Shown: one piece after another, positions 1 to 64,000 of the stretch
Layout of the letters: each line of letters begins with the position of its first letter
Position numbering within the stretch: the stretch's first letter is position 1
Position numbers and translations under genes: made by a program
The notes under the pieces: model-generated
Databases searched by the model: none
Told to the model about the DNA's origin: nothing
Seen by the model: only the letters and a program-made list of their open reading frames with translations
Source of the DNA: Heterotrichella gracilis
Lineage: Eukaryota > Sar > Xanthophyceae > Tribonematales > Xanthonemataceae
Direction of reading: 5' to 3'
Assembly: GCA_032358255.1 (NCBI GenBank)
Contig: JAULBX010024739.1
Coordinates: forward strand, 1-64,000
Length of the DNA stretch: 64,000 bases

Positions 1-3000
1 CCGCCCCCCCCGCCCCCCCCACCCCACGCCCCGCCCGCGCCGCCGCCCCCCTCCCGCTGCCAGCCCCCCGCCCCACCCCCCCTGGCTCCCCCTCCGCCGC
101 CATCCCCGCCTGCGTAGCCTTCTTCAGCTCCCCTGTAAACCCCCGCACCTCCCGCCGCAGGAGGGTGTTCATGTGGGCCACGTACTCGTCCCGCAGGGGC
201 TGCAGGCAGCTGGGCTGGAGCGCGCGCATCACCTGGGGAGGTAAAGGGGTGAAGAAGGTCAGTTGTAGGGAGGGGGTTTAGGGCTTTAACCCATTTGGCA
301 GAGATTTGTTAAAAGCTTTTAAGCCCATTTGCCTAGTTAAAGCACAGGTGGGTCCGGCCTAAACTCAAATGCCCTGCCCAACTTCAAAAGCCATGCCCGG
401 TTTTAAAGCCATGCCAAATTGAAAGCCAAAGGCCCCACCCGCCACCCAACCCCCCACCTGCAGCAGGGGGTCCAGCGCCTTGAGCCGAGCCCTCAGCTCC
501 TGATGCTCAGGCAGCCCCTTGGCATAGCCTTGGGCACGATTGAGTCCCGCTGAGATGAGGGTGGTCAGCTCCGAAACAACAAACTTGGATGCGCGTTCAA
601 CAAAGATGCGGCTGAAGGCACTGAGGCGATCCCGCTGGTCGCGCACAGCCTGTAAGGGTTGAAAGAGTGTGTTTGTTGGTGGTGGACGGCCTGGTTAGGG
701 TTTTGGGGGCACGCCAAAGCCTAGCCAAATCCAAGCAGATTCCTTGCAAACCGGGCAAAGCAAACTCTGGTCAAAGGATGGCCAAATCCTGGGCAAACCC
801 TAGCCAACACCCTAGCCACACCTGCATGTTTGCCATGCTCTCAGGTAGCGCGTCCTCCCCCTCCCCCTCCCGCAGCGCGTTTATGTGATCGTACAAGTCC
901 CACCCTGCTGCCGATACCCGGTCCACGCTGCACAGGGGGAGAAGGGGGGGGGGGAGAGAGGTCAGCGGTGGGGACAGGTAGTGGGGAGAGGCAAGGGGTG
1001 GTGTGGTGCTCCAGTATATGCAGGAGGGGAGGGTGTCACTCTGAACGGGGTAAATAATAGCATTAACCAGCGCACACGCTGGAGCACATGTACCTCATTT
1101 GGTTGCTGATATGCACAAGCAGTAAACCTTAAACCCTAAACCTTATACCCTAAACCCTGCAACGGTATTTGCTCCAGCAACTGTAGATTCCCGCAAGGCA
1201 GATAACAAGGCAGTACCAGGGTATGATATATGTCCCGTGCCCCGCATCTCCCCTTATTTCCCTCTACACCCTCCCCCTCCCCCCCCCCTCGCTTTCCCTC
1301 CCCACTCACTCTGTTATCCTTATCTCCCCTGTGAGCAGCGCGCTCTCAGTTGCTGTGGACAGCGTGAGGCGAGTCAGCAGGCCCTCAAGGGAAGACAGCA
1401 GCTTGGAGTGGTTGCGGGCCTGGGGAGGGAATTGGAGACAAGGGGTGAAGGGGTCGGAGGGGGCAGGGGAGAGAAGGGGAACTGTATGAAGCTTGCCCTG
1501 AGGGTTTAGGGTTTAGAGTTTAGGGTTGCGCCTGTGCATGAGCCACCCCAAACATATACATCACAAACACACACACCTGCGTATGTGTCTGTCCCATCCC
1601 CATCACACACCACGATAGCTACATCACCCCGCAGGCGAAGCAGCTCCTGGCCAAACCCCCACCATCACTCTTCCTCCACCACCACCACCACCACCACCAC
1701 ACCCCCCACCTGCAGCTCCAGGCGGTTGTTCCTGCTCTCGATGGTAGCTATATCATCCCGCATGTGGCGCAGCTTCAGGTCAAAAATGCTCAAGTGCTCC
1801 TCCACATCCGCCACCCCATCGAGCACCGCAGTGAGGGCGCGCAGCACTCGGTCTACCAGGGGGCCGGATTCCAAAATGGAGTAGATGTTGGCATCCTGAA
1901 GAGGATTTTGACCAGGGTTTGGTTAGAATACTGGCTAGGCCTACGAAGGTTTCGGGCAGGGTTTGGGTTAGGGTTTTGGTGGGGTTTTGGTTGCGGTTTT
2001 GGTAAGGAATTTTGTGGCATGTCTAGGGCATATGTGGGGTGAGGGCGCACAGCACTCCGTCAACCAGGGGCCCGGACACCAGAATGGAGTAGATGTTGGC
2101 GTCCTGCGCAGGATTATGGTGGGGGTTTGGGTTGGAATACTGGCTAGGGTTTCAGTGAGGGGTTTGGTGAGGGTTTTTTTTCCGTGTGCAGAGTGTTTTG
2201 GCAGTCCTTCCCCTACTTTTCATGGACTATCCAACCCCCATTTTGGGTCGCGGTAGGGTTTTCCTCCACCCCACAATGCACACCCGTACCTCCAATAGGG
2301 TCAAGGTTGGGTTTCTGTCCATCACAACCCCCTTACCTCTAGGGCCAAATGCTCCTCCTGCAGCCTCTCCTGGAATTCCTCAAATTCGCCCACCCCCACA
2401 GATGACCCATCCAGAAGGGCCTGCACATCGGAAGAAAAGGAGGGTGACAGAGTTTAAATGATATGATCACTATGTCTTAGTACAACGGCATCTTCAATGA
2501 AAGCACACAGCCCTTGCCAAATCCCTAACCAGCACCCTTCCTACACTCACCACCCAAGTGCATGAAATCACACCACCACCACCCTCTATCCATCCATCCC
2601 TAACCCCCATATAGACATCACCATGGCACCCCCCTCTCACCTGCAAATCCTTTTCCTCCTTGGCCGACACCAGCGACACCGCCCCCTCCTCCATGGCTAT
2701 CCGCACCCCCTCCTCCCCGCCATAGTCCAGCAACCCACCCAGGTTGCGCCCCCCTGGAACCCCGGGGGCGGCCACCCCATTGGTGGCGCCAGGGCTAGTG
2801 GATGCGGCTGCGCCTGTGCCTGATCGAGTGGGGTGGAGTGTGTGGTTGAACATCGCATTGGAGGAAGCGAGTACGTGGTGGTGATGGGGGGGGGAAAGGC
2901 TGGCGAGGATGGTCAGGCATGCAAAAGTGGGAATAAAATATGGAACAATATTGGGGAATAATGAGAGGCGTCTAAAAAACACAATGTTGGCACAGGGTAC

Positions 3001-5072
3001 AAAAATGCCTTAACCCCCTGTGGGTTTGTAATTATAATACATCAGACGAATTATATTAGTAATGAACCCTGCCCTGCCCCACGCTCCTCCCCGGCTCCCC
3101 TCACCTGCCGCGTCCCCCCCGTTTGTGGTTTGTGACGCCATCCATTGCTCCACATCCCCCTCGATGCCAACAATCTGGGGCAGCCGGCTCTCATGCTTCC
3201 TGCAGGGTGTAAAGAGCACACACATACTCACCCATGCGCATGCCTACACACATATGGTATGCACATTTGGTAATGCATGCATCCCATACATACACAGATG
3301 CACAAAGCACACATGTAGACACATGCATGCGCGCATAGTGCGATACAGCACGAGCAAATATACACAGGCAACCCACAAATCCACAAGCTCCCGTGGCCTT
3401 GCAGGCATGCACATGCACATACATGCGCATACATGCACACAATTTGCCGCACATGCATTCGCCCCCACCCCCACCCCACCACCCCCGCCACACGCACTTG
3501 CAGAACCGGTACAGGCTAGCAAACCCCTCCCCCCGCTTGGCCCCGTTCTCAAACTGGAAGGCCAGGCGCGTCTCCTTGGCAAAGGCAGCGTTTGAGAAGA
3601 ACACCAGCGCCAGATAGGCCCTGCCGGTGGCATCTGGCTCTGGGAAAACCTCCACCCGAGTGAGGTGCTTGAGCTTCCATGTCTTGCCGATCTGGGGATT
3701 GGAAAAGGGAGGGGTGCGGTTGAATTGGGTAGGTTTTGGTGTGGGAGTGGGTGCTTTTAAGGGGCCAGGGGGGTGCAAGATTTGTAGGGGGAAAAGGGCG
3801 ACAGGTAGGCCCTGCCGGGGCATCGGGCTCTGGGAACACCTCCACCTCCACCCGAGTGAGGTGCTTGAGCTTCCTTGTCTTGCTGATTTGGGATGGGAAG
3901 TGGCAGATGAGGGGTATGTGGCGTGGGGGAGGTGCTAATGCACTGCAGTGGGTGCAAACCTTGGGTGGAGGGGTGAGGAGGGAAGGGGATTTGGGTGCCC
4001 CCTCGCGGGTACAGTAAACCCTAAACCTCAGCTGGTGTGTCCCTCCTTGTCGCTTGTACGCGTGCAGCTGCCCCGAGGAGCCCTAAACCCTAGACGCAAA
4101 CCCTAAAGCTTACCTGATACGTCCCTCCTTGCCGCTTGCACGCGTGCAGCTGGCCAGAGAAGCCCCTCTTCTTCACACTCCTTGCCGCAGTCACGCATAT
4201 CACGCGCTCCTTGCCCTGGGGCTGAAGGGTGGGGGGAGGGGTGGGGTGTAAAAGAGGCTGGGTACCGGTGGGTGGATGGGTGGGTGGTGAGGGGTGGGGT
4301 TGTGTTGCTTGGACGCAGCAAGCGTGAGGGGTGCGGTTGTGAGGGCGGCGCAGGGTGTGTGTGTGATATGATATGGCGGGTGCGGTGCGGGGAGAACTGT
4401 CCGGTGGCACACTGTTGAAGTGATACCCCAGAAGTTATGGTGCCACCCGAGGTGCCGTGCGTATTGTTCTGTGGCACACTGTTGAAGTGTGCAAGGGTGG
4501 GTGTTTTATGGTGGGTGGCAGGGTGGCACGCCAGTGTGGCTTACCTTTGGCAGGCGCTTGCGGGACCAAGCTGCGCCTGTTTGGGGGGTGCACTTGACAA
4601 CCTGGGGACAGAAACACGCAGTGGTGGGTGGGGTTTGGGGTTTGGGGTGTGAGGGGGGTATCAGCAGGGTGGGCAGATGCACCTGATATGCTAGATTGGG
4701 GAGCGACATAGAGAGGACTGCACTTTGTTCAACAGGAGGACAACCAGCCAGTGTGTCCGCAACAAACACTGCCATTTGAAGCTCCGTTGGGTTGCGCCAC
4801 TAGTTGGGTCCTTGGCGTGCAACACACCACGTGCTAAAATAGGGGCTGAAGGTAGAGGCCAGTTGAATAAACGAAGCCAATCGAGTTGGTTTGAGCGGGA
4901 GTTTGCTTATGCATGCATATGGGGCGGGGTTACATTGTGCCCTAACACGCTCCCTGCCCAATACCCCCCCAAACCCCGGCCCGTGGCTCACCTTGAACGC
5001 GCATATCACCCTGTCCTCTGTGCTCGAGAACACCTGCTCAATAGCCTTGAGCAGCGCAGGATCCTCCGACAT
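1..5072 (-). CDS. SEC3: Exocyst complex component SEC3 (3' end beyond window)
   Basis: Subunit of the exocyst, which tethers secretory vesicles to the plasma membrane; the N-terminal PH-like domain of the family binds PI(4,5)P2 and Rho-type GTPases. Twelve exons close in phase: 4992-5072, 4545-4601, 4114-4221, 3498-3691, 3105-3199, 2641-2819, 2337-2420, 1710-1895, 1310-1419, 822-927, 458-649, and 1-232 (open). About 541 residues are visible; plant SEC3 is near 890, so roughly 350 C-terminal residues lie off the left edge. The PH-like region spans residues 20-170 and includes WKLKHLTRVEV. The coiled-coil segment includes LSIFDLKLRHMRDDIATIES, nearly the plant SEC3 motif; exon 12 has the conserved TLLRREVRGF. 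The start is the only ATG that opens exon 1 in phase. Exons 3, 4 and 8 have diverged partial duplicates in neighbouring introns. Identification is firm; the end of exon 12 is uncertain because its tail is Gly-rich. Confidence 0.93.
1128..1526. repeat. Degenerate interstitial telomere-type heptamers in SEC3 introns
   Basis: At 1128-1158 four degenerate CCCTAAA-type units lie in tandem, and at 1499-1526 four TTTAGGG-type units flank the other side of exon 9. They are too short and diverged to be a chromosome end. The same heptamer recurs singly or in twos and threes in most introns of the window. Confidence 0.8.
2040..2105 (-). repeat. Echo of SEC3 exon 8 (acceptor edge)
   Basis: A direct copy of the first 66 or so bases of SEC3 exon 8 (source 1830-1895) lies in the upstream intron. 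It keeps the acceptor AG and still encodes DANIYSIL..SGPLVD..L.ALT with three replacements. The downstream intron sequence (GTTTGGNTTRGAATACTGGCTAGG-like) is copied too, so the unit is about 200 bp in tandem. Confidence 0.88.
3801..3889 (-). repeat. Echo of SEC3 exon 4 (acceptor edge)
   Basis: This is a diverged copy of 3611-3691, the 5' part of SEC3 exon 4 encoding GKTWKLKHLTRVEVFPEPDA. It sits in the intron immediately upstream of its source. A small duplication of CCACCT and several substitutions separate the copies, and the original acceptor is altered. Confidence 0.87.
4029..4083 (-). repeat. Echo of SEC3 exon 3 (donor edge) with telomere-like spacer
   Basis: This is a diverged copy of 4112-4166, the 3' end of SEC3 exon 3. 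It is separated from its source by AAACCCTAGACGCAAACCCTAAA, a degenerate telomere-type stretch. Confidence 0.87.
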
Positions 5073-6364
5073 CGCGACGGGTGTGGGTCACGCTACATGG
5101 GGCAACCTAGGCCTTGCCACGAGGGCGTGCGCATCGGGTTCTCTGACGGGCCGTGATCCGCGTATAATGCTGCCGTTGAGTTGTCAGATGGCAGTCAGAC
5201 GGGTGTGATAGGTGCCGTACTAAGGCTGTACCAAGCTTTGGGACAGTCACGGCATGTCTCCCGATGGGGTCCACGCCCAAGAGGCTCTATTGAACGAGGC
5301 CAGGTCGAGCAATGTCCAGTTTGAAACGCAGTGCAAGGGCTGGACAGGGCAGTTGTAGGTGGGATCCAGCCTTGAATTAGCCACGGCTAGGCGTATCGAG
5401 GAGTTGTGTGTTGAGGGTCCCAAGTGCAGCAGAGATTCACCCCAAGGGCAAAAAGGGTCTGCAGCAAAAGGAATGCCATTTTCTACTAAATCCCACCTGC
5501 ATCCACTGCAGGCACTGCTTCTGCCAGCACGTTGGAAGCAAACGCAGCAGGGCAGCTCGTGTGATGCATTTATGTGAGGCTTTGACAAGCACACAGTGGC
5601 AATTGCAAAGTCGCAGTTGACACCGCTTTCTTTAAGTTCCAACAAGCAGCATGGCATTGTCAAGCTGATCGTGATGCAGGTTGGCAATGCCCCCAGAAAA
5701 CCTGGTCCATCTGCCAGAACTGTTGTCAAGTTCCAACCGCAAAGCTGTTACACATGAACATGGCAAGTCAATTACACATTCTCATCCTGCGAAGGCGCAT
5801 GTAAACCCCGCACCCTCGGAGGCGTTCCAAACCCTTCACACAAAGCACATGCACCACTATGACAGAGCTTTTGCAAGCAACAACTCGATGTTGACCACAA
5901 GTGATGAGCTGTAGAAATGTCCATAAGAAGTGCTATGCACTCTCCATATGAGTGCTGGTAAATCTCACCCCGTAACCCATACTACAAACATCCATGCTGG
6001 TTGTATGATGCTGCCATACCCAGACATGCTTAAAAAATCCACTATTGCAATGGACACAGCAGCACAGGCAGATGGGGTATGTCTATATCAGGCCAATGGC
6101 TTGTCACTCTCACCTAATCCATACTTTGAGCAAAAAGCAACCCCAGGGAATAGTGCCCTTCCCAAAACCCCACCCCTCCTGCTGCTGCTGCTGCTGTTGG
6201 TGGTGTTGTTACTGCTGCAGCATCCCCCCCACCCCACCCTCGCCTTCCCCCTACCCCTGCAGGGCCTAGAACCCAACCCCCATCACAATGGGGCCCCCCC
6301 CCCCCCGTTTGCCCTACCCGTCACCCCCCGCCCCCCCCCCCCCCCCCCCCCGGCTGCATCACCC
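5073..6364. other. Spacer between SF1 (3' side) and SEC3 (5' side)
   Basis: Both flanking genes are on the minus strand, so this holds the SEC3 promoter and the SF1 3' UTR. I see no conserved coding exon. There is a short CTG run near 6178-6200 and C-rich runs at 6295-6350 just past the SF1 stop. A minus-strand TGTAA, the green-algal poly(A) signal, lies near 5746 and could serve SF1, but it is about 600 bases from the stop. Confidence 0.6.
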
Positions 6365-9300
6365 TCACGTGGGCAGCCCCCCCCTCTGCATTTCATTCAT
6401 GAACCGCTCATACTCATTCTCAACCTTGACCTCCGCACCGGGTGGCGGCGGGGGCGGGGGATGCGACGGCATGGGCGGCATCGGCGGGCCACCCGGCATG
6501 GGCGGCGGCGCACCGGGATACCCACTGCTGGGCAGCGGGGGTTGGAAGGAGGTGGATGTGCCCGGTGGCGGGGGTGGCGGCTGGCCATACCCTGGTGGGG
6601 GTGGTTGACCGTAGCCTCCCGGAGGCGGTGGCGGTGCCGCGCCGTACCCCGGCGGCGGCGCACCGTATTGGGGCGCGTACCCCAGGGGCGGGGGCGCATA
6701 GCCTGGGTACGCCGCTTGTGGCGGGTACCCTGGGTAGGCCGGCGGCGCGCCCGGGTAGGCCGGCGGCGGGGGACCGTACCCCGGCGGCGGCGGGCCGCCC
6801 GGCGGCGGGTGGTACGGCATGGTCGTCGGCCGCATGATGGGCGGGGCGGCGCCCGGCGGCCGCTGCTGCTGCTGGTGCTGCATGTCGGGCGGGAGCGCAC
6901 GCTGGCCCGCAATGCGCACCACCAGGGGCTTGTCCCCGCCCATGTTGTAGTTGTTGAGCGCCCGCAGCGCCGCCTGCGCCACCGCCGGCGAGGCCATGGT
7001 CACAAAGCCAAAGTTCTTCTTGTTGCCTGTCTCGCGGTCCTGCGCAGCAATGGGGGTGATTGTGAGTGGAGGGGTGAGTGAATACTATAATGGAGAATAT
7101 GAAGAAAAAGCCAGATAAATACATTATGTGCAGCATTGGAGCACAGCCGAGCCCTTTATCAATTTCCCCTTTCTAAATGCGCGCAGCGGCCACATGACGG
7201 TTCAATACTTCTGCCCAGGCGTTGCAGGCACAGGCGTACTACATTTTCTTTGCACAGCCATTGCAGACCAGAGGCCTTACAGGGTCATGAAGAACACACA
7301 GAGAATACACTTACCTTGACGATGCGCGCCTGGACCACGGGGCCGTAGGCGCCAAACAGCGCCGCCAGCGACTCGTCCGTCATGCTGGGCGGGAAAGCAG
7401 ACACATACAGCTTGGACTCGTCCTGCACCGGCTCGCCGCCGCTGCCAAACCCGCCGCCGCCGCCAAACCCGCCCCCACCGAAGCCGCCCATGGGCGGCAG
7501 GCGCGGCGCGGGGCCCTCCGACCGCACCCGCACGATCAGCGTCTTGCCCTCGATCACCTTGCCGCTCAGCGCCATGGAGGCGTTGCGCGCCGATGCGGAG
7601 TCCGCCATGTGGCAGAAGCCGTACCCGCGGCTCTGCCCCGTGGCCTGGTCCATGAAGAAAGAAATAAATAAATACGAATGAATAAAAAAATAATTTAAAA
7701 ATCATGAGTCAATAAATGAAGAAAAAAATACCGATAAGAATATCTACGCAGCCTGCCCAAGAACAGGCGCGCTGGATTAAGCAAGCAGATTTAACTAAGA
7801 GAAGGGCAGTGCAGGGTGGCACGGCCAAAGTACCCCCCATCCCCATGTGTGCTGGTTGTTGTAGTGCAGATTGAAGCAATTGCAACATCAGCAATAAAAA
7901 CATACAGTATATTTTGTGTACCTGATCCATGAGCACCACCGCGTGCAGCACAGAGCCAAAGGGCTCGAACATGGCGCGCATGGCGGCGTCGCCGATGGAT
8001 GGCGCCAGGTTGCCGACGTACAGCTTGCAGTCGTCGGGGAGGTCGTCCCCGGGACGCATGGGGCCCGGCCGGGGGCCGCCCTGGCCCCCGCCGGGGGTGG
8101 AGGCCATCCCCGGGGCTGGGCCACCGCCCAGCTCCGCCAGGAAAGCCTTGTACTCGTCGTCCTGCAGGGGAGGGATGTGCATTTACTTTATGTTAATTTC
8201 ATATTGTTTTGCTAAGGCATGGCGCACCATCACACCCCTCCCCCGCACCATGCACCATGTGTGCCCACAAGTTTCACGCCACATCGCCGTCCAAAACCCT
8301 CTACCCTAAGCCAAAACCCTACAAACTGTCACACCCGGAAGCGCCTTGGGGTATCCTGTCTTGATGAACCATCTGGACATCCTGCTTCACCTTCCCATCG
8401 TCAAGCGAGAGCTGGTTGCGCAGGATCCCAAACTGTTCACCAAGACAGGATACGCCACCTTTAGGGAGTGCATCCATTACTAAAGCATGCCGTGGAACCT
8501 GTGGGCACCCACCAAAGGGCCGGGGCTCCAGGGCTTGTCTCCAAATGGGTTGTACTGGCACAGGGTCTAAATGTATGCGCCCTTCAAACAGGGGCTTGAT
8601 GCAGACTAGACAGCAGCGCAGGGCAGCCACCCGGCATTAACCAGCAGCCTCCCAGCTCGCACCCTGTGCAACCCCATCATCCCCACACCAACGCCCACCA
8701 CCCTGCCCACCTCCTTCACCCACGCCACATTCTTGGCGCACCAGCCCACCACCTCCATGTCTACAGGCAGCTGATATACCACCCACCCACACCCACCCGC
8801 CCCCAACCACCAGTACACACCCACACCACCCACCTCCTTCACCGCGCCGCCACCATGCACGCGCGCCACGTCCTTGGCATACAGCTCCGCCACCTTGTCC
8901 TGCATGTCCTCGGGCAGCTGGTACACCTCCAGGGCAGCCTTGGGGCACTCAAACTGGCGGTGGCCCGTGTCGCCGCAGATGAAGCAGTACTGGTCGTCCT
9001 TGAGGGTGCCGTTGAGGGCCGCCAGCTCCCGCAGCTGCAGGCGCTTGTGCTCGTTGCGCGACTCGTCATCGGGCTTGAGCAGGTCGTCGATCATGACAGC
9101 GGCGGCGTCCACCTGCATTTGGTGTAGGGTTTGGGGGTTAGTGAAGGATTTGGGGCTGATGACGTCGACCTGTGGTGGGGTTAGGGTTTAGGGTTTGGGT
9201 TTGAGGTGAAGGGCTTGATCATGACTGCGGCGGCGTCCATCTGCGGCGGGGTTTGGGGGTTCAGAAGTTTGGGGTTTAGGGTTTCATCATGACGATGGCG

Positions 9301-11979
9301 GCGACCTGCGGGTGGGCAGTGGATTGGTGGGGGTGGGATTGAGGGTGTTAATCATGGGAAGGGTCTGGCTTGCGCAGGAACTGTGCATCAAGGTTTAGGG
9401 TTTTCTAACCCATGCACTCCCCGAAGTCACATTCGGGGTGCCCTACTGCTGCACCCTGGCTTAGGGTTTTGTGCACCAGGGTATGTAGGGTTTTGTGCAC
9501 CACTCACGTCCTCCTGCGTGTCCCCCGTGATGAGCACATGCAGCTCCTCGTCCTCCCCATAATCGTATTTGGGATCCCTGGCAGCGCCCTCCTTGACCGA
9601 CCCCCGCCCCCTGATGGCGATCTTGGTGTTGGTCTCCTTCTGCATGCGCTTCTGGGTGTTGCCGCGGGGGCCGATGATGAGGCCAATGAAGTTGTATCCC
9701 GGGTACTCCTTGATGGGGATCACGATCTTTTTGGTCTTCTTCAAGGGCCGGTAGTCTGCAGGGGCGGAATTGGCATGAGAACTGTCAGGAGACTTTAGGA
9801 TGCTGGCTGGTGCGACATTGAGGGCGACCTGCCTATATATATGGAATGCATACAACTGGCTGATTCACAATAGGGCCGATGATGAGGCCAATGAAGTTGT
9901 ATCCCGGGTACTCCTTGATGGGGATCACGATCTTCTTGGTCTTCTTCAAGAGCCGGTAGTCTGCGAGGAAAGCAGGGTGTGAACAGTGATTAACGGTGGA
10001 TGGAGCGAAAGTGGTTGCCCCGTTATACTGCATGTCACATGCCTGCGATGTACCCAAAACCCTAAACCCTAAACCCAGCCCATTCACCACCCAAAGTGGT
10101 GCAGCTGGTGTTTCGCTTGACAGGCTTGCTTGTGATACCCCAAAAACGAATGCAAGTGTATGTATGTGTCAATGCTTACACCAAGGTCATGCCCCGCAAG
10201 GGGCATGCAGTGGCATTGCAACTTTGTAAGGTTGCAATTGTGCGCCTCCCTCGATTGTCATCCATCAGCTGGCCGTGCAGCATGCATGCAGAGTGGATGC
10301 AGCGCGCCAGTGGCGTTGTAGCCTCACATGTTTAAACACATCGTGCGCCTGCTGTACCCTGACCATGAGAGACGGATGCAATTCGCCGTGCCTGGCGGCG
10401 CACAATGCATACGGTGCAAGGTGCAATCCGCGACCCCATCCCCCCACCCTTCTCCCCCCCGCCCCACCCCCCACCCCCAACATCTCCACCCCCTTTTCCC
10501 CCACCCCATTTCCCACCCACCCACCTGCCGGCGGCTTGTAGTTGGTATCCGTCTTGATCAGCTCCTCAATCAAATCCTGGCGACGCGCCATGAGCTTGTC
10601 GCGGTACCGCACCTCCCTTGTGTTCTGGCGGATGCCCATCTTGTCGTACACCGGCTCGGGGGAGGGCGAGCGCTGGCCCTCGGGCGGGATCTCGTACTCG
10701 TTGTTCAGGATGCGCCGGTTGACGTCGTTCAGCTCCTCGTGCAGACGCCGCACCTCCGGGTCGCCGGTGGCGGGGCCGCCCGTGAGCGAGGTGGGCAGCG
10801 ACACCTGCGGGAGGGGGAGGGGGTAGTATGGGTAAGGTTAGTTTAGATTGGCCTGGATTGGAACAGATTGCATGCATTCCAGTAAGGAAGGTGGGCAGTG
10901 TTGCCTGCGGCAGGTGATTAACTTTTTATGACTGCAATACGGTACTGAGCCAGTCGAGCAGCCAGGCTTGCAAATGAGGAAGCAGTGCAAGATGGAGGAG
11001 CAGTGTTGTGCAAACTGAATCTGAAGCCAAATTTGACGGTCAGCCTCAGAGGAAAAAAGGGGGCTAAAACACATTCTAAAACCCTACACACTATGTGCCA
11101 AGCACTTCCAGCCTGGGGCTAGTTGTACCCCCACGGCCTGATAACTAAACAGGTTGATTGGTGCAGCAGGGCAGGTGTGGAGTGTTCAGGAGTGGGAAAC
11201 ACTGCGGGACGCATATGCATGCATATGGCGGTACTGGCAATGAAGGCAAAGAATTGCTCTGCAGGTCCCCCAGAGGACGGGAGTGCCCTGTGGAATATAC
11301 CCATCAATGTCCTGCCCTATTACCATATGTAATGCAGCTGCCAGGAGTACTCTCTACCACCTGGCCCTGGGTGGGCTTGGCGCACCTTGATGCCGCCAGA
11401 CAGCACTATCTCTCCAGGCACCCCAGAGAAGATGGAGAGGGCACCGGAGGTGGAAGCTGGTGCAGCCGAGGGTGCTTCTGGATCCTCCCAGCGGCTCCTG
11501 CGTTTCCGTTTGGGTGCGGGCTCGGCCCCACCATCAGCGGTGGCAGGGGCCCCACCCTCCGGTGCTGGTGGTGCTGGGAGTGGGGGTGGTGGGGGGAGGG
11601 GGACGGGCTTGGGACCGCCCTTTGCGGCTTCAGCCCACTCCGCGATCACCTTCTCTGCTTCGGGGTCCTTGTAGGCTGGTGGGCCCCACTCGTACCTCCG
11701 TTTCACTGGGGGCGTGGGAGGGGCGGGGGCAGGGGGGAGGGTGGCATCACTGCTGCCGTTTGCTTGCCCGTCATCGAGGTGGGGCTCGGTGGGAGCGGTG
11801 GGTGCTGCGGGGGACTGGTCCGGGAGCTGGATGTAGTCTGGCTGCGATGCTTCTGGCTCCTCAATTGTGGTGGCATCGGCTGGGATAGCGGGCTGGGCAT
11901 CTGGGCCATCAGTGGTGGAAGGCACAGCCTGCTCCTCCAGAGCTCGCAAAAAGTCGTCCGCCTCCTGATGCACGTCCAT
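6365..11979 (-). CDS. SF1: Branch-point-binding splicing factor SF1/BBP with two RRMs
   Basis: Nuclear protein that binds the intron branch point in the early spliceosome and contacts U2AF65. Seven exons close in phase: 11386-11979, 10525-10804, 9508-9755, 8834-9112, 7922-8161, 7315-7644, 6365-7039; 881 residues. In order: U2AF-ligand-like basic-Trp motif KRKRRSRW (157-164) with a weaker KRRYEW near 93-98; helix-hairpin region with the conserved SPSP phospho-motif ([16 protein letters not shown]); KH domain with [19 protein letters not shown]; one CX2CX4HX4C zinc knuckle ([14 protein letters not shown]); RRM1 (KLYVGNL...GYGFCHM); a Gly-rich linker; RRM2 (KLYVSAF...FGFVTM); a Pro/Gly-rich tail. 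Plant SF1 usually has a single RRM, so the pair is unusual. The start is the first ATG of exon 1, shared with a divergent promoter toward petF. Exons 3 and 4 have echoes nearby. Identification is firm. Confidence 0.95.
8708..8780 (-). repeat. Echo of SF1 exon 4 (donor edge)
   Basis: This is a diverged copy of the end of SF1 exon 4 (source 8834-8925), still readable as VYQLP.DM...AK.VA...KEV, followed by a donor-like GT. It lies in the intron just downstream of its source. Confidence 0.75.
9150..9312 (-). repeat. Serial echoes of SF1 exon 4 acceptor edge
   Basis: Two clear and one weak short copies (about 25-30 bp) of the junction reading ATCATGACAGCGGCGGCGTC-CACCTGC (source 9088-9115) recur at roughly 9217-9245, 9285-9312 and 9158-9178. 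They alternate with TTTAGGG heptamers in the upstream intron. Confidence 0.75.
9872..9961 (-). repeat. Echo of SF1 KH-domain exon (exon 3, acceptor edge)
   Basis: A 90-bp copy of 9666-9755 sits 117 bp upstream of its source in the preceding intron. It retains an acceptor (GCAG before ACTACCGG) and encodes the KH core with one replacement (Pro to Leu) over about 30 codons. The nucleotide differences are very few, so this is one of the youngest echoes. A GT follows at the point where similarity ends, so it could be recognised as a cryptic exon. Confidence 0.93.
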
Positions 11980-12515
11980 CGCGTATGGCGTTAAGTTAAT
12001 ATTCAAAGGCTGGCCTGCTCATATGCCATGCGGAAGGGCAGCGTATCGAAACAAAGGGCTGCAACTAAAACAGGGGCTTATGCATGCAAAAGGGAATCTG
12101 CGCTCCCAGCAAGCTTCACGCATCAGAGTGACAGCCCGTTGACAGCAGACGACAACTCAGGTTTAAATAGTGGAAGTTCTGGCTCATCAGTGTGTACAAC
12201 CCTTGAGGAAACCCGTCTTTAAAGGGATGGGCCATGCATCGCCCCACCGCCGCCGCTCCCGCTGGCGTTTCCTGTGCAGGCACCCCCTTCTCAAGGGGCC
12301 CTAATGGAATGAATCACGTAAATATGGGCATTAGCAGCAGGCGCTCGAGTCCTTGGATCTCATATTATCCCCAGCCGCTGGAGCGTGTGGTGTGGCTAGC
12401 CCTGCCTGCCTTTTGCTGTACAGTTTACACTTCATAAAGGGACGGCTAGCCACCAGAACCATCGCTCAGGTTTCCTTCTCTTCCCTCGATACAGCCCAAC
12501 GCCCCATACTGCACA
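11980..12515. promoter_or_regulatory. Divergent promoter between SF1 (-) and petF (+)
   Basis: The 536 bases between the two start codons must carry both promoters. A possible TATA-like element for petF is TTCATAAAGG at 12431-12440, about 80 bases before its ATG, and GTTTAAATAG lies at 12161-12170. These are weak motif calls. Light control of petF would be expected from family knowledge but is not shown here. Confidence 0.4.
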
Positions 12516-13484
<969 letters not shown>

Positions 13485-14529
13485 ATTTCCACACACACTG
13501 CTACACCGCTAGCGTCCCTTTTGCTTCTACACAGTATGTTGCCCTGCTGCAGAGATAATGTAGGGCTGTGCAGTTTTTTGTATTGAGTGGAGGATCGAGG
13601 ACAGACTTTGATTTGCCCAACAGCACCGAGCGTTAGTTTCACCTCCTGAGGAGCTACTGTGTAACCAACACTCTTGACTGTTCTGTCAAATAATGGCTGT
13701 GACCAGCTACACCAGCAGCGTGGAACAGCTTGGAAAGGGGCTGCGGTTGCACCCCAAATCCCAAATTGCGTGCAACTTGGGAATGCACATCCTCATTCTG
13801 TGTGCGGCCTACAACCACCTTGGCACCTGTGCATACAGTTGGACTGCTGGCACATTGGATAGTGTTGTGCTTCTGCTGGGCCTGAACCAGCCTCAAGTGG
13901 TTGGACTATGTGCGGTGAGGAATATAATTGCACGTTGACATCTATGTCCTACAGCTGCCTTGAAGACCCAACTATCTTGTCATGGAACTTGAAAATATAA
14001 CAACTGTATGTTTTGGGGCAAAAGGTTGTCAGTAGTGAACCAGGGCCTGTCCCATGTCAACTTCAGTGGCATAGCCTAGTTGGGTGCTTCATGGGCACGG
14101 TCCCTTAATCAGCGGAAGAAATGCACCCACATCAATGCGATTGAAACGCGAGCACCAGGTGTCCTTTCAGGAACCGCCAGGTACAGCGTGTACCCACAGT
14201 CATTCTTTGTGCGTCCCCTTTCTTTCGCCTACACCGAAGCCCAACTAGGCAGCGATGGCAAGGGTCTGTCCACACCACCAAAAAGCGAGTGCCGCAAGAC
14301 GTCTTCGGAACCATCCAGATAGCGTCACTCTTCTATCGAACGAAATTGCCCCCCTGCCTTATTATATTAGGGAGCTCGTGCTCGTGCAGCATGTTCTAGC
14401 GGGCTTCTGCCAGAACTTTGCCAGAACTGAGTTCTGGCTGCCAAGGAATAAATACCCTAACGTTTGATAGGGTTTCAAACCGTTGGCAGAGCAAACAATT
14501 GGCGCCAACTATCTTCTCTCATTTCGGCT
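13485..14529. other. Spacer between petF and NAD kinase, with a dispersed-repeat copy
   Basis: It holds the petF 3' UTR (to about 13690) and the NAD kinase promoter. No convincing exon is present. The stretch 14147-14290 contains TTGTGCGTCCCCTTTCTTTC, shared exactly with 32755 and its surroundings, so part of it is a copy of a dispersed repeat. Confidence 0.6.
13670..13674 (+). terminator. Poly(A) signal of petF (TGTAA)
   Basis: TGTAA, the usual chlorophycean polyadenylation signal, occurs 186 bases after the petF stop, giving a 3' UTR of typical length for this group. Confidence 0.6.
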
Positions 14530-17500
14530 ATGAAAGCAACCAACCTGCAGCAACACACCGAAGTAACCCGCAGTCCAAACCTTGGGTCCAAGAAGTTGCC
14601 TGGAAGTATGGCGCGTGGGACGCACCTCTTGCCCCACCCGACCCAACCCGCCAGCAGGCCATCGTTCGTAGCACCCTTGAAGCCCTGCAGGCAACAAAAG
14701 GGCCCAGCTTTTACGGCCAAAAACCCGGTGCGGACGCCCCTCAACGCAGCAGACGTGTCCAACGCCTCTGAGCTGTCCACGGCTGGGTTCAGCGGGGACG
14801 GGTCCAGCTTGGATGGCAGCGAAGTCTCCACCTCGTCCTCGTTCAGCTCGGTGGAGACAGATGTCGAGGTGCTGACGGTGCCTGCACACCCAATTGGCAG
14901 GAAACGGCGGAGGAGGGAGCACCGCAAGGCGGACATCCTATTATTCCGCAAGGACGGTATCTCCTGCTCGCGGCAGGTGATAGGAGGTGCGCTGCCCATC
15001 AGTGATATCTCAATCCACCCAAGGGTTTTGAACCCCCAGCTCGCTGTTTGTAACCCCGTGCGGGTGTATGCCACCGTAGTGGCTGTTCAATCACTGCAGT
15101 GGAGTCTTTAGCCTTTTCCCTGTTCTGTGAGCGCCCCATCATAAGCCCGGTCTTATGCATGCATGTCTGGGCTACCCTTATCCGCCCGCCCTATCATATC
15201 CATCTTGGTACGTTTTGTTCCATGGCTTTTCAGGCGTAGGGCAGGATTAGCACTTGCCTTGCACCAGCAACGCCACTGTTTTCTCACCTGGCACTGCTTG
15301 TACCTTTTCCGAGCGCATTTTCTGCTCCAAGTCTCTGGCTTGGTTTAGGAAACACCCTTTTGGGTCGTCACATTCCAGCGCCAGCAAATTGCCCCCGTTA
15401 ACCACACTCACTCCTTACCTACCTGCAAATCCCTCTATTGTGCACCCTCAATTGTCCACTGGACGCCACTACACCACGAAGGCAGGCTTGACGCGGGGGG
15501 AATTGACACTGTCCTGTCATACTCCAGGGATACCGTGTGTTTTTCTTCTGCTAACCGGGGGACATCCACCTTCAAAATCCTGCATTTGTCCGCCCATAAG
15601 GTCCAGGCGTGCAGCCTATGGTCTGCAGGGGGTGTGGCGGGGTCTACTACCGTCCAGTGGTACTGCCCCTATCCAACAACATTGACCTGACCTGTGCGCC
15701 TGTGTGTCCCTTGCAGCGTCTGGCTGCTTCCACCTAGAACATCCAAGCACGCAAGAGCAGCTGCTGGTGTGGAAAACAAGGCCAAAATGGTGAGGCGCAA
15801 GCGTGCTGAAAGCGCACCCTGCACCCCACACCCTGTACCCCAGACTCTGCCCTCCGATCCCCTCACCCCACAACCTCCGCCACCACACGGCACTCTGCAC
15901 CGCACACTATGCAGCGCACACCCTACACCCTGTCATGTGCGCAACGGTGCGCACGAGCGCAGCCAAGCGGCAGGTTTGATGCCGCCTGCATAGAACGCCA
16001 GTGGTACGCATACAATCTGCCAAACGGGCCGACACTGCTTGTGGTCCCAGACCCTGCGCACCCCACTCCAGTCCCCTCCCCACCCCACGCCCATCTCCAC
16101 TCACCCTCCCCGCCCACCCCCACCCCCTGCAGCGTGCTGGTGGTAAAGAAGCTGGGCGAGGAGCTGCTGGAGGAGTTTCTGGAGGTGGTGCGCTTCCTGG
16201 GGCAGGAGGAGGGCATGCACGTGTATGTGGAGCCGGGAGAGCTGGAGGCCTCGGTGCGTGGGCTAGGGTTTTGGGTGGGACGATAGGGTTTGGGTGTGGA
16301 GGAGGGTTTGCACGTGTATGTGGAGCCGGGGTAGCTGGAGGCCTCGGTGCGTGGCCTAGGGTTTTGGTCAGGATGGTAGGGTTTGGGTGTGGGCTAGGTT
16401 GTGGGTTGGTCTGCGGGTCTGGAGGAGGGCATGCGGAGCCGGGAGAGCTGGAGGCTCGGTGCGTGGGCTAGGGTTTTGGGTGGGACGATAGGGTTTGGGT
16501 GTGGGCTTGGGTTTAGGGTGGGACGATAGGGTTTGGCTTGGGCTGGGATTTAGGGTGGGACGACGGGGTTAAGGTATAGTCTAGGGTGTAGGGACAGCGT
16601 GATTGGGGCTAGGGTACGTGGCGTCGGTGTGTGGGGGGCCGGATGTGGAGGAGGATATGCACGTGTATGTGGAGCCGGGAATGTGGCGTTTTGGTATGAT
16701 GGGAGTTCAAGAGAGGGGGGTATGCAAGGGTATAGGCTAGATGTAGGCACAAGTGTAGTTGGCGGGCTGGCAGCGGTGGCGGGTGGGCGGCCCTAGGGTG
16801 TAGGCTAAGGGTATGGGCACAACGCATGTGGATGCAATTTGAGCTGGCGTCGTCTGTTTGTGGGCAGCCGAGGGTGTGGGTATGGATAAGGGTATGGACA
16901 AGGGTGTGGGCACAGCGTGGGTGGAGGTCATGCGAGTTGGAGGACCTGGAGCATGGGTCAGGGTGAGGGCATGCGTATAGCTGGGCGAGCTGCGCTAACT
17001 ACATGTACAAGTAATATGTGTATATCAGAGGGAAGGCATTTGTTCAAATTTCGATACAAGGAGAAGTTGTTTTGGTGTAAGCCCTCACAATTCTTTTTGC
17101 TGTGGCGCCCCCAAGCTGGTGATTTCTGGTATAGAAACAGCACGGGTCTGTTGCATTCAACCCCTTGCCCTGACACCCCTCCACCCCCTCTCCAATTCCA
17201 ACAACCCCTAAAACCCCGCAGGAGGAGCTGCGGCAGTGTGAGTATGTGGACTTTTGCGACGACTCTGACCGCGCCTGCCTGCACACAGCGGTGGACTTTG
17301 TGGTGTGCCTGGGCGGGGATGGGGTGCTGCTGCACGCGTCCCAGCTGTTCAAGAACAAGATGCCGCCGGTAGGTCTCTCCTCTCAAATATTGGTGGTTGT
17401 GGTGGTTGGTTTCTTTGTACCTCGAGGGGCGTTGTGGTGTGCCTTGGGTGCTGCTGCTCGCATCGCAGCTTTACAAGGAGAGGCTTTTGCTGGCAAGGGA

Positions 17501-19953
17501 GGGTGGGGTGCGGTGCATTCACGGTGGATTCATGCCGCAAATGTGAAACGTGGCAAACATGCAGGTGAGAAGTACTTGGTAATGAAGGTGGTAATTTCAA
17601 AGGGTTACTTATTTGCTCCCCCCCTGCACAGATCGTGGCATTCAACCTTGGCTCCATGGGCTTCCTCACCAACCACAACTACCCGCACTACCAGTCCGAC
17701 CTGCGCAACGTCATCAACGGGTGCGAGTCGCTGGGCGAGTGCAGCACCGACGACACGCAGCGGGGGGTGCACGTAACCCTGCGCATGCGGCTGCAATGCG
17801 AGGTCTGCAGGTGGGTGGACATTAGGCCCTGCACGCGGGTGACCCCAAACTCTACAGGCGCCCTGTACCAGGGGGAGGGCACATCGTGCACTGCATGCGG
17901 CTGCAATGTGAGGTCCGCTGGGGGGCTGGGAAATGCGCGTGGTGCATCGGGGATGTAATGGGCCTTGGGAGCCTGCAGCGAGGGTTGCATGTCAGGCCTG
18001 GAAGCCTCTGCAGTGTGGAGGCAATGCGGGGCCTGCAGATTTGCAAAAAGTGGCCTTCTCGCCCGGCAGCGTGCGCATGATGCCCCGCATGCGGCTGCAA
18101 GTGGCCAACCCATACAGCGCAGTGTGCAGTAACGAATCACGCCAGTGGAGTTTGCGTGCCCATCAACGCGCCTGGGGATCGCCAGGGCGCCTTCCCAACT
18201 CCACACAAATCCCCAGCGCCCTGACAACCCCCGCCCCCACCCAAATCCCCATCCCATCCCCAGGGACGGCAAGCCCATCCCCGGCAAACAGTACGAGGTG
18301 CTGAACGAGGTGGTCATCATCATTAAAGATCAATTTTTGTTTCTTCTGCCAGTGACCAATCCCCATCCCATCCCCAGGGACGGCGAGCCCATCCCCGGCA
18401 AGCAGTACGAGGTGCTGAATGAGGTGGTCATCAACCGGGGCCCCAACCCATTCCTGTCGTCCATAGAGTGCTGGGACAGGGGGAAGTTCATCACAAAGGT
18501 AGGGTGGGAGGGAAGAGGAGGGGTGGGATGGCGGGTGGTGCATGGCAAGGACAGGGGAAGGGGGGCTGGTGGTGCTTGGCCACAAACAGGAGGTGGCTGC
18601 TAGCGCTCTCACTGTCTACAGGGTCACTCTAAGGAATAGTGCTCCCATTGAAGAACAAAAAGCAAGTTAAGCACACGGGTTTTTGTTTTCTATTCGAACT
18701 ATCTTCTTTTGTCATGGTTGAGGGTCGTGGGTGCCCTTGGCCCTTGTCATCAGCATGGCCAGTGCATGTGCCCGTAGCATCAAATGCATGCCCTTTGGCA
18801 AATGCATGCCCTTTGGCAAATCCACCTGCCACTCACCAGGCCACCTTTTTACCCACCTGCCACTCACCAGGCCACCCTCCACAGGTCCAGGCGGATGGCG
18901 TCATGCTGGCCACACCCACAGGCAGCACAGCACACAGCGTGGCAGCTGGTGCACCCCAATGTACTTGCCCAAACATCATACCCATCTTCTCTTACCACCC
19001 CTCCCCCTCTCCCCTCCACATTACGCCACACACCCTTACCTGCCCCATGCCACCCCCACCACCCACACCTACACCCCACAGGTCCAGGCGGATGGCGTCA
19101 TGCTGGCCACGCCCACCGGCAGCACAGCATACAGCGTGGCGGCGGGGGGCTCCCTGGTCCACCCCAACGTGCCCGCCATCCTCTTCACCCCCATATGCCC
19201 GCACTCCCTGTCCCTGCGCCCCGTGGTGCTGCCCGACTATGCGCAGCTGGAGCTGAAACTGCCCGACGATGCGCGGTGCACTGCGTGGGTTTCGTTCGAT
19301 GGCAAGGCGCGGCAGGTGCGTGTGGGGTAGGAGGGTGGGTGGGTGGGTGTGGGGTGTGATGTAGGGGGGCGGTGGGGGCCGAGGGTGGGGGGGGAGCGGA
19401 GTGTGGCGGGTGGGGGGCATAGAGGGGGCATCGTGGCGTCAGCGTGTGTGAGCCCCACCCCCATGTCCACTTACAAAATTTGCGACAGCTGTGTGTATGA
19501 TGGAATGGTTGCATTACGGTGACAGCATGCATATGAGCCCAAGTGACAAGCTCATCTCCTGGCGTTCAGAACCTATTCCTGTGATTTTCTATCGACCAAT
19601 GCTGGTTACGTACTGTGTTTCTCATAACCCACCCGCCCCTGCATCGCAGCGACAGCGTGCGCGTGGCATGGCCCTAACCCACAACCCACAACCAACAAAA
19701 AAGTTTGCAACAGTCTTGTATAGATTGCATCATCAACAATGACATGTGACTGTACAACCCTGCGCTGACTCCATCCCCCGTCCCCCCGCAGGAGCTGCAC
19801 CACGGCGACAGCGTGCGTGTGCGCATGAGCCCCAACCCCGTGCCCACGATAAACAAGGTGGACCAGACATCGGACTGGTTCAACTCCCTCAACAGGTGCT
19901 TCAACTGGAACGACCGCATCGACCAGAAAGTGTTCAAGCACCCGATGACCTAA
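14530..19953 (+). CDS. NADK: NAD kinase, probably plastid-targeted
   Basis: Phosphorylates NAD to NADP+ with ATP. Eight exons close in phase: 14530-14986, 15717-15789, 16133-16253, 17222-17368, 17632-17810, 18378-18498, 19082-19315, 19792-19953; 497 residues. Catalytic motifs: GGDG (248-251), LGSMGFLT in exon 5, LNEVV in exon 6, and TGSTAYS (378-384) before [12 protein letters not shown]. The C-terminus has [10 protein letters not shown] as in plant enzymes. The first 150 residues are Ser/Arg-rich and low in acidic residues at the very start, consistent with a transit peptide; plastid location is an inference. The exon 1/exon 2 junction was chosen because it alone keeps [19 protein letters not shown] in frame; a donor ten bases earlier would break it. 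At least five exons have echoes. The enzyme supplies the acceptor reduced via the adjacent ferredoxin. Confidence 0.93.
16290..16965 (+). repeat. Serial echoes of NADK exon 3 (donor edge)
   Basis: Four diverged copies of the end of exon 3 (source 16205-16262, GGAGGAGGGCATGCACGTGT and onward) occur at about 16298-16350, 16419-16475, 16646-16690 and 16919-16960. They alternate with TAGGGTTTGGGTGTGGGCT-type spacers. The first keeps a CTCG|GTGCGTGG donor and the second has GAGGCTCG|GTGCGTGG; the later two are decayed. Confidence 0.88.
17430..17475 (+). repeat. Echo of NADK exon 4
   Basis: A diverged, internally deleted copy of 17305-17357 (GTGTGCCTGGG...CTGCTGC...GCAGCTGTT) lies in the following intron. 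Confidence 0.6.
17862..18105 (+). repeat. Echoes of NADK exon 5 (donor edge)
   Basis: GCATGCGGCTGCAATGTGAG at 17893 copies the exon 5 end at 17783. A second, shorter copy (CGCATGCGGCTGCAAGTGGC) lies near 18088. Both are in the intron downstream of the source. Confidence 0.8.
18245..18322 (+). repeat. Echo of NADK exon 6 (acceptor edge)
   Basis: A near-identical copy of 18360-18437 lies about 115 bp upstream, including the CCCATCCCATCCCCAG acceptor and 58 bases of coding sequence. The only differences in the coding part are Lys for Glu in the third residue and synonymous changes, until similarity stops at GTGGTCATCA. It could compete as an alternative acceptor. Confidence 0.93.
18885..18970 (+). 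repeat. Echo of NADK exon 7 (acceptor edge, active-site region)
   Basis: An 86-bp copy of 19082-19180 lies about 197 bp upstream with its acceptor. It encodes [20 protein letters not shown], with His replacing the Tyr of the TGSTAYS motif, then loses a few codons and drifts. Confidence 0.93.
19500..19680 (+). repeat. Two upstream echoes of NADK exon 8
   Basis: TTGCATTACGGTGACAGCAT at 19510 and CAGCGACAGCGTGCGCGTGG at 19649 are diverged copies of the start of exon 8 (source 19792-19840), both in the preceding intron. Confidence 0.7.
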
Positions 19954-21291
19954 TGGTTGTGTGGAGGAATTGTTTGTGTGTGGGGGGGGGGATATATCAG
20001 GGGGGGAGGTGCAGGGAGAGGGGAGGGGGGCAAGGGAGGTGCTTGCCAGCTGCAGCACATGGCCATGTGGACCTCTGGCAAGCACCATAAACCCTAAACC
20101 CTACACCCAGCCGCAGCACATGACTGGACCCCTGGCCGGTGCAACTCCTTCAACACATGCTTCAACTGGAACTCTGCGCAATGGAGGCGGTCGCTATATT
20201 CACCTGCAAATTTCTTGGCAGGCGCTGCGCAATGACTGGACTTCTGGCCTGTGCAAGCCAGTGACAGATGCTTTCACTGGAACGACCATGAGGACAGTGG
20301 GCAGTGGGCAGCAGGGTTTGGACTCATGCGCACCTGTTTTTTAGTTCAATTTTTGCAGCTGTGGGCAGTGGAGCTTACTGTATCTGCTAAAGCAAATCGA
20401 AAGTTCGATTAATCAAATATTTGACCCCAAACAATACGTTCAAAATGCCATTGAAGGGAACTTGAACCAGGGCTGTATCCTTCAGAGACTCAGTGGGGTA
20501 GGAGCCAGTGGGTGGCCTGCCCCGCCATGGGCAGCGGCGCTGCTAGGATGGCGCATGCAATTTTGTGCAGTACAATTGTCCTTTATGCTGTCCTACTGGT
20601 GACACTCAATGGAATTTTCAACCTGTTGGAATTGAGCCTCCTGCAGTTGTGTGACACAATGTGGCGCATAATATTATCACAAGTTTTGTGTACCTGGTGA
20701 TGCATTGGACCCCTACAAACGGGGTACCCATAATGGTTGGGGTACACCAACAAAACCTGGGGTAACCGGTGAACCCTTGCAAGCGCATGCGCAACGTTTG
20801 CTCACATCGACTGACGATGAACATGGGGTATTGCTGTGTTGCATCCCCCTGAACCTTTCTAAATTGGCTGTCAGTGGTGTTCAAATCCAATTTTAGAATG
20901 CCGCGGAGCCTTGGGCCGCTGGAACGCTTCGGTGTCAAATTTAGGGGGCTAAAATGTCGCTTGTAGAGAAGGCTCAGCCGCTTTGTAACCCAGACAAGTG
21001 TGCACTCTGGAGGACTCATCGCCTTTCACGCTGCCAGCAGGCGCTGGGTGCACAACAAAACATTACATAAAATGAAATGTCTGGAACGGTTCCTACCAGC
21101 AGCGGGAAAAGCAGAAAAGGAGCTGCACACTAAGTCTAGATCTAGCTAGAAATATAGTACAAACTTGCAGTGCACTGCAACTTGAAGTCAATTTCCTCCC
21201 GCACGATTATGTTCCTTTTGATCCACACAACGTCTAGTCTAGTCTAGTCTAAGACTGGCAAAGCGGCGCCACCCATGGTGTAAGATTTAAT
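19954..21291. other. Convergent 3' spacer between NADK and the coiled-coil gene
   Basis: It contains the two NADK terminal-exon echoes and, at 21233-21252, a (GTCTA)n run of about four units. Otherwise I see no exon or recognisable element. Confidence 0.6.
20105..20295 (+). repeat. Two downstream echoes of the NADK terminal exon
   Basis: Copies of 19865-19918 (encoding [16 protein letters not shown]) lie beyond the stop codon at about 20121-20180 and 20235-20290, each containing GACTGGA and TTCAACTGGAAC/TTTCACTGGAACGACC. The first is preceded by AAACCCTAAACCCT. So echoing is not confined to introns. Confidence 0.82.
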
Positions 21292-23362
21292 TTAAACTGA
21301 ATAAATGACTGGGTCTGCTGGGACTTCCCTGAGGCGCTGCAATCCTTGGTTCTTGCCAGAAATTCGCGGCTGGCTATGGAATCCAGAATTGTGGAGCAAC
21401 AAATCCCCTGTGACATTGTCAATCCTCATCTGCTTTTTTAAGAGAGACATTGTCACTTTCATCACACCGTCCAAATTTGCACGCAAGGTCCGTATTTCTG
21501 CCGTCAGGTCTGCATTAAACCTCTCATAGTGCTGCTCTTCAAGCTCTGCTTGCTGCTCTTTAAGCTCTGCTTGCTGCTCTTTAAGCTCTGCTTGCTGCTC
21601 TTTAAGCTCTGCTTGCTGCTCTTTTAGCTCTCCTTGCTGCTCTTTTAGCTTTTCATGCTGCTGCTTTAGCTTTCGAAGGTCTTGTTGCAGCTCTTCATAC
21701 TTCCTTTGCTGCTCGTCATACCTTTGTTGCTCTAGATAGAAGTAATGCCGCTGTCGCTGTTGAAAAGCACGATGGGCCTGAATCAAATGCCACATCGGCT
21801 CCCCTAGGGAGTAGAATGGCATGGGGACAGGCTGCGGAATGGGCTGCATGCACGCTTGGCCTTGGTACACCTGTGGATGAGGGCGCAATGACTTGAGAAT
21901 CGAATGAGTAGATGCAGGAGGGGCTGCACGCATGGTCGACTTTGGTATGCCATGGAGCAGGACAGCGTGGTGTGCACTAAACCGTGCAGGGCCCACAATC
22001 AGGCTGAAGCTTCCCATCGCAAATCAGTCGCACGCATGACTATACAGGTCTGAACCATGATCTGCTGGGTAAAACCATTGCCACACCATTCAGACACCCT
22101 CTTACCTGCTGCTGTGCAAAGCAGTTGTTGTAGTATGGCATGCCCCCGCCGCCCTGCCCATACAGTGCACCACTTGCAACAATGGCCTGCCATTGCCGCT
22201 GTGGTCGCCCAGCACTGTGTGGGCGCCACGTGGCCACAGGCCCAGCTGGATACATGGGATACCAAGCCTGCTGCAGCTGCTGCATGGAGGGGGCACGGGG
22301 GCGGCGTGAGTGTCAATTGATAGTTCAGCGTCTGTTCAGGGTTTAGGGTTTAGGGTTTAGGGTGCGTTGCCAACAGCTGCCACATCGCAAGAATGTGTCA
22401 AGTCTGGATGGGCACATTCCACGGTCAACAGTACAGTACATGGTTGCATGCGCATCCGGGGACAATGGAATGCGACCTGGTTTTACCCCAGCAGGGTCAG
22501 ACGTGGCAGAAGGCGGCCCTCCTAAAAACGGCGAGTACATTCTGCACCAATACCCAACAACGATAAATCCACACTCTGTAGCCTCACCTGGTAGTACTGC
22601 GCTTGAACCTGCTGCTGCTGCTTGCTGCTGCTTGGCCATCCCGGCCTGGTGCTCCCACTGGTAGCCATGCTGGCACAGCGCCTGCTGAGCGAGCGCAGCA
22701 GGCTCGTCAAGAGCTCGGCTGTCCATATTGATGCTGCTCATGTCTTGACGAGTCTGCCGCGCCCGCTCACCAGGCGCTGAGCCAGCATGCCTACCATTGG
22801 GAGCATCAGGCGGGGCAGGAGCCCGGTTTCCATGTGGATGCTACCTTCCTGGCCCGCGGTAGGGACGGGGCCGGGGGCGGCTACTGTCGCAGAGGTGGGG
22901 AGCTCGAGTGTTGCAGAGGTGGGGACTGGGGCGCCATCTGGCAGGATGCACCAAATGTGCGTTGTCACCCTTGTATGGGGTGTGCATCAGAGCAAGCCTG
23001 CTTTATGCAAGGCGCGGGCCTGGTGTGAGCTGAGGAGGAAAACCAGGTTGGCAGTTACACCTTTGCAGCTGCCTACCTCAGTATTTTTTGGCCAATGGGG
23101 ATGTGGGGTGTGTTGGGGCTCGCCGTGCGATGTGTAATATTGCATGTCTCTGTTTAGGGTTTAGGGCCTATGTTTAGGGTCTAGGGGTGTGTATCACCAT
23201 ACAGGCTCTGTGTCCATAGGCTGTGCACTAACCTGGCTCAGGTCCCGAAGGTGGTGGTGATGGCGCATCTCCTTCCCCCTGCTCCCGAGGTGCAGAACCT
23301 GGCTGCTGCTGATGCAATGGCTGCCGCTGCTTGTCCCCTTTTTTGCCCTTCTTGCCGCCCAT
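21292..23362 (-). CDS. Gln-rich coiled-coil protein, function unknown
   Basis: I do not recognise this protein. Four exons are supported: 23233-23362 (starts MGGKKGKKGDKQRQPLHQQQ), 22771-22937 (joins in phase 1), 22106-22279 (QLQQAWYPMYPAGPV...) and 21292-21870 (joins in phase 0, ends ...PADPVIYSV). A Gln-rich exon probably lies between 22594 and 22690, but its reading frame does not close simply with both neighbours, so the middle is unresolved and this may even be two genes. The last exon encodes a strong coiled coil: QRYDEQQRKYEELQQDLRKL followed by five near-identical heptads ELKEQQA (codons repeat as a 21-bp unit). A basic N-terminus and a Pro/Gly/Tyr-rich middle suggest a scaffold or RNA-associated protein, but that is only an impression. 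Confidence 0.55.
21541..21650 (-). repeat. 21-bp coding minisatellite (ELKEQQA heptads)
   Basis: Five tandem 21-bp units, with starts at 21541, 21562, 21583, 21604 and 21625, encode the heptad ELKEQQA. The unit length equals exactly one coiled-coil heptad repeat, so copy-number change lengthens the coil without breaking the frame. Confidence 0.95.
22338..22362. repeat. Interstitial telomere repeat (TTTAGGG)3
   Basis: Three perfect TTTAGGG heptamers plus a partial unit lie inside an intron of the coiled-coil gene. A shorter pair recurs at 23154-23180. Confidence 0.95.
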
Positions 23363-25682
23363 CGTTGTCTAGTCCGCGGATACTAGTCGGCCGATACACG
23401 CACAGGAGAGGTGGTGTCAGCACAAAACACTTGCATATCAGCCGTACACCTGTGGTGACTGTGCAGACCACCTTTGTATCAGACAGGAAGACTTTTGCTT
23501 ATGACATACTTGGACTCAACAGTTGGACGCTGGGGCTGCCAGCAGAGTCTTTACTTGGGGTTCCGTCACAGTACACACTAATGACAAGGAACTGAAAACT
23601 CAGGGCCCTGCAAGATCAGACATTGCCAAGAAAAGTAGGTACACAAACTGAAAGACTTGAAAGCAACTGCAAGTGAGGCAAAGCTACCAGCTGCCTTGTT
23701 CCCTACCCTTTCAAGCTCTGCACCTGCTCTGATGGTGTTGCCGCCTTCAGGTCGGTACACGAGGCGAAACCCAACGTTTCCGTACCAGTTTACAAGACAG
23801 TGGACATTGAAAGTTAAAGAGCACCAAAGAACCAACGCCGTGTGTAACGCACCAACATTAATGTGCACTGGATGCATGCATGCAGACCACTCAGTGCAGG
23901 TTTGGTGAAGCCCTGACACCGAGGTTGCTTGTCAAATGTGCAGGTTGAACTAGCCAGGGTACCTTATACTTATATTCAGGATTGATAAACCGTTGAGAGA
24001 CTTGCAGTACCTGCAACATATATGACCTGCTTCGCAAGGGGGGCGTGCCTTGTAAACCCTAAAACCCTTGAGTGATACCGGTACGGGCCCCTAAGTGACA
24101 CTGCCTGAGCATAAGCAATTGGTGAAGTCTGCCACCAGTGCCAACCGTCTATAACCCTGAAGTGTGTTCTTTATGCAAATTCACTTTGGGCCGCCCGCCA
24201 GTGGCTGCCGTAATGATTTCTACTGTAGAGCTCGGAGTGACCAAATGATGACATCGCCCCAAGCGGGCGGTGCCCCGATAGGGTTAACCCCTCAAAGTTT
24301 GTAAACAACACAGCGTGATTTGGTTACCATAGTATGGCACCAAGCTTGCACTTGTCACCTGCTTGGCACTTATAATGAGAAACCTTGTGAACCAACATGA
24401 TGGGCACACCACAGACTTGGTATCAAAAAAACTGTAACAGCTTCATATCATGCGCTTGGAAACCGCTCAATCACTGTTTTGCCAACCCTGCAAAGCAGTC
24501 AAGGCATGGCATGGCATCGCAACATGTGCACCTCTGCACTGCACCGCAGACTGCACAGCAACATATCATGATCACCAGCAACCCATGATGCATATGCCCC
24601 CCCAGATTGCGACCTGCACCCATTCTAATGGATCGCAACGAGACTGAAAATAGGGGCCTTGGCCATGCTGGTAGGGCATGTGACAGATGAGAGGAGTGCT
24701 TTTACCACTGATTGCATTCCATAGGCCACCGGGTGCCTGGCTAGAAGGCCTTGTTCGGGCCCGCAATTGGGGAATCCACCACCACAATGACATGCACAAG
24801 CCGGTGCTCAACTTGTATACCTGAACCACCCCATGATGTGATTCCGATATGACTCCCATGTCCACTGCCTGACTGCCCCGGTGGTGGTGGACTGCCCTTA
24901 AATAAATCAACAAGGCCACAACCGGCGCCGTGCTGCTGCTGGTGCCGCGATGCTGCTGGTGCCGCGATGCTGCTGTTGGTGGTGGCTGGCGGGGGACACA
25001 CGGTGGTGCTGCAATGCTGGTGGCGGTGGGTTCAGGCTGGTGGCGTAGGGTTCAGAACCCAACGCCAAACCCCTAAACCCCACACAGCTGCCGCTGGCGC
25101 CCTGAACCCTGAAACCTCCTTCGTTGGCCCCAGTTGACATCATGGCACCACATTCGCCCCGCCTCGCTGGCCACAGCACGCGATTTTGCTGACATCAGCA
25201 AACCCGCCTAGCTGACGCCACCACGCACCCTCGCTGACATCAGCCCACACAGAAAACCCCACATTTGCTGGCTGCTGCTGCTCATGGAGGGGTTCTTTGG
25301 GGGTCGAGGGCCAGGAGGGCGAGGGGAGGGCAAACACCTAGTGGCCCCTCGCCCTCCTGAAGCTGAAGCTGAACCTGAAGCTGATGCCCAAGCCAGCGCG
25401 CACTTGTTGACATTGCCGCATCCACGCATGCCCCGCTTTTCCTGACGTTGCCGCCCTCAAAACCCCCGCTTTGCCGATGACCGCAGCTCGTCAATGCAAC
25501 CCTTGGGGGTCAACGACCGGGAGGGGGAGGGGGTGACCCCAAGTGGACGCCGAAGGGGGCGGCAGCGCGCAAGTTGCTGACATCAGCACTCCCACCTGAA
25601 CCCCTCTGCTGATGTCAGCGCTTGCACTGCCATGCTGGCGTTGGCGCACTCAAAACCCCCGCTCTTCCTGACGCCGCCGCAC
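23363..25682. other. Spacer upstream of the coiled-coil gene and downstream of the TOL gene
   Basis: From 23363 to about 24900 I see no conserved exon and no element I can name; it holds the coiled-coil gene promoter. From about 24900 to 25682 the sequence is filled with decayed copies of the TOL terminal exon and short GCTGACATCAGC-type repeats. Confidence 0.6.
25200..25682 (-). repeat. Serial echoes of the TOL terminal exon past its stop
   Basis: Copies of the last exon of the TOL gene (source 25683-25790: CCCTCCTGGTCCTCGACCCC and AAACGGGGGTTCTGA) recur at about 25640-25680 (short), 25440-25575 and 25270-25350. The longest keeps CGGCAAAGCGGGGGTTTTGA, that is, the final codons and the stop. 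GCTGACATCAGC motifs separate the units. Confidence 0.8.
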
Positions 25683-28600
25683 TCAGAACCCCCGTTTTGC
25701 CGATGACAGCAGCTCGTCGAATGGGTCCTTGGGGGTCGAGGACCAGGAGGGGGAGGGGGTGACCCCAAGGGGCCCTGAGGGGGCGGCCTTCATTGGCACA
25801 GGGGCCTTGGGGGGCGCGCCCCAGGTGGGTGGGGACTCGCCAAACGCGTCTGCGGTGCAGAGGTGGGTGGGGAGTGGGTTGTGGCAGCGGTAGGGTGCAT
25901 GGAAGGGATCGGCGCTTTGCCCATTACATCACACTTGCCAGTGGGCAGCTTGCAATCGGCTTGGCACAGCTGGCATCATGAAAAGCAGTCCTTGAAGCAC
26001 CATATGAACAAAAAACCATTCCAATCCTCTCACACAAGTGATGGTTCACTAGTTCCAAGTCCACTTGATACAATTCCTCCTATCAGTTCCCAAAACCCAC
26101 CTGGCGTAGGGGCACCAGGGAGCGATGAGGCTGATGCAGTCGACCGATTGGTCACCAGATCATCAAACGCATCGGATTTGATCGGCATGGGATCGATGGA
26201 CAGACCGCTGAAGGAGGGGTTGAGCGAGGGGTGGGGAGCGGGGGGGGTGGGGGCGCGGGCGATGGGGGATGCCGGAGGGCCTGTGGGGATAGCACAGGAT
26301 GGCTTTAGTGGGTGTCGATGCCATGTTGTCCAGAAAGCTTGGTCAGATTTGGGTGTTGTGGAATACACTTCTATCGGCACAAAAAAGGGAGATACACCTC
26401 AAATGTTTGTTTGGTCAAACCATTTGCAAACTGCGCAGCTGCGTACTAGGAGCAGAGCACACCACTGGACTCATATAGAAAACAAAAAGGGGTCTGCGTG
26501 AATTTAGTTTTGTTGGCACATATATTCCCTCCTATAGATGTACATCAGGACCCGTTTCTAGGTCGTACCAGGTGCAGAGAAGGCGTTAGACTCAAAGCCA
26601 AGGGAGGAGGTGGACTCAAACTGGAACAGCGGGTTGGAGGAAACTGTGTGGGCTGGCTGGTTGGCTGCAGACGCAGTGGCTGCTGCTGCTGCGGGGTCGA
26701 AATCCTGGGGGGCCTTGGGGGGCGGGAATGCGGGGGATTCGCTGCCGCTGCTGGGGTAGGCGGTGGGTCCCGCGCGACCTGGATTGTAGGGGAGGGGTGG
26801 GGATTAGTGTGGGTTGAAGGTCAAAGAGGGGAGTGGGGCGGAGAGAAGCACATTGGCCATCACTGTGAAACAATACTGTTCCAGGATGTCTAAAACACAG
26901 GAATCATTGAACACTACTTCACTACAAGTTTATATAAATGCTCTGAGGGCACCAATCTTCCTTGGTCTTGGTTATAAACACGAGAAACATATAACTGACA
27001 TTACAGCATATTTGGTGCGCTCATGTACCTGATGCCGCCCCATTTGGGCGTGTACCTGATCCCTGGGGGGTGGGTGGGGGGGTGAAGCGGTCATGGGCGG
27101 CTGTGTTGTTGATGGAGGGGTAGGATGTGTAGGAGGACTTGGGGGAGGGAGGGGGAACTGGGGGCGGGCGCCCAAACACGGTGGCACCAAAGGGGTTGCC
27201 TGCATAGGGTCGAGGTGGGTGGGGGTGGGTGGGCGGCTAGGTGTGGGTGGGGGTCAAGCCTGGTCATGGTTTAGGGTTTCCAATTGCACGGCTGGTCATG
27301 ATTTAGGGTTTCCGATTGCGCAGCTACAACAGCGGTGGCCCATGATTGGAAAGTGGTTACCATTGTTGACGATACTCCACTTTGGAATGCTTATGTGATT
27401 CCTGTGCCTGTGCTGCAGCCACAATGGTTGCATGGTTGGTGGTTGAGGTGCAGCAGCGCCTCCATTTTTTGGACCAATGACAATGCTGTTGCTACCCCCC
27501 CCCCAACCCCCATCCCATCCCATCTTTCTTTTCCAACCCCCATCCCATCTTTCTTGTCCTCAATAACCATCACATGCAGCAGCCATTGCATAGCTCTGGG
27601 TGCTTGTCCTGTGCAGGTCCTGTGATCGTTGCTGCCATTGGCACCCTAAACCCTAAACACCCGCACCTGCGTTGTCGAAGGCGGGTGGCGGCTGTGTGGC
27701 GCCAAGGGGTGGGTAGCTAGGCTGTGCCGCCAAGGGGGGCTGGGGGGGCAGGCGGGAGACAATGTCCTCAACTGCAGGGGGAGCAAATGTGATACTATGT
27801 CAGCAAATTAGAGAGCAGGCGCAATACATTGTCTTCAAATGCCGAAGAGATATATGTGATCAAATATCAATACATGCCAGGGGCACAAACACCTGCCCAT
27901 CTCCCACATACCAGATGGTGTGGTGGTGGTGGTGGTGGTGGTGGTGGTGGTACCTGAGGTGGTGGGCGGTGGGGGCCGGCGGGCAGGGGGGGCATCGTGG
28001 AAAGGGTCATCGAACGAGGGGGAGGGGGAGAAAACTTTGCCGGAAAAGGCGCTGCCAGCAAATGCACTGGCCCCAAATGCACTCCCCGCAAATGCGCTTT
28101 CGACCGGTGCAGGGGCGCCAAATGCGTTGGATTCGAACCCTATTTGGGGGCCGGGGCCGGCGGGGGGGAATGCGGCTGCGGGGGGAAGGGGGCAGGATTT
28201 CGGCGGGGGGAGGGGAGGCGGGGACGGGGGGGAGGAGGGTGATGTAGTCAGGGGGGAGGAAATGGCAAGGGGGAAGGGGGGCTGGGGGGAGGGGGGTACT
28301 TGGATGGCCAGGGGGAGGGGCTTATTCCACGTAGAATGACAGAAAGGGATGGCTGGGTGATTTGGCGGCACCACATGGACGCCTGTGACCTCACCAGTGC
28401 CAGGGCAAGAAAACCCTACGCAACCTGCCCAAACCCTGCCAAACCCTTCACAAGCCCAGCCTGGCACGCCCACCCCATACCAAAAACCTACAACCCTGCT
28501 CCAGGGTGTTACCCCTACCTGGCGAGAAGGCCTGTTGTTGCGGTGGGGGGTGGGGGGCTGGCGCATCCAGCAGGCTCACGAGATCCACCACCTGGCTGGT

Positions 28601-31600
28601 GGGGGGCGGCGGGTAGGCAGCGGCGGCGGGGGTGGTGGAGGGGATGGTGGGGGTGGGGGGCCCTGAGCTGCTACCCTTGGGCACTGCAAGGGGGGGATAG
28701 GGGTCATTACATGCACTCTGCACATGACTAGGGCCTTTAGGGTGCTAGGGCTCTCCAATTAGGGTTTTCTAGGGATTTGCGCCTCACATGGGTTGACCCC
28801 CAATGGTCCACCCAGCCATTGGAATAAGCTCAAGGAATCGTCCAAGTGGTCGAGGTTTGACTAGGGTTTTTTTGCCTCTTACCTGGGTAGTCCTTTGGCA
28901 GCTTCCCATCCGCCTTGGCCATGACTATCCTGTGCCTGTTGAGCGCCTCACCCAGGGAGTCATAGATGGTGATGGCCTTGGTCAGGACCTCCTCATTGGT
29001 GGAGCGCTCAGCCAGGGCGGTGACCTGGAATGAATCAGTGATGTTATACGCGGGGTTTAGGGAGAATGTCTTGAAGCTGGTGGGGGGACGCAGAATGGCA
29101 AAATGCTTAAAAGATTCTTGCACCACCTGGGCGTGTGCCCACAAAGTATTGCCGTGTGTCGGCAAGCATACACATGCATACTCTGGTACGCTTAGGCAGG
29201 TACCTTGTGCAGTGCTGTGGTGTGCTTGAGTTGGGCAACGGTGTCGTCCCTACCCCTTGCTAGGGCCCCCCACCCCATCCCCCAAGCGCAAGTATTCCTT
29301 ATCCCTACGATTTCCCACACCCTATTAGGGTTTTCCCTACCTGCGGCTCCAGTGCTTTGCACTGCCCCGCCAGCTCAGCAATGAAGTCCTGCTTGACAGC
29401 CCCCGGGTGGTCCGCGGGGAGGGAGTCCAGGAGCTCTGGGCAAGGGGAAAGAGAGGGATGAGGAGTTGCGCATGCTATTGTGCGTAAGGGTTTCCGACGC
29501 CATGGGAACTTTCATGTATACAAGCTGAACCTAATTTGAACCCTGTCCACCGCGTTCTTCACAGCTGTGATTTTCGCAGCCTCTTAACCCCTCCATGATT
29601 CAATCCCCATGGATTAGGTTTTTGACCACAGGGTTTCATACCATGCACCCAGCAGTAGGCCCACCGTGTTCTCCCCAGTGTCCAGGCCCACAGACTTCAC
29701 AACTCCCTCATGAGGGTTTCAAGTTAGGGTTTTAAGTTTTGCAACACGCACCTAGCAGCAGGTCCACCGTGTTCTTCACCGTCTCCAGGTCCTCCAGGAT
29801 CTTATCCGGGGGCTGGTTGGCCGACAGGTGGCGGGGCTGGTAGTCCGACAAAACGATGTTGGGGGCGCGCGAGGGGGTGGGGGGCTGCGAGCCCCCACCG
29901 GTGCTGCCGGGGGGCGCGCCCCAGCTGGGTGCGCTTTGTGGGGGGCGGGGGGACCCCCGTGGGCCGATGCACACTGGGCAGGCGCAGGAGCGGTCGTGCA
30001 CCAGGCCTGCAGGGTAGGGTTTTGGGGTTTAAAGTTGTGCTAGTGTTTAGGGTTCAGGGTTTCGGGTTTTGTGCTAGGCTTGGTCACCACTTCTCCCTAC
30101 ATGTGATGCAAGTCCACAGTTTGCTCTGGACACAGTGTCTGCGATCTTCCTGTGCTGACAAGAGTGCAAGGCTTTTTCTGCCGAACAGCATATGCATGCA
30201 CGTGCGTTTCACAAGTCCAACGCGTGCTCACACGCTGCTCGTATGCACCAGCGCCATTGCTAGAACTGTCCAACACAATAGAGGGCAACACATGGAATTT
30301 AACACAATTTCCTGCCATAACCACCATACAATTTCCTGCCCTCTTACCTTCCGGCTGCACGTACCCCCCTGGGCCCTGCGCGTAGGGCGAGTACCCCACG
30401 CTAGGGTTTGGCTGGTACCCGGCCGGGGCGGGAAACCCTGTCGTGGTTTCCGTGGGCGGCACCGCAGGGGGCGGCGTTTCGATTGGCACGTGCTCAGTGG
30501 GCCGGAGCATGGGGAAGCGCACGCCTGCTGCCTAAAGAGGTCAGGAGGGGGAGACAGTTGTGAGAAAAACTGCAGGGAGCTTGGTGAAGGAATGGGGGGG
30601 CGTTGCAAGGGGGGTTGCTTAAAACGGTACATGCTTTGTGAACTGGGGGGAGCACGGCAAGTGCAGGCCAGCCACTGAGGCTGCAAAAGGGGACAGCTGT
30701 GACTATCCGGCTAGCTATTAGTAATGGATGCTGAGATGTATAGAGTCCCCCCCCCTCCTCAAAATATAGTTCTTTGGTAAAGCCCAACAGTTGAAAGCCT
30801 TTATTAGTGATATCTGGCAACTAACTTGTGGGCAATTGAAGTGCATGTTGGAGTGGGGTGTAGTGAGGGGCAAGGGGTGCAACTGGGTGCAACAATTGTT
30901 TCCCTTACCCTCAGCTTTTCAAACTTCTCCCTGAACCGTGGAGGCTGCAGGTACAGGCCCCACTCCTCGATCAGCGCCAGGACCTTGTCAAACACCTTGA
31001 CATCCACCTGCACAGGGCCAAGAAGGTGAGCCAGAAATTTCTGGTATAGCTGAGCCCCATACTCCCTCCACCATGAACACCCACCGTCAACAAAGGATAG
31101 AACCGGTTCTGGGGAGTTGGAAGCGTTGGTATGGGGACAGGTATGCAAGGTATGAGGGACGGGGAGCAGGTGAGGTGGGAGGCGGGACGTACCCTTCGTT
31201 TCAGCTTGGCGATGGTCCTCATATCCTGGAAGAGCTCCGAGTTGGAAAGCAGGATGTGGAAGGGCTGGCCGCAGTTCTTGACGCACGTTTCCGTCAGCTG
31301 CAGCAAAATATGAGAGGAATTGAGTGTCGGTAGGGGCATGGAACGCATCGTGTTGTAAACATCGGCCCATCGGGAGCGAGAAACAGCGTGTGACAGCCAG
31401 GTGTCATGGGGCGTACCGTGAGCGCTAGGAGTTCCACGTTGGAGCTCTTGTGCGCAAACCTGCGCTGGAGGGCCTTGAGGAACAGCTTGGTGTTGATCCT
31501 GCAAGCAATTATTGGTGGGTTAAATGCTGGTGGGTGTTTGGCACCCAACCAACCCTACACACCCTCCTGGCCCCTCCCAGCTGGCACCTGTTCGTGTTGA

Positions 31601-31760
31601 TGCCGTCCACCACCTCCATGAAGAGCGCCCAATCGGCTCCAGTTGAGTATTCTGACGTGGCTTTTCCCACCAAGACGTCCGGTTTGTCGCCTGAACCGGC
31701 AGCATAGGTTGTGGGGGATGGGGGTTCGCTGCTCCCCCGGGAGGACGCGAACGAAAACAT
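25683..31760 (-). CDS. TOL: TOM1-like (TOL) VHS-GAT ubiquitin/clathrin adaptor
   Basis: Plant-type ESCRT-0 substitute that sorts ubiquitinated membrane cargo at endosomes. Fifteen exons close in phase: 31588-31760, 31417-31498, 31193-31297, 30909-31007, 30348-30531, 29752-30006, 29341-29435, 28883-29024, 28519-28683, 27954-28298, 27667-27771, 27056-27199, 26569-26778, 26101-26280, 25683-25849; 816 residues. VHS domain at 1-153 (SNVELLALTLTETCVKNCG, VFDKVLALIEEW); GAT domain at about 270-365 (LEDLETVKNTVDLLLELLDS and TNEEVLTKAITIYDSLGEAL). The long Pro-rich tail carries endocytic motifs: NPF at 585-587 (EH-domain ligand), FDDPF and KDPF (adaptin-ear DPF type), and several FESNAF, SDAFDDL and SAF repeats. 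The small exon boundaries are supported by phase 1 carried consistently through exons 8-15. Plant TOLs are 400-700 residues, so the tail is long. The gene ends in an echo array. Confidence 0.92.
27919..27950. repeat. (GGT)n microsatellite at the donor of TOL exon 10
   Basis: About ten GGT (minus-strand ACC) units directly follow the donor site at 27953. Length change here would alter the intron just past the 5' splice site. Confidence 0.9.
29545..29705 (-). repeat. Echoes of TOL exon 6 (donor edge)
   Basis: The segment 29641-29700 (GCACCCAGCAGTAGGCCCAC...GTGTTCTCCCCAGTGTCCAGG) is a diverged copy of 29747-29800, the exon 6 end with its donor. A shorter trace (GTCCACCGCGTTCTTCACAG) lies at about 29547-29566. 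Confidence 0.82.
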
Positions 31761-32710
31761 GGCTGTAACGCCGTAAACAACCTACTGCTTAAGTAAACAC
31801 GTAGTATCAGTTATGAAACAGCGCAGGTGGGTACGCTGCAGTCCAAGGCCTAGCGCTAAGGCTAAACCTCGAGCAAAATCAGGCTGTGTATGATGGGTTG
31901 TGAGGTGTTTGCGCTAGGATGTAGCCACGCCAAAAGGGTACAAGGTCGGTTGTGGAGTGCAGTCGGGTAGTGCGTACACGTTCCGGGGCTCGCAATGGAC
32001 GATGGTGGTCGCAAGGTGGTGCTTTGTAGCGTGGTGGTGGTGTGCTTTATTGCTGAGGTTAGGGGGCAGTACCTTGAGGGGGTAGTACAGCATTATGCGA
32101 GGGAGACACTGGTAGGGGGGGATGCAATACTCTACTGCCCGAGGGTGCCTTGTACTAGAGCTCGGGTGTAAACCCTATTAGCTGAATAGGGTTCCTAATT
32201 GGCTAAACCCTAAACTGCTCCCCCATACTATGGGCCATAGTCATCCAGTAAAGCCGCATATATGCATTCAATGCAATTTGCTCCAAAGGCAACCCCGTCT
32301 TACACCTCCATCCAAACAGGGCGCAAAGGGCTTCACACTTTGCTCCACCCAATTTGCGTTGCATCAACCTTCACGGCGCTTCCATTGCTGCGGCTGTTCA
32401 ACTCAGTCGGTCTGAGGCAGCCTCTTACCAACGTGAGTGCAAGTTTACAGTGCCAGCGGCTGGAGCATAGCTGGGAGCGGGACAGAATGTGTGTAGGCTG
32501 CAGGCTCCGAGTGACTCCAAGTGACGTGGTACCCAGGGGGATGTATCTAAGAAGAAAGAAATAATGGGGACGCACAGAGGTGTAGACCTACATTCACCTC
32601 AAGTTACAGGCTATTCAAGGCTCCTATGCTGTGTACACCAAGCGCCAAACCCTTTTGCATGCCATGCATGCTGGCATTGGCTGAGGCCTGTGCTTGACCA
32701 GCCGTTCTGG

Positions 32711-32775
32711 CTGGTTGTTGCCCTGGTGCGAGCCAGTGGCCCATTTGTGCGTCCCCTTTCTTTCTTACAGGCTGT
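32711..32775. repeat. Dispersed repeat copy
   Basis: GCCCTGGTGCGAGCCAGTGG followed by TTGTGCGTCCCCTTTCTTTC. Relatives of the first half occur at 44697, 57238 and 42731, and of the second half at 14208 and 44735. Family borders are not resolvable from one window. Confidence 0.6.
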
Positions 32776-33794
32776 CTGCCATGGCAAGGCTTGGCCCCGG
32801 GGGATCCACACGCTGTTTCCAGGGGCACAGTTGTAAATAAAATATTAAACAACGGGCTTGCAAAGGTAAACGTCTTGAAAAACTTGGAAGGTGTTTGTGG
32901 TGTTGCGCACACCAGTGGTCCGGACACGCCAGGTGTCACTTCCTGGGATACATGAGCAGATGTGCCCGCACATTGGATGCTCTATAAGCTGAAAAGAACC
33001 ATGGCCCTGATCTATGCGTCTGAAATAAACTGCCATAAGCTATTAACCCTGTTAGTAATGAAAAATGAAGGGTGGCTCTAGCCTGCAACCTATGTGACCT
33101 ACCGGCGCAGGTTGAATGAAATATGAAGAATGAAAAATGGCGCACATGGCGGCGAGGGTGGGATGGATGATCCTGGCACTGCCACTCTGCCCTGAAAGCA
33201 AGCAGGATGACAGAGCAATGGTAAAGAGCATAAAATCAGGATCCTGGGCCAACTGTATGTATGGTATTCAACTATTCAGCTACCCACTGCCAGGGCATGT
33301 ATATTATTTTACCTGACGGGAATGCATGGCAAGTGGCCACTGTTGGTGGATGCATCCCTCCGGAAACACGCACGCAACTGTAAATGCATCCTGATTAATC
33401 AACAGCCACCCGGCATAATATGTGCCAGCCGCCAGATGGTGCGTGCATGTGTGTGCACACAAGCAGTCCTGGTGGCCGCATGCATTGCCCAAACACAAAA
33501 CCCTAAACCCTACATGGGATATTGTTTGGGGCCCGGTCCAACTGTAGAGTACTCACTGCCTGCAGATGCCCTCTGGTGATCTGCTGCTAAGTGGGTATTT
33601 TTCGTATGCAGCAACAGCGGCAGCTGCCATGGTGTTGATAAAGCGTACCCCCGGCATGCTTCTAAACCCCTCAACCCCCCATACCTGACTCAACTGCGCC
33701 ACACGCCGGCAAGCGGACCTCCTACAAGCCCACGCCCAGCACCCTGCAGTGGCAAATGCCGCTGCCCTCCCCATGCGCGTCCAGGGTTCGATGG

Positions 33795-34175
33795 ATTGAC
33801 CCAAAACCCTACAGGGTCACACGCTGCACCAGAGGTCGCTGCTGTGCCCCCCACACGCGGCTAGGGTTCCGCAGATCGACCCCAAAACCCTACAGGGTCA
33901 AACGCCGCACCAGTGGCCGCTGCTGTGTCCCCCACGCGCGTCTAGGGTTCCGTGGATTGACCCCAAAACCCTGCAGCGCCACGCGCCACATCCGTGGCCG
34001 CCGCTGTGCCCTCCGCATGCGCCCAGGGTTCCACGGATTGAACCCAAACCGCTAAGCCATTAAGTGAGGCGCTGCCCCATTGCATCCACCCGAGGTCACA
34101 CACCGTACCAGTGGCCGCCACTGTGCCCCCCACGCGCGCCTAGGGTTTCTTGATATACCCCAAAACCCTGCAGGG
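33795..34175 (-). repeat. 81-bp tandem array copying the last codons and stop of the adjacent gene
   Basis: Units begin with ACCCC(A)AAAACCCT at 33799, 33880 and 33961, with degenerate units at 34041 and 34092; the source is 34158-34230. Read on the minus strand the units encode HSSDLWCSV-stop, HSSGHWCGV-stop, HSGGHGCGA and HSGGHWYGV-stop, against the genuine HSSGHWYGV-stop of the terminal exon. Each unit also carries a CCCTA(A)A-type motif and CTAGGGTT. Confidence 0.92.
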
Positions 34176-37100
34176 TCACACGCCGTACCAGTGGCCGCTG
34201 CTGTGCTGGCGGTACAGGGTGCCTCCCACATGCTCCTCGCCCTCGGGGACAGTCTCGGGTCCCAGGGCTCCAAAGTGGGGAAGCGCACTGCGGCAGGGGA
34301 GGGGAAATTCATCAGCAGGGATGGGGATACGGTTAGGGTACAGGGTGGGTTGGTGAAGGTGAACAGCCGTGCCGTGGCAGGAGGGGAGTGGTGGATTTAG
34401 GCACCAACCTGATGATCTCAACCATATCGGAGTTGGCCGCCAGCTCAGCTTGCAGTGCGGTTTAGAATCCAGGGTACATGCCAACATTTAAAGTTAGGGA
34501 TCAAAGGTTCAGGGGTCCAGGGCATCGGGATTAAAGTTTTTAAACCCAAGGTCTAGGATATAGGGTTCCAAGGATTAGGGAGCCAAGATTTAGAGCTTTC
34601 CCCCCACCTGATGAACTCCATCATATCGGAGTTGGCCGCCAGCTCAGCCTGCAGCAGCGGCCCATTGCACCGGTACCTTAAAGGTTTTAGGGTTCACGCC
34701 ACGGTTTAGGGTTAGATTTCAGGGTTTCCCCGCACCTGATGAACTCCATCATGTCAGAGTTGGCGGCCATCTCAACTTGCAGTGCGCTGGTGCCTTTTCG
34801 GGTTCTGCGGTTCATGCCAGTTCTGGGGTGCAAACTTCAGGAATGCAAGCCTTAGGATTTAGGAAGCCAAGGTTTAGGGTCCTCTCCCGCACCTGATGAA
34901 ATCCATCATGTCTGAATTGGCCGCCAGCTCCGCCTGCAGCAGCGGCCCGGTGCGCTGGTAGTCCCTGGCTGCCTGGCGCAGCATGGCCTCAGGCGCGGAG
35001 GAGTGGCGCAGCAGCATGCCGGGGCGCGCGGGCTGGGGCATCGCGTGCGCGCGCGGGCTGGCGCCGCTTGAGAGCTGCAAGGGGAGGAAAAAGTGGAGGG
35101 GGTGAGGACAAGCATAAGGCTGAGAATATGGATAATCAGAGTGCGCGTGGGCTGGCGCCCCTAGAGAGCTGCAGGGGGATGAAAAAGAGGAGGGGATGAG
35201 GACAAGAATGAGGCTGGGAATACGGATGGTGAGAATGCACGCGCGGGCGCCGCAACCCCAAATCAACGCACCTGCCACTTGGCACCAAGCTACCACAAGC
35301 ACAACCCTAATCCCTTAACCCTCAACCATGGGGTCAGCACGGCAGCAGCTGTGAGTGCATGCGATGTACACCTACACGCGCGAGCGATCTTTCTCACCTG
35401 TAGTGCGGTTGCCAGGTCGTAGGCGGTGGCTGGATACATTGTGGCGGGGTGGGACTGGGGGGTGGGGGGCTGCGGCTGTGGCTGCGGCTGTGGGGGCGCG
35501 GGGGCTTCGGGGGTGGAGACCCGGTGGTGCCGGAGGGTGGGCAAGTGGGGGGGTTGGGTGGGTGCTTGGTACTGGGGCTGCTGGGGCCTGGGCTGGTACT
35601 GTGGCTGTGGCTGGTACTGCGGCTGTTGTTGGTGGAACTGGGGCTGCTGCTGGTAGTGATGGTGCTGCTGATAGTGCTGCTGCTGCTGCTGCTGCTGGTG
35701 TTGCTGCGGCTGGTGGTGGAGGTGCGAGGGGTGGGGCTTGGGCTGGTGGTGGTGCCCCTGCTTGTGGCCGGACCTGTGGGGTGTGTGGCGGGTTAGGTGG
35801 ACGCATGCATGGGCCACAATGCAGTTCGGCATAGGAGGGATGACACTGATACATGGGGTATAGGTCTTACCACCAGAATGAGCACTCAAGCAGGCACAAG
35901 CACACTTGATGGTCCTGTTCATACCACCCGGGCAATGCTACAAGTATGATACCATCATGCACATATGGGGTGTTGGTGATGCTGCTTGTGGCCAGACCTG
36001 TGGTGCCCCTGCCCTTGTCCTTGCCCCTGCTCCCACCCCCCGCCATGCTGGTTCGAGTACCTCCCCTGCTGGTGGGGACCCTCGGGGGGTGGGCCGCCAC
36101 CCGCGTACGTGGGAGGGCGGGCAGGGGAGTAGTGGGACCCACGGTGGTGCTGCTGCTGGTGGGTTGGGTGGGGGGCGCGAGGGGCCTCGGGGGGTGGGAA
36201 TCCGCCGCCGCCCTGCAGAGAAGACCACAGGCAAGGGTTTAAAGTTGGGGCGAGAAGGGTCGCTTTGTGGTTGGTGCAGGGTTAGGATGTAGGTTCTCCT
36301 CAAGAAGCCAAGCCAAAATCGCGCACACCGTTTCGTCACTAGGGTTCTGAAAAGTAAACCCTTCGCCAGGGTTTTGTCACGCATATAACGATGTGGCCAA
36401 AAAGACATGGTGTGTGGTGCATGTGCCTACCAAACTCTACACCCTACACCCCCCACCCCACCCACCCACCATGTGTCCGCCTCCCTGCCCATGCTGGCCC
36501 TGGTGGTGGCTGTGGTGGGGCTGCGGGGAGGGGGCCCCGGCCGGCGACACCCCACCAGTCCCAGGTGGCGACAGCTGCGCGCCCAGCACGCTGTCAGGGG
36601 AGGCGTTTATTGCGTGCAGCGCGGGGAGGACCACCATGTCGTTGCTGTTGGGTTCCCCGCACAGCACCCGCAGGTTGTGCAGGTAATCGGCGTATGACTC
36701 CGAGTCCAGGCCTGGGAGCAAACAAGTCATTGTTAAATCATCCTGTAGGGGATTTGAAATTAATGTGGTATCCCTCCTGTGTTACATGGCAAAATATAAA
36801 AAACTACGTGTGTTTCGGTATATCCTTGTGTATGTTTTACAACCTTTTTCTTCATTTTTTCTTCATTTCCATACTCTTTTTATTGTGGCAGTTCGCGTGT
36901 GACTCATGCTTGCATGCGTTAGCCGCATACAGCAATTAGCACAGTTTCATCTCCTCCTTCCTGGGGATGTTGTCCGCCCCACCTGTAGCCACGGCCGCAA
37001 AGAATTGCATGAGGTCCGAGTAGTTGGCAGCAGCCCTGCGCGACTTGCCCATTCAACCCTCCCACCCTAGAAAACCAAATGTACACTACAATTTGTCTAC

Positions 37101-39169
37101 CCCTTTCTGAGAAAGTTGTCCGCCCCACCTGTCGCCGTGGCCGCAAAGAACTGCATGAGGTCCGAGTAGTTGGCGTCAGCCATGCGCGGCTTGCCCTGCG
37201 CCGCAAACAGGCTGGACAGCAGCTCGGTGCCCGACATGTGGAGGGTCTCGGGGGGCATGAGAGGCTGGGAGGGTGGCTGGGAGGTGGCGGGGGCCGGCGC
37301 AGGGCCGGCAGCGGCGGCATCTGGAGGTGGGGAGGTGGGAGTGGTGGTGGGCTGGGTGCAGGGTGCGGCGTGGTGTTGCATGCACTTGGTGGAAAGCTGT
37401 GGGTGGGTATGTGTAATGGTGAGCAACAAGGCGAGTCCGATGTGGCGCTGGTTTTCGTCTGCACCTGTTTAGGGTTAAGGACTAGGGTATAGGTGCAACC
37501 TGGCAGGCAGGTTACATCCAGGTGCAACGGTTGTGGCTAGATATGCATATTCAGCTGCGATTGCCTGGTCCCTTTGTATTTCTTATTGCTTTTTAATTAA
37601 GGCCATGGTCCTACCACCAAACACCATGCGCACCTGTGTCGCTGGCCGGCGATGGTGTGGGGGCTGGCTCGCCGCCTCCCGCCGGTGCACCGCCGCCCTC
37701 CCCTGCACCCCCCTCTTCCCCGACACCCCCCTGCTGCTGGCCGGGTGGTGTCTGACCGGTGGGGGGCAGCGGCTCTGCGCCAGCTGGCGTTGCTGGTGCC
37801 GCAGCTAATGCCTGGCTACTAGAACCATCACCACCACCAGCGTCACCACCACCACCACCACCACCACTGACACCACCACCACCGGCGCCAGCAACAGCAC
37901 CATCGCCGGCACCACCACCATCGCTGGCTGTGGCTATGGCTGTGGCTATGGCGGTGGCGGTGGCCGCGGCGGTGGTGGCGCCCCCCGCGCCCGCGCTGAA
38001 GGCCTCCTGCACCTTGTTGGTGGCCTCCAGCAGGGTCTGCAGGTAGTGCTCGTATGCCTCCAGCACCTTGGGCTCGGTGAGTGCGGCCAGGAGCTGCAGG
38101 TTGACGGTGTTGAGGGAGGCGCTACCGCCGCCTGCTGCAGGGCAGGGGTGGTTAGGGTAAAATACCTGGTAAAGCGCAGGGTATGAAGTCGGGTAGGGTG
38201 TAGCGTGGAGGGGTTGTGGGTATTGTGGGGCAGGTTTTCTTTGAATTCAGGTTCTATCGCAGGGCCCAAAGCCTATGTTAGCTATTGCAGTGCAGTGCAC
38301 ACTGCAACCCTACCTGCCGCTGGGCTTGGAATACTGATGCTCAGCCCCAGCTTTGAACTAGAGGGTGTGGGCTCCACTGCCTGCTGGGCGGCGGAGAGTG
38401 GTGGCGGTGGTGGTGGTGGTTGTGAGGGTGGGGCCTCGGCGGCGGTGGAGGTGGTGGGTGTGGGGGTGGGGACACCCTCGGTGATGGGTGGCATGGAGGA
38501 CAGCTCGTCCACCAGCTTTTCAATCTCGCTCTGGGTCCTATCCAGGGGGCGGGGCTTGTCAAGCGCGGCTTTGGTGCCATCTGCTGTGCCGAGCCCCCCT
38601 GAGGGCTGCTCTGGGCTGCGGTGTGGGGCTGTAGCTTGGGGTGTCGGGAGGGTTTGCGGGGGTGGGGGCTGCTCCTTGCAACCCTCCAGGGCAGGCAGGT
38701 CTGGAGAGAGGCTGGAGCGCTGGCTGCTGGAGCTGGTGGTATCTGCCGGTGTGCACAGGGAAAGCGGTGTCAGCAGGTGGTGGTGTCTACCAGTGCACGA
38801 GGAAAAGGCGGTGTTAGCAGGTGGTGGTATCTGCAAGTCCACAGGCAAATGCGGGTGGAGGTGGTGGTATCTGCCAGTATGCAAAAGGACAGGTGGTGTT
38901 AGCAGGTGGTGGTGTTTACCAGTGCAAAAGGAACGGCGGTGTTAGCGGGAAGGAGAGTGCCGTGAGGGTTACTAGTTCAATGGCAGGGCACTGACAGTCT
39001 TGTTGATGGGGCATAGGCAACTGGTGGTTGGCAAAGGAGCGTTGCCCCCAGATAGTGCAGTGGAGGTATGGTCACCTTGGTAGAGTTCAATCACCGAGTA
39101 GTTTGAAGTGCTTGCCCCAGTGTCAGCGCCATCCCTAGGGAGAGCTGGGGCTACCTCCGCCTCTGTCAT
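34176..39169 (-). CDS. Gln/Pro/His-rich low-complexity protein, function unknown
   Basis: I do not recognise this protein. Nine exons close in phase: 39076-39169, 38314-38742, 37634-38131, 37129-37320, 36470-36711, 35998-36212, 35398-35773, 34893-35074, 34176-34287; 779 residues. Ordered-looking blocks: RTQSEIEKLVDELSSMPPI in exon 2, the helical LEAYEHYLQTLLEATNKVQE in exon 3, TELLSSLFAAQGKPRMADAN and YSDLMQFF in exon 4, and a helix with LRHSSAPEAMLRQAARDYQR in exon 8. Between them are long Ala/Gly, His/Gln and Pro/Gln tracts, typical of transcriptional or RNA regulators, but there is no diagnostic domain. RHSSAP-like motifs occur in plant bHLH proteins, yet no bHLH is present. The ATG at 39169 is the first in frame of exon 1; an upstream exon is possible. 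A NAGNAG acceptor (CAGCAG) precedes exon 3. Echoes flank five exons. Confidence 0.72.
34405..34805 (-). repeat. Three echoes of exon 8 donor edge of the Q/P-rich gene
   Basis: Copies lie at 34411-34465, 34609-34680 and 34736-34800 (source 34893-34965). On the minus strand all keep a CATCAG|GT donor and encode ALQAELAANSDMVEII, LLQAELAANSDMMEFI and ALQVEMAANSDMMEFI, against the source LLQAELAANSDMMDFI. Spacers contain TTTAGGG-like pieces. Confidence 0.93.
35120..35260 (-). repeat. Echoes of exon 8 acceptor edge of the Q/P-rich gene
   Basis: GCGCGTGGGCTGGCGCCCCT and then AGAGAGCTGCAGGGGGATGA at about 35140-35180 repeats the junction at 35045-35090. A shorter copy (GCACGCGCGGGCGCCGC) is at 35237. 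The intron part (GAGGAAAAAGTGGAGGGGGT) is copied as well. Confidence 0.85.
36967..37050 (-). repeat. Echo of exon 4 donor edge of the Q/P-rich gene
   Basis: An 84-bp copy of 37117-37200 with the donor lies 150 bp away. It encodes ADANYSDLMQFFAA-like sequence with few changes. Confidence 0.93.
37819..37920. repeat. Coding ACC/GCC-rich simple repeat
   Basis: Interrupted ACC triplets inside exon 3 of the Q/P-rich gene encode a Gly-rich stretch. The reading frame stays open throughout. Confidence 0.85.
38755..38945 (-). repeat. Minisatellite made of exon 2 acceptor edge copies
   Basis: Four units of about 45-50 bp, each containing GGTGGTGGT(A/G)TCTGCCAGT/TACCAGT and GGCGGTGTTAGCAG, extend upstream from the acceptor of exon 2 (38742). 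On the minus strand each keeps a CTGGTAG/CTGGCAG acceptor-like end. Confidence 0.85.
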
Positions 39170-40359
39170 CTCCCCGCGGGATGACACAAGACGCTGCCCC
39201 TGCTGTGGTTGTTACACCAGTGCTAAGTCGTATGGTGACAACGCAGCGCAACTGACTCTAGGCTGGCTTCCTGTGGCAGCTGATTACTTGGCAGTTCAAG
39301 CTACCTGTTCAAACAACTGGGGGTAGGGACACCTTGCTTTGCCAGCAGCAGCGCCCATATGCGCAAATATAACTGCGAATACCCACGGTTTGAAAACAGT
39401 CAACGCCGTACACCTTTGTTTCGCCAAAGGCAGCGAATTGCTCCCAGTTCACACCAGCATATAGCCTCAACTTCGTACTGCTTCTGTACGCACCTCGCTG
39501 TCCGAGACTACTCCTGATGTCATGCTTTCGCCGCAATTGGACCTCCATACGTTGCTGGAAAAGCAGAGACGTTAAGTCAAAAGCGCTGTCACTGTCGCTA
39601 GATCACCCATGACAGCCCTGATCAACGAGCCGAGTGACTAAGCAAGGTGAAGGGATCAAGGTGGAGCGGCTAGTCTGGGCGTTCCTAACCAGGCGCCACC
39701 GCTACGTAGCTGCGTGGTGGTGGACTCGAATATGCTTGCAGCCCAGTTGCGTTCCTGTGTCCTGATATATTTTCCTGCACTTTGCTGGGCCAGTTTGCAA
39801 GCCCAGTTGGCCGGGGCGTCTCAAGCCGCAAAGCCCGTCGGTGAAGCCCTTGTGAGGGTTGCAACTGGGCAGCCCGGCTGGCGAAGTGGTATGGCAAAGT
39901 GGTTCTCCATGTGCGGTAGTCTCAACGTTTGCCAGCAGTTTAAAAGGAAGAAACGGCGGTAGGCTTTCAAAATACTATCTCGACCTTCAAAGGTGCCCAT
40001 CTGAATCATATTTGGATGTTGCAAAGATATAAGAACATGCATGCATAGCCAAGTGCATGCATAGACCATGCTTTGCAACGCACTCCGTTGACGTAGTTCC
40101 TTTTGTTGTTTACAACTCAGATTAACCCTTTTACCGGCCAGATCTGTCAAATAAGATGACAATAACGCCTTGTAGGGGTGCTGCTTTACATAGCTGCTGA
40201 GACAAGCTTTTCTTATATACGTTTTGCTGGTGTCCAAAAGACATTTGTTCGAGGAGTATCGACATAACAAGTCGTCTCAACCCCCCATATCAGACCAGTA
40301 CCTCACCTCAAACACCCCACCTCGCACCCTTTAGGGGTTAAGGTTTAGACAGCACTGCC
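39170..40359. promoter_or_regulatory. Divergent intergenic region between the Q/P-rich gene and the F-box gene
   Basis: About 1.2 kb separates the two start codons. A possible minus-strand upstream exon (39494-39548, MEVQLRRKHDIRSSLGQR followed by a good GTGCGT donor) does not join the next exon in phase, so I leave it out of the gene. Nothing else is recognisable. Confidence 0.5.
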
Positions 40360-42381
40360 ATGGCGCCTCCAAGGGGAGCAACACGCAGCGCCTGCTCTGG
40401 AGAGGAGGAGCAGCAGCCACCGGCGCTTCACACCTCACAAACTTGTAGCATCAGCAGCCTGCCCGATGGCGCCCTGGCGCAGGTGTGTGCAGTGGCTCAC
40501 CCGCTGCACTCAGAAACCCTAAAACCCTAAACCATGTACACCTAACTTGGGGTAATGTGCTCTCGTTGGCTCACCCGCTGCCCGAATACGTTCACTGTGT
40601 CCATGACAAGCCGAGCTCTGGGGTTGTATGCACATGCACCTTGTCTCGGACTTCGACGTGACGCATACCCTACCACGGTACCCCCAAACAATCGCAGGGA
40701 CAACCCCCAAACAACCGCAGGGACAAGGGTAATAGCAACTATCCCTCTCAAAATACCCTACACCGTGGTCTATTGCGCCACCAAGGAGTTCCTGACAGTA
40801 GCCACTGCAAAAGTCTTATTGCAAATTACCCTATTGCAATACCCTCATGCCGCCGTCTACTGCAGCGACACAGCAATGTGACGACAACCCCATAAACACT
40901 GGGGGCTGCCGCAGGTGCTGTTGTGCCTTCCTCTGGCCGAGCGCGCAAGCATGACCACGGTGTGCAGGCGCTGGCACCACCTGCTGAACCTCCAGGGCGT
41001 GCTGTGGGAGCGAGTGGATGTCCCAGACGTGGAGAGAATTTTCCCTCTGGATGTTGTGAGCAGCCCCATCCACCTGTCCCACACCAGGGAGCTGGATCTG
41101 GAGGTGGAGGTGGATGCAAGCACCTGCGCTGTGCTGGTGGCGGCACTGAACCCCGCCCATGTGCGCACTTTGCGATTGCAGTTGGTGCGCGAAAGCCTGG
41201 AAGCCGTGGGTGCGCCGGTGCACCCACTCCCGCCGGAGTACTTTGAGTCGATCCTGGGCTCCGTCTGCCGGCTGCGTGGCCTGGAGGAGCTTTCCCTGGG
41301 TGTGCGGGCAGAGTCAGCCACGCCCGGTGTGGATGTCATCCTGGATGAGGCGCTGGCGCATGCTGGCATGGCGCGCGTGACCGCTCCCCTGACCTGCATC
41401 ACCGCTCTCACCAGCCTGCGCCTCCACTTTGTGCAGCAGCGATCGGAGCGCTGGCGCGGTCCCTGCTGCGTGCCGTTCCTGCTGCCCCGCCTGGCCTCCG
41501 TTCGCAGCCTGGCGCTGGCGATCGACCCGAGGGAAGGTCCTTGGCACCCCGCGGAGCGCCCCACCGCCCTGCCGCTGCAGATGCTGGGCAGCCTGCCGCA
41601 GCTGTGCAAGCTGAACTTGGTGGTGGAGGAGACCATGGGCGCGCTGGCCTGGGACATCCGGCATGCCATGTCGCTGACCTCCCTGACCCTGGTGCTGTTT
41701 GGGGCCCACCTCGCCCTGCCCGAAGGCGGCGCCTGGTGGCCGCGTTCGCTCAAGCACCTGGCGCTGCATAAAGGTTTCGGCCTGGAGGTGGAATACGGTG
41801 GATCTAATAGGATTTGGGCAGATGAGGGCCCGTGGCCTCCTTTCCTGCCGCTGCTACGCAGCCTCTTGCTGATGTTGTTGAACAGCCCTGGCGATCTCAC
41901 ACTGCTGCAGCAGCTGCCGGCCTCCCTGCAGAGGCTGACCATGGTTCTTCAACAGATGGTGGATGCGCATCTGCCCGCCCTGCCCAATCTCACCCGCTTG
42001 ACTTTTGTGGACAGCACAGAAGAGGTGTACTGTGCCATTGGGTCAGCCAGGCCGTGGTCCCTACAGCTCACAGCACCCATCAACCCTCTGCTGCGCATGG
42101 AGGGATGGCACGCTGGGAAGGGACCCCTGCGGGTGAAGGGCCAGGGGTGGACGGTAGCGGCGGACGAAGAGGGGGTGAAGCAGGTGGTGGAGCAGCAGTG
42201 GGGGCCTGCGGAGGTGCTGGGGCATGGGGTGGGGGTGGGGGGCGGTGACGATCTACCGGAGGCTGACCGGGTGTGTGGTGATGCGGAGCGGCGGGTGGCG
42301 CTGCGGTGGGTGGCGGGGCACTACAGGCTCCCTGACCCTGTTTGCTGCGCAAATGTTTTAGAGCTTGAGGCTGGACAGTGA
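40360..42381 (+). CDS. F-box protein with leucine-rich repeats
   Basis: Predicted substrate receptor of an SCF ubiquitin ligase; partner and substrate cannot be told. Two exons, 40360-40482 and 40915-42381, in phase 0, give 529 residues. The F-box spans the intron: SISSLPDGALAQ-VLLCLPLAERASMTTVCRRW, residues 30-65, with the expected LP, L.VL..L and C..W positions. The rest shows irregular Leu-rich repeats (for example LGSLPQLCKLNLVVEETMGA and LPASLQRLTMVLQQMVDAHL). The start is the first ATG, 41 codons before the donor. The second exon is unusually long for this window and has no echoes, which together with its single intron could mean a partly retrocopied origin; that is speculation. Confidence 0.85.
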
Positions 42382-43815
42382 CCTGCAGGGTTGAGCCTGG
42401 CCAAGGGTAATAAGATAATAATAGGTCCAATTATTATCTTATTACCCTTGGCCCGGCTGAGACTCAACTGCGTCAGCAATTGCTTACGGTAACTTAGTCT
42501 AAGGCTTGCCAGAAATGCTCACATGAATGTACAGGCTGTTTCTTTTTCTTGATTGGACAATGCCCCTGTAGTTGACAGTTGTGACGGGCTGCATAAAGGT
42601 GTCAAAATTTGGATCAATCCAACTTGAAGTTGGCAGCCTGCATTTAGACCCCACACTGAGATGTCTGCATGCCAAGAAATGTACATGCATAACAGTAGAA
42701 AAATTCGGGAGACCGCAGCACCCATGCACCGGTGCCCCTGGTGCGCGCCATGCCATTGGCCGCCCCCAAAATCTGCCGCTGGGCATCCCTTTGCTTACAA
42801 CGTTTCTTACTCTCTTTCGCAAAGGGCAAGTCTTTAGCTTCATGAGTTAGATGCCAAGCCCAAGCCCGTTAATGCAACATTCCAATACTATATATAGTAA
42901 CCTAACCTAACCAGGCCTGCTCTGGCACCGCACTGGATGATCCAGAATTTTGCAATTGCTGGAATTCTTAAGAAATGTTCTCCAGGCCAGCTGGAACTAG
43001 TTGCAATGGTTTTTGCAGTGCAGGCTCCTTGCCGGGACGATTGAGATCATGCAGGCGCTAGGCAGGCGTCATGCTCATGTTACAAACAAACAAACAAACA
43101 AACAAAAGGCGTTCCAAGCCGTCATCGGCTTATTTCCCTGTGTGCCCCTGAAGGGCACACATTTGGGACTCAAAGTCCACAATGTCATGAAAAGTATAGT
43201 GAGTAAATAAGTCTCGCATACTGGAGACATCAGAAATCAACAGACATAGAGTCCATCAAAGACAGAAGTGGATGAATAAGTCTCAAACTAGTGTTATGAG
43301 AAAATATGGTGGACAAACCAACAGCAAGGTCTGTGAGCATAAAAGTGTCACTACGAGCCCTCCCAGGGTCAAATTGTGCCCATGTTACAGTAGTGCAGTA
43401 GAAAAGTAAATTGTCAAAGACAATGACCATACAGAACCCTCAGCAATTCGAGATCAAGCTGCCTGACATGATCGATTCATGTCAATATGTCCTGCGATGG
43501 CAAGCGCACTGCCAGACTGTGATCATTCCTTTGGAGGCTCGCAACTGACCATTCCCAATTGTGATCATTCCTTTGTTGGAGGCTCACAACGGTTCGAGGC
43601 TCTGGCAATTGGGTTGGACAGGCCACCGGCCTGTCAAATTGCAATGATGGCAGGCAACGCAACCACATGTTGCGTGGCCTCTCAACTGCTCTCCTCTAAT
43701 GCATCTAGGCCCCGGCCTTGATTATTATATCCCCATTGATGGCATTGCCATAATTATCAGTGCTTGCTTTGGACCGGCATGCCACCGGGACTGATCCTGA
43801 GAGGTTGCAGCTAGC
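42382..43815. other. Convergent 3' spacer between the F-box and ubiquitin-like genes
   Basis: It contains a perfect 21-bp inverted repeat directly after the F-box stop (42401-42451), a relative of the dispersed repeat near 42715-42845, and a (CAAA)n run at 43082-43107. I see no coding exon. Confidence 0.6.
42401..42451. repeat. Perfect 21-bp inverted repeat, 9-base loop
   Basis: Arms at 42401-42421 and 42431-42451 are exactly complementary, with loop TAGGTCCAA. Weaker complementarity (TTGAG...CCTGG against CCCGGCTGAGACTCAA) extends outward. It begins 19 bases after the F-box stop, so it would form a strong hairpin in the 3' UTR, or it may be a small foldback element. Confidence 0.95.
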
Positions 43816-46800
43816 TTACTGGAATCTCCTGACAGTCAGCGGCCAGTCTGGGAAGCGCTTGTTCCAGTAGTCCACGCCATACCTGCACCATAATGCTAGT
43901 TTTCAACGTAAGTAAGTAAGTAAGTATTTGCTTTCCTGCTTTGAAGCCAGGTTAGCATGTCTGGGTATGCCTCACCCCAGTCCTAGAGCCAAGGCTTAAC
44001 TGACACTGTTTCCAGAGTGGCAGATGGTGGCCAACCAGTCGTGCCGCTTACCGCACTTTCGTGCTCCCCATTTGATCCCGTCGCAAAGTTCAGGGAAATT
44101 CGAAAAATATCGCTACCCTTCGGATTCGAACCTGCGACCCCTTGCTTAGTTGAACTCAAGACTCAACTCAAACTCAGGTGCTGAGCCAACGGCTGGGTCG
44201 ACCGTTGGAGTTTTCAACGTAGTTGGTGGAAAAGGATTAATTATGTTTGCAATGCCTGTCTATGAACAGGCGCATTGGGCAAGGAACAACATGTAGCACA
44301 AAAAAACTGAGATCAATGCAATATTGCAATTATTTGCTCAAGTGCATCGCAGACAGCTTCTTGATTGTCGCCGCGCACTGGTCCAGGACAAGACTGCCAA
44401 CTGGCAGCGCAATACTGTGTGCCGTTTAGGGTTTATGGGAGACATTCCCCTGGGCGTGCATATATAGCACTTGTAGCGGACACATGTGGCACGTTGCATG
44501 CGGCCAGTCTGCAAATGAACATCATGGAGCAGCCACATATTTATTTATTTATTTTATTTTTTGAAGCAGCCGCATGCAGGTGGAATGCATGCAGCGGTGT
44601 GTCTCCACTGTGCCCGGTGCAAATTGCATGGGGTGCGCACGTTCAGGAATGGATATAAATTGATAGAATGAACAATGAGTCACCCACAGAGGTGGTGCCC
44701 TGGTCCAAGCCAGTGGCCCTAGCTCCGCCTTTGTCCGTTCCTTTCTTTCCTTGTCAGGTGACAAACGTTTTGCATGCTGATAGATCTATTTCAAGCATCA
44801 CAGGTGAATGGGTCAACAGGGGTGCATGCATGGGGACCTACATTTCCAGTGTGCGCCCCTTGTCGTCCAGTTTCTTGCCCGCATAGCACAAGTTGACCAC
44901 GCCGGGGAGCAGACCGCCCTCGTCCTGTGCCACACAGCAGCATACGGTCAGGGCGACAGACAGTGAATGCACATAATAGATAATCATCATCATTATTTAT
45001 CCTGTGTAACCCAGGGTCACCACGCCTGCCCCTGCAAATCAGCACATGGTGCCAAAACAACCAGTAGTAAAGTTCCTGCAGATTTGAAGAGGCATCATGA
45101 TTGTATTCCACGAGAGATCTGATATTTTTACATATATCTGGATATCTTCCATACACAATAACAGGGTAAACCCTGGACTATGTACAGGGTAACCAGCTCT
45201 GCTGGCTGCACCCTGGTGTGGACATAAAACCCTCACTGCGCTCGGAAAACCCTTACCCGCAGCAGGTTGACCAGGTCAAATATGGTCATCTTGGGGCTGA
45301 CTTGGATTTGGAAGGGGCCCCCGCTGTGCCTGCCCCGCTCATCCACCCTGCTGCCATACTCCTCGGGGATGTGCTGGGGACAAGGGGGAGATGATAATTA
45401 GAGGGGTAAGCTCGTTACCGCAGAGGGGGCCCACTGGGAGGAAAAGGTAGCAGAATATTAGGGGGATGGCATTAAGCGTCACAGCCACAGCCACAGCCAC
45501 AGCCACAGCCACAGCCACAGCCTGCTGGCCCTCTCAATTTGCCACCGTCATGGGATGCTGACCACAGGCTGCATATTGTGTGGTGCATGCAAGCAGGCAG
45601 GGTGCAAAGCGGGGGCCTGGTGCGCACCATGTCACTGGCGACGTATTCATCAGAGAGTATTTACTGCAATGAGAGAGTATCTACTGTTAAAAGAGAGTAG
45701 GCCTACACCAGGTGCGCACCATGTCACTGACGACGGTGAGCGTCATCTTGGGGTGGCCTGCGTAGGGGTCCTCCTTGCGCTCAAAGTACCCTGCACCATA
45801 CATCAAGCAGTAGGGTTTAGGGGCTAGGGTTTGACACCGTTTAGTGGGATGGGGTAGGGGTTGTCGTCGTGCGCATAATACCCTGCACCGCATACAGGCG
45901 CATGGGTTTAGGGTTTAGGGTTTAGGCTGTTCAGTAGGACAAAGGTTTAAGGTGTGTAGATTTTGCTCGTGCTCCTGGTGCCATGCACCGCACGGCAGTG
46001 CACGAGGCTAATCCCTACAGCAAGCCTCAATATGGAGCGGGCAGTGGCTGCCTGCCTCTCACTCTTCTTGGCAACCTGCCGGCGCCATGGGTTTTTGCCC
46101 AGTTTTGTCGTGCAGTGGGTTTTTCCATGCTCAGGACCTGCCAGAAGCATACCATGCGGCTGCCCAAGACTGTTAATTTTTTAGCCATGCACATGAGGGC
46201 TGCAGCTAGATGATGGTGCTGGCGTGATGGTCCTAATGATCACAGGGCGGTGCATATCACCGTAATACAAGAAGGTACATATATTTACAATTTGTAGGGT
46301 TTAGGGTTTAAGGTTTAGCTGAAAGAAGTTACCGTATGGTACGCCTGTCTCGTAGGCCTTGGCCTTGATCACCTCCATCTCCTGCTTGGACAGCTTCTCT
46401 GGCTCCTTCCAGTCTGCATTGGCAGCAAGGAATGGCATTGGATCAACCACTCTTTGCAAGAAAGTGCCAGCATGCAGGTGGGTGCTTGCGAATAGTTTCA
46501 AAGCAGTTCTGCTTGTTTTCCTTTAGCGGCAGGAGGGCTGGCATAATTGTGCTGCCTTTAGCCAGTAACCAATTACAGGAAGGATACCATCTCTTGTAGA
46601 AAAGCTTTTTATGCTAGCACGTTCTTACCGCTGTGTATCCCTATGCCGTCTTCTGCCATCCTGACTGCATACTTCTCCTCTTCTTTGTACCAGGGGAAGT
46701 TGGTGGAGGAACACAACTCCGTGCCAATCACTCCTGAACCTGCAGGAAACCCAACAAGAAATCTTGCATCAGAACATCACAATACAGTGTGGCTGTCAGA

Positions 46801-47205
46801 ATTAGGTTTCTCTGACAAGCAAAACAAACGTGACTACTGAACCTTACGCAGCTAGGTATATTCAATACAGCACTACAGCCAGATTATTAGACAGCCTTGC
46901 ACCAGATTGAACCACTCAACTCTGTCCTGGCATTGCTAACTGACCAAAACTCTGGATGCGTTGCGTTGCTGAGCACTCCAGCCTTGTGAGACTGCCCCCC
47001 CTGCAGTACCTGGGTGGGGGTTGTACTTTGAAGGACCTCCTATCCCCATTGTGGCACACCGACTCAACTCCTCTTCTTTCCACGTGTAAGGCGTCGAGTT
47101 ACACCGTGACACGTCGTATTTTGTTGCCATGATGGCCTTTCTGCGCGCTGCAGATGGGTCATGGTAGGGTGGGAGGGCCTGTTTCTGCTCCTCTTCCAGG
47201 ACCAT
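43816..47205 (-). CDS. Protein with C-terminal ubiquitin-like domain, function unknown
   Basis: Seven exons close in phase: 47010-47205, 46629-46739, 46333-46413, 45720-45790, 45257-45373, 44842-44924, 43816-43882; 241 residues. The C-terminal 75 residues resemble ubiquitin: FQIQVSPKMTIFDLVNLLRD, then YAGKKLDDKGRTLEMYG, ending WPLTVRRFQ. The family motif LIFAGKQLEDGRTLSDYNI is clearly matched, but there is no Gly-Gly tail, so it is probably a built-in ubiquitin-like module rather than a conjugated modifier. The N-terminal 130 residues are charged and rich in Tyr/Trp (TPYTWKEEELSRCATMGIGG) and unrecognised. The last exon was found by completing the truncated ubiquitin fold: the donor GTAGGT at 44841 reads as an immediate stop if not spliced. 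The last intron (958 bases) holds a SINE next to its acceptor. Confidence 0.85.
43911..44208 (-). mobile_element. tRNA-derived SINE, complete, with 13-bp target duplication
   Basis: On the minus strand the element starts at about 44208 with a tRNA-like head: an A-box-like TTGGCTCAGCACCTGAGT and a perfect B box GGTTCGAATCC in GTCGCAGGTTCGAATCCGAA. After a body of about 200 bases unrelated to tRNA it ends in a (TTAC)4 tail at about 43911-43926. The 13-bp duplication AGTTTTCAACGTA flanks it at 43898-43910 and 44209-44221, exact on both sides. An intact duplication suggests a fairly recent insertion. The element lies in the last intron of the ubiquitin-like gene, in the same orientation. Confidence 0.88.
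45481..45522. repeat. (ACAGCC)7 hexanucleotide repeat
   Basis: Seven perfect hexamers lie in an intron of the ubiquitin-like gene. Confidence 0.95.
45610..45900 (-). repeat. Echoes on both sides of exon 4 of the ubiquitin-like gene
   Basis: CCTGGTGCGCACCATGTCAC at 45615 copies the donor edge at 45709-45733, and 45843-45895 (GGGGTAGGGGTTGTCGTCGT...ACCCTGCACCGCATAC) copies the acceptor edge at 45758-45802. The second copy is followed by TTTAGGG units. Confidence 0.82.
45905..45925. repeat. Interstitial telomere repeat (TTTAGGG)3
   Basis: Nearly three perfect heptamers lie directly beyond the acceptor-edge echo of exon 4 in the ubiquitin-like gene. Confidence 0.93.
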
Positions 47206-48162
47206 CGTGCCTTCTAAAGAGCAGCTGGATGGCTTTAATGCCCCAGAAGTATCAGGTTGCTGCTATACCTGCAGCATATGCCCTCATTCAGTGCCATCTT
47301 TCAGTGCCATTGCTGGCTTTGGAAGCAGCTATGGAGCCCACTGAAAGGGATGCGCAATGGGCCCCATCCAGCCTCCAAAACTCCTGGTTGTAGACACTTG
47401 CCTTGCAACGGTGTGAAGAACGTCGGTCCTGCTGGTTCAGTGCCCATTTCCAACCCTCAGCCACCAACAAAGCTTCGGTTGGACGGTTGGCATTGTGTCA
47501 CTGTGTCAGCGAATCGGAGCCTGCAGCAACGCACCAACTCTGTACTCAGAACTTAATGACCCTATAGTTACCATAGCAACCACCTGAAGGAACATGTATG
47601 CATTTGTTGGCAAAGAGTGTGGACATGAGTAGATGGGTTAGCACGTCGTTACTGGGTCGATGTGGTGCCCGTTGTCCGAAGGGCGGACGGCATGCATGCA
47701 TTTACACCGTCAGGCAGGCTGCTTTGCAAGCTGACATGGAAACTTTGGGTGCCCAATTCTCTGTACTACCTCTTATTGTCTCGGTCACGGCGAGATTGAG
47801 GCACCTCGTGGTTGAGCGTTGCAGCAGCATGCACATGTGAGGACAGAGCCGGGGTCACGTTCACGGTCAATGCTCACTTTCAGAGTCTTGCTCGAACTGC
47901 AAATGAAGCTCAAAGGGTGCTTTTGGTGACGACAGTTACTTCTCTGTCCAATTCCTGAGGGCAACGTTTGCACCAAGCCATGGGTGCCCGCCGATGGTGG
48001 TCACCGCCGCCGCCGCTGAAACCATCTTTCGACTGCTGCGTTCATGGCTATTTTGTATGCATGCTGATACATTTTGAGCCCATCCTTGCTGTCCTAGTGC
48101 ACTGGTAAATAGTCCGTTTGAAATCACAGCATAACGTCGTGGTTTGCGGCCCATCAGGTGAC
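47206..48162. promoter_or_regulatory. Divergent promoter region between the ubiquitin-like gene and DCP1
   Basis: 957 bases separate the two start codons. No coding exon and no clear core promoter motif was seen; GCATGCATGCAT near 47690 is a short alternating run of a type common throughout the window. Confidence 0.45.
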
Positions 48163-50530
48163 ATGGCGCAGTCCCAAAGTCACTCCCAAAGGCCCGAAAT
48201 TGACTCTGCAAAAACCCAGCTGCTCAACCTGACCGTGCTGAAACGCTTTGACGCGGACATCGAAGAGGTGAGCTGCATACCAACGCTGCTGTACCTGATA
48301 TTAACACTGGGCATCGTCTCAAAACATCCCGTTTGCACTGCAGGCCCTAGCCAGTGCTGGACATGTTGCGCTCTACGACTTCGACATTCCCACAAAATCT
48401 TGGGTAAGGGGAGGATATTTATGGTGCCCTGACACCCATCGTTAGTTCTTCAAGTTTCTGATGAACCCTGGCGTGTTCTGGCATTGCTTACCTTGAGCAT
48501 TGGGGTGTGGTTCCATGTCATGACTGTGGGGTGTGCAGAAACGGAAAGATGTGGAGGGCTCACTGTTCATCCTGAAGCGCCGTACCCAGCCACGCTTCCA
48601 GATATTCATCTTGAACAAGAAGAGTGCTGGTAGGGCTCCTGCTGGTGTGTTGACTGCTCCAGAAAAGCCACAAAATCCCCTTGTCTCACTGCACCACCCC
48701 ACTTTCTGCAGCCAACTACAAAGAGGATGTACTTGGAGGCTTCCAGTTCGAAGTGAACAAGCCCTACCTACTGTACAGGAACCAGCAAGACCAGGTATGG
48801 TCCTGTCCCATCCTTGATGTTACAAGGGCATGTGGGTCTGACCCAAAAATGCCACTGGATTTGACCCAGAATCACAAGTTGTTTCCCATGTCGTGACACT
48901 TGTTGCCCACTGAGGGGTCCCTGTCTGTGGTACAGGTGCTGGGGATATGGTTCTACGACCACAGCGAGTGTGACAAGGTTGCCCAGCTCCTTACGCGCAT
49001 CACAAGCACCTTCACTGCCACCACAGCACCGGCAGCTGTCGCGGTACGAGGGTATTCAATGGGTCTGGTCTTGCTTACACAGGCACAACCACAGCAAGTA
49101 ATGAACAAATTACCACCATTTGTCAGGCTGTATGTATCGACATGGGTAATTCAGGGTTTAGGGTTTTAGGGGCACTAGCTGGTGCACCTACACTGGGCTT
49201 GTGTTGTTTTTCACTAAAAGTGGGCCTGGTTTGTTCCAGAGTACTTCTGACGGCACTGGCAAGGATGGGTTTTGGGATGCTGAGGTGGCGGTGGACGAGC
49301 AAGCTGCTGACGCCGCCCTGATGCGCGAGCCAGCGCCACCGGCAGCCACCCAGACACCGCCATCAACAGGTGAAACCAGACCCCTTTTTGCATATATAGA
49401 TGTAGAACCGCTATGTGTACCAGGACAATTGCCTGCAAGCCCTTCTCATCGCTTTGCATCCACCTCCTCGCATGGGGCCATCAATGGGTGACGTGTTTGC
49501 CAGTGCTCCACTGGCCGTGGATGCATGCGGTGGAGCATGCATGTAGTTGTATCCGGGGGGGTGCGTGCTGCTTAGGGACACATACGATGGTGAGGATGTG
49601 GGTGCGTGCGGCTTGGATCGCGCGTGCGTAATATGTGTAATCATGTGGTGATGTGCCGAAATCCCTAAAAGACATTCCCTAGTAATTAAACCCTGACACA
49701 GTTGTGTTGCGTTGCAGCTGCCCTGGGAGCCAAGCCCTCGGAGCCTACCCAGCCCAGTGGCCTGCTCACCCCAGCACATTTCCAGCAACAGCAGGCGCAG
49801 CCACCGCCACCCACCCTCCAAGGTGCGCCCTGCCGGTATCCACTTTGACGCGCGCTGCCGGGTTGCACCCACCCATGAATTGGTGCACTCCCCCCCGACA
49901 CCATTGGCACACAAACAGTGATTGGCGCAGGCACAACTGCACACATGCCGACAATTCTTCTGTTTTGGAGGATGTATTTTTTGTGCACCTTGCTTTGCCA
50001 CTGCCCCTCAACCGCACACATTGTCAATGGAATGGAATCTAATGGAATCTAATTGCACCTCCTCAGCAGGACCCGCCCCCGGCGAACCCATTCCCGCCAC
50101 AAACCTACTCCAGCAGCTAGGCATCCGCGCCTCAGCAGGCCCACCACCGCCCCCCGCCCACCCGGAACCAGCCCCCACCGCGCCCCCGCCGCCCACCCCC
50201 CCCACCCCCCACAACAGCCAAGCTGCCGCCAACCAGGTTGCGGCAGCGAACCTGCTGGGCATGCTGGGGGTGGCCGCATCCACACCCACAGCCGCACCAC
50301 CCACAGCCACACCCACGGTCGCTCCCAGCCAACCCCCCGCGCTGTTCCTATCCGCCGCGTCCACGGCGCCCGCCCCAGGGCCGCTGCCGGCGAGCCCTGT
50401 GGCGTCGCCACCTGGCGGCGCAGACGAGGCGCTGCGGGCGAAGCTGCGGGGGGCGCTGGCGCGCGTGGTGCAGAGCGATGCGTTCCTGGATTTGCTATCA
50501 GAGGAACTGCAGCTTGCAGGGCTGGTTTGA
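48163..50530 (+). CDS. DCP1: mRNA-decapping enzyme subunit DCP1
   Basis: Activator of the DCP2 decapping enzyme in cytoplasmic P-bodies. Eight exons close in phase: 48163-48267, 48344-48403, 48539-48629, 48712-48794, 48936-49043, 49240-49369, 49718-49822, 50067-50530; 381 residues. The EVH1-type domain (residues 15-150) has hallmark sequences LNLTVLKRFDADIEE, RKDVEGSLFILKRRTQPRFQ, PYLLYRNQQDQVLGIWFYD and ECDKVAQLLTRI. The middle is Pro/Ala-rich with two similar helices, ATNLLQQLG and AANLLGMLG, which may bind partners. The C-terminal helix DEALRAKLRGALARVVQSDA fits the trimerisation segment. The start ATG gives the usual short lead before the EVH1 fold. Terminal-exon echoes continue past the stop. 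Confidence 0.95.
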
Positions 50531-51877
50531 GCAATCTTTGCGGGATGGGGGTTCACGGCTGCCTGGTGGGTGGGCCGCACCCTGCGAGCCATGTGCCGTC
50601 GCCACCTGGCGGTGTGAGCGCTGCCTGGGTCCGCTACACGCCTTAGTCTACATGCAGCGTGAGCGGTGCGATTTGGGCACAGGTGCTGCAGCGGGCGGGG
50701 CTGGTATGAAGGGTGCTTGTGGGGAAAACCCTGGCGCGGCAAGACAGCAGGGGGTGGGTGGGGCCTGTGGCTGTGGCCTGGGTTCATGTGGGGGGCAGTG
50801 ATCGGTCTACATGCATGGCTGCCCCCATCTCCCTCCCATCCCCTGCTTTTGATCATGGCTGGGTGGGTGGGCCGTGTGTGAGAGACTGGGGACTGCGATG
50901 CGCAGAGTGTGGTGATGAATCCGCGTGAGTGTGCTGCGGGCCCTAGCATAGCCCAGTTTGATGGTTTAGGGTAAATGTTTTCATACCTTAGCATAGGGAT
51001 GAGCCCAGAATGGATGGACGCTGCTTGTGTTGCAAAGTATCACGGTTAGTGATAGGCTAGCCTAAGGCTAGGTTGGGCAACTCTAGGAACAAGTCTCAAC
51101 CGGTCTGAGTCTTAGGCTATTTGTCTTAGGCTACTTGTCCAAGTTTGCCCCCAGGGCCTTGTAATGCGGCCATTGCTTGCTACCAGGGCGTCATGGTGAC
51201 ACGAGCAGCTATGGCCCTGTGCCTGGACTGTGACTAGACCAACGAGTGCATGCCAGTGCCACTGGCATGTTCATGGAATGCAACATGGAAAGTGCCCAAC
51301 ATTGCCCTGGCATTGGGCCCTAGGTGTTCAGTCGTGCCTCACATATCAACTAAGAGTTCAGCGGCCATCGTTGACCTCTGGTGCCTTCAAGGGGTGATGG
51401 CAAGTGGAGGGCTAGCAGAGGGGAGGAACCCAGCTCTGGCTCTTGGTGCATGCATGCATATGTAGCTGATTGCAGCGTGTACAACCCTTTTCGTATCCTT
51501 TTCGTATCCTTTTCATCTGCAACCATCCAGCACGCGTATACATCGTAGCTGAAAAGCTTCCCAGTCGTTCACCTCACCCTTGTTCACGTTTACCAGGGAT
51601 CCTTTCACAAACTGACGGCCGCGACCCTTCCTAGCCCTTTATATATAACTGTACGTATTTATACAAGTGCAGCTTCGCCCGAGACGGTTGCCAGCCCACT
51701 ACTGCCCCATATGGCATGGACCATCAACTAGAACCAAACTAAGCAACTTACCTCAGCACACCCGGACGGTGAAGGGGACTGAACGGGCCAGCCATGAGCT
51801 CCACCACTTGACCTTTCGCACACTACACCCGAGCAGCACCTTGGCGGTGAAAAGGGTGGTGTGTGGGTGGTGCAACC
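50531..51877. other. Spacer between DCP1 and TAF6 with DCP1 terminal-exon echoes
   Basis: 50585-50650 copies 50390-50450 (GTCGCCACCTGGCGGYGYGA...), 50683-50720 copies the end at 50508-50535 (GCAGGGCTGGTTTGAGCAAT), and 50810-50885 repeats the post-stop GGCTGCC...TGGGTGGGCCG segment. The rest (50950-51877) holds no exon I can support; TTTTCGTATCC is tandemly repeated at about 51488-51520. Confidence 0.7.
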
Positions 51878-54800
51878 ATGAGCTTCATCCAGCCCTCCTC
51901 CATCCAGGTGGCAGCACAGGCGCTGCACATCCCCAAGCTCAGCGACGAGGCTGCACGTGCACTGGCACCTGACGTGGAGTACAGGCTACGGGAGGTCACA
52001 CAGGTGCGGGATGGGGGTTCTGCACGGGTTTGAAGAGGGGTACAGGAGGGGTACAGCAGGAGGGTTTGCTCCAGTGCAGCGCTGCACGTGGCAAGGGCTC
52101 GAGCCACATGTCGCACCCAGGGTACTTTGATAAAGGAACAGATACCTCACATAACTGAGGTATCTGCCCCAACCCAACAGCTTCAGGCCGTGGGACATGC
52201 CCTGGGTGGTCCTTGCATGTGGATTTGTGCAGTAGGCTGCACTCGCTGGGGTAGCAAGAAGCCACTATGCTTGGCCAGCTGCCTTATAGAGTCTTGATGT
52301 GCACTCACTGATCCACTACAAAGTCCACTACCATACCACGCACAGTACAGTACCAGTGTCATGCCTGCCGAGATGGGTGGCATCGACATTGGCGACTGCC
52401 AACGCACTTTTCTCAAGGTCAAGCGCCAGTGCCCTACCCATTTACACTACACCCTTTACCCGCAGAAAGGGCTCAAGGCCATGCACCGTGCCTTCAAACT
52501 TAAAGGCACTCAACCTAGATCCTAAACCACTCGTTTTAGCTCTAAACCCTAAACACTCACCCTAAACCCTAACTACCCTGCAGGAGGCGCTCAAGTTCAT
52601 GCGGCAGTGCAAGAGCACCACACTGACGGTGGATGACGTGAACAACGCGCTGAGGTCAAGGAACGTGCAGGTATGCTTTTCTCAACCCTACACCACAACC
52701 CCTGAATGGTGGACGGCGTGAACAAGGAGCTGAGAAGTTCCAGCCTGCTTTCATGTTCTCGAGGGTTTTTCCTCAGCGTCCCCTGAACCCTGCACCGTGC
52801 ACCACTTCCCCTAGCGGGTGGTTCCGTTTGCAGCTGGCTTGCTAACCCTGCACTTTACACGAGAAACCCTATCCCCTGTGGTTGCGTGCTTGCACCCTTT
52901 GTGTTCTCACGCAGCAACCCCAGCATGCCCTTGACCCCAAAACCCTACACCAGTTAACCTATTTCCTACAGCACTAATCCTATCCTGTCATTTTCTGCCC
53001 GCAGCCCGCCTTTGCGTTTTCAAGCGGCGACCCCACAGCCTTTGTCAAGGCATCGGGCCACCCAGACGTGTACTTCCTCCAAAGCCCTGAGCTAGGGTTT
53101 GGCCAGGTGCGCCATACCCATCCTTGCAGCTGCCCATTCAACATGCTCAATCTGCATTAGAAGGGCTCTATTTGCTTTGGAGAGGCATGGTCTGCAATGA
53201 GAGACCTCTGCTTGTCCAATTCATACGCTGACATTTGCATTGCACGCTAATATTCTGCGATTTAAAACCCCCTGTTTGTGCAATTCCTGCGTTGTCATCT
53301 GCATTGCACGCTGACGCGCTGACCCACTGAAATGCCGAAAACCCCACACAGTGCCTGGCATCTGTTTCAGTGCCTGGCCTCTGTTTTCCTCCCACGATAC
53401 CCACCCCGTTACCTCCCCTCTCCGCACCTTGCGGGCAAGCCCCTGTTCCCTTCCCTGAATAACCACCCCCGCTTCCCTTCCCCCTCCACAGCTGGTGGAC
53501 AAGCCCCTTCCCCCTTGCCCTGTGGAGATTACGGTGGTGCCCCATTGGCTGGCGATCGAGGGGGTTCAGCCCTCGATTCCTGAAAATGCAGCCGCCGGCC
53601 GACCCCCCAAGCGCACCCGCGTCGCACCCCCGCGCCCCGTGCAGGGCGCTGTTCCAACCCCTGCCGTTGCAGACAAGGTGGAAAAGGAGGCTGGTGCAAA
53701 GGGTAGGTCAATCAACCTGATCACATGGGCTGGCACCATTGTCATGTGGTATCAGGGGTATACTAATATACTAGTTAGTATATTAGTATACCCCTGGTGT
53801 TATGTAGAGGCTCACACAGATGCAATGAGGTACTGGTGCGGCTACATGTGGCAATGAACGTGTAGCAAATCTGGGCCTGTCCTTGGTTGGCAAGATATGT
53901 ACGGATGCTTTTGGGCCCTTTTTGTTAATCCTTGCAAGGTAGGCGGCATGCGTGCATGGCCCCTTGACAAGATGTACCCCGCTAAGAATTGCTCATTAAC
54001 TCCCTCCCCCCCCTCCCCCACCTTTGCGCAGCCCCCTTGGAACCCGGTGGCGATGCGCTTGTCAGGCCTCCCCTGCGCCATGTGCTATCCCAGGAGCTGC
54101 AGACGTACTACGACAGGGTACGGATGGGGTGGGGGGATTGGATTAGGGATGGGGATGGGGATGGTGGGTTTGTGGGGTGGGGATGGGGTGGGGCAGGTGG
54201 GCAGGAAGCATGCATCCATCGGTACCGCGCATGACGTGTCGGCAAACCCTAGCACCTCCGTCGTCGAAAACCCTGGTAAGGCCCCAGGCGTCGATGTTGT
54301 AGGCATGATTTGGCAGATCACAGCCAGGTTTGTGACATCACCCCGCGCCAATCTAACTGTATTTTAAAATTGCATGCATGATCGTCATTTTATATTAACC
54401 TGCTACTATACCACCCCCTGGCCCTGCGTCAAGAACCCCCCCTCTCCTACCATCTACCCCTTGCCCATACCCCAGGCCCCACTCGTGACCGGTGGTGGGT
54501 GTGGCTGTGCAGGTGACTGCCGTTGTCACAGAGCACATGGCGCGGGTGGGGGAGGGAGGGGTGAAGGCGCCCCCCACCCCTCCCAAGGCGCGCCAACGGC
54601 TAAGGGCGGTGTACTCAAGCCTGGCGGCAGATGCAGGTAGGGTTTTGCCTAGGGTTTTGGGGGCTGCACCCGCTAGGGTTTTGCCTGCGGTTTCCAGCAG
54701 TTCTGAGCTGTGGTATGCACCAATTCCCCCTATCACCCCTCTCATCCCCCACACCTCTCAGGCATCCAACCACTGGTCCCCTACCTGGTGCGCTTCATCT

Positions 54801-57800
54801 CCGACCAGCTGGCAACGCACCTACACCACCTGGCACCACTCCGCTGCCTGCTGCAGTTGGCCAGGTGCATGGTGGAGAACGGGGGTTTGAAGCTGGATGC
54901 GCACGTGGGTCAGCTGATGCCTGCGGTGGCTTCGGTGCTGCTGGCAAAGCAAGTGGTGCGTGAATGCGTGTGTGCGTGGAACCCTTGTCTAGGGTTTCGG
55001 GGGGACTCAGGCTGGGCGTGCAGTTGGGTCAGCTGATGCCTGCGGTGGCTTCGGTGCTCCTGGCCAAGCAAGTGGTGCGGAGCAGAGAGTGTGTGTGTCG
55101 GTAGACCCTGGCTTAGGGTTTCAAGTGGGCCGGTGCAGTGCCAAAGTTTGCCAGGGCTGGGGCTGGATTCGCCTGTGGGTCAGCTTACGCATGAACCCCA
55201 AATGAACCCTAACCAAAGCACTAATCCTGAAATCCTAAACCCTGCAGGGCGAGGACAGCGCTGACCACTAGGGCGTGCGCCAGGCCGCAACCTGATTCCT
55301 AAATATAAGGTCAACCCTGACGCTAAACCCTAATTTTGAACCCTAAACCCCACAGGGCGAGGATGGCGCCGACCACTGGGGCGTGCGCCAGGCCGCGGCG
55401 CAGCTCCTGGCCGCCACCTGTCGCCGCTGCAGCAGCCTGGACTCGGCCATGGTCCCGCGGGTGGCTCGCGTGCTGCTGGGGGCGCTGCTGGACAGGGCGA
55501 GGCCTCTCACCACACACTATGGTGCGAGGAGGGGTTGGTGGTGGGGTGGGGTAGGGACCCCATGGTAGGGTTTTGCGGCGGGCCCGGTGGTCGCGGGCGA
55601 GGGTAAGGGTGCATTTTGTGAGTTAATGTGGGCGCCACTGGACCGAAGGGGTCCGCTGTGACCCAGGCCGCATGGTTGGGCACACAAGGACGACTGCTCT
55701 TGAATCTTGCACTGCTTGAGCCTGCAATTGACCCTAGCAACCCTAACGAGGCACCCAAAACTCCCCCTTGTAACGCCAAAACACACCAAAGTATAGAAAG
55801 CCAGACCCCTTCTTTCTGCAGGTGCCCTTGCCGGTCTGACTGCCCTGGGCCACGATGCCGTGCGGCTGTACATCACACCAAATGCGCAGCAGTACCTTGC
55901 GCTGCTTGAGCCCGCCATGGACCCTAGCAACCCTAATGAGGCGCAGCGGGCGGAGGCGTGGAGGTGCTATGGCCTGCTGCTGCGCGCATGTGCGGGGGCC
56001 ATGTACGAGAGGATGCAGAACGGGTGCGTGCTGGTGGGGGAGAGGGTGTTGCAGGGCGTGGGTGGTGCCCTATATAACAGAATAACACAATAATGATGTA
56101 TCAGGCCAGCCGCAATGGTCTAAGTGCCCTATATGTGTCATGATCTGGTTGTGCCTGGGCTACTGTTGTATTGCGTTCGATCTCCCCTTTGGCAGCAAGG
56201 CAAGTTTACTATAAACACATGAATATCCACACATGATGTCAATAATATTACTTGATTTTTGCAGTAATTTATATTTACTGTGCAGGTACTTGGAGCACAT
56301 CGTGACCTTCCCATCAAGGGGGAAAACGCGACTACTGCCCGAGCTCCCAGAAACAGTAACCCTCCCAGAAACCCTAGCGGAACCCCAGGCACCCTCCCTT
56401 GACCTCCCCACAACCTCGCAAGGGTCCCTTCCTCCCCCGGCTGCCAACACCCACCCGGCTGGTGGTGGTGGTGGTGGTGGTGGTGGTGGCGCTACGCCCA
56501 TGGAAATCAACCTCCCCTCCAACACCCTCGCCCCCCTCCGCCCCCCTGGGGGGATTTTCAAGGGGCTCCCTGCCCTGCCATTGGCTGGTCCACAATCAGG
56601 AGGGCACAGCGGGACAGTGCCAGTGGCTGCGCCAGTGGCGGGTGGGGCCCCACCGCCCCCACCGATGGGTGTTCAAGTGGGGGGCGGGGGGACGCCCACA
56701 GCCACACCCACCACCACCACCGCCCATCCACAGCCGGCACCCCCCACCGTCCCCCACCCCCCCTCCGTCCCCCCAGCCCTGGCAGCCCTCGCCGGCCACC
56801 CCACCCCCAGCCTCCCAACCGTGCTCCAGCACCCCCAACCAGCCGCCACAGCACCCACCACCACCACCACAGCCCCCATCCTCGCCCCCCCCGGTGTTGC
56901 CACGTCAGCACAGCCACAGGCGGGGCCGCCAGGTGGCGCCGCCACGGCCGCCCCCAGTGCCACGTCAGCACAGGCATGGCCGCTAGGTGTCGCACCACCG
57001 GTGGGCGGTGGTGCGGGGGCGCTGGCGGCGCAGGCACTGCCGCCCTCGTCTTTGTTTCAAATTGGGGCCGTGCCCATGCAGGTCCCCAGCGGTGAGTCTG
57101 GAGATGTCACAAGTACTGTCATGTGGTTTATGACACAAAATGAGAAAATAATATTAGGTCCAAACTGGGGGCTCTAACGATGCAGTTACCCGCCAGTGCG
57201 TGTTGGGATTGCAATTTATCCAGGTTACTATTTTGAGTGCCCTGGTTCAAGCCAATGGCCACGTCCTTTGCCATACAACAGCTTCCAATTTTGGTCATGG
57301 CTGCGATTGTGATCTGATTGTCTATCAATTGAGTACAACCATGCATGTGGCTGACTATCTAACACGCCACTCCCCTGCGGCAGGCACTGGGGGAGCCAAC
57401 CAGGGGGTTGTTGTCATCGACGGCTCTGATGAAGGGGAGGAATCACAGGAGGAATCGGAGGAGGAATCTGACGATGAGTCAGAGGATGGGCAAGCGGGTG
57501 TGAAGGGACAGGTGGCGGCGCCAGGTAAGGCGCGGTGCCCTGGCTTTAGGGTTTTACATGCTTAACTAGGGGCTCCCCAGATGCATCACCCTTGTCGAGG
57601 GTCTCACACTGTGTGGGTGGCACCGACACCCCCTTGCACACCCACCACCATGGGGGGACATAGCTGCCAGGGGCGATGGCCATTTTAGTCCCGGGCGACA
57701 ATCACTGGGCACACACCTTGACCAAGACAAAACCATTTCTTTTTGGTCCAAACCTGTAGAAGGGTATGGTAGATCATTTCCTCCCTATTGTGTTGGCTAA

Positions 57801-58558
57801 TTCGCCACTTTTTCGTGCAGTGCTGTCTGTGGCCCAAATGCGCGCCCAGCTGCTTGCGCGCACCACCCGGGAGGCAACCGCTGCCAGCGTGCGTGCAGCT
57901 CTGAAGGACACGTGGCGGGATGACAGCGACCTGGGGCTGCAGGTGGGGCGGCTAGGGTTTAGGGTTCACCGACCAGTTTAGGGTTCCCTTGGAATGCGGC
58001 ATCGTCGCAGGGAGCACACAGGAGGGTATGGCACATTGTGGGACGCAGATGCATGACCATGCCGCTTGCCAGGATCTCGTTGGCAAATCGCCCCCACCCG
58101 CTAGTTGCCCAGAAAGCCACCACCCCTCCATTGCCCCAGTCCACCAGCTGACACTGCCATGTGCACCCTACGTGCTCCTAATGTGCACCCCCCATGTGAT
58201 AGCTCCTGGGACAAATGGCGGTATACACGCGTCCTATGCGCGTGGAGGCTCTCTCGGTGCTGCTTGGCACGACCTTTCCTGGTGCATTGCAGCAGGCGTC
58301 AACCCTAAAACCCTAAACACAAACCTTAATCCCACGCGTGTGTGCTGTGTGCAGGCTGAGGCCCTGTCTGTGCTCTTTGGCGAGGCGCGGCTATATTGCA
58401 GCAGGCGTCAACCCCAAACCCTAGACCCTGAACTCCAAACCCTAAACCCTAAACCTATGCGTGTGTGTGCTGTGCAGGTTGAGGCCCTGTCTGTGCTGTT
58501 TGGCGAGGCGCTGCTGCCCTACGTGCCTACGGGGCCAATCGCATATGTATTTCTGTGA
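51878..58558 (+). CDS. TAF6: TFIID/SAGA-type subunit TAF6
   Basis: Histone-fold subunit of the general transcription factor TFIID. Thirteen exons close in phase: 51878-52003, 52584-52670, 53005-53106, 53492-53702, 54032-54117, 54513-54636, 54762-54955, 55356-55521, 55822-56023, 56286-57091, 57384-57524, 57821-57942, 58478-58558; 815 residues. Histone fold at 3-68 (FIQPSSIQVAAQALHIPKLS and TTLTVDDVNNALRSRNVQP); then FSSGDPTAFVKASGHPDVYF; TAF6 HEAT domain from exon 5 to exon 9 (LSQELQTYYDR; DHWGVRQAAAQLLA; HYGALAGLTALGHDAVRLYI). Exon 10 is a 269-codon Pro/Thr/Ala-rich insert with a (GGT)n polyglycine. Exon 11 has VVVID followed by a run of acidic residues and Ser, a classical SUMO-interaction motif. 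The C-terminus, ALKDTWRDDSDLGLQVEALS and FGEALLPYVP, matches plant TAF6 ends. At least six exons have echoes. Confidence 0.95.
52700..52925 (+). repeat. Echoes of TAF6 exons 2 and 3
   Basis: GGTGGACGGCGTGAACAAGG at 52709 copies the exon 2 end at 52630. CAGCCTGCTTTCATGTTCTC at 52741 and CCCTTTGTGTTCTCACGCAG at 52896 are diverged copies of the start of exon 3 (53005 onward, CCCGCCTTTGCGTTTTCAAG). All lie in the intron between the two exons. Confidence 0.75.
53753..53796. repeat. Perfect 21-bp inverted repeat, 2-base loop
   Basis: Arms 53753-53773 and 53776-53796 are exactly complementary (CAGGGGTATACTAATATACT...), forming a 44-bp near-palindrome in intron 4 of TAF6. It is AT-rich in an otherwise GC-rich intron. 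Its arm length is the same as that of the hairpin at 42401-42451, but the sequences differ. Confidence 0.95.
54985..55295 (+). repeat. Echoes of TAF6 exon 7 (donor edge) and exon 8 (acceptor edge)
   Basis: 55008-55080 copies 54890-54960 almost exactly, including the donor region, with a weak third copy at about 55150-55190. 55241-55292 copies 55350-55402 with its acceptor; it now has an in-frame TAG where exon 8 has TGG. TTTAGGG-type and AAACCCTAAA-type pieces lie between them. Confidence 0.93.
55705..55756 (+). repeat. Echo of an internal part of TAF6 exon 9
   Basis: Copy of 55894-55945 (GCTTGAGCCYGCMATKGACC and then CTAGCAACCCTAAYGAGGC) in the upstream intron, about 189 bp from its source. 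Unlike most echoes the clear part is internal to the exon, with only weak similarity back to its edge. Confidence 0.88.
56461..56490 (+). repeat. (GGT)10 coding repeat in TAF6
   Basis: Encodes about ten consecutive glycines in the TAF6 Pro/Thr-rich insert; the frame is open on both sides. Confidence 0.95.
58225..58465 (+). repeat. Two echoes of the TAF6 terminal exon (acceptor edge)
   Basis: Units of about 115-120 bp: 58336-58391 is a close copy of 58458-58513, with acceptor GTGTGCAG and encoding AEALSVLFGEA; 58228-58275 is an older one (GTGGAGGCTCTCTCGGTGCTG). Each is followed by TTGCAGCAGGCGTCAACCC and CCCTAAA heptamers, so the whole unit was copied with its telomere-like spacer. Confidence 0.93.
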
Positions 58559-59282
58559 GGGGAGGAAACACACAGAGCTCCTGGAGGGGGTGTTAGTGCC
58601 ACATGACACACATTTGGTGGCATTTTCCGGGGACGGCATGTGCGCCATGATCATCCCAGGCCCCAACATGGACGGCTGAAGAGCTGCTTCGTTTGGCGGA
58701 AAGTTACTTGCAGTCTGGCATTGCACCTCAGGATGACTTTTGTGTGAGGGAGGGCGGAGCGCTGTTGCACCCCGGTGACCTTGCTCCAATCCGCCACAGG
58801 CGGGCCTAGGGCGCTGGTTGGTTGGTGAGATTCGGCATCAGTACTGTGAATTGTCCATGGAACATGGGCAGGCCCTATGTTATCGGGTGCTTGCTTCCTG
58901 TTAAGGGGGTATTGTTGGCATTGCAGTGCCTCGCTTGTCCCTCAGCCCCATGCGGGGCTGCTAATCCCAGCACCAACAATTGAAGCGGCATTTGTAACAC
59001 ATGAGAACTGCTACACCTCACAATGTCCAGCCAAGTTGTGTCTTGGTGGCCAGTCCCGATCAAGCCAGCTAGCATGTGCGATACAAGCTTGAACCCTCCT
59101 GATTTGGCGGGAAAGTTGACCAGTCAACATGCATGCATCGGGTGCATGCATATAAAAAACAACACTTCCTTTGCTGCGTCTTCTTCTTCCGGCATGTACA
59201 CCTACACTGCAATGCACATTACCAGGTCTCACTACTAGTATCTGCACGCCTGTTTTGGAGCTGTTACCGGTGTTGCAGCAGC
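58559..59282. other. Spacer between TAF6 and the small membrane protein gene
   Basis: No coding exon. A TGTAA near 58994 could be the TAF6 poly(A) signal, about 430 bases past the stop. GCATGCATCGGGTGCATGCA near 59130 is a short palindromic motif upstream of the next gene. Confidence 0.5.
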
Positions 59283-59802
59283 ATGGGCAACTCGGCCACA
59301 AAATCGGTGGCATCGCCTGACAGCACACCCACCACCGCGCCTCCACTCCTGGAGCCTCCCCCGCCGCCACCCACCACCGCTCGTTTCCCCAGGAAACATG
59401 AGGACCATGCGGTAGCGCTAGGTACCAAGGACGTGGAGGAGCAGAAGCGGGAGAAACAAGAAAGGGTACGCTCGCATCACCAAACGCATGCTAGATGCAT
59501 GGTGCATGCAGTGCACTTTGGCTGCACACGGGTGAAACTAGACTCCCAAGCTTTGATGCTGTTTGTACCTTGTATCAGAAACTACATCTGACCACCCTAG
59601 TGGAGCCATATTTACCGCCACCTGTAGTTTTTCCCGGACACTGTCCGGGATGGGCATGAACCCTTTTGTGGTTTGGCAGGTGGTGCAGTGGACGCTGGCG
59701 ACGCTGGTGGCGGGCAGACTACTGTTCCTGGCTTGGCGGAGGTATCGGGAACAGCGGCGGGCAGGCGGGGAGGACCATGGCGGCGACAACTCCCGCCAAT
59801 GA
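59283..59802 (+). CDS. Small N-myristoylation-motif, single-pass membrane protein
   Basis: Not recognised. Two exons, 59283-59465 and 59680-59802, joined in phase 0, give 101 residues. The N-terminus MGNSATKS has Gly2 and Thr6, the N-myristoyltransferase pattern. Then follow a Pro/Thr-rich linker and a charged helix (DVEEQKREKQER). Exon 2 gives one hydrophobic segment, VVQWTLATLVAGRLLFLAW, followed by a basic stretch RRYREQRR, so a membrane anchor with a positive inside flank. The acceptor at 59679 was preferred over one at about 59630 because only this one gives a membrane helix and an early stop. Real expression is not proved by sequence alone. Confidence 0.5.
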
Positions 59803-61015
59803 CCCTGGTGGCAGGGGGAGTGGGGGTTGGGGATTTGAGAGGGACCAAACTACAGCAGGGGGGGGGTTGGGTGGGGGGGGCGTGCTCAAGACAACTCCTG
59901 CTATTGACCGCCTTGCTATTCGACTTGGCTGGAGAATGGTGTGGTGTGGGTGGGTGGGGGAGGGAGGGCACCTGTAGCCGGTAAGGGGGGTGGGGCGGGG
60001 TGAGGATAGTTCCCACCATGATGCTTTGCTCACCACATATGGACACTGCAGGTCCATAGTTGGTGGATTAGGGCTAAGGGTCTTTGCTGCTAGGAGATGG
60101 GGTGGGAGTGGAGGTTAATGCAGGGCCAACGGAAAGTTGTGCAGCTCAACCGGCAGTTACTGTTGTGCCTTTGTGACGCTCGTTGACTGGATTCAGCTGC
60201 TGTCTAAACTTCACACGCTTGCACCGCGCTGGGTCGGCACCTGTCCTGTTTTGAAATATGCTATCCTATACCCTACAGCCTGTGTAGTATCCCAGCTGAA
60301 TTTAGCTTTTCACTGCAGTGGGTCAGCTGCACGTGATACATGGCCCTCCAATTGGTTTCCAACCAGTGGCGCAAGGGCAGTGGGAGGAGCGGTGGGCGCC
60401 GGCAGGAACCCTACTTAGTAGGGTTTGGGGATTTGGGTAGCAAACAAGTGGGACAGCTGTGAACGGGTTGCCGCTGGCGCAGGAGGCATCATGTGACCAT
60501 GGACCAATGCAGTGGGCAGGTGGATGGACCAGGTGTTGTATCCTGGGTATCCCTGGTGAGGCCCTCAAACCACCATGGGGTGTGAGCTGGTGTGAGTGGT
60601 TGAGGGTGACAACGTTATCTGTTAACAGAATAACAGAATAATGATGAAAAGCCCACCCGCAGTTGAGGGTGATAGGTGGCCAACTCCAGGCTGCTCCTGC
60701 GAGCTTGATCACCTGGTCACTCCTCTATCTGCATTACAAGTTCGCACAGCTGTGGACTACGGTAATCACAGGCTGGCGGGTCCTCTCGAGATGCCCTGGA
60801 AAAGTGCTATTGGGCAGGGATTGTGCCTGGATTTTGCCATTTTCGGCACGCAGGCAGAACAGCGTGAGATCCTGTCCCCTGATGATGGACCGTGCACTAT
60901 GAGACTAATTGCTGGCTTGCGTTATCTGCTAGTACTTGCTATCGCTGCGTTCCACTAGCTCGTCGTGACCTTCAATTCAGGTTTCAAATCCCCCAGCCCT
61001 GAACAACTGTTGGTG
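59803..61015. other. Spacer without recognised genes
   Basis: No conserved exon or named element. The motif TAACAGAATAACAGAATAAT at 60622 closely resembles TAACAGAATAACACAATAAT at 56076 in the TAF6 gene, the only other copy in the window. Confidence 0.5.
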
Positions 61016-63201
61016 ATGATGATGATGGCTTCGCATGCGCTGGCTGGCGTGGTGGTGGCCCTGTGCCTAGTTCAGGGGTCATGGGGGTACCACACCTGCG
61101 CCACCGGGAAGTGCGAGATGGACCACCAAATTCTGCCTCTGCCCAAGAGTAAGTTGACACCCGCGCACGCACTGCCCGATGTCGGTGATGGCATGCATTG
61201 CATGCGCGCTACTGACCCCCAATCAGAAGGCTAGCCTCCGAAAGGGGTGCTGGTATGAATTGAGGTGGAATGCTCCCTGGTGTTTAGATACAGCATCGTT
61301 ACCTACACACTGGAGAGGTTTAGTTGCGTTCAAACGCTCAAGCCCGGCACATGTCTAAGCCACCCTGTACGCACGCGGGCACACATGCGCATGCCAAACC
61401 TCTGAAGCCAGTGTGTGCGTACGCGCTTCCCGTCAACACACCAACGCGAATTGCTTGCCATTGCAACCACCAAAACAACCGCGGGCTTAGTTTCCGCCCC
61501 TCTTTTCGCCACACCCCTGTGCACCGTCATCCACCCACCAACCCCCTCACGAGAGGCCCGCTGACGCAGCCATCACCGAGGACTTCCAGTTCCAGATGAT
61601 GAACATCTACACCAACCGGCAGCGCGGGGCCCGCATCAACATATTCTGCAAGTTCCGGTACTACACCCCCGCCGTCTCCGCCGACTACACCACCGAGACC
61701 GGCACCTTTGACTACCAGGACGTGAAGAAGGTCATCCAGCAGTACGTTCCGGGAGATACCAAGAACGTGTCGAGGGTACGTCGTGGTAAATTAACTGGTC
61801 GGCTCCTCGCATATGCATGTTATCAAGTGGAAAAGGTAGATGCTAGTGGCTACAAGCTCGCGTGTGCGAAACCTTGCCCATTTGTGCCGCTTGGCCATGC
61901 ATTTTCAGGCTGTACAAGCAGAACTTGTACTGTGGTGAGGTACACTGTACATATCACTACAGCCCAGCAAACACCCTTGTAAGGCTGTGAATGCTGAGCA
62001 CAGTTCAAAGGTCTGTCCAAACTTTCCCAAAGCTGCTCCTCCTTCACTCTCCAGCCCACCAGCAGGGCCCACCTCCAACAAACCCTAAACCTTAATCGCC
62101 TGTGGACCAACCAGGCTGTAGTGATCCGTGGTGTACTATGCAGTGCATACGCCTTGACCACAATGCTGTGGGGTGTGACCTGTTGACCTGCAAACCACCT
62201 AGTTATCCATGTACTGCGTCCCCCAAAAGCGTTGCACATGCCACTGCATGCCTGATGCGGCATCTTTTAGCAAATGCTGTACAGATTTTTCCTTTTCCTC
62301 TCAACAGATACCCTGCAAGGATATCAATGCTGGGAGTTCCAGTAATTCGTATGGGGCAATTATGACACAGCAAGCTAGTGGGTTTGAGCAAGCTTGTTGT
62401 AAAAGCCTTACTTACAATTCACTTGGGAATGCGTTTACCCTCCCTGAACGCAGGACTCTTTCTGGGAGATCCTCAACCGCCAGCTGGTCATTGAGCTCTG
62501 GAAGAGCTTCCCCATCCGGGGCATATCAGTCATGATGCAGGTGGGCGCCGCAGCAATCGCATTAGTTGTGTATCACAGCACTGCTGACTCGTGCATGACA
62601 TGACATGTGCTGCATGTGCACTTTCAGCGTTCAGCGTTTACCAACGCCCAGTAAGTGCATCATGCCATGCATCATTGACTGCAAGCATCATGGCGTGCAG
62701 CATGCCGCAGGGCCTGCACGTGAGTGCACAGCATAGCGGCCATACGCCCATGCGCCATGCCCATGGACACCACCCAACCTACCCACATTGACCAGCCGCC
62801 ATCACGACCGACAACATCCCCTGGGGCCATCAGCTTCACCCGCACATGCAAACCGCCACCCACCATTATCACCACCAGTGCTGATCACCCACACATGTTA
62901 CTGACTCCCCCCCACCACCACCACCGCCCCCCCCCCCCCCTTCCAGGTCCAGGGCACCAGCTCCGGCGGCATCCGCGGCCACCGCGCATCCACCGTCACC
63001 ATCGGCGACATGGAGCCCTGGGGCGACATGCCAGCGCAGTTCCCGGGGTGCGACGGCCAGACGGCGGACGACGGCAACGCCGCCTGCCGCTTCGGGCCCA
63101 CCTGGGCCACCGGCGCAGCCAATGAGGCCACCCTGGCAAAGCAGGCCATAAAGAAGGCGGGGACGCACGACAAGCCAGCGATGTATGTCAAGTGCCAGTA
63201 G
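61016..63201 (+). CDS. Predicted secreted protein, function unknown
   Basis: Not recognised. Four exons close in phase: 61016-61148, 61570-61775, 62454-62540, 62947-63201; 226 residues. A signal peptide is clear: MMMMASHALAGVVVALCLVQ, then GSWG before YHTCATGKC. The mature part has at least six Cys, several in spaced pairs, consistent with disulfides outside the cytosol. Ordered blocks include TNRQRGARINIFCKFRYYTP, DYQDVKKVIQQYVPGDTKN, FWEILNRQLVIELWKSFPIR and a Gly/Asp-rich end with CDGQTADDGNAACRFGPTW. The first of four consecutive ATGs is taken as start. A stretch at 62306-62360 after a good acceptor was considered as an exon, but splicing past it keeps phase and leaves no stop. Possibly a cell-wall or extracellular-matrix protein; this is a guess. 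Confidence 0.68.
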
Positions 63202-64000
63202 GCCTCCCCTGGGGTTGGGGGGGGGCGCAAGTTATGGATACGGTTGGTCACCATGTCTCTTTCTAAGAGTCTCTGCCTGGGTGACAATCTGACTCCAAAT
63301 CCTTCCAGAGGTTTCACATTGAATGGGTAAATCACACTCAGTGGCAGTTGTTGTTACAGCGCATTGCGAACATATGTTGAAAAGCCAAATGGAAGAACAT
63401 TTAAGCCATCGTCCTTTTACAGCAGACTGCATGACACTTTCGAACGCCTTGCAATTGATGATGCGAATTGCCATTGATTCAGAACCCAATGCCATGATTC
63501 ACTAGTGACACCCACTGCCAGCACTTTTGAGCTGCTGCGCCTGGCAGTGCCAAATCTGAGGCTGCTCTATTCCTATGACTCATAACAGACATCACACTGT
63601 GATCTTGGGTGGGTGCACATGCCACAATGATTGGCCACGGGTGCAAAAATGCATGCATGGAAGTTCAAAAGTCTACTCTGTCAGACAAAGCGCAACCACC
63701 AGACTGGCAAGTATAAAAATTGGCAGCATGCCACCACGATTGTTGAATGTTGCGTGATTGTTCTGGTTGCAAATTCCAAAGCGCTGCGCTCGGAAAGAAG
63801 GATCAGCCTGAGATCTCAAACTGATGAACAATGCGCGATGCAGGCTGTGCATATGCAGCTGACGTGTTTGCGAACTTGGAAATTCAATGCTGAAACTAAT
63901 GCAGCCTACATCACCTAGGCACCGGAAGGGGCGCCCTATTCGTAACATTATTTGGAAAACTGTGCCACATATGCAAGTTACACTAATGTAGAAATGCGTA
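63202..64000. other. Right-edge spacer
   Basis: Presumed 3' UTR of the secreted-protein gene and intergenic DNA to the window edge. Base composition falls toward 45 percent GC, and I see no exon, repeat array or regulatory motif I can defend. Confidence 0.5.

What the first reader, a model, noticed from the sequence alone, without database searches (positions are those of the whole stretch)
1..64000. Genome-wide-looking pattern of exon echoes: exons surrounded by partial copies of themselves
At least nine of the genes carry short (30-110 bp) direct copies of their own exon pieces, mostly exon edges with the splice site, placed in the adjacent intron or beyond the terminal exon. I count about thirty-five. 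Copies range from nearly identical to barely visible, all in direct orientation and within a few hundred bases of the source, which implies an ongoing local process rather than one event. I know of no named element or mechanism that produces this. It could be a major source of intron growth and of new splice sites in this lineage.
Basis: partly seen in the sequence, partly recalled or inferred. Interest (0 to 1): 0.93.

Follow-up and report, generated by a model that had tools for sequence, protein, structure and literature searches.

The report
Decaying local copies of exon edges
In this intron-rich stretch of DNA, short pieces of exons are copied next to themselves into the neighbouring introns and then decay there, probably as scars of DNA-break repair, and they turn up beside exons more often than a blind process should give.

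Summary
In detail: 43 local direct repeats against 4 inverted (score >=44), grouped into 25 families, 22 of which overlap an exon. Nine acceptor edges are copied upstream, eight exon 3' ends downstream, five are interior pieces (22 families). The copies look dead: mismatches are 7.4% at codon positions 1 and 2, 18% at position 3, 14% in intron parts, as expected if the source is constrained and the copy drifts. That speaks against assembly artefact and functional exons. Best explanation: recurrent small tandem or partly tandem duplications, as left by end-joining of staggered breaks, kept when splicing hides the extra copy. This mutation class is known and a boundary-crossing case is published in potato, so 'no known mechanism' is not supported. 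Unexplained is the exon bias: 14 of 15 families in homology-supported genes, expected share 0.43, or 0.60 if exon copies stay visible twice as long (p=0.005). This rests on one window, hand-edited gene models and no other intron-rich genome for comparison.

The parts
9668..9964 (-). SF1/BBP KH exon edge: source 9668-9759, copy 9873-9964 upstream in the intron, 98% over 92 bp, 113 bp unrelated filler between
   Evidence: one copy fills the KH profile 1-76 of 76
9089..9261 (-). SF1 acceptor-edge echo: source 9089-9139, copy 9217-9261
1831..2177 (-). Sec3-like acceptor-edge echo: source 1831-1977, copy 2039-2177, spacing 208
3607..3899 (-). Sec3-like acceptor-edge echo: source 3607-3704, copy 3798-3899 (the gene finder had called part of this copy, 3846-3882, an exon; dropped by hand)
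4016..4165 (-). donor-edge echo: source 4098-4165, copy 4016-4083 with the GT lost; exon 4117-4200 set by eye
16199..16680 (+). NAD kinase donor-edge echoes, 93-bp tandem unit plus further partial copies
17322..17925 (+). NAD kinase: interior echo 17322/17446 (weak, score 39) and donor-edge echo 17783/17893
18244..18433 (+). NAD kinase acceptor-edge echo: copy 18244-18319, source 18358-18433, 96%, 38 bp filler
   Evidence: source copy aligns to solved NAD kinases
18879..19146 (+). NAD kinase acceptor-edge echo: copy 18879-18949, source 19076-19146, 93%; by eye similarity resumes past a short gap
19639..20283 (+). NAD kinase last exon: interior piece copied upstream (19639-19698) and another beyond the gene end (20138-20172, inside 20108-20172 which is again repeated at 20219-20283)
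25277..25787 (-). echoes beyond the predicted terminal exon (25683-25849) downstream of the VHS/GAT domains; exon from gene model only
29642..29792 (-). VHS/GAT gene donor-edge echo: source 29745-29792, copy 29642-29689
34402..35248 (-). unnamed gene: exon 34893-35074 echoed at both edges, three donor-side copies (34402, 34601, 34729) and one acceptor-side copy (35143-35248); the copy at 34608-34676 stayed in the exon map as called
36950..37196 (-). unnamed gene: copy 36950-37050 of 37096-37196, AG|GT in register in both; 36983-37128 is a candidate intron born by duplication
   Evidence: no transcript evidence
50378..50612 (+). exon-interior piece copied 194 bp downstream; exon 50114-50467 from gene model, placed with the DCP1-like gene by me
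54881..55396 (+). TAF6-like gene: donor-edge echo 54881/55000 (full tandem, 119) and acceptor-edge echo 55205/55313 (108)
55706..55942 (+). TAF6-like gene: exon-interior piece (55896-55942) copied to 55706-55752 in the upstream intron, clean ends, 89%
58286..58515 (+). acceptor-edge echo, full tandem, spacing 109; exon 58478-58522 from gene model only
33758..34206 (-). 81-bp tandem array touching a weakly supported exon by 18 bp

Best explanation
The echoes are scars of small local duplications that keep happening in this genome. A stretch of about 30-150 bp is duplicated in direct orientation within about 260 bp, either back to back or with unrelated filler in between, as left when a staggered break is filled in and end-joined or patched by copying nearby DNA. 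Shown here: locality, direct orientation, abrupt ends and filler in young pairs, decay of the copy at the neutral ratio. Inferred: the break-repair step, and the fate that follows. When the duplicated stretch spans a splice junction, splicing can keep using the outer copy of the exon edge, the extra copy ends up on the intron side, the protein is unchanged, and the copy decays while the source stays constrained.
For: Direct local excess over inverted, distant and shuffled. Codon-position pattern in 21 families: 28/379, 28/380, 67/373, intron 72/507; intron to positions 1+2 ratio 1.93, bootstrap 1.40-2.60, where 2 is expected for a free copy and a constrained source. Eight young pairs: 30-bp flanks match at 4-13 of 30 bases, 38-226 bp lie between copies; the 98% and 96% pairs have 4-9 of 30 and 113 and 38 bp. 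Of 22 families 9 acceptor edges are copied upstream and 8 exon 3' ends downstream. Head-to-tail cases 54881, 58286, 35049, 16205. Mutation class in print: PMC7407515, PMC8355091, PMC5730883 (passages); boundary-crossing tandem duplication in potato, PMC4974935 (results section).
Against: It does not by itself predict the exon bias, which stays after allowing exon copies a twofold longer visible life (p 0.002-0.005 in homology-supported genes). That copies lie outside coding sequence is partly by construction: two called exons that were copies were dropped by hand, looser runs called others, and one copy, 34608-34676, stayed in the map. No break or repair event was observed; slippage or template switching would leave similar marks. 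Microhomology at the joints was not measured. No other intron-rich genome was available for comparison.
Confidence: 0.72

Rival explanations
1. Replication slippage or fork template switching, not break repair, makes the local duplications.
For: Direct orientation and short range fit; several cases are head-to-tail.
Against: Eight young pairs are separated by 38-226 bp without flank similarity in register, which plain slippage does not give; template switching could.
Confidence: 0.25
2. The process is drawn to exons: breaks or repair patches are more frequent on exon chromatin, GC-rich sequence or beside splice junctions, so echoes record exon-targeted damage or repair. This can hold together with the best explanation.
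For: Simulated constraint alone lifts 0.42-0.44 to 0.45-0.53. Exons are GC 0.668, introns 0.551.
Against: One window, 15-25 families, gene models partly edited by hand at echo sites; no map of breaks; GC content and regional mutation rates not separated.
Confidence: 0.35
3. The copies are functional: alternative exons, decoy exons or tandem splice sites kept by selection.
For: 8 of 9 acceptor-edge copies keep an AG (counted by eye); in the 93% NAD kinase pair 4 of 5 differences are at third positions.
Against: Pooled codon pattern is that of a free copy; 3 of 21 pairs have frame-breaking gaps in the exon part; copies are partial, and the donor GT is lost at 4016 and 17893.
Confidence: 0.08
4. 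RNA-templated or cDNA-templated copying of exons.
For: Exon bias; copies always in transcript orientation.
Against: 17 of 22 copies carry flank beyond the exon. For 58 exon-exon junctions 46 crossing hits were listed: 10 (score >=61) are the junction's own exon place, some running on into similar intron bases; 36 score <=39, several in the low-complexity 35.5-36.0 kb stretch.
Confidence: 0.04
5. Assembly or haplotype artefact.
For: Two pairs are 96-98% identical; no reads were available.
Against: Divergence is ordered by codon position and intron, and 13 of 22 pairs are 15-23% diverged.
Confidence: 0.03
6. A mobile element or introner family with long target duplications.
For: The layout copy, filler, copy resembles a target duplication around an insert.
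Against: Fillers do not recur in the window: no distant direct repeat at score >=50, 9 at >=40.
Confidence: 0.05

Closest known systems
Small tandem and partly tandem duplications from staggered-break repair (rice study of Vaughn and Bennetzen 2014 as summarised in PMC7407515; Schiml 2016 as cited in PMC5730883; mouse cell work PMC8355091)
   Same: Size range, direct orientation, locality, tandem or with nearby copied DNA
   Different: Those are fresh or segregating events, and the passages I saw mention no exon preference; here old and young copies pile up at exon edges in one window
[quoted passage not shown] Rogers model as described there)
   Same: Duplicated stretch crosses an intron-exon boundary and keeps the acceptor; the same potato gene also has an 83-bp intronic duplication
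   Different: There a new intron is backed by RNA-seq; here most copies look inert, and only 36983-37128 is a candidate new intron
Polymerase theta templated insertions (PMC7407515 passages)
   Same: Short non-tandem copies of nearby DNA, as at 55706/55896
   Different: The copies here are longer than such insertions usually are (recalled), and microhomology was not tested

Membership tests
Small tandem / partly tandem duplications | Two copies in direct orientation within a few hundred bp | tested here: met
Small tandem / partly tandem duplications | Copies adjacent, or separated by filler with abrupt ends | tested here: met
   for eight young pairs; head-to-tail arrays
Small tandem / partly tandem duplications | Arises in one step by end joining, absent from the ancestral allele | not testable with these tools
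   no relative or second strain found: nothing, a bacterial contig, 33 loci at 33-53% identity on viral contigs, not examined as relatives
Intron gain by tandem duplication | New intron starts at GT of one copy and ends at AG of the other, spliced product restores the frame | tested here: inconclusive
   36950-37196: AG|GT in register in both copies and an open frame continues; over 58 introns no general excess, own mean 18.8 against 18.2, and this candidate intron was not among the 58
Alternative or mutually exclusive exons | Both copies under coding constraint | tested here: not met
   pooled over 21 families; single pairs are too short to judge
Introner or transposon insertion | Related insert sequence at many sites | tested here: not met
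   within 64 kb only; the rest of the genome is not available

The most novel reading that the evidence does not exclude
In this lineage small duplications are aimed at exons, so that introns (17 of 58 here) carry a fossil record of exon-targeted damage or repair, and now and then one such duplication founds a new intron.
Probability: 0.3. Interest if true: 0.8.

Novelty: new variant of a known kind. Interest (0 to 1): 0.6.

Why it matters
Small duplications are common but are mostly studied as fresh variants. Here one 64-kb stretch preserves a graded series from 98% to 77% identity with the source exon as a built-in clock, so rate, age and fate of such duplications can be read from one genome. 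[quoted passage not shown]

Tried and rejected
Rejected or set aside: spliced-copy origin; general in-register similarity of intron ends (no excess); a link between telomere-like motifs and echoes, since the motif is in 12 of 17 echo introns and 23 of 41 others, p=0.38; 21 of 54 echo ends lie within 25 bp of the motif against 10.0 position-matched, but the two copies of a pair are not independent, so I do not lean on it. A wrong turn: I took the contig for a eukaryotic one and used it as a control (2 direct, 2 inverted in 57.7 kb). On checking, its match lies in a 719-aa frame that I recognise as a bacterial polynucleotide phosphorylase, a KH-domain protein (no family search made), and the contig is densely coding. 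The same holds for 32 of 33 viral loci longer than 5 kb: 40 direct and 11 inverted in 416,570 bp, some loci being near-duplicates. The first gene-model run over-called exons and was replaced plus hand edits: 4 exons dropped, two of them echo copies, 14 added, one acceptor moved. Some edits looked at echo sites, hence the separate figure for homology-supported genes, which still uses edited exons. Rows left out: one search used 26 HSPs with overlaps, one HSP for each of 21 families; the 33758 array, 6642/6774 and 17322 are not; 33758 and 6642/6774 are not in the geometry. Gene territories were my own choice.

Full report
What is in the window. GC is 0.569, no N; no genome is held. A self-trained gene finder converged on canonical signals, [C/A]AG|GT[G/A]NG and CAG|G. 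Pfam names SF1 (SF1-HH, KH, zinc knuckle, RRM), a Sec3 coiled coil, a 2Fe-2S ferredoxin, NAD kinase, VHS plus GAT, DCP1 and TAF6 domains; 3 of 10 queries had no hit. Queries built from the source copies alone align to solved NAD kinases over residues 1-316 of 320 and to TFIID subunit 6 in two stretches, so the extra copies are not needed for the protein; they were left out of the queries, so this does not show that they are never used. The edited map has 69 exons, 11,904 bp.

The repeats are real. Self-blastn gives 37 local direct HSPs at score 50 or more, 3 local inverted, none distant direct, one distant inverted; ten shuffles give none. Switching off the low-complexity filter adds two. Six of eight local inverted HSPs are palindromes at a single site. 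I have no other intron-rich genome as a control: the contig used proved bacterial.

They sit on exons. Families sharing sequence number 29, 25 and 21 at score 38, 44 and 50; 24, 22 and 20 overlap an exon by 15 bp or more. Circular shifts give 11.2 +/- 2.5 of 29, none of 650 reaching 24; placement inside gene territories gives 14.3 +/- 2.2 of 23 against 22 observed, none of 2000 reaching it. Is that only because exon copies stay recognisable longer? A simulation with constrained sources and free copies lifts the exon share in gene territories from 0.42-0.44 to 0.45-0.53, and in the window from 0.24-0.26 to 0.26-0.33. Granting exon events twice the visible life, the most that one protected copy can give by my reasoning, the expected share in homology-supported genes is 0.597; observed 16 of 17, 14 of 15 and 12 of 12 give p of 0.002, 0.005 and 0.002. 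The bias is therefore probable, but rests on one window and edited gene models, and GC content (exons 0.668, introns 0.551) is not separated from exon status.

The copies look dead. In 21 families, one HSP each, mismatches are 28 of 379, 28 of 380 and 67 of 373 at codon positions 1, 2 and 3, and 72 of 507 in intron parts; the ratio of intron to positions 1+2 is 1.93 (bootstrap 1.40-2.60). Two free copies in the intron against one free copy in the exon predict 2. The 14 homology-supported families alone give 20/253, 14/255, 42/251 and 41/276. Sequencing or assembly error would not follow codon positions. Local alignments stop where similarity ends, so the intron figure is a lower bound.

Anatomy. 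Of 22 families 9 are acceptor edges copied upstream, 8 exon 3' ends copied downstream (7 donors and one predicted stop end), 5 interior pieces. No copy in that table contains mapped coding sequence, but this is partly by construction: the source is defined as the more exonic copy, two called exons that were copies had been dropped (9869-9960, 3846-3882), and in the 34.4-35.0 kb family the copy 34608-34676 stayed in the map. Some pairs are head-to-tail (54881/55000, 58286/58395, 35049/35143, 16205/16298). The youngest are not: SF1 at 98% has 113 bp of unrelated DNA between copies and 4 and 9 matches in the 30-bp flanks, NAD kinase at 96% has 38 bp. In the 93% NAD kinase pair similarity resumes past a gap by eye, so its true filler is shorter than the 126 bp counted. 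The piece at 55706-55752 is an exon-interior copy with clean ends. Spacing runs from 64 bp upward; values above 261 come from families with more than two copies.

Mechanism. Tandem, partly tandem and nearby non-tandem duplications of this size were reported in rice and attributed to asymmetrical nicks followed by end joining, as summarised in PMC7407515 (passage); DSBs with overhangs give tandem duplications in Arabidopsis, human and mouse cells as stated in PMC5730883 and PMC8355091 (passages). In potato a tandem duplication across an intron-exon boundary produced a new intron (PMC4974935, results section). The pattern here is what that mutation class leaves when splicing conceals the extra copy. 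The repair step is inferred; slippage or template switching remain possible.

A possible new intron. At 37096-37196 and 36950-37050 (minus strand, 86%) both copies hold AG|GT in register; splicing from the first GT to the second AG would remove 146 bp and an open frame continues. A query from this gene has no Pfam match (without the joined part) and no PDB match better than E=0.36, and there is no transcript, so it is only a candidate. My exon map does not use this junction. Across the 58 modelled introns there is no general sign of such a birth.

Literature. The library holds only open papers, so this is weak evidence of absence.

Noticed in passing
introns across the window, e.g. 9178, 10048, 58416: Telomere-type heptamers (rotations of CCCTAAA, either strand) are dense in introns: 341 in 23.6 kb, against 8 in 11.9 kb of exons and 169 in 28.5 kb elsewhere. 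They are polar: near acceptors 121 in CCCTAAA sense against 2 in TTTAGGG sense (shuffle expectation 11.2 and 0.9; 21 introns against 1), near donors 60 TTTAGGG against 20 CCCTAAA (expectation 4.4 and 2.2; 14 introns against 7, not significant by intron), with a peak 20-40 nt upstream of acceptors. Echo copies inflate the heptamer counts. They may be splicing signals, such as branch-site context, or break-repair inserts.
   Followed up: partly
36983-37128: Candidate intron born by duplication, AG|GT in register in both copies.
   Followed up: partly
22640-22815, 42394-42458, 53753-53796: Palindromes of 176, 65 and 44 bp at 81%, 92% and 95% self-complementarity, possibly foldback elements.
   Followed up: no
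33793-34048: 81-bp tandem array of 3.2 copies beside a predicted exon.
   Followed up: no
21530-21668: 21-bp tandem array of 6.6 copies, 93% matching, inside an open minus-strand frame.
   Followed up: no
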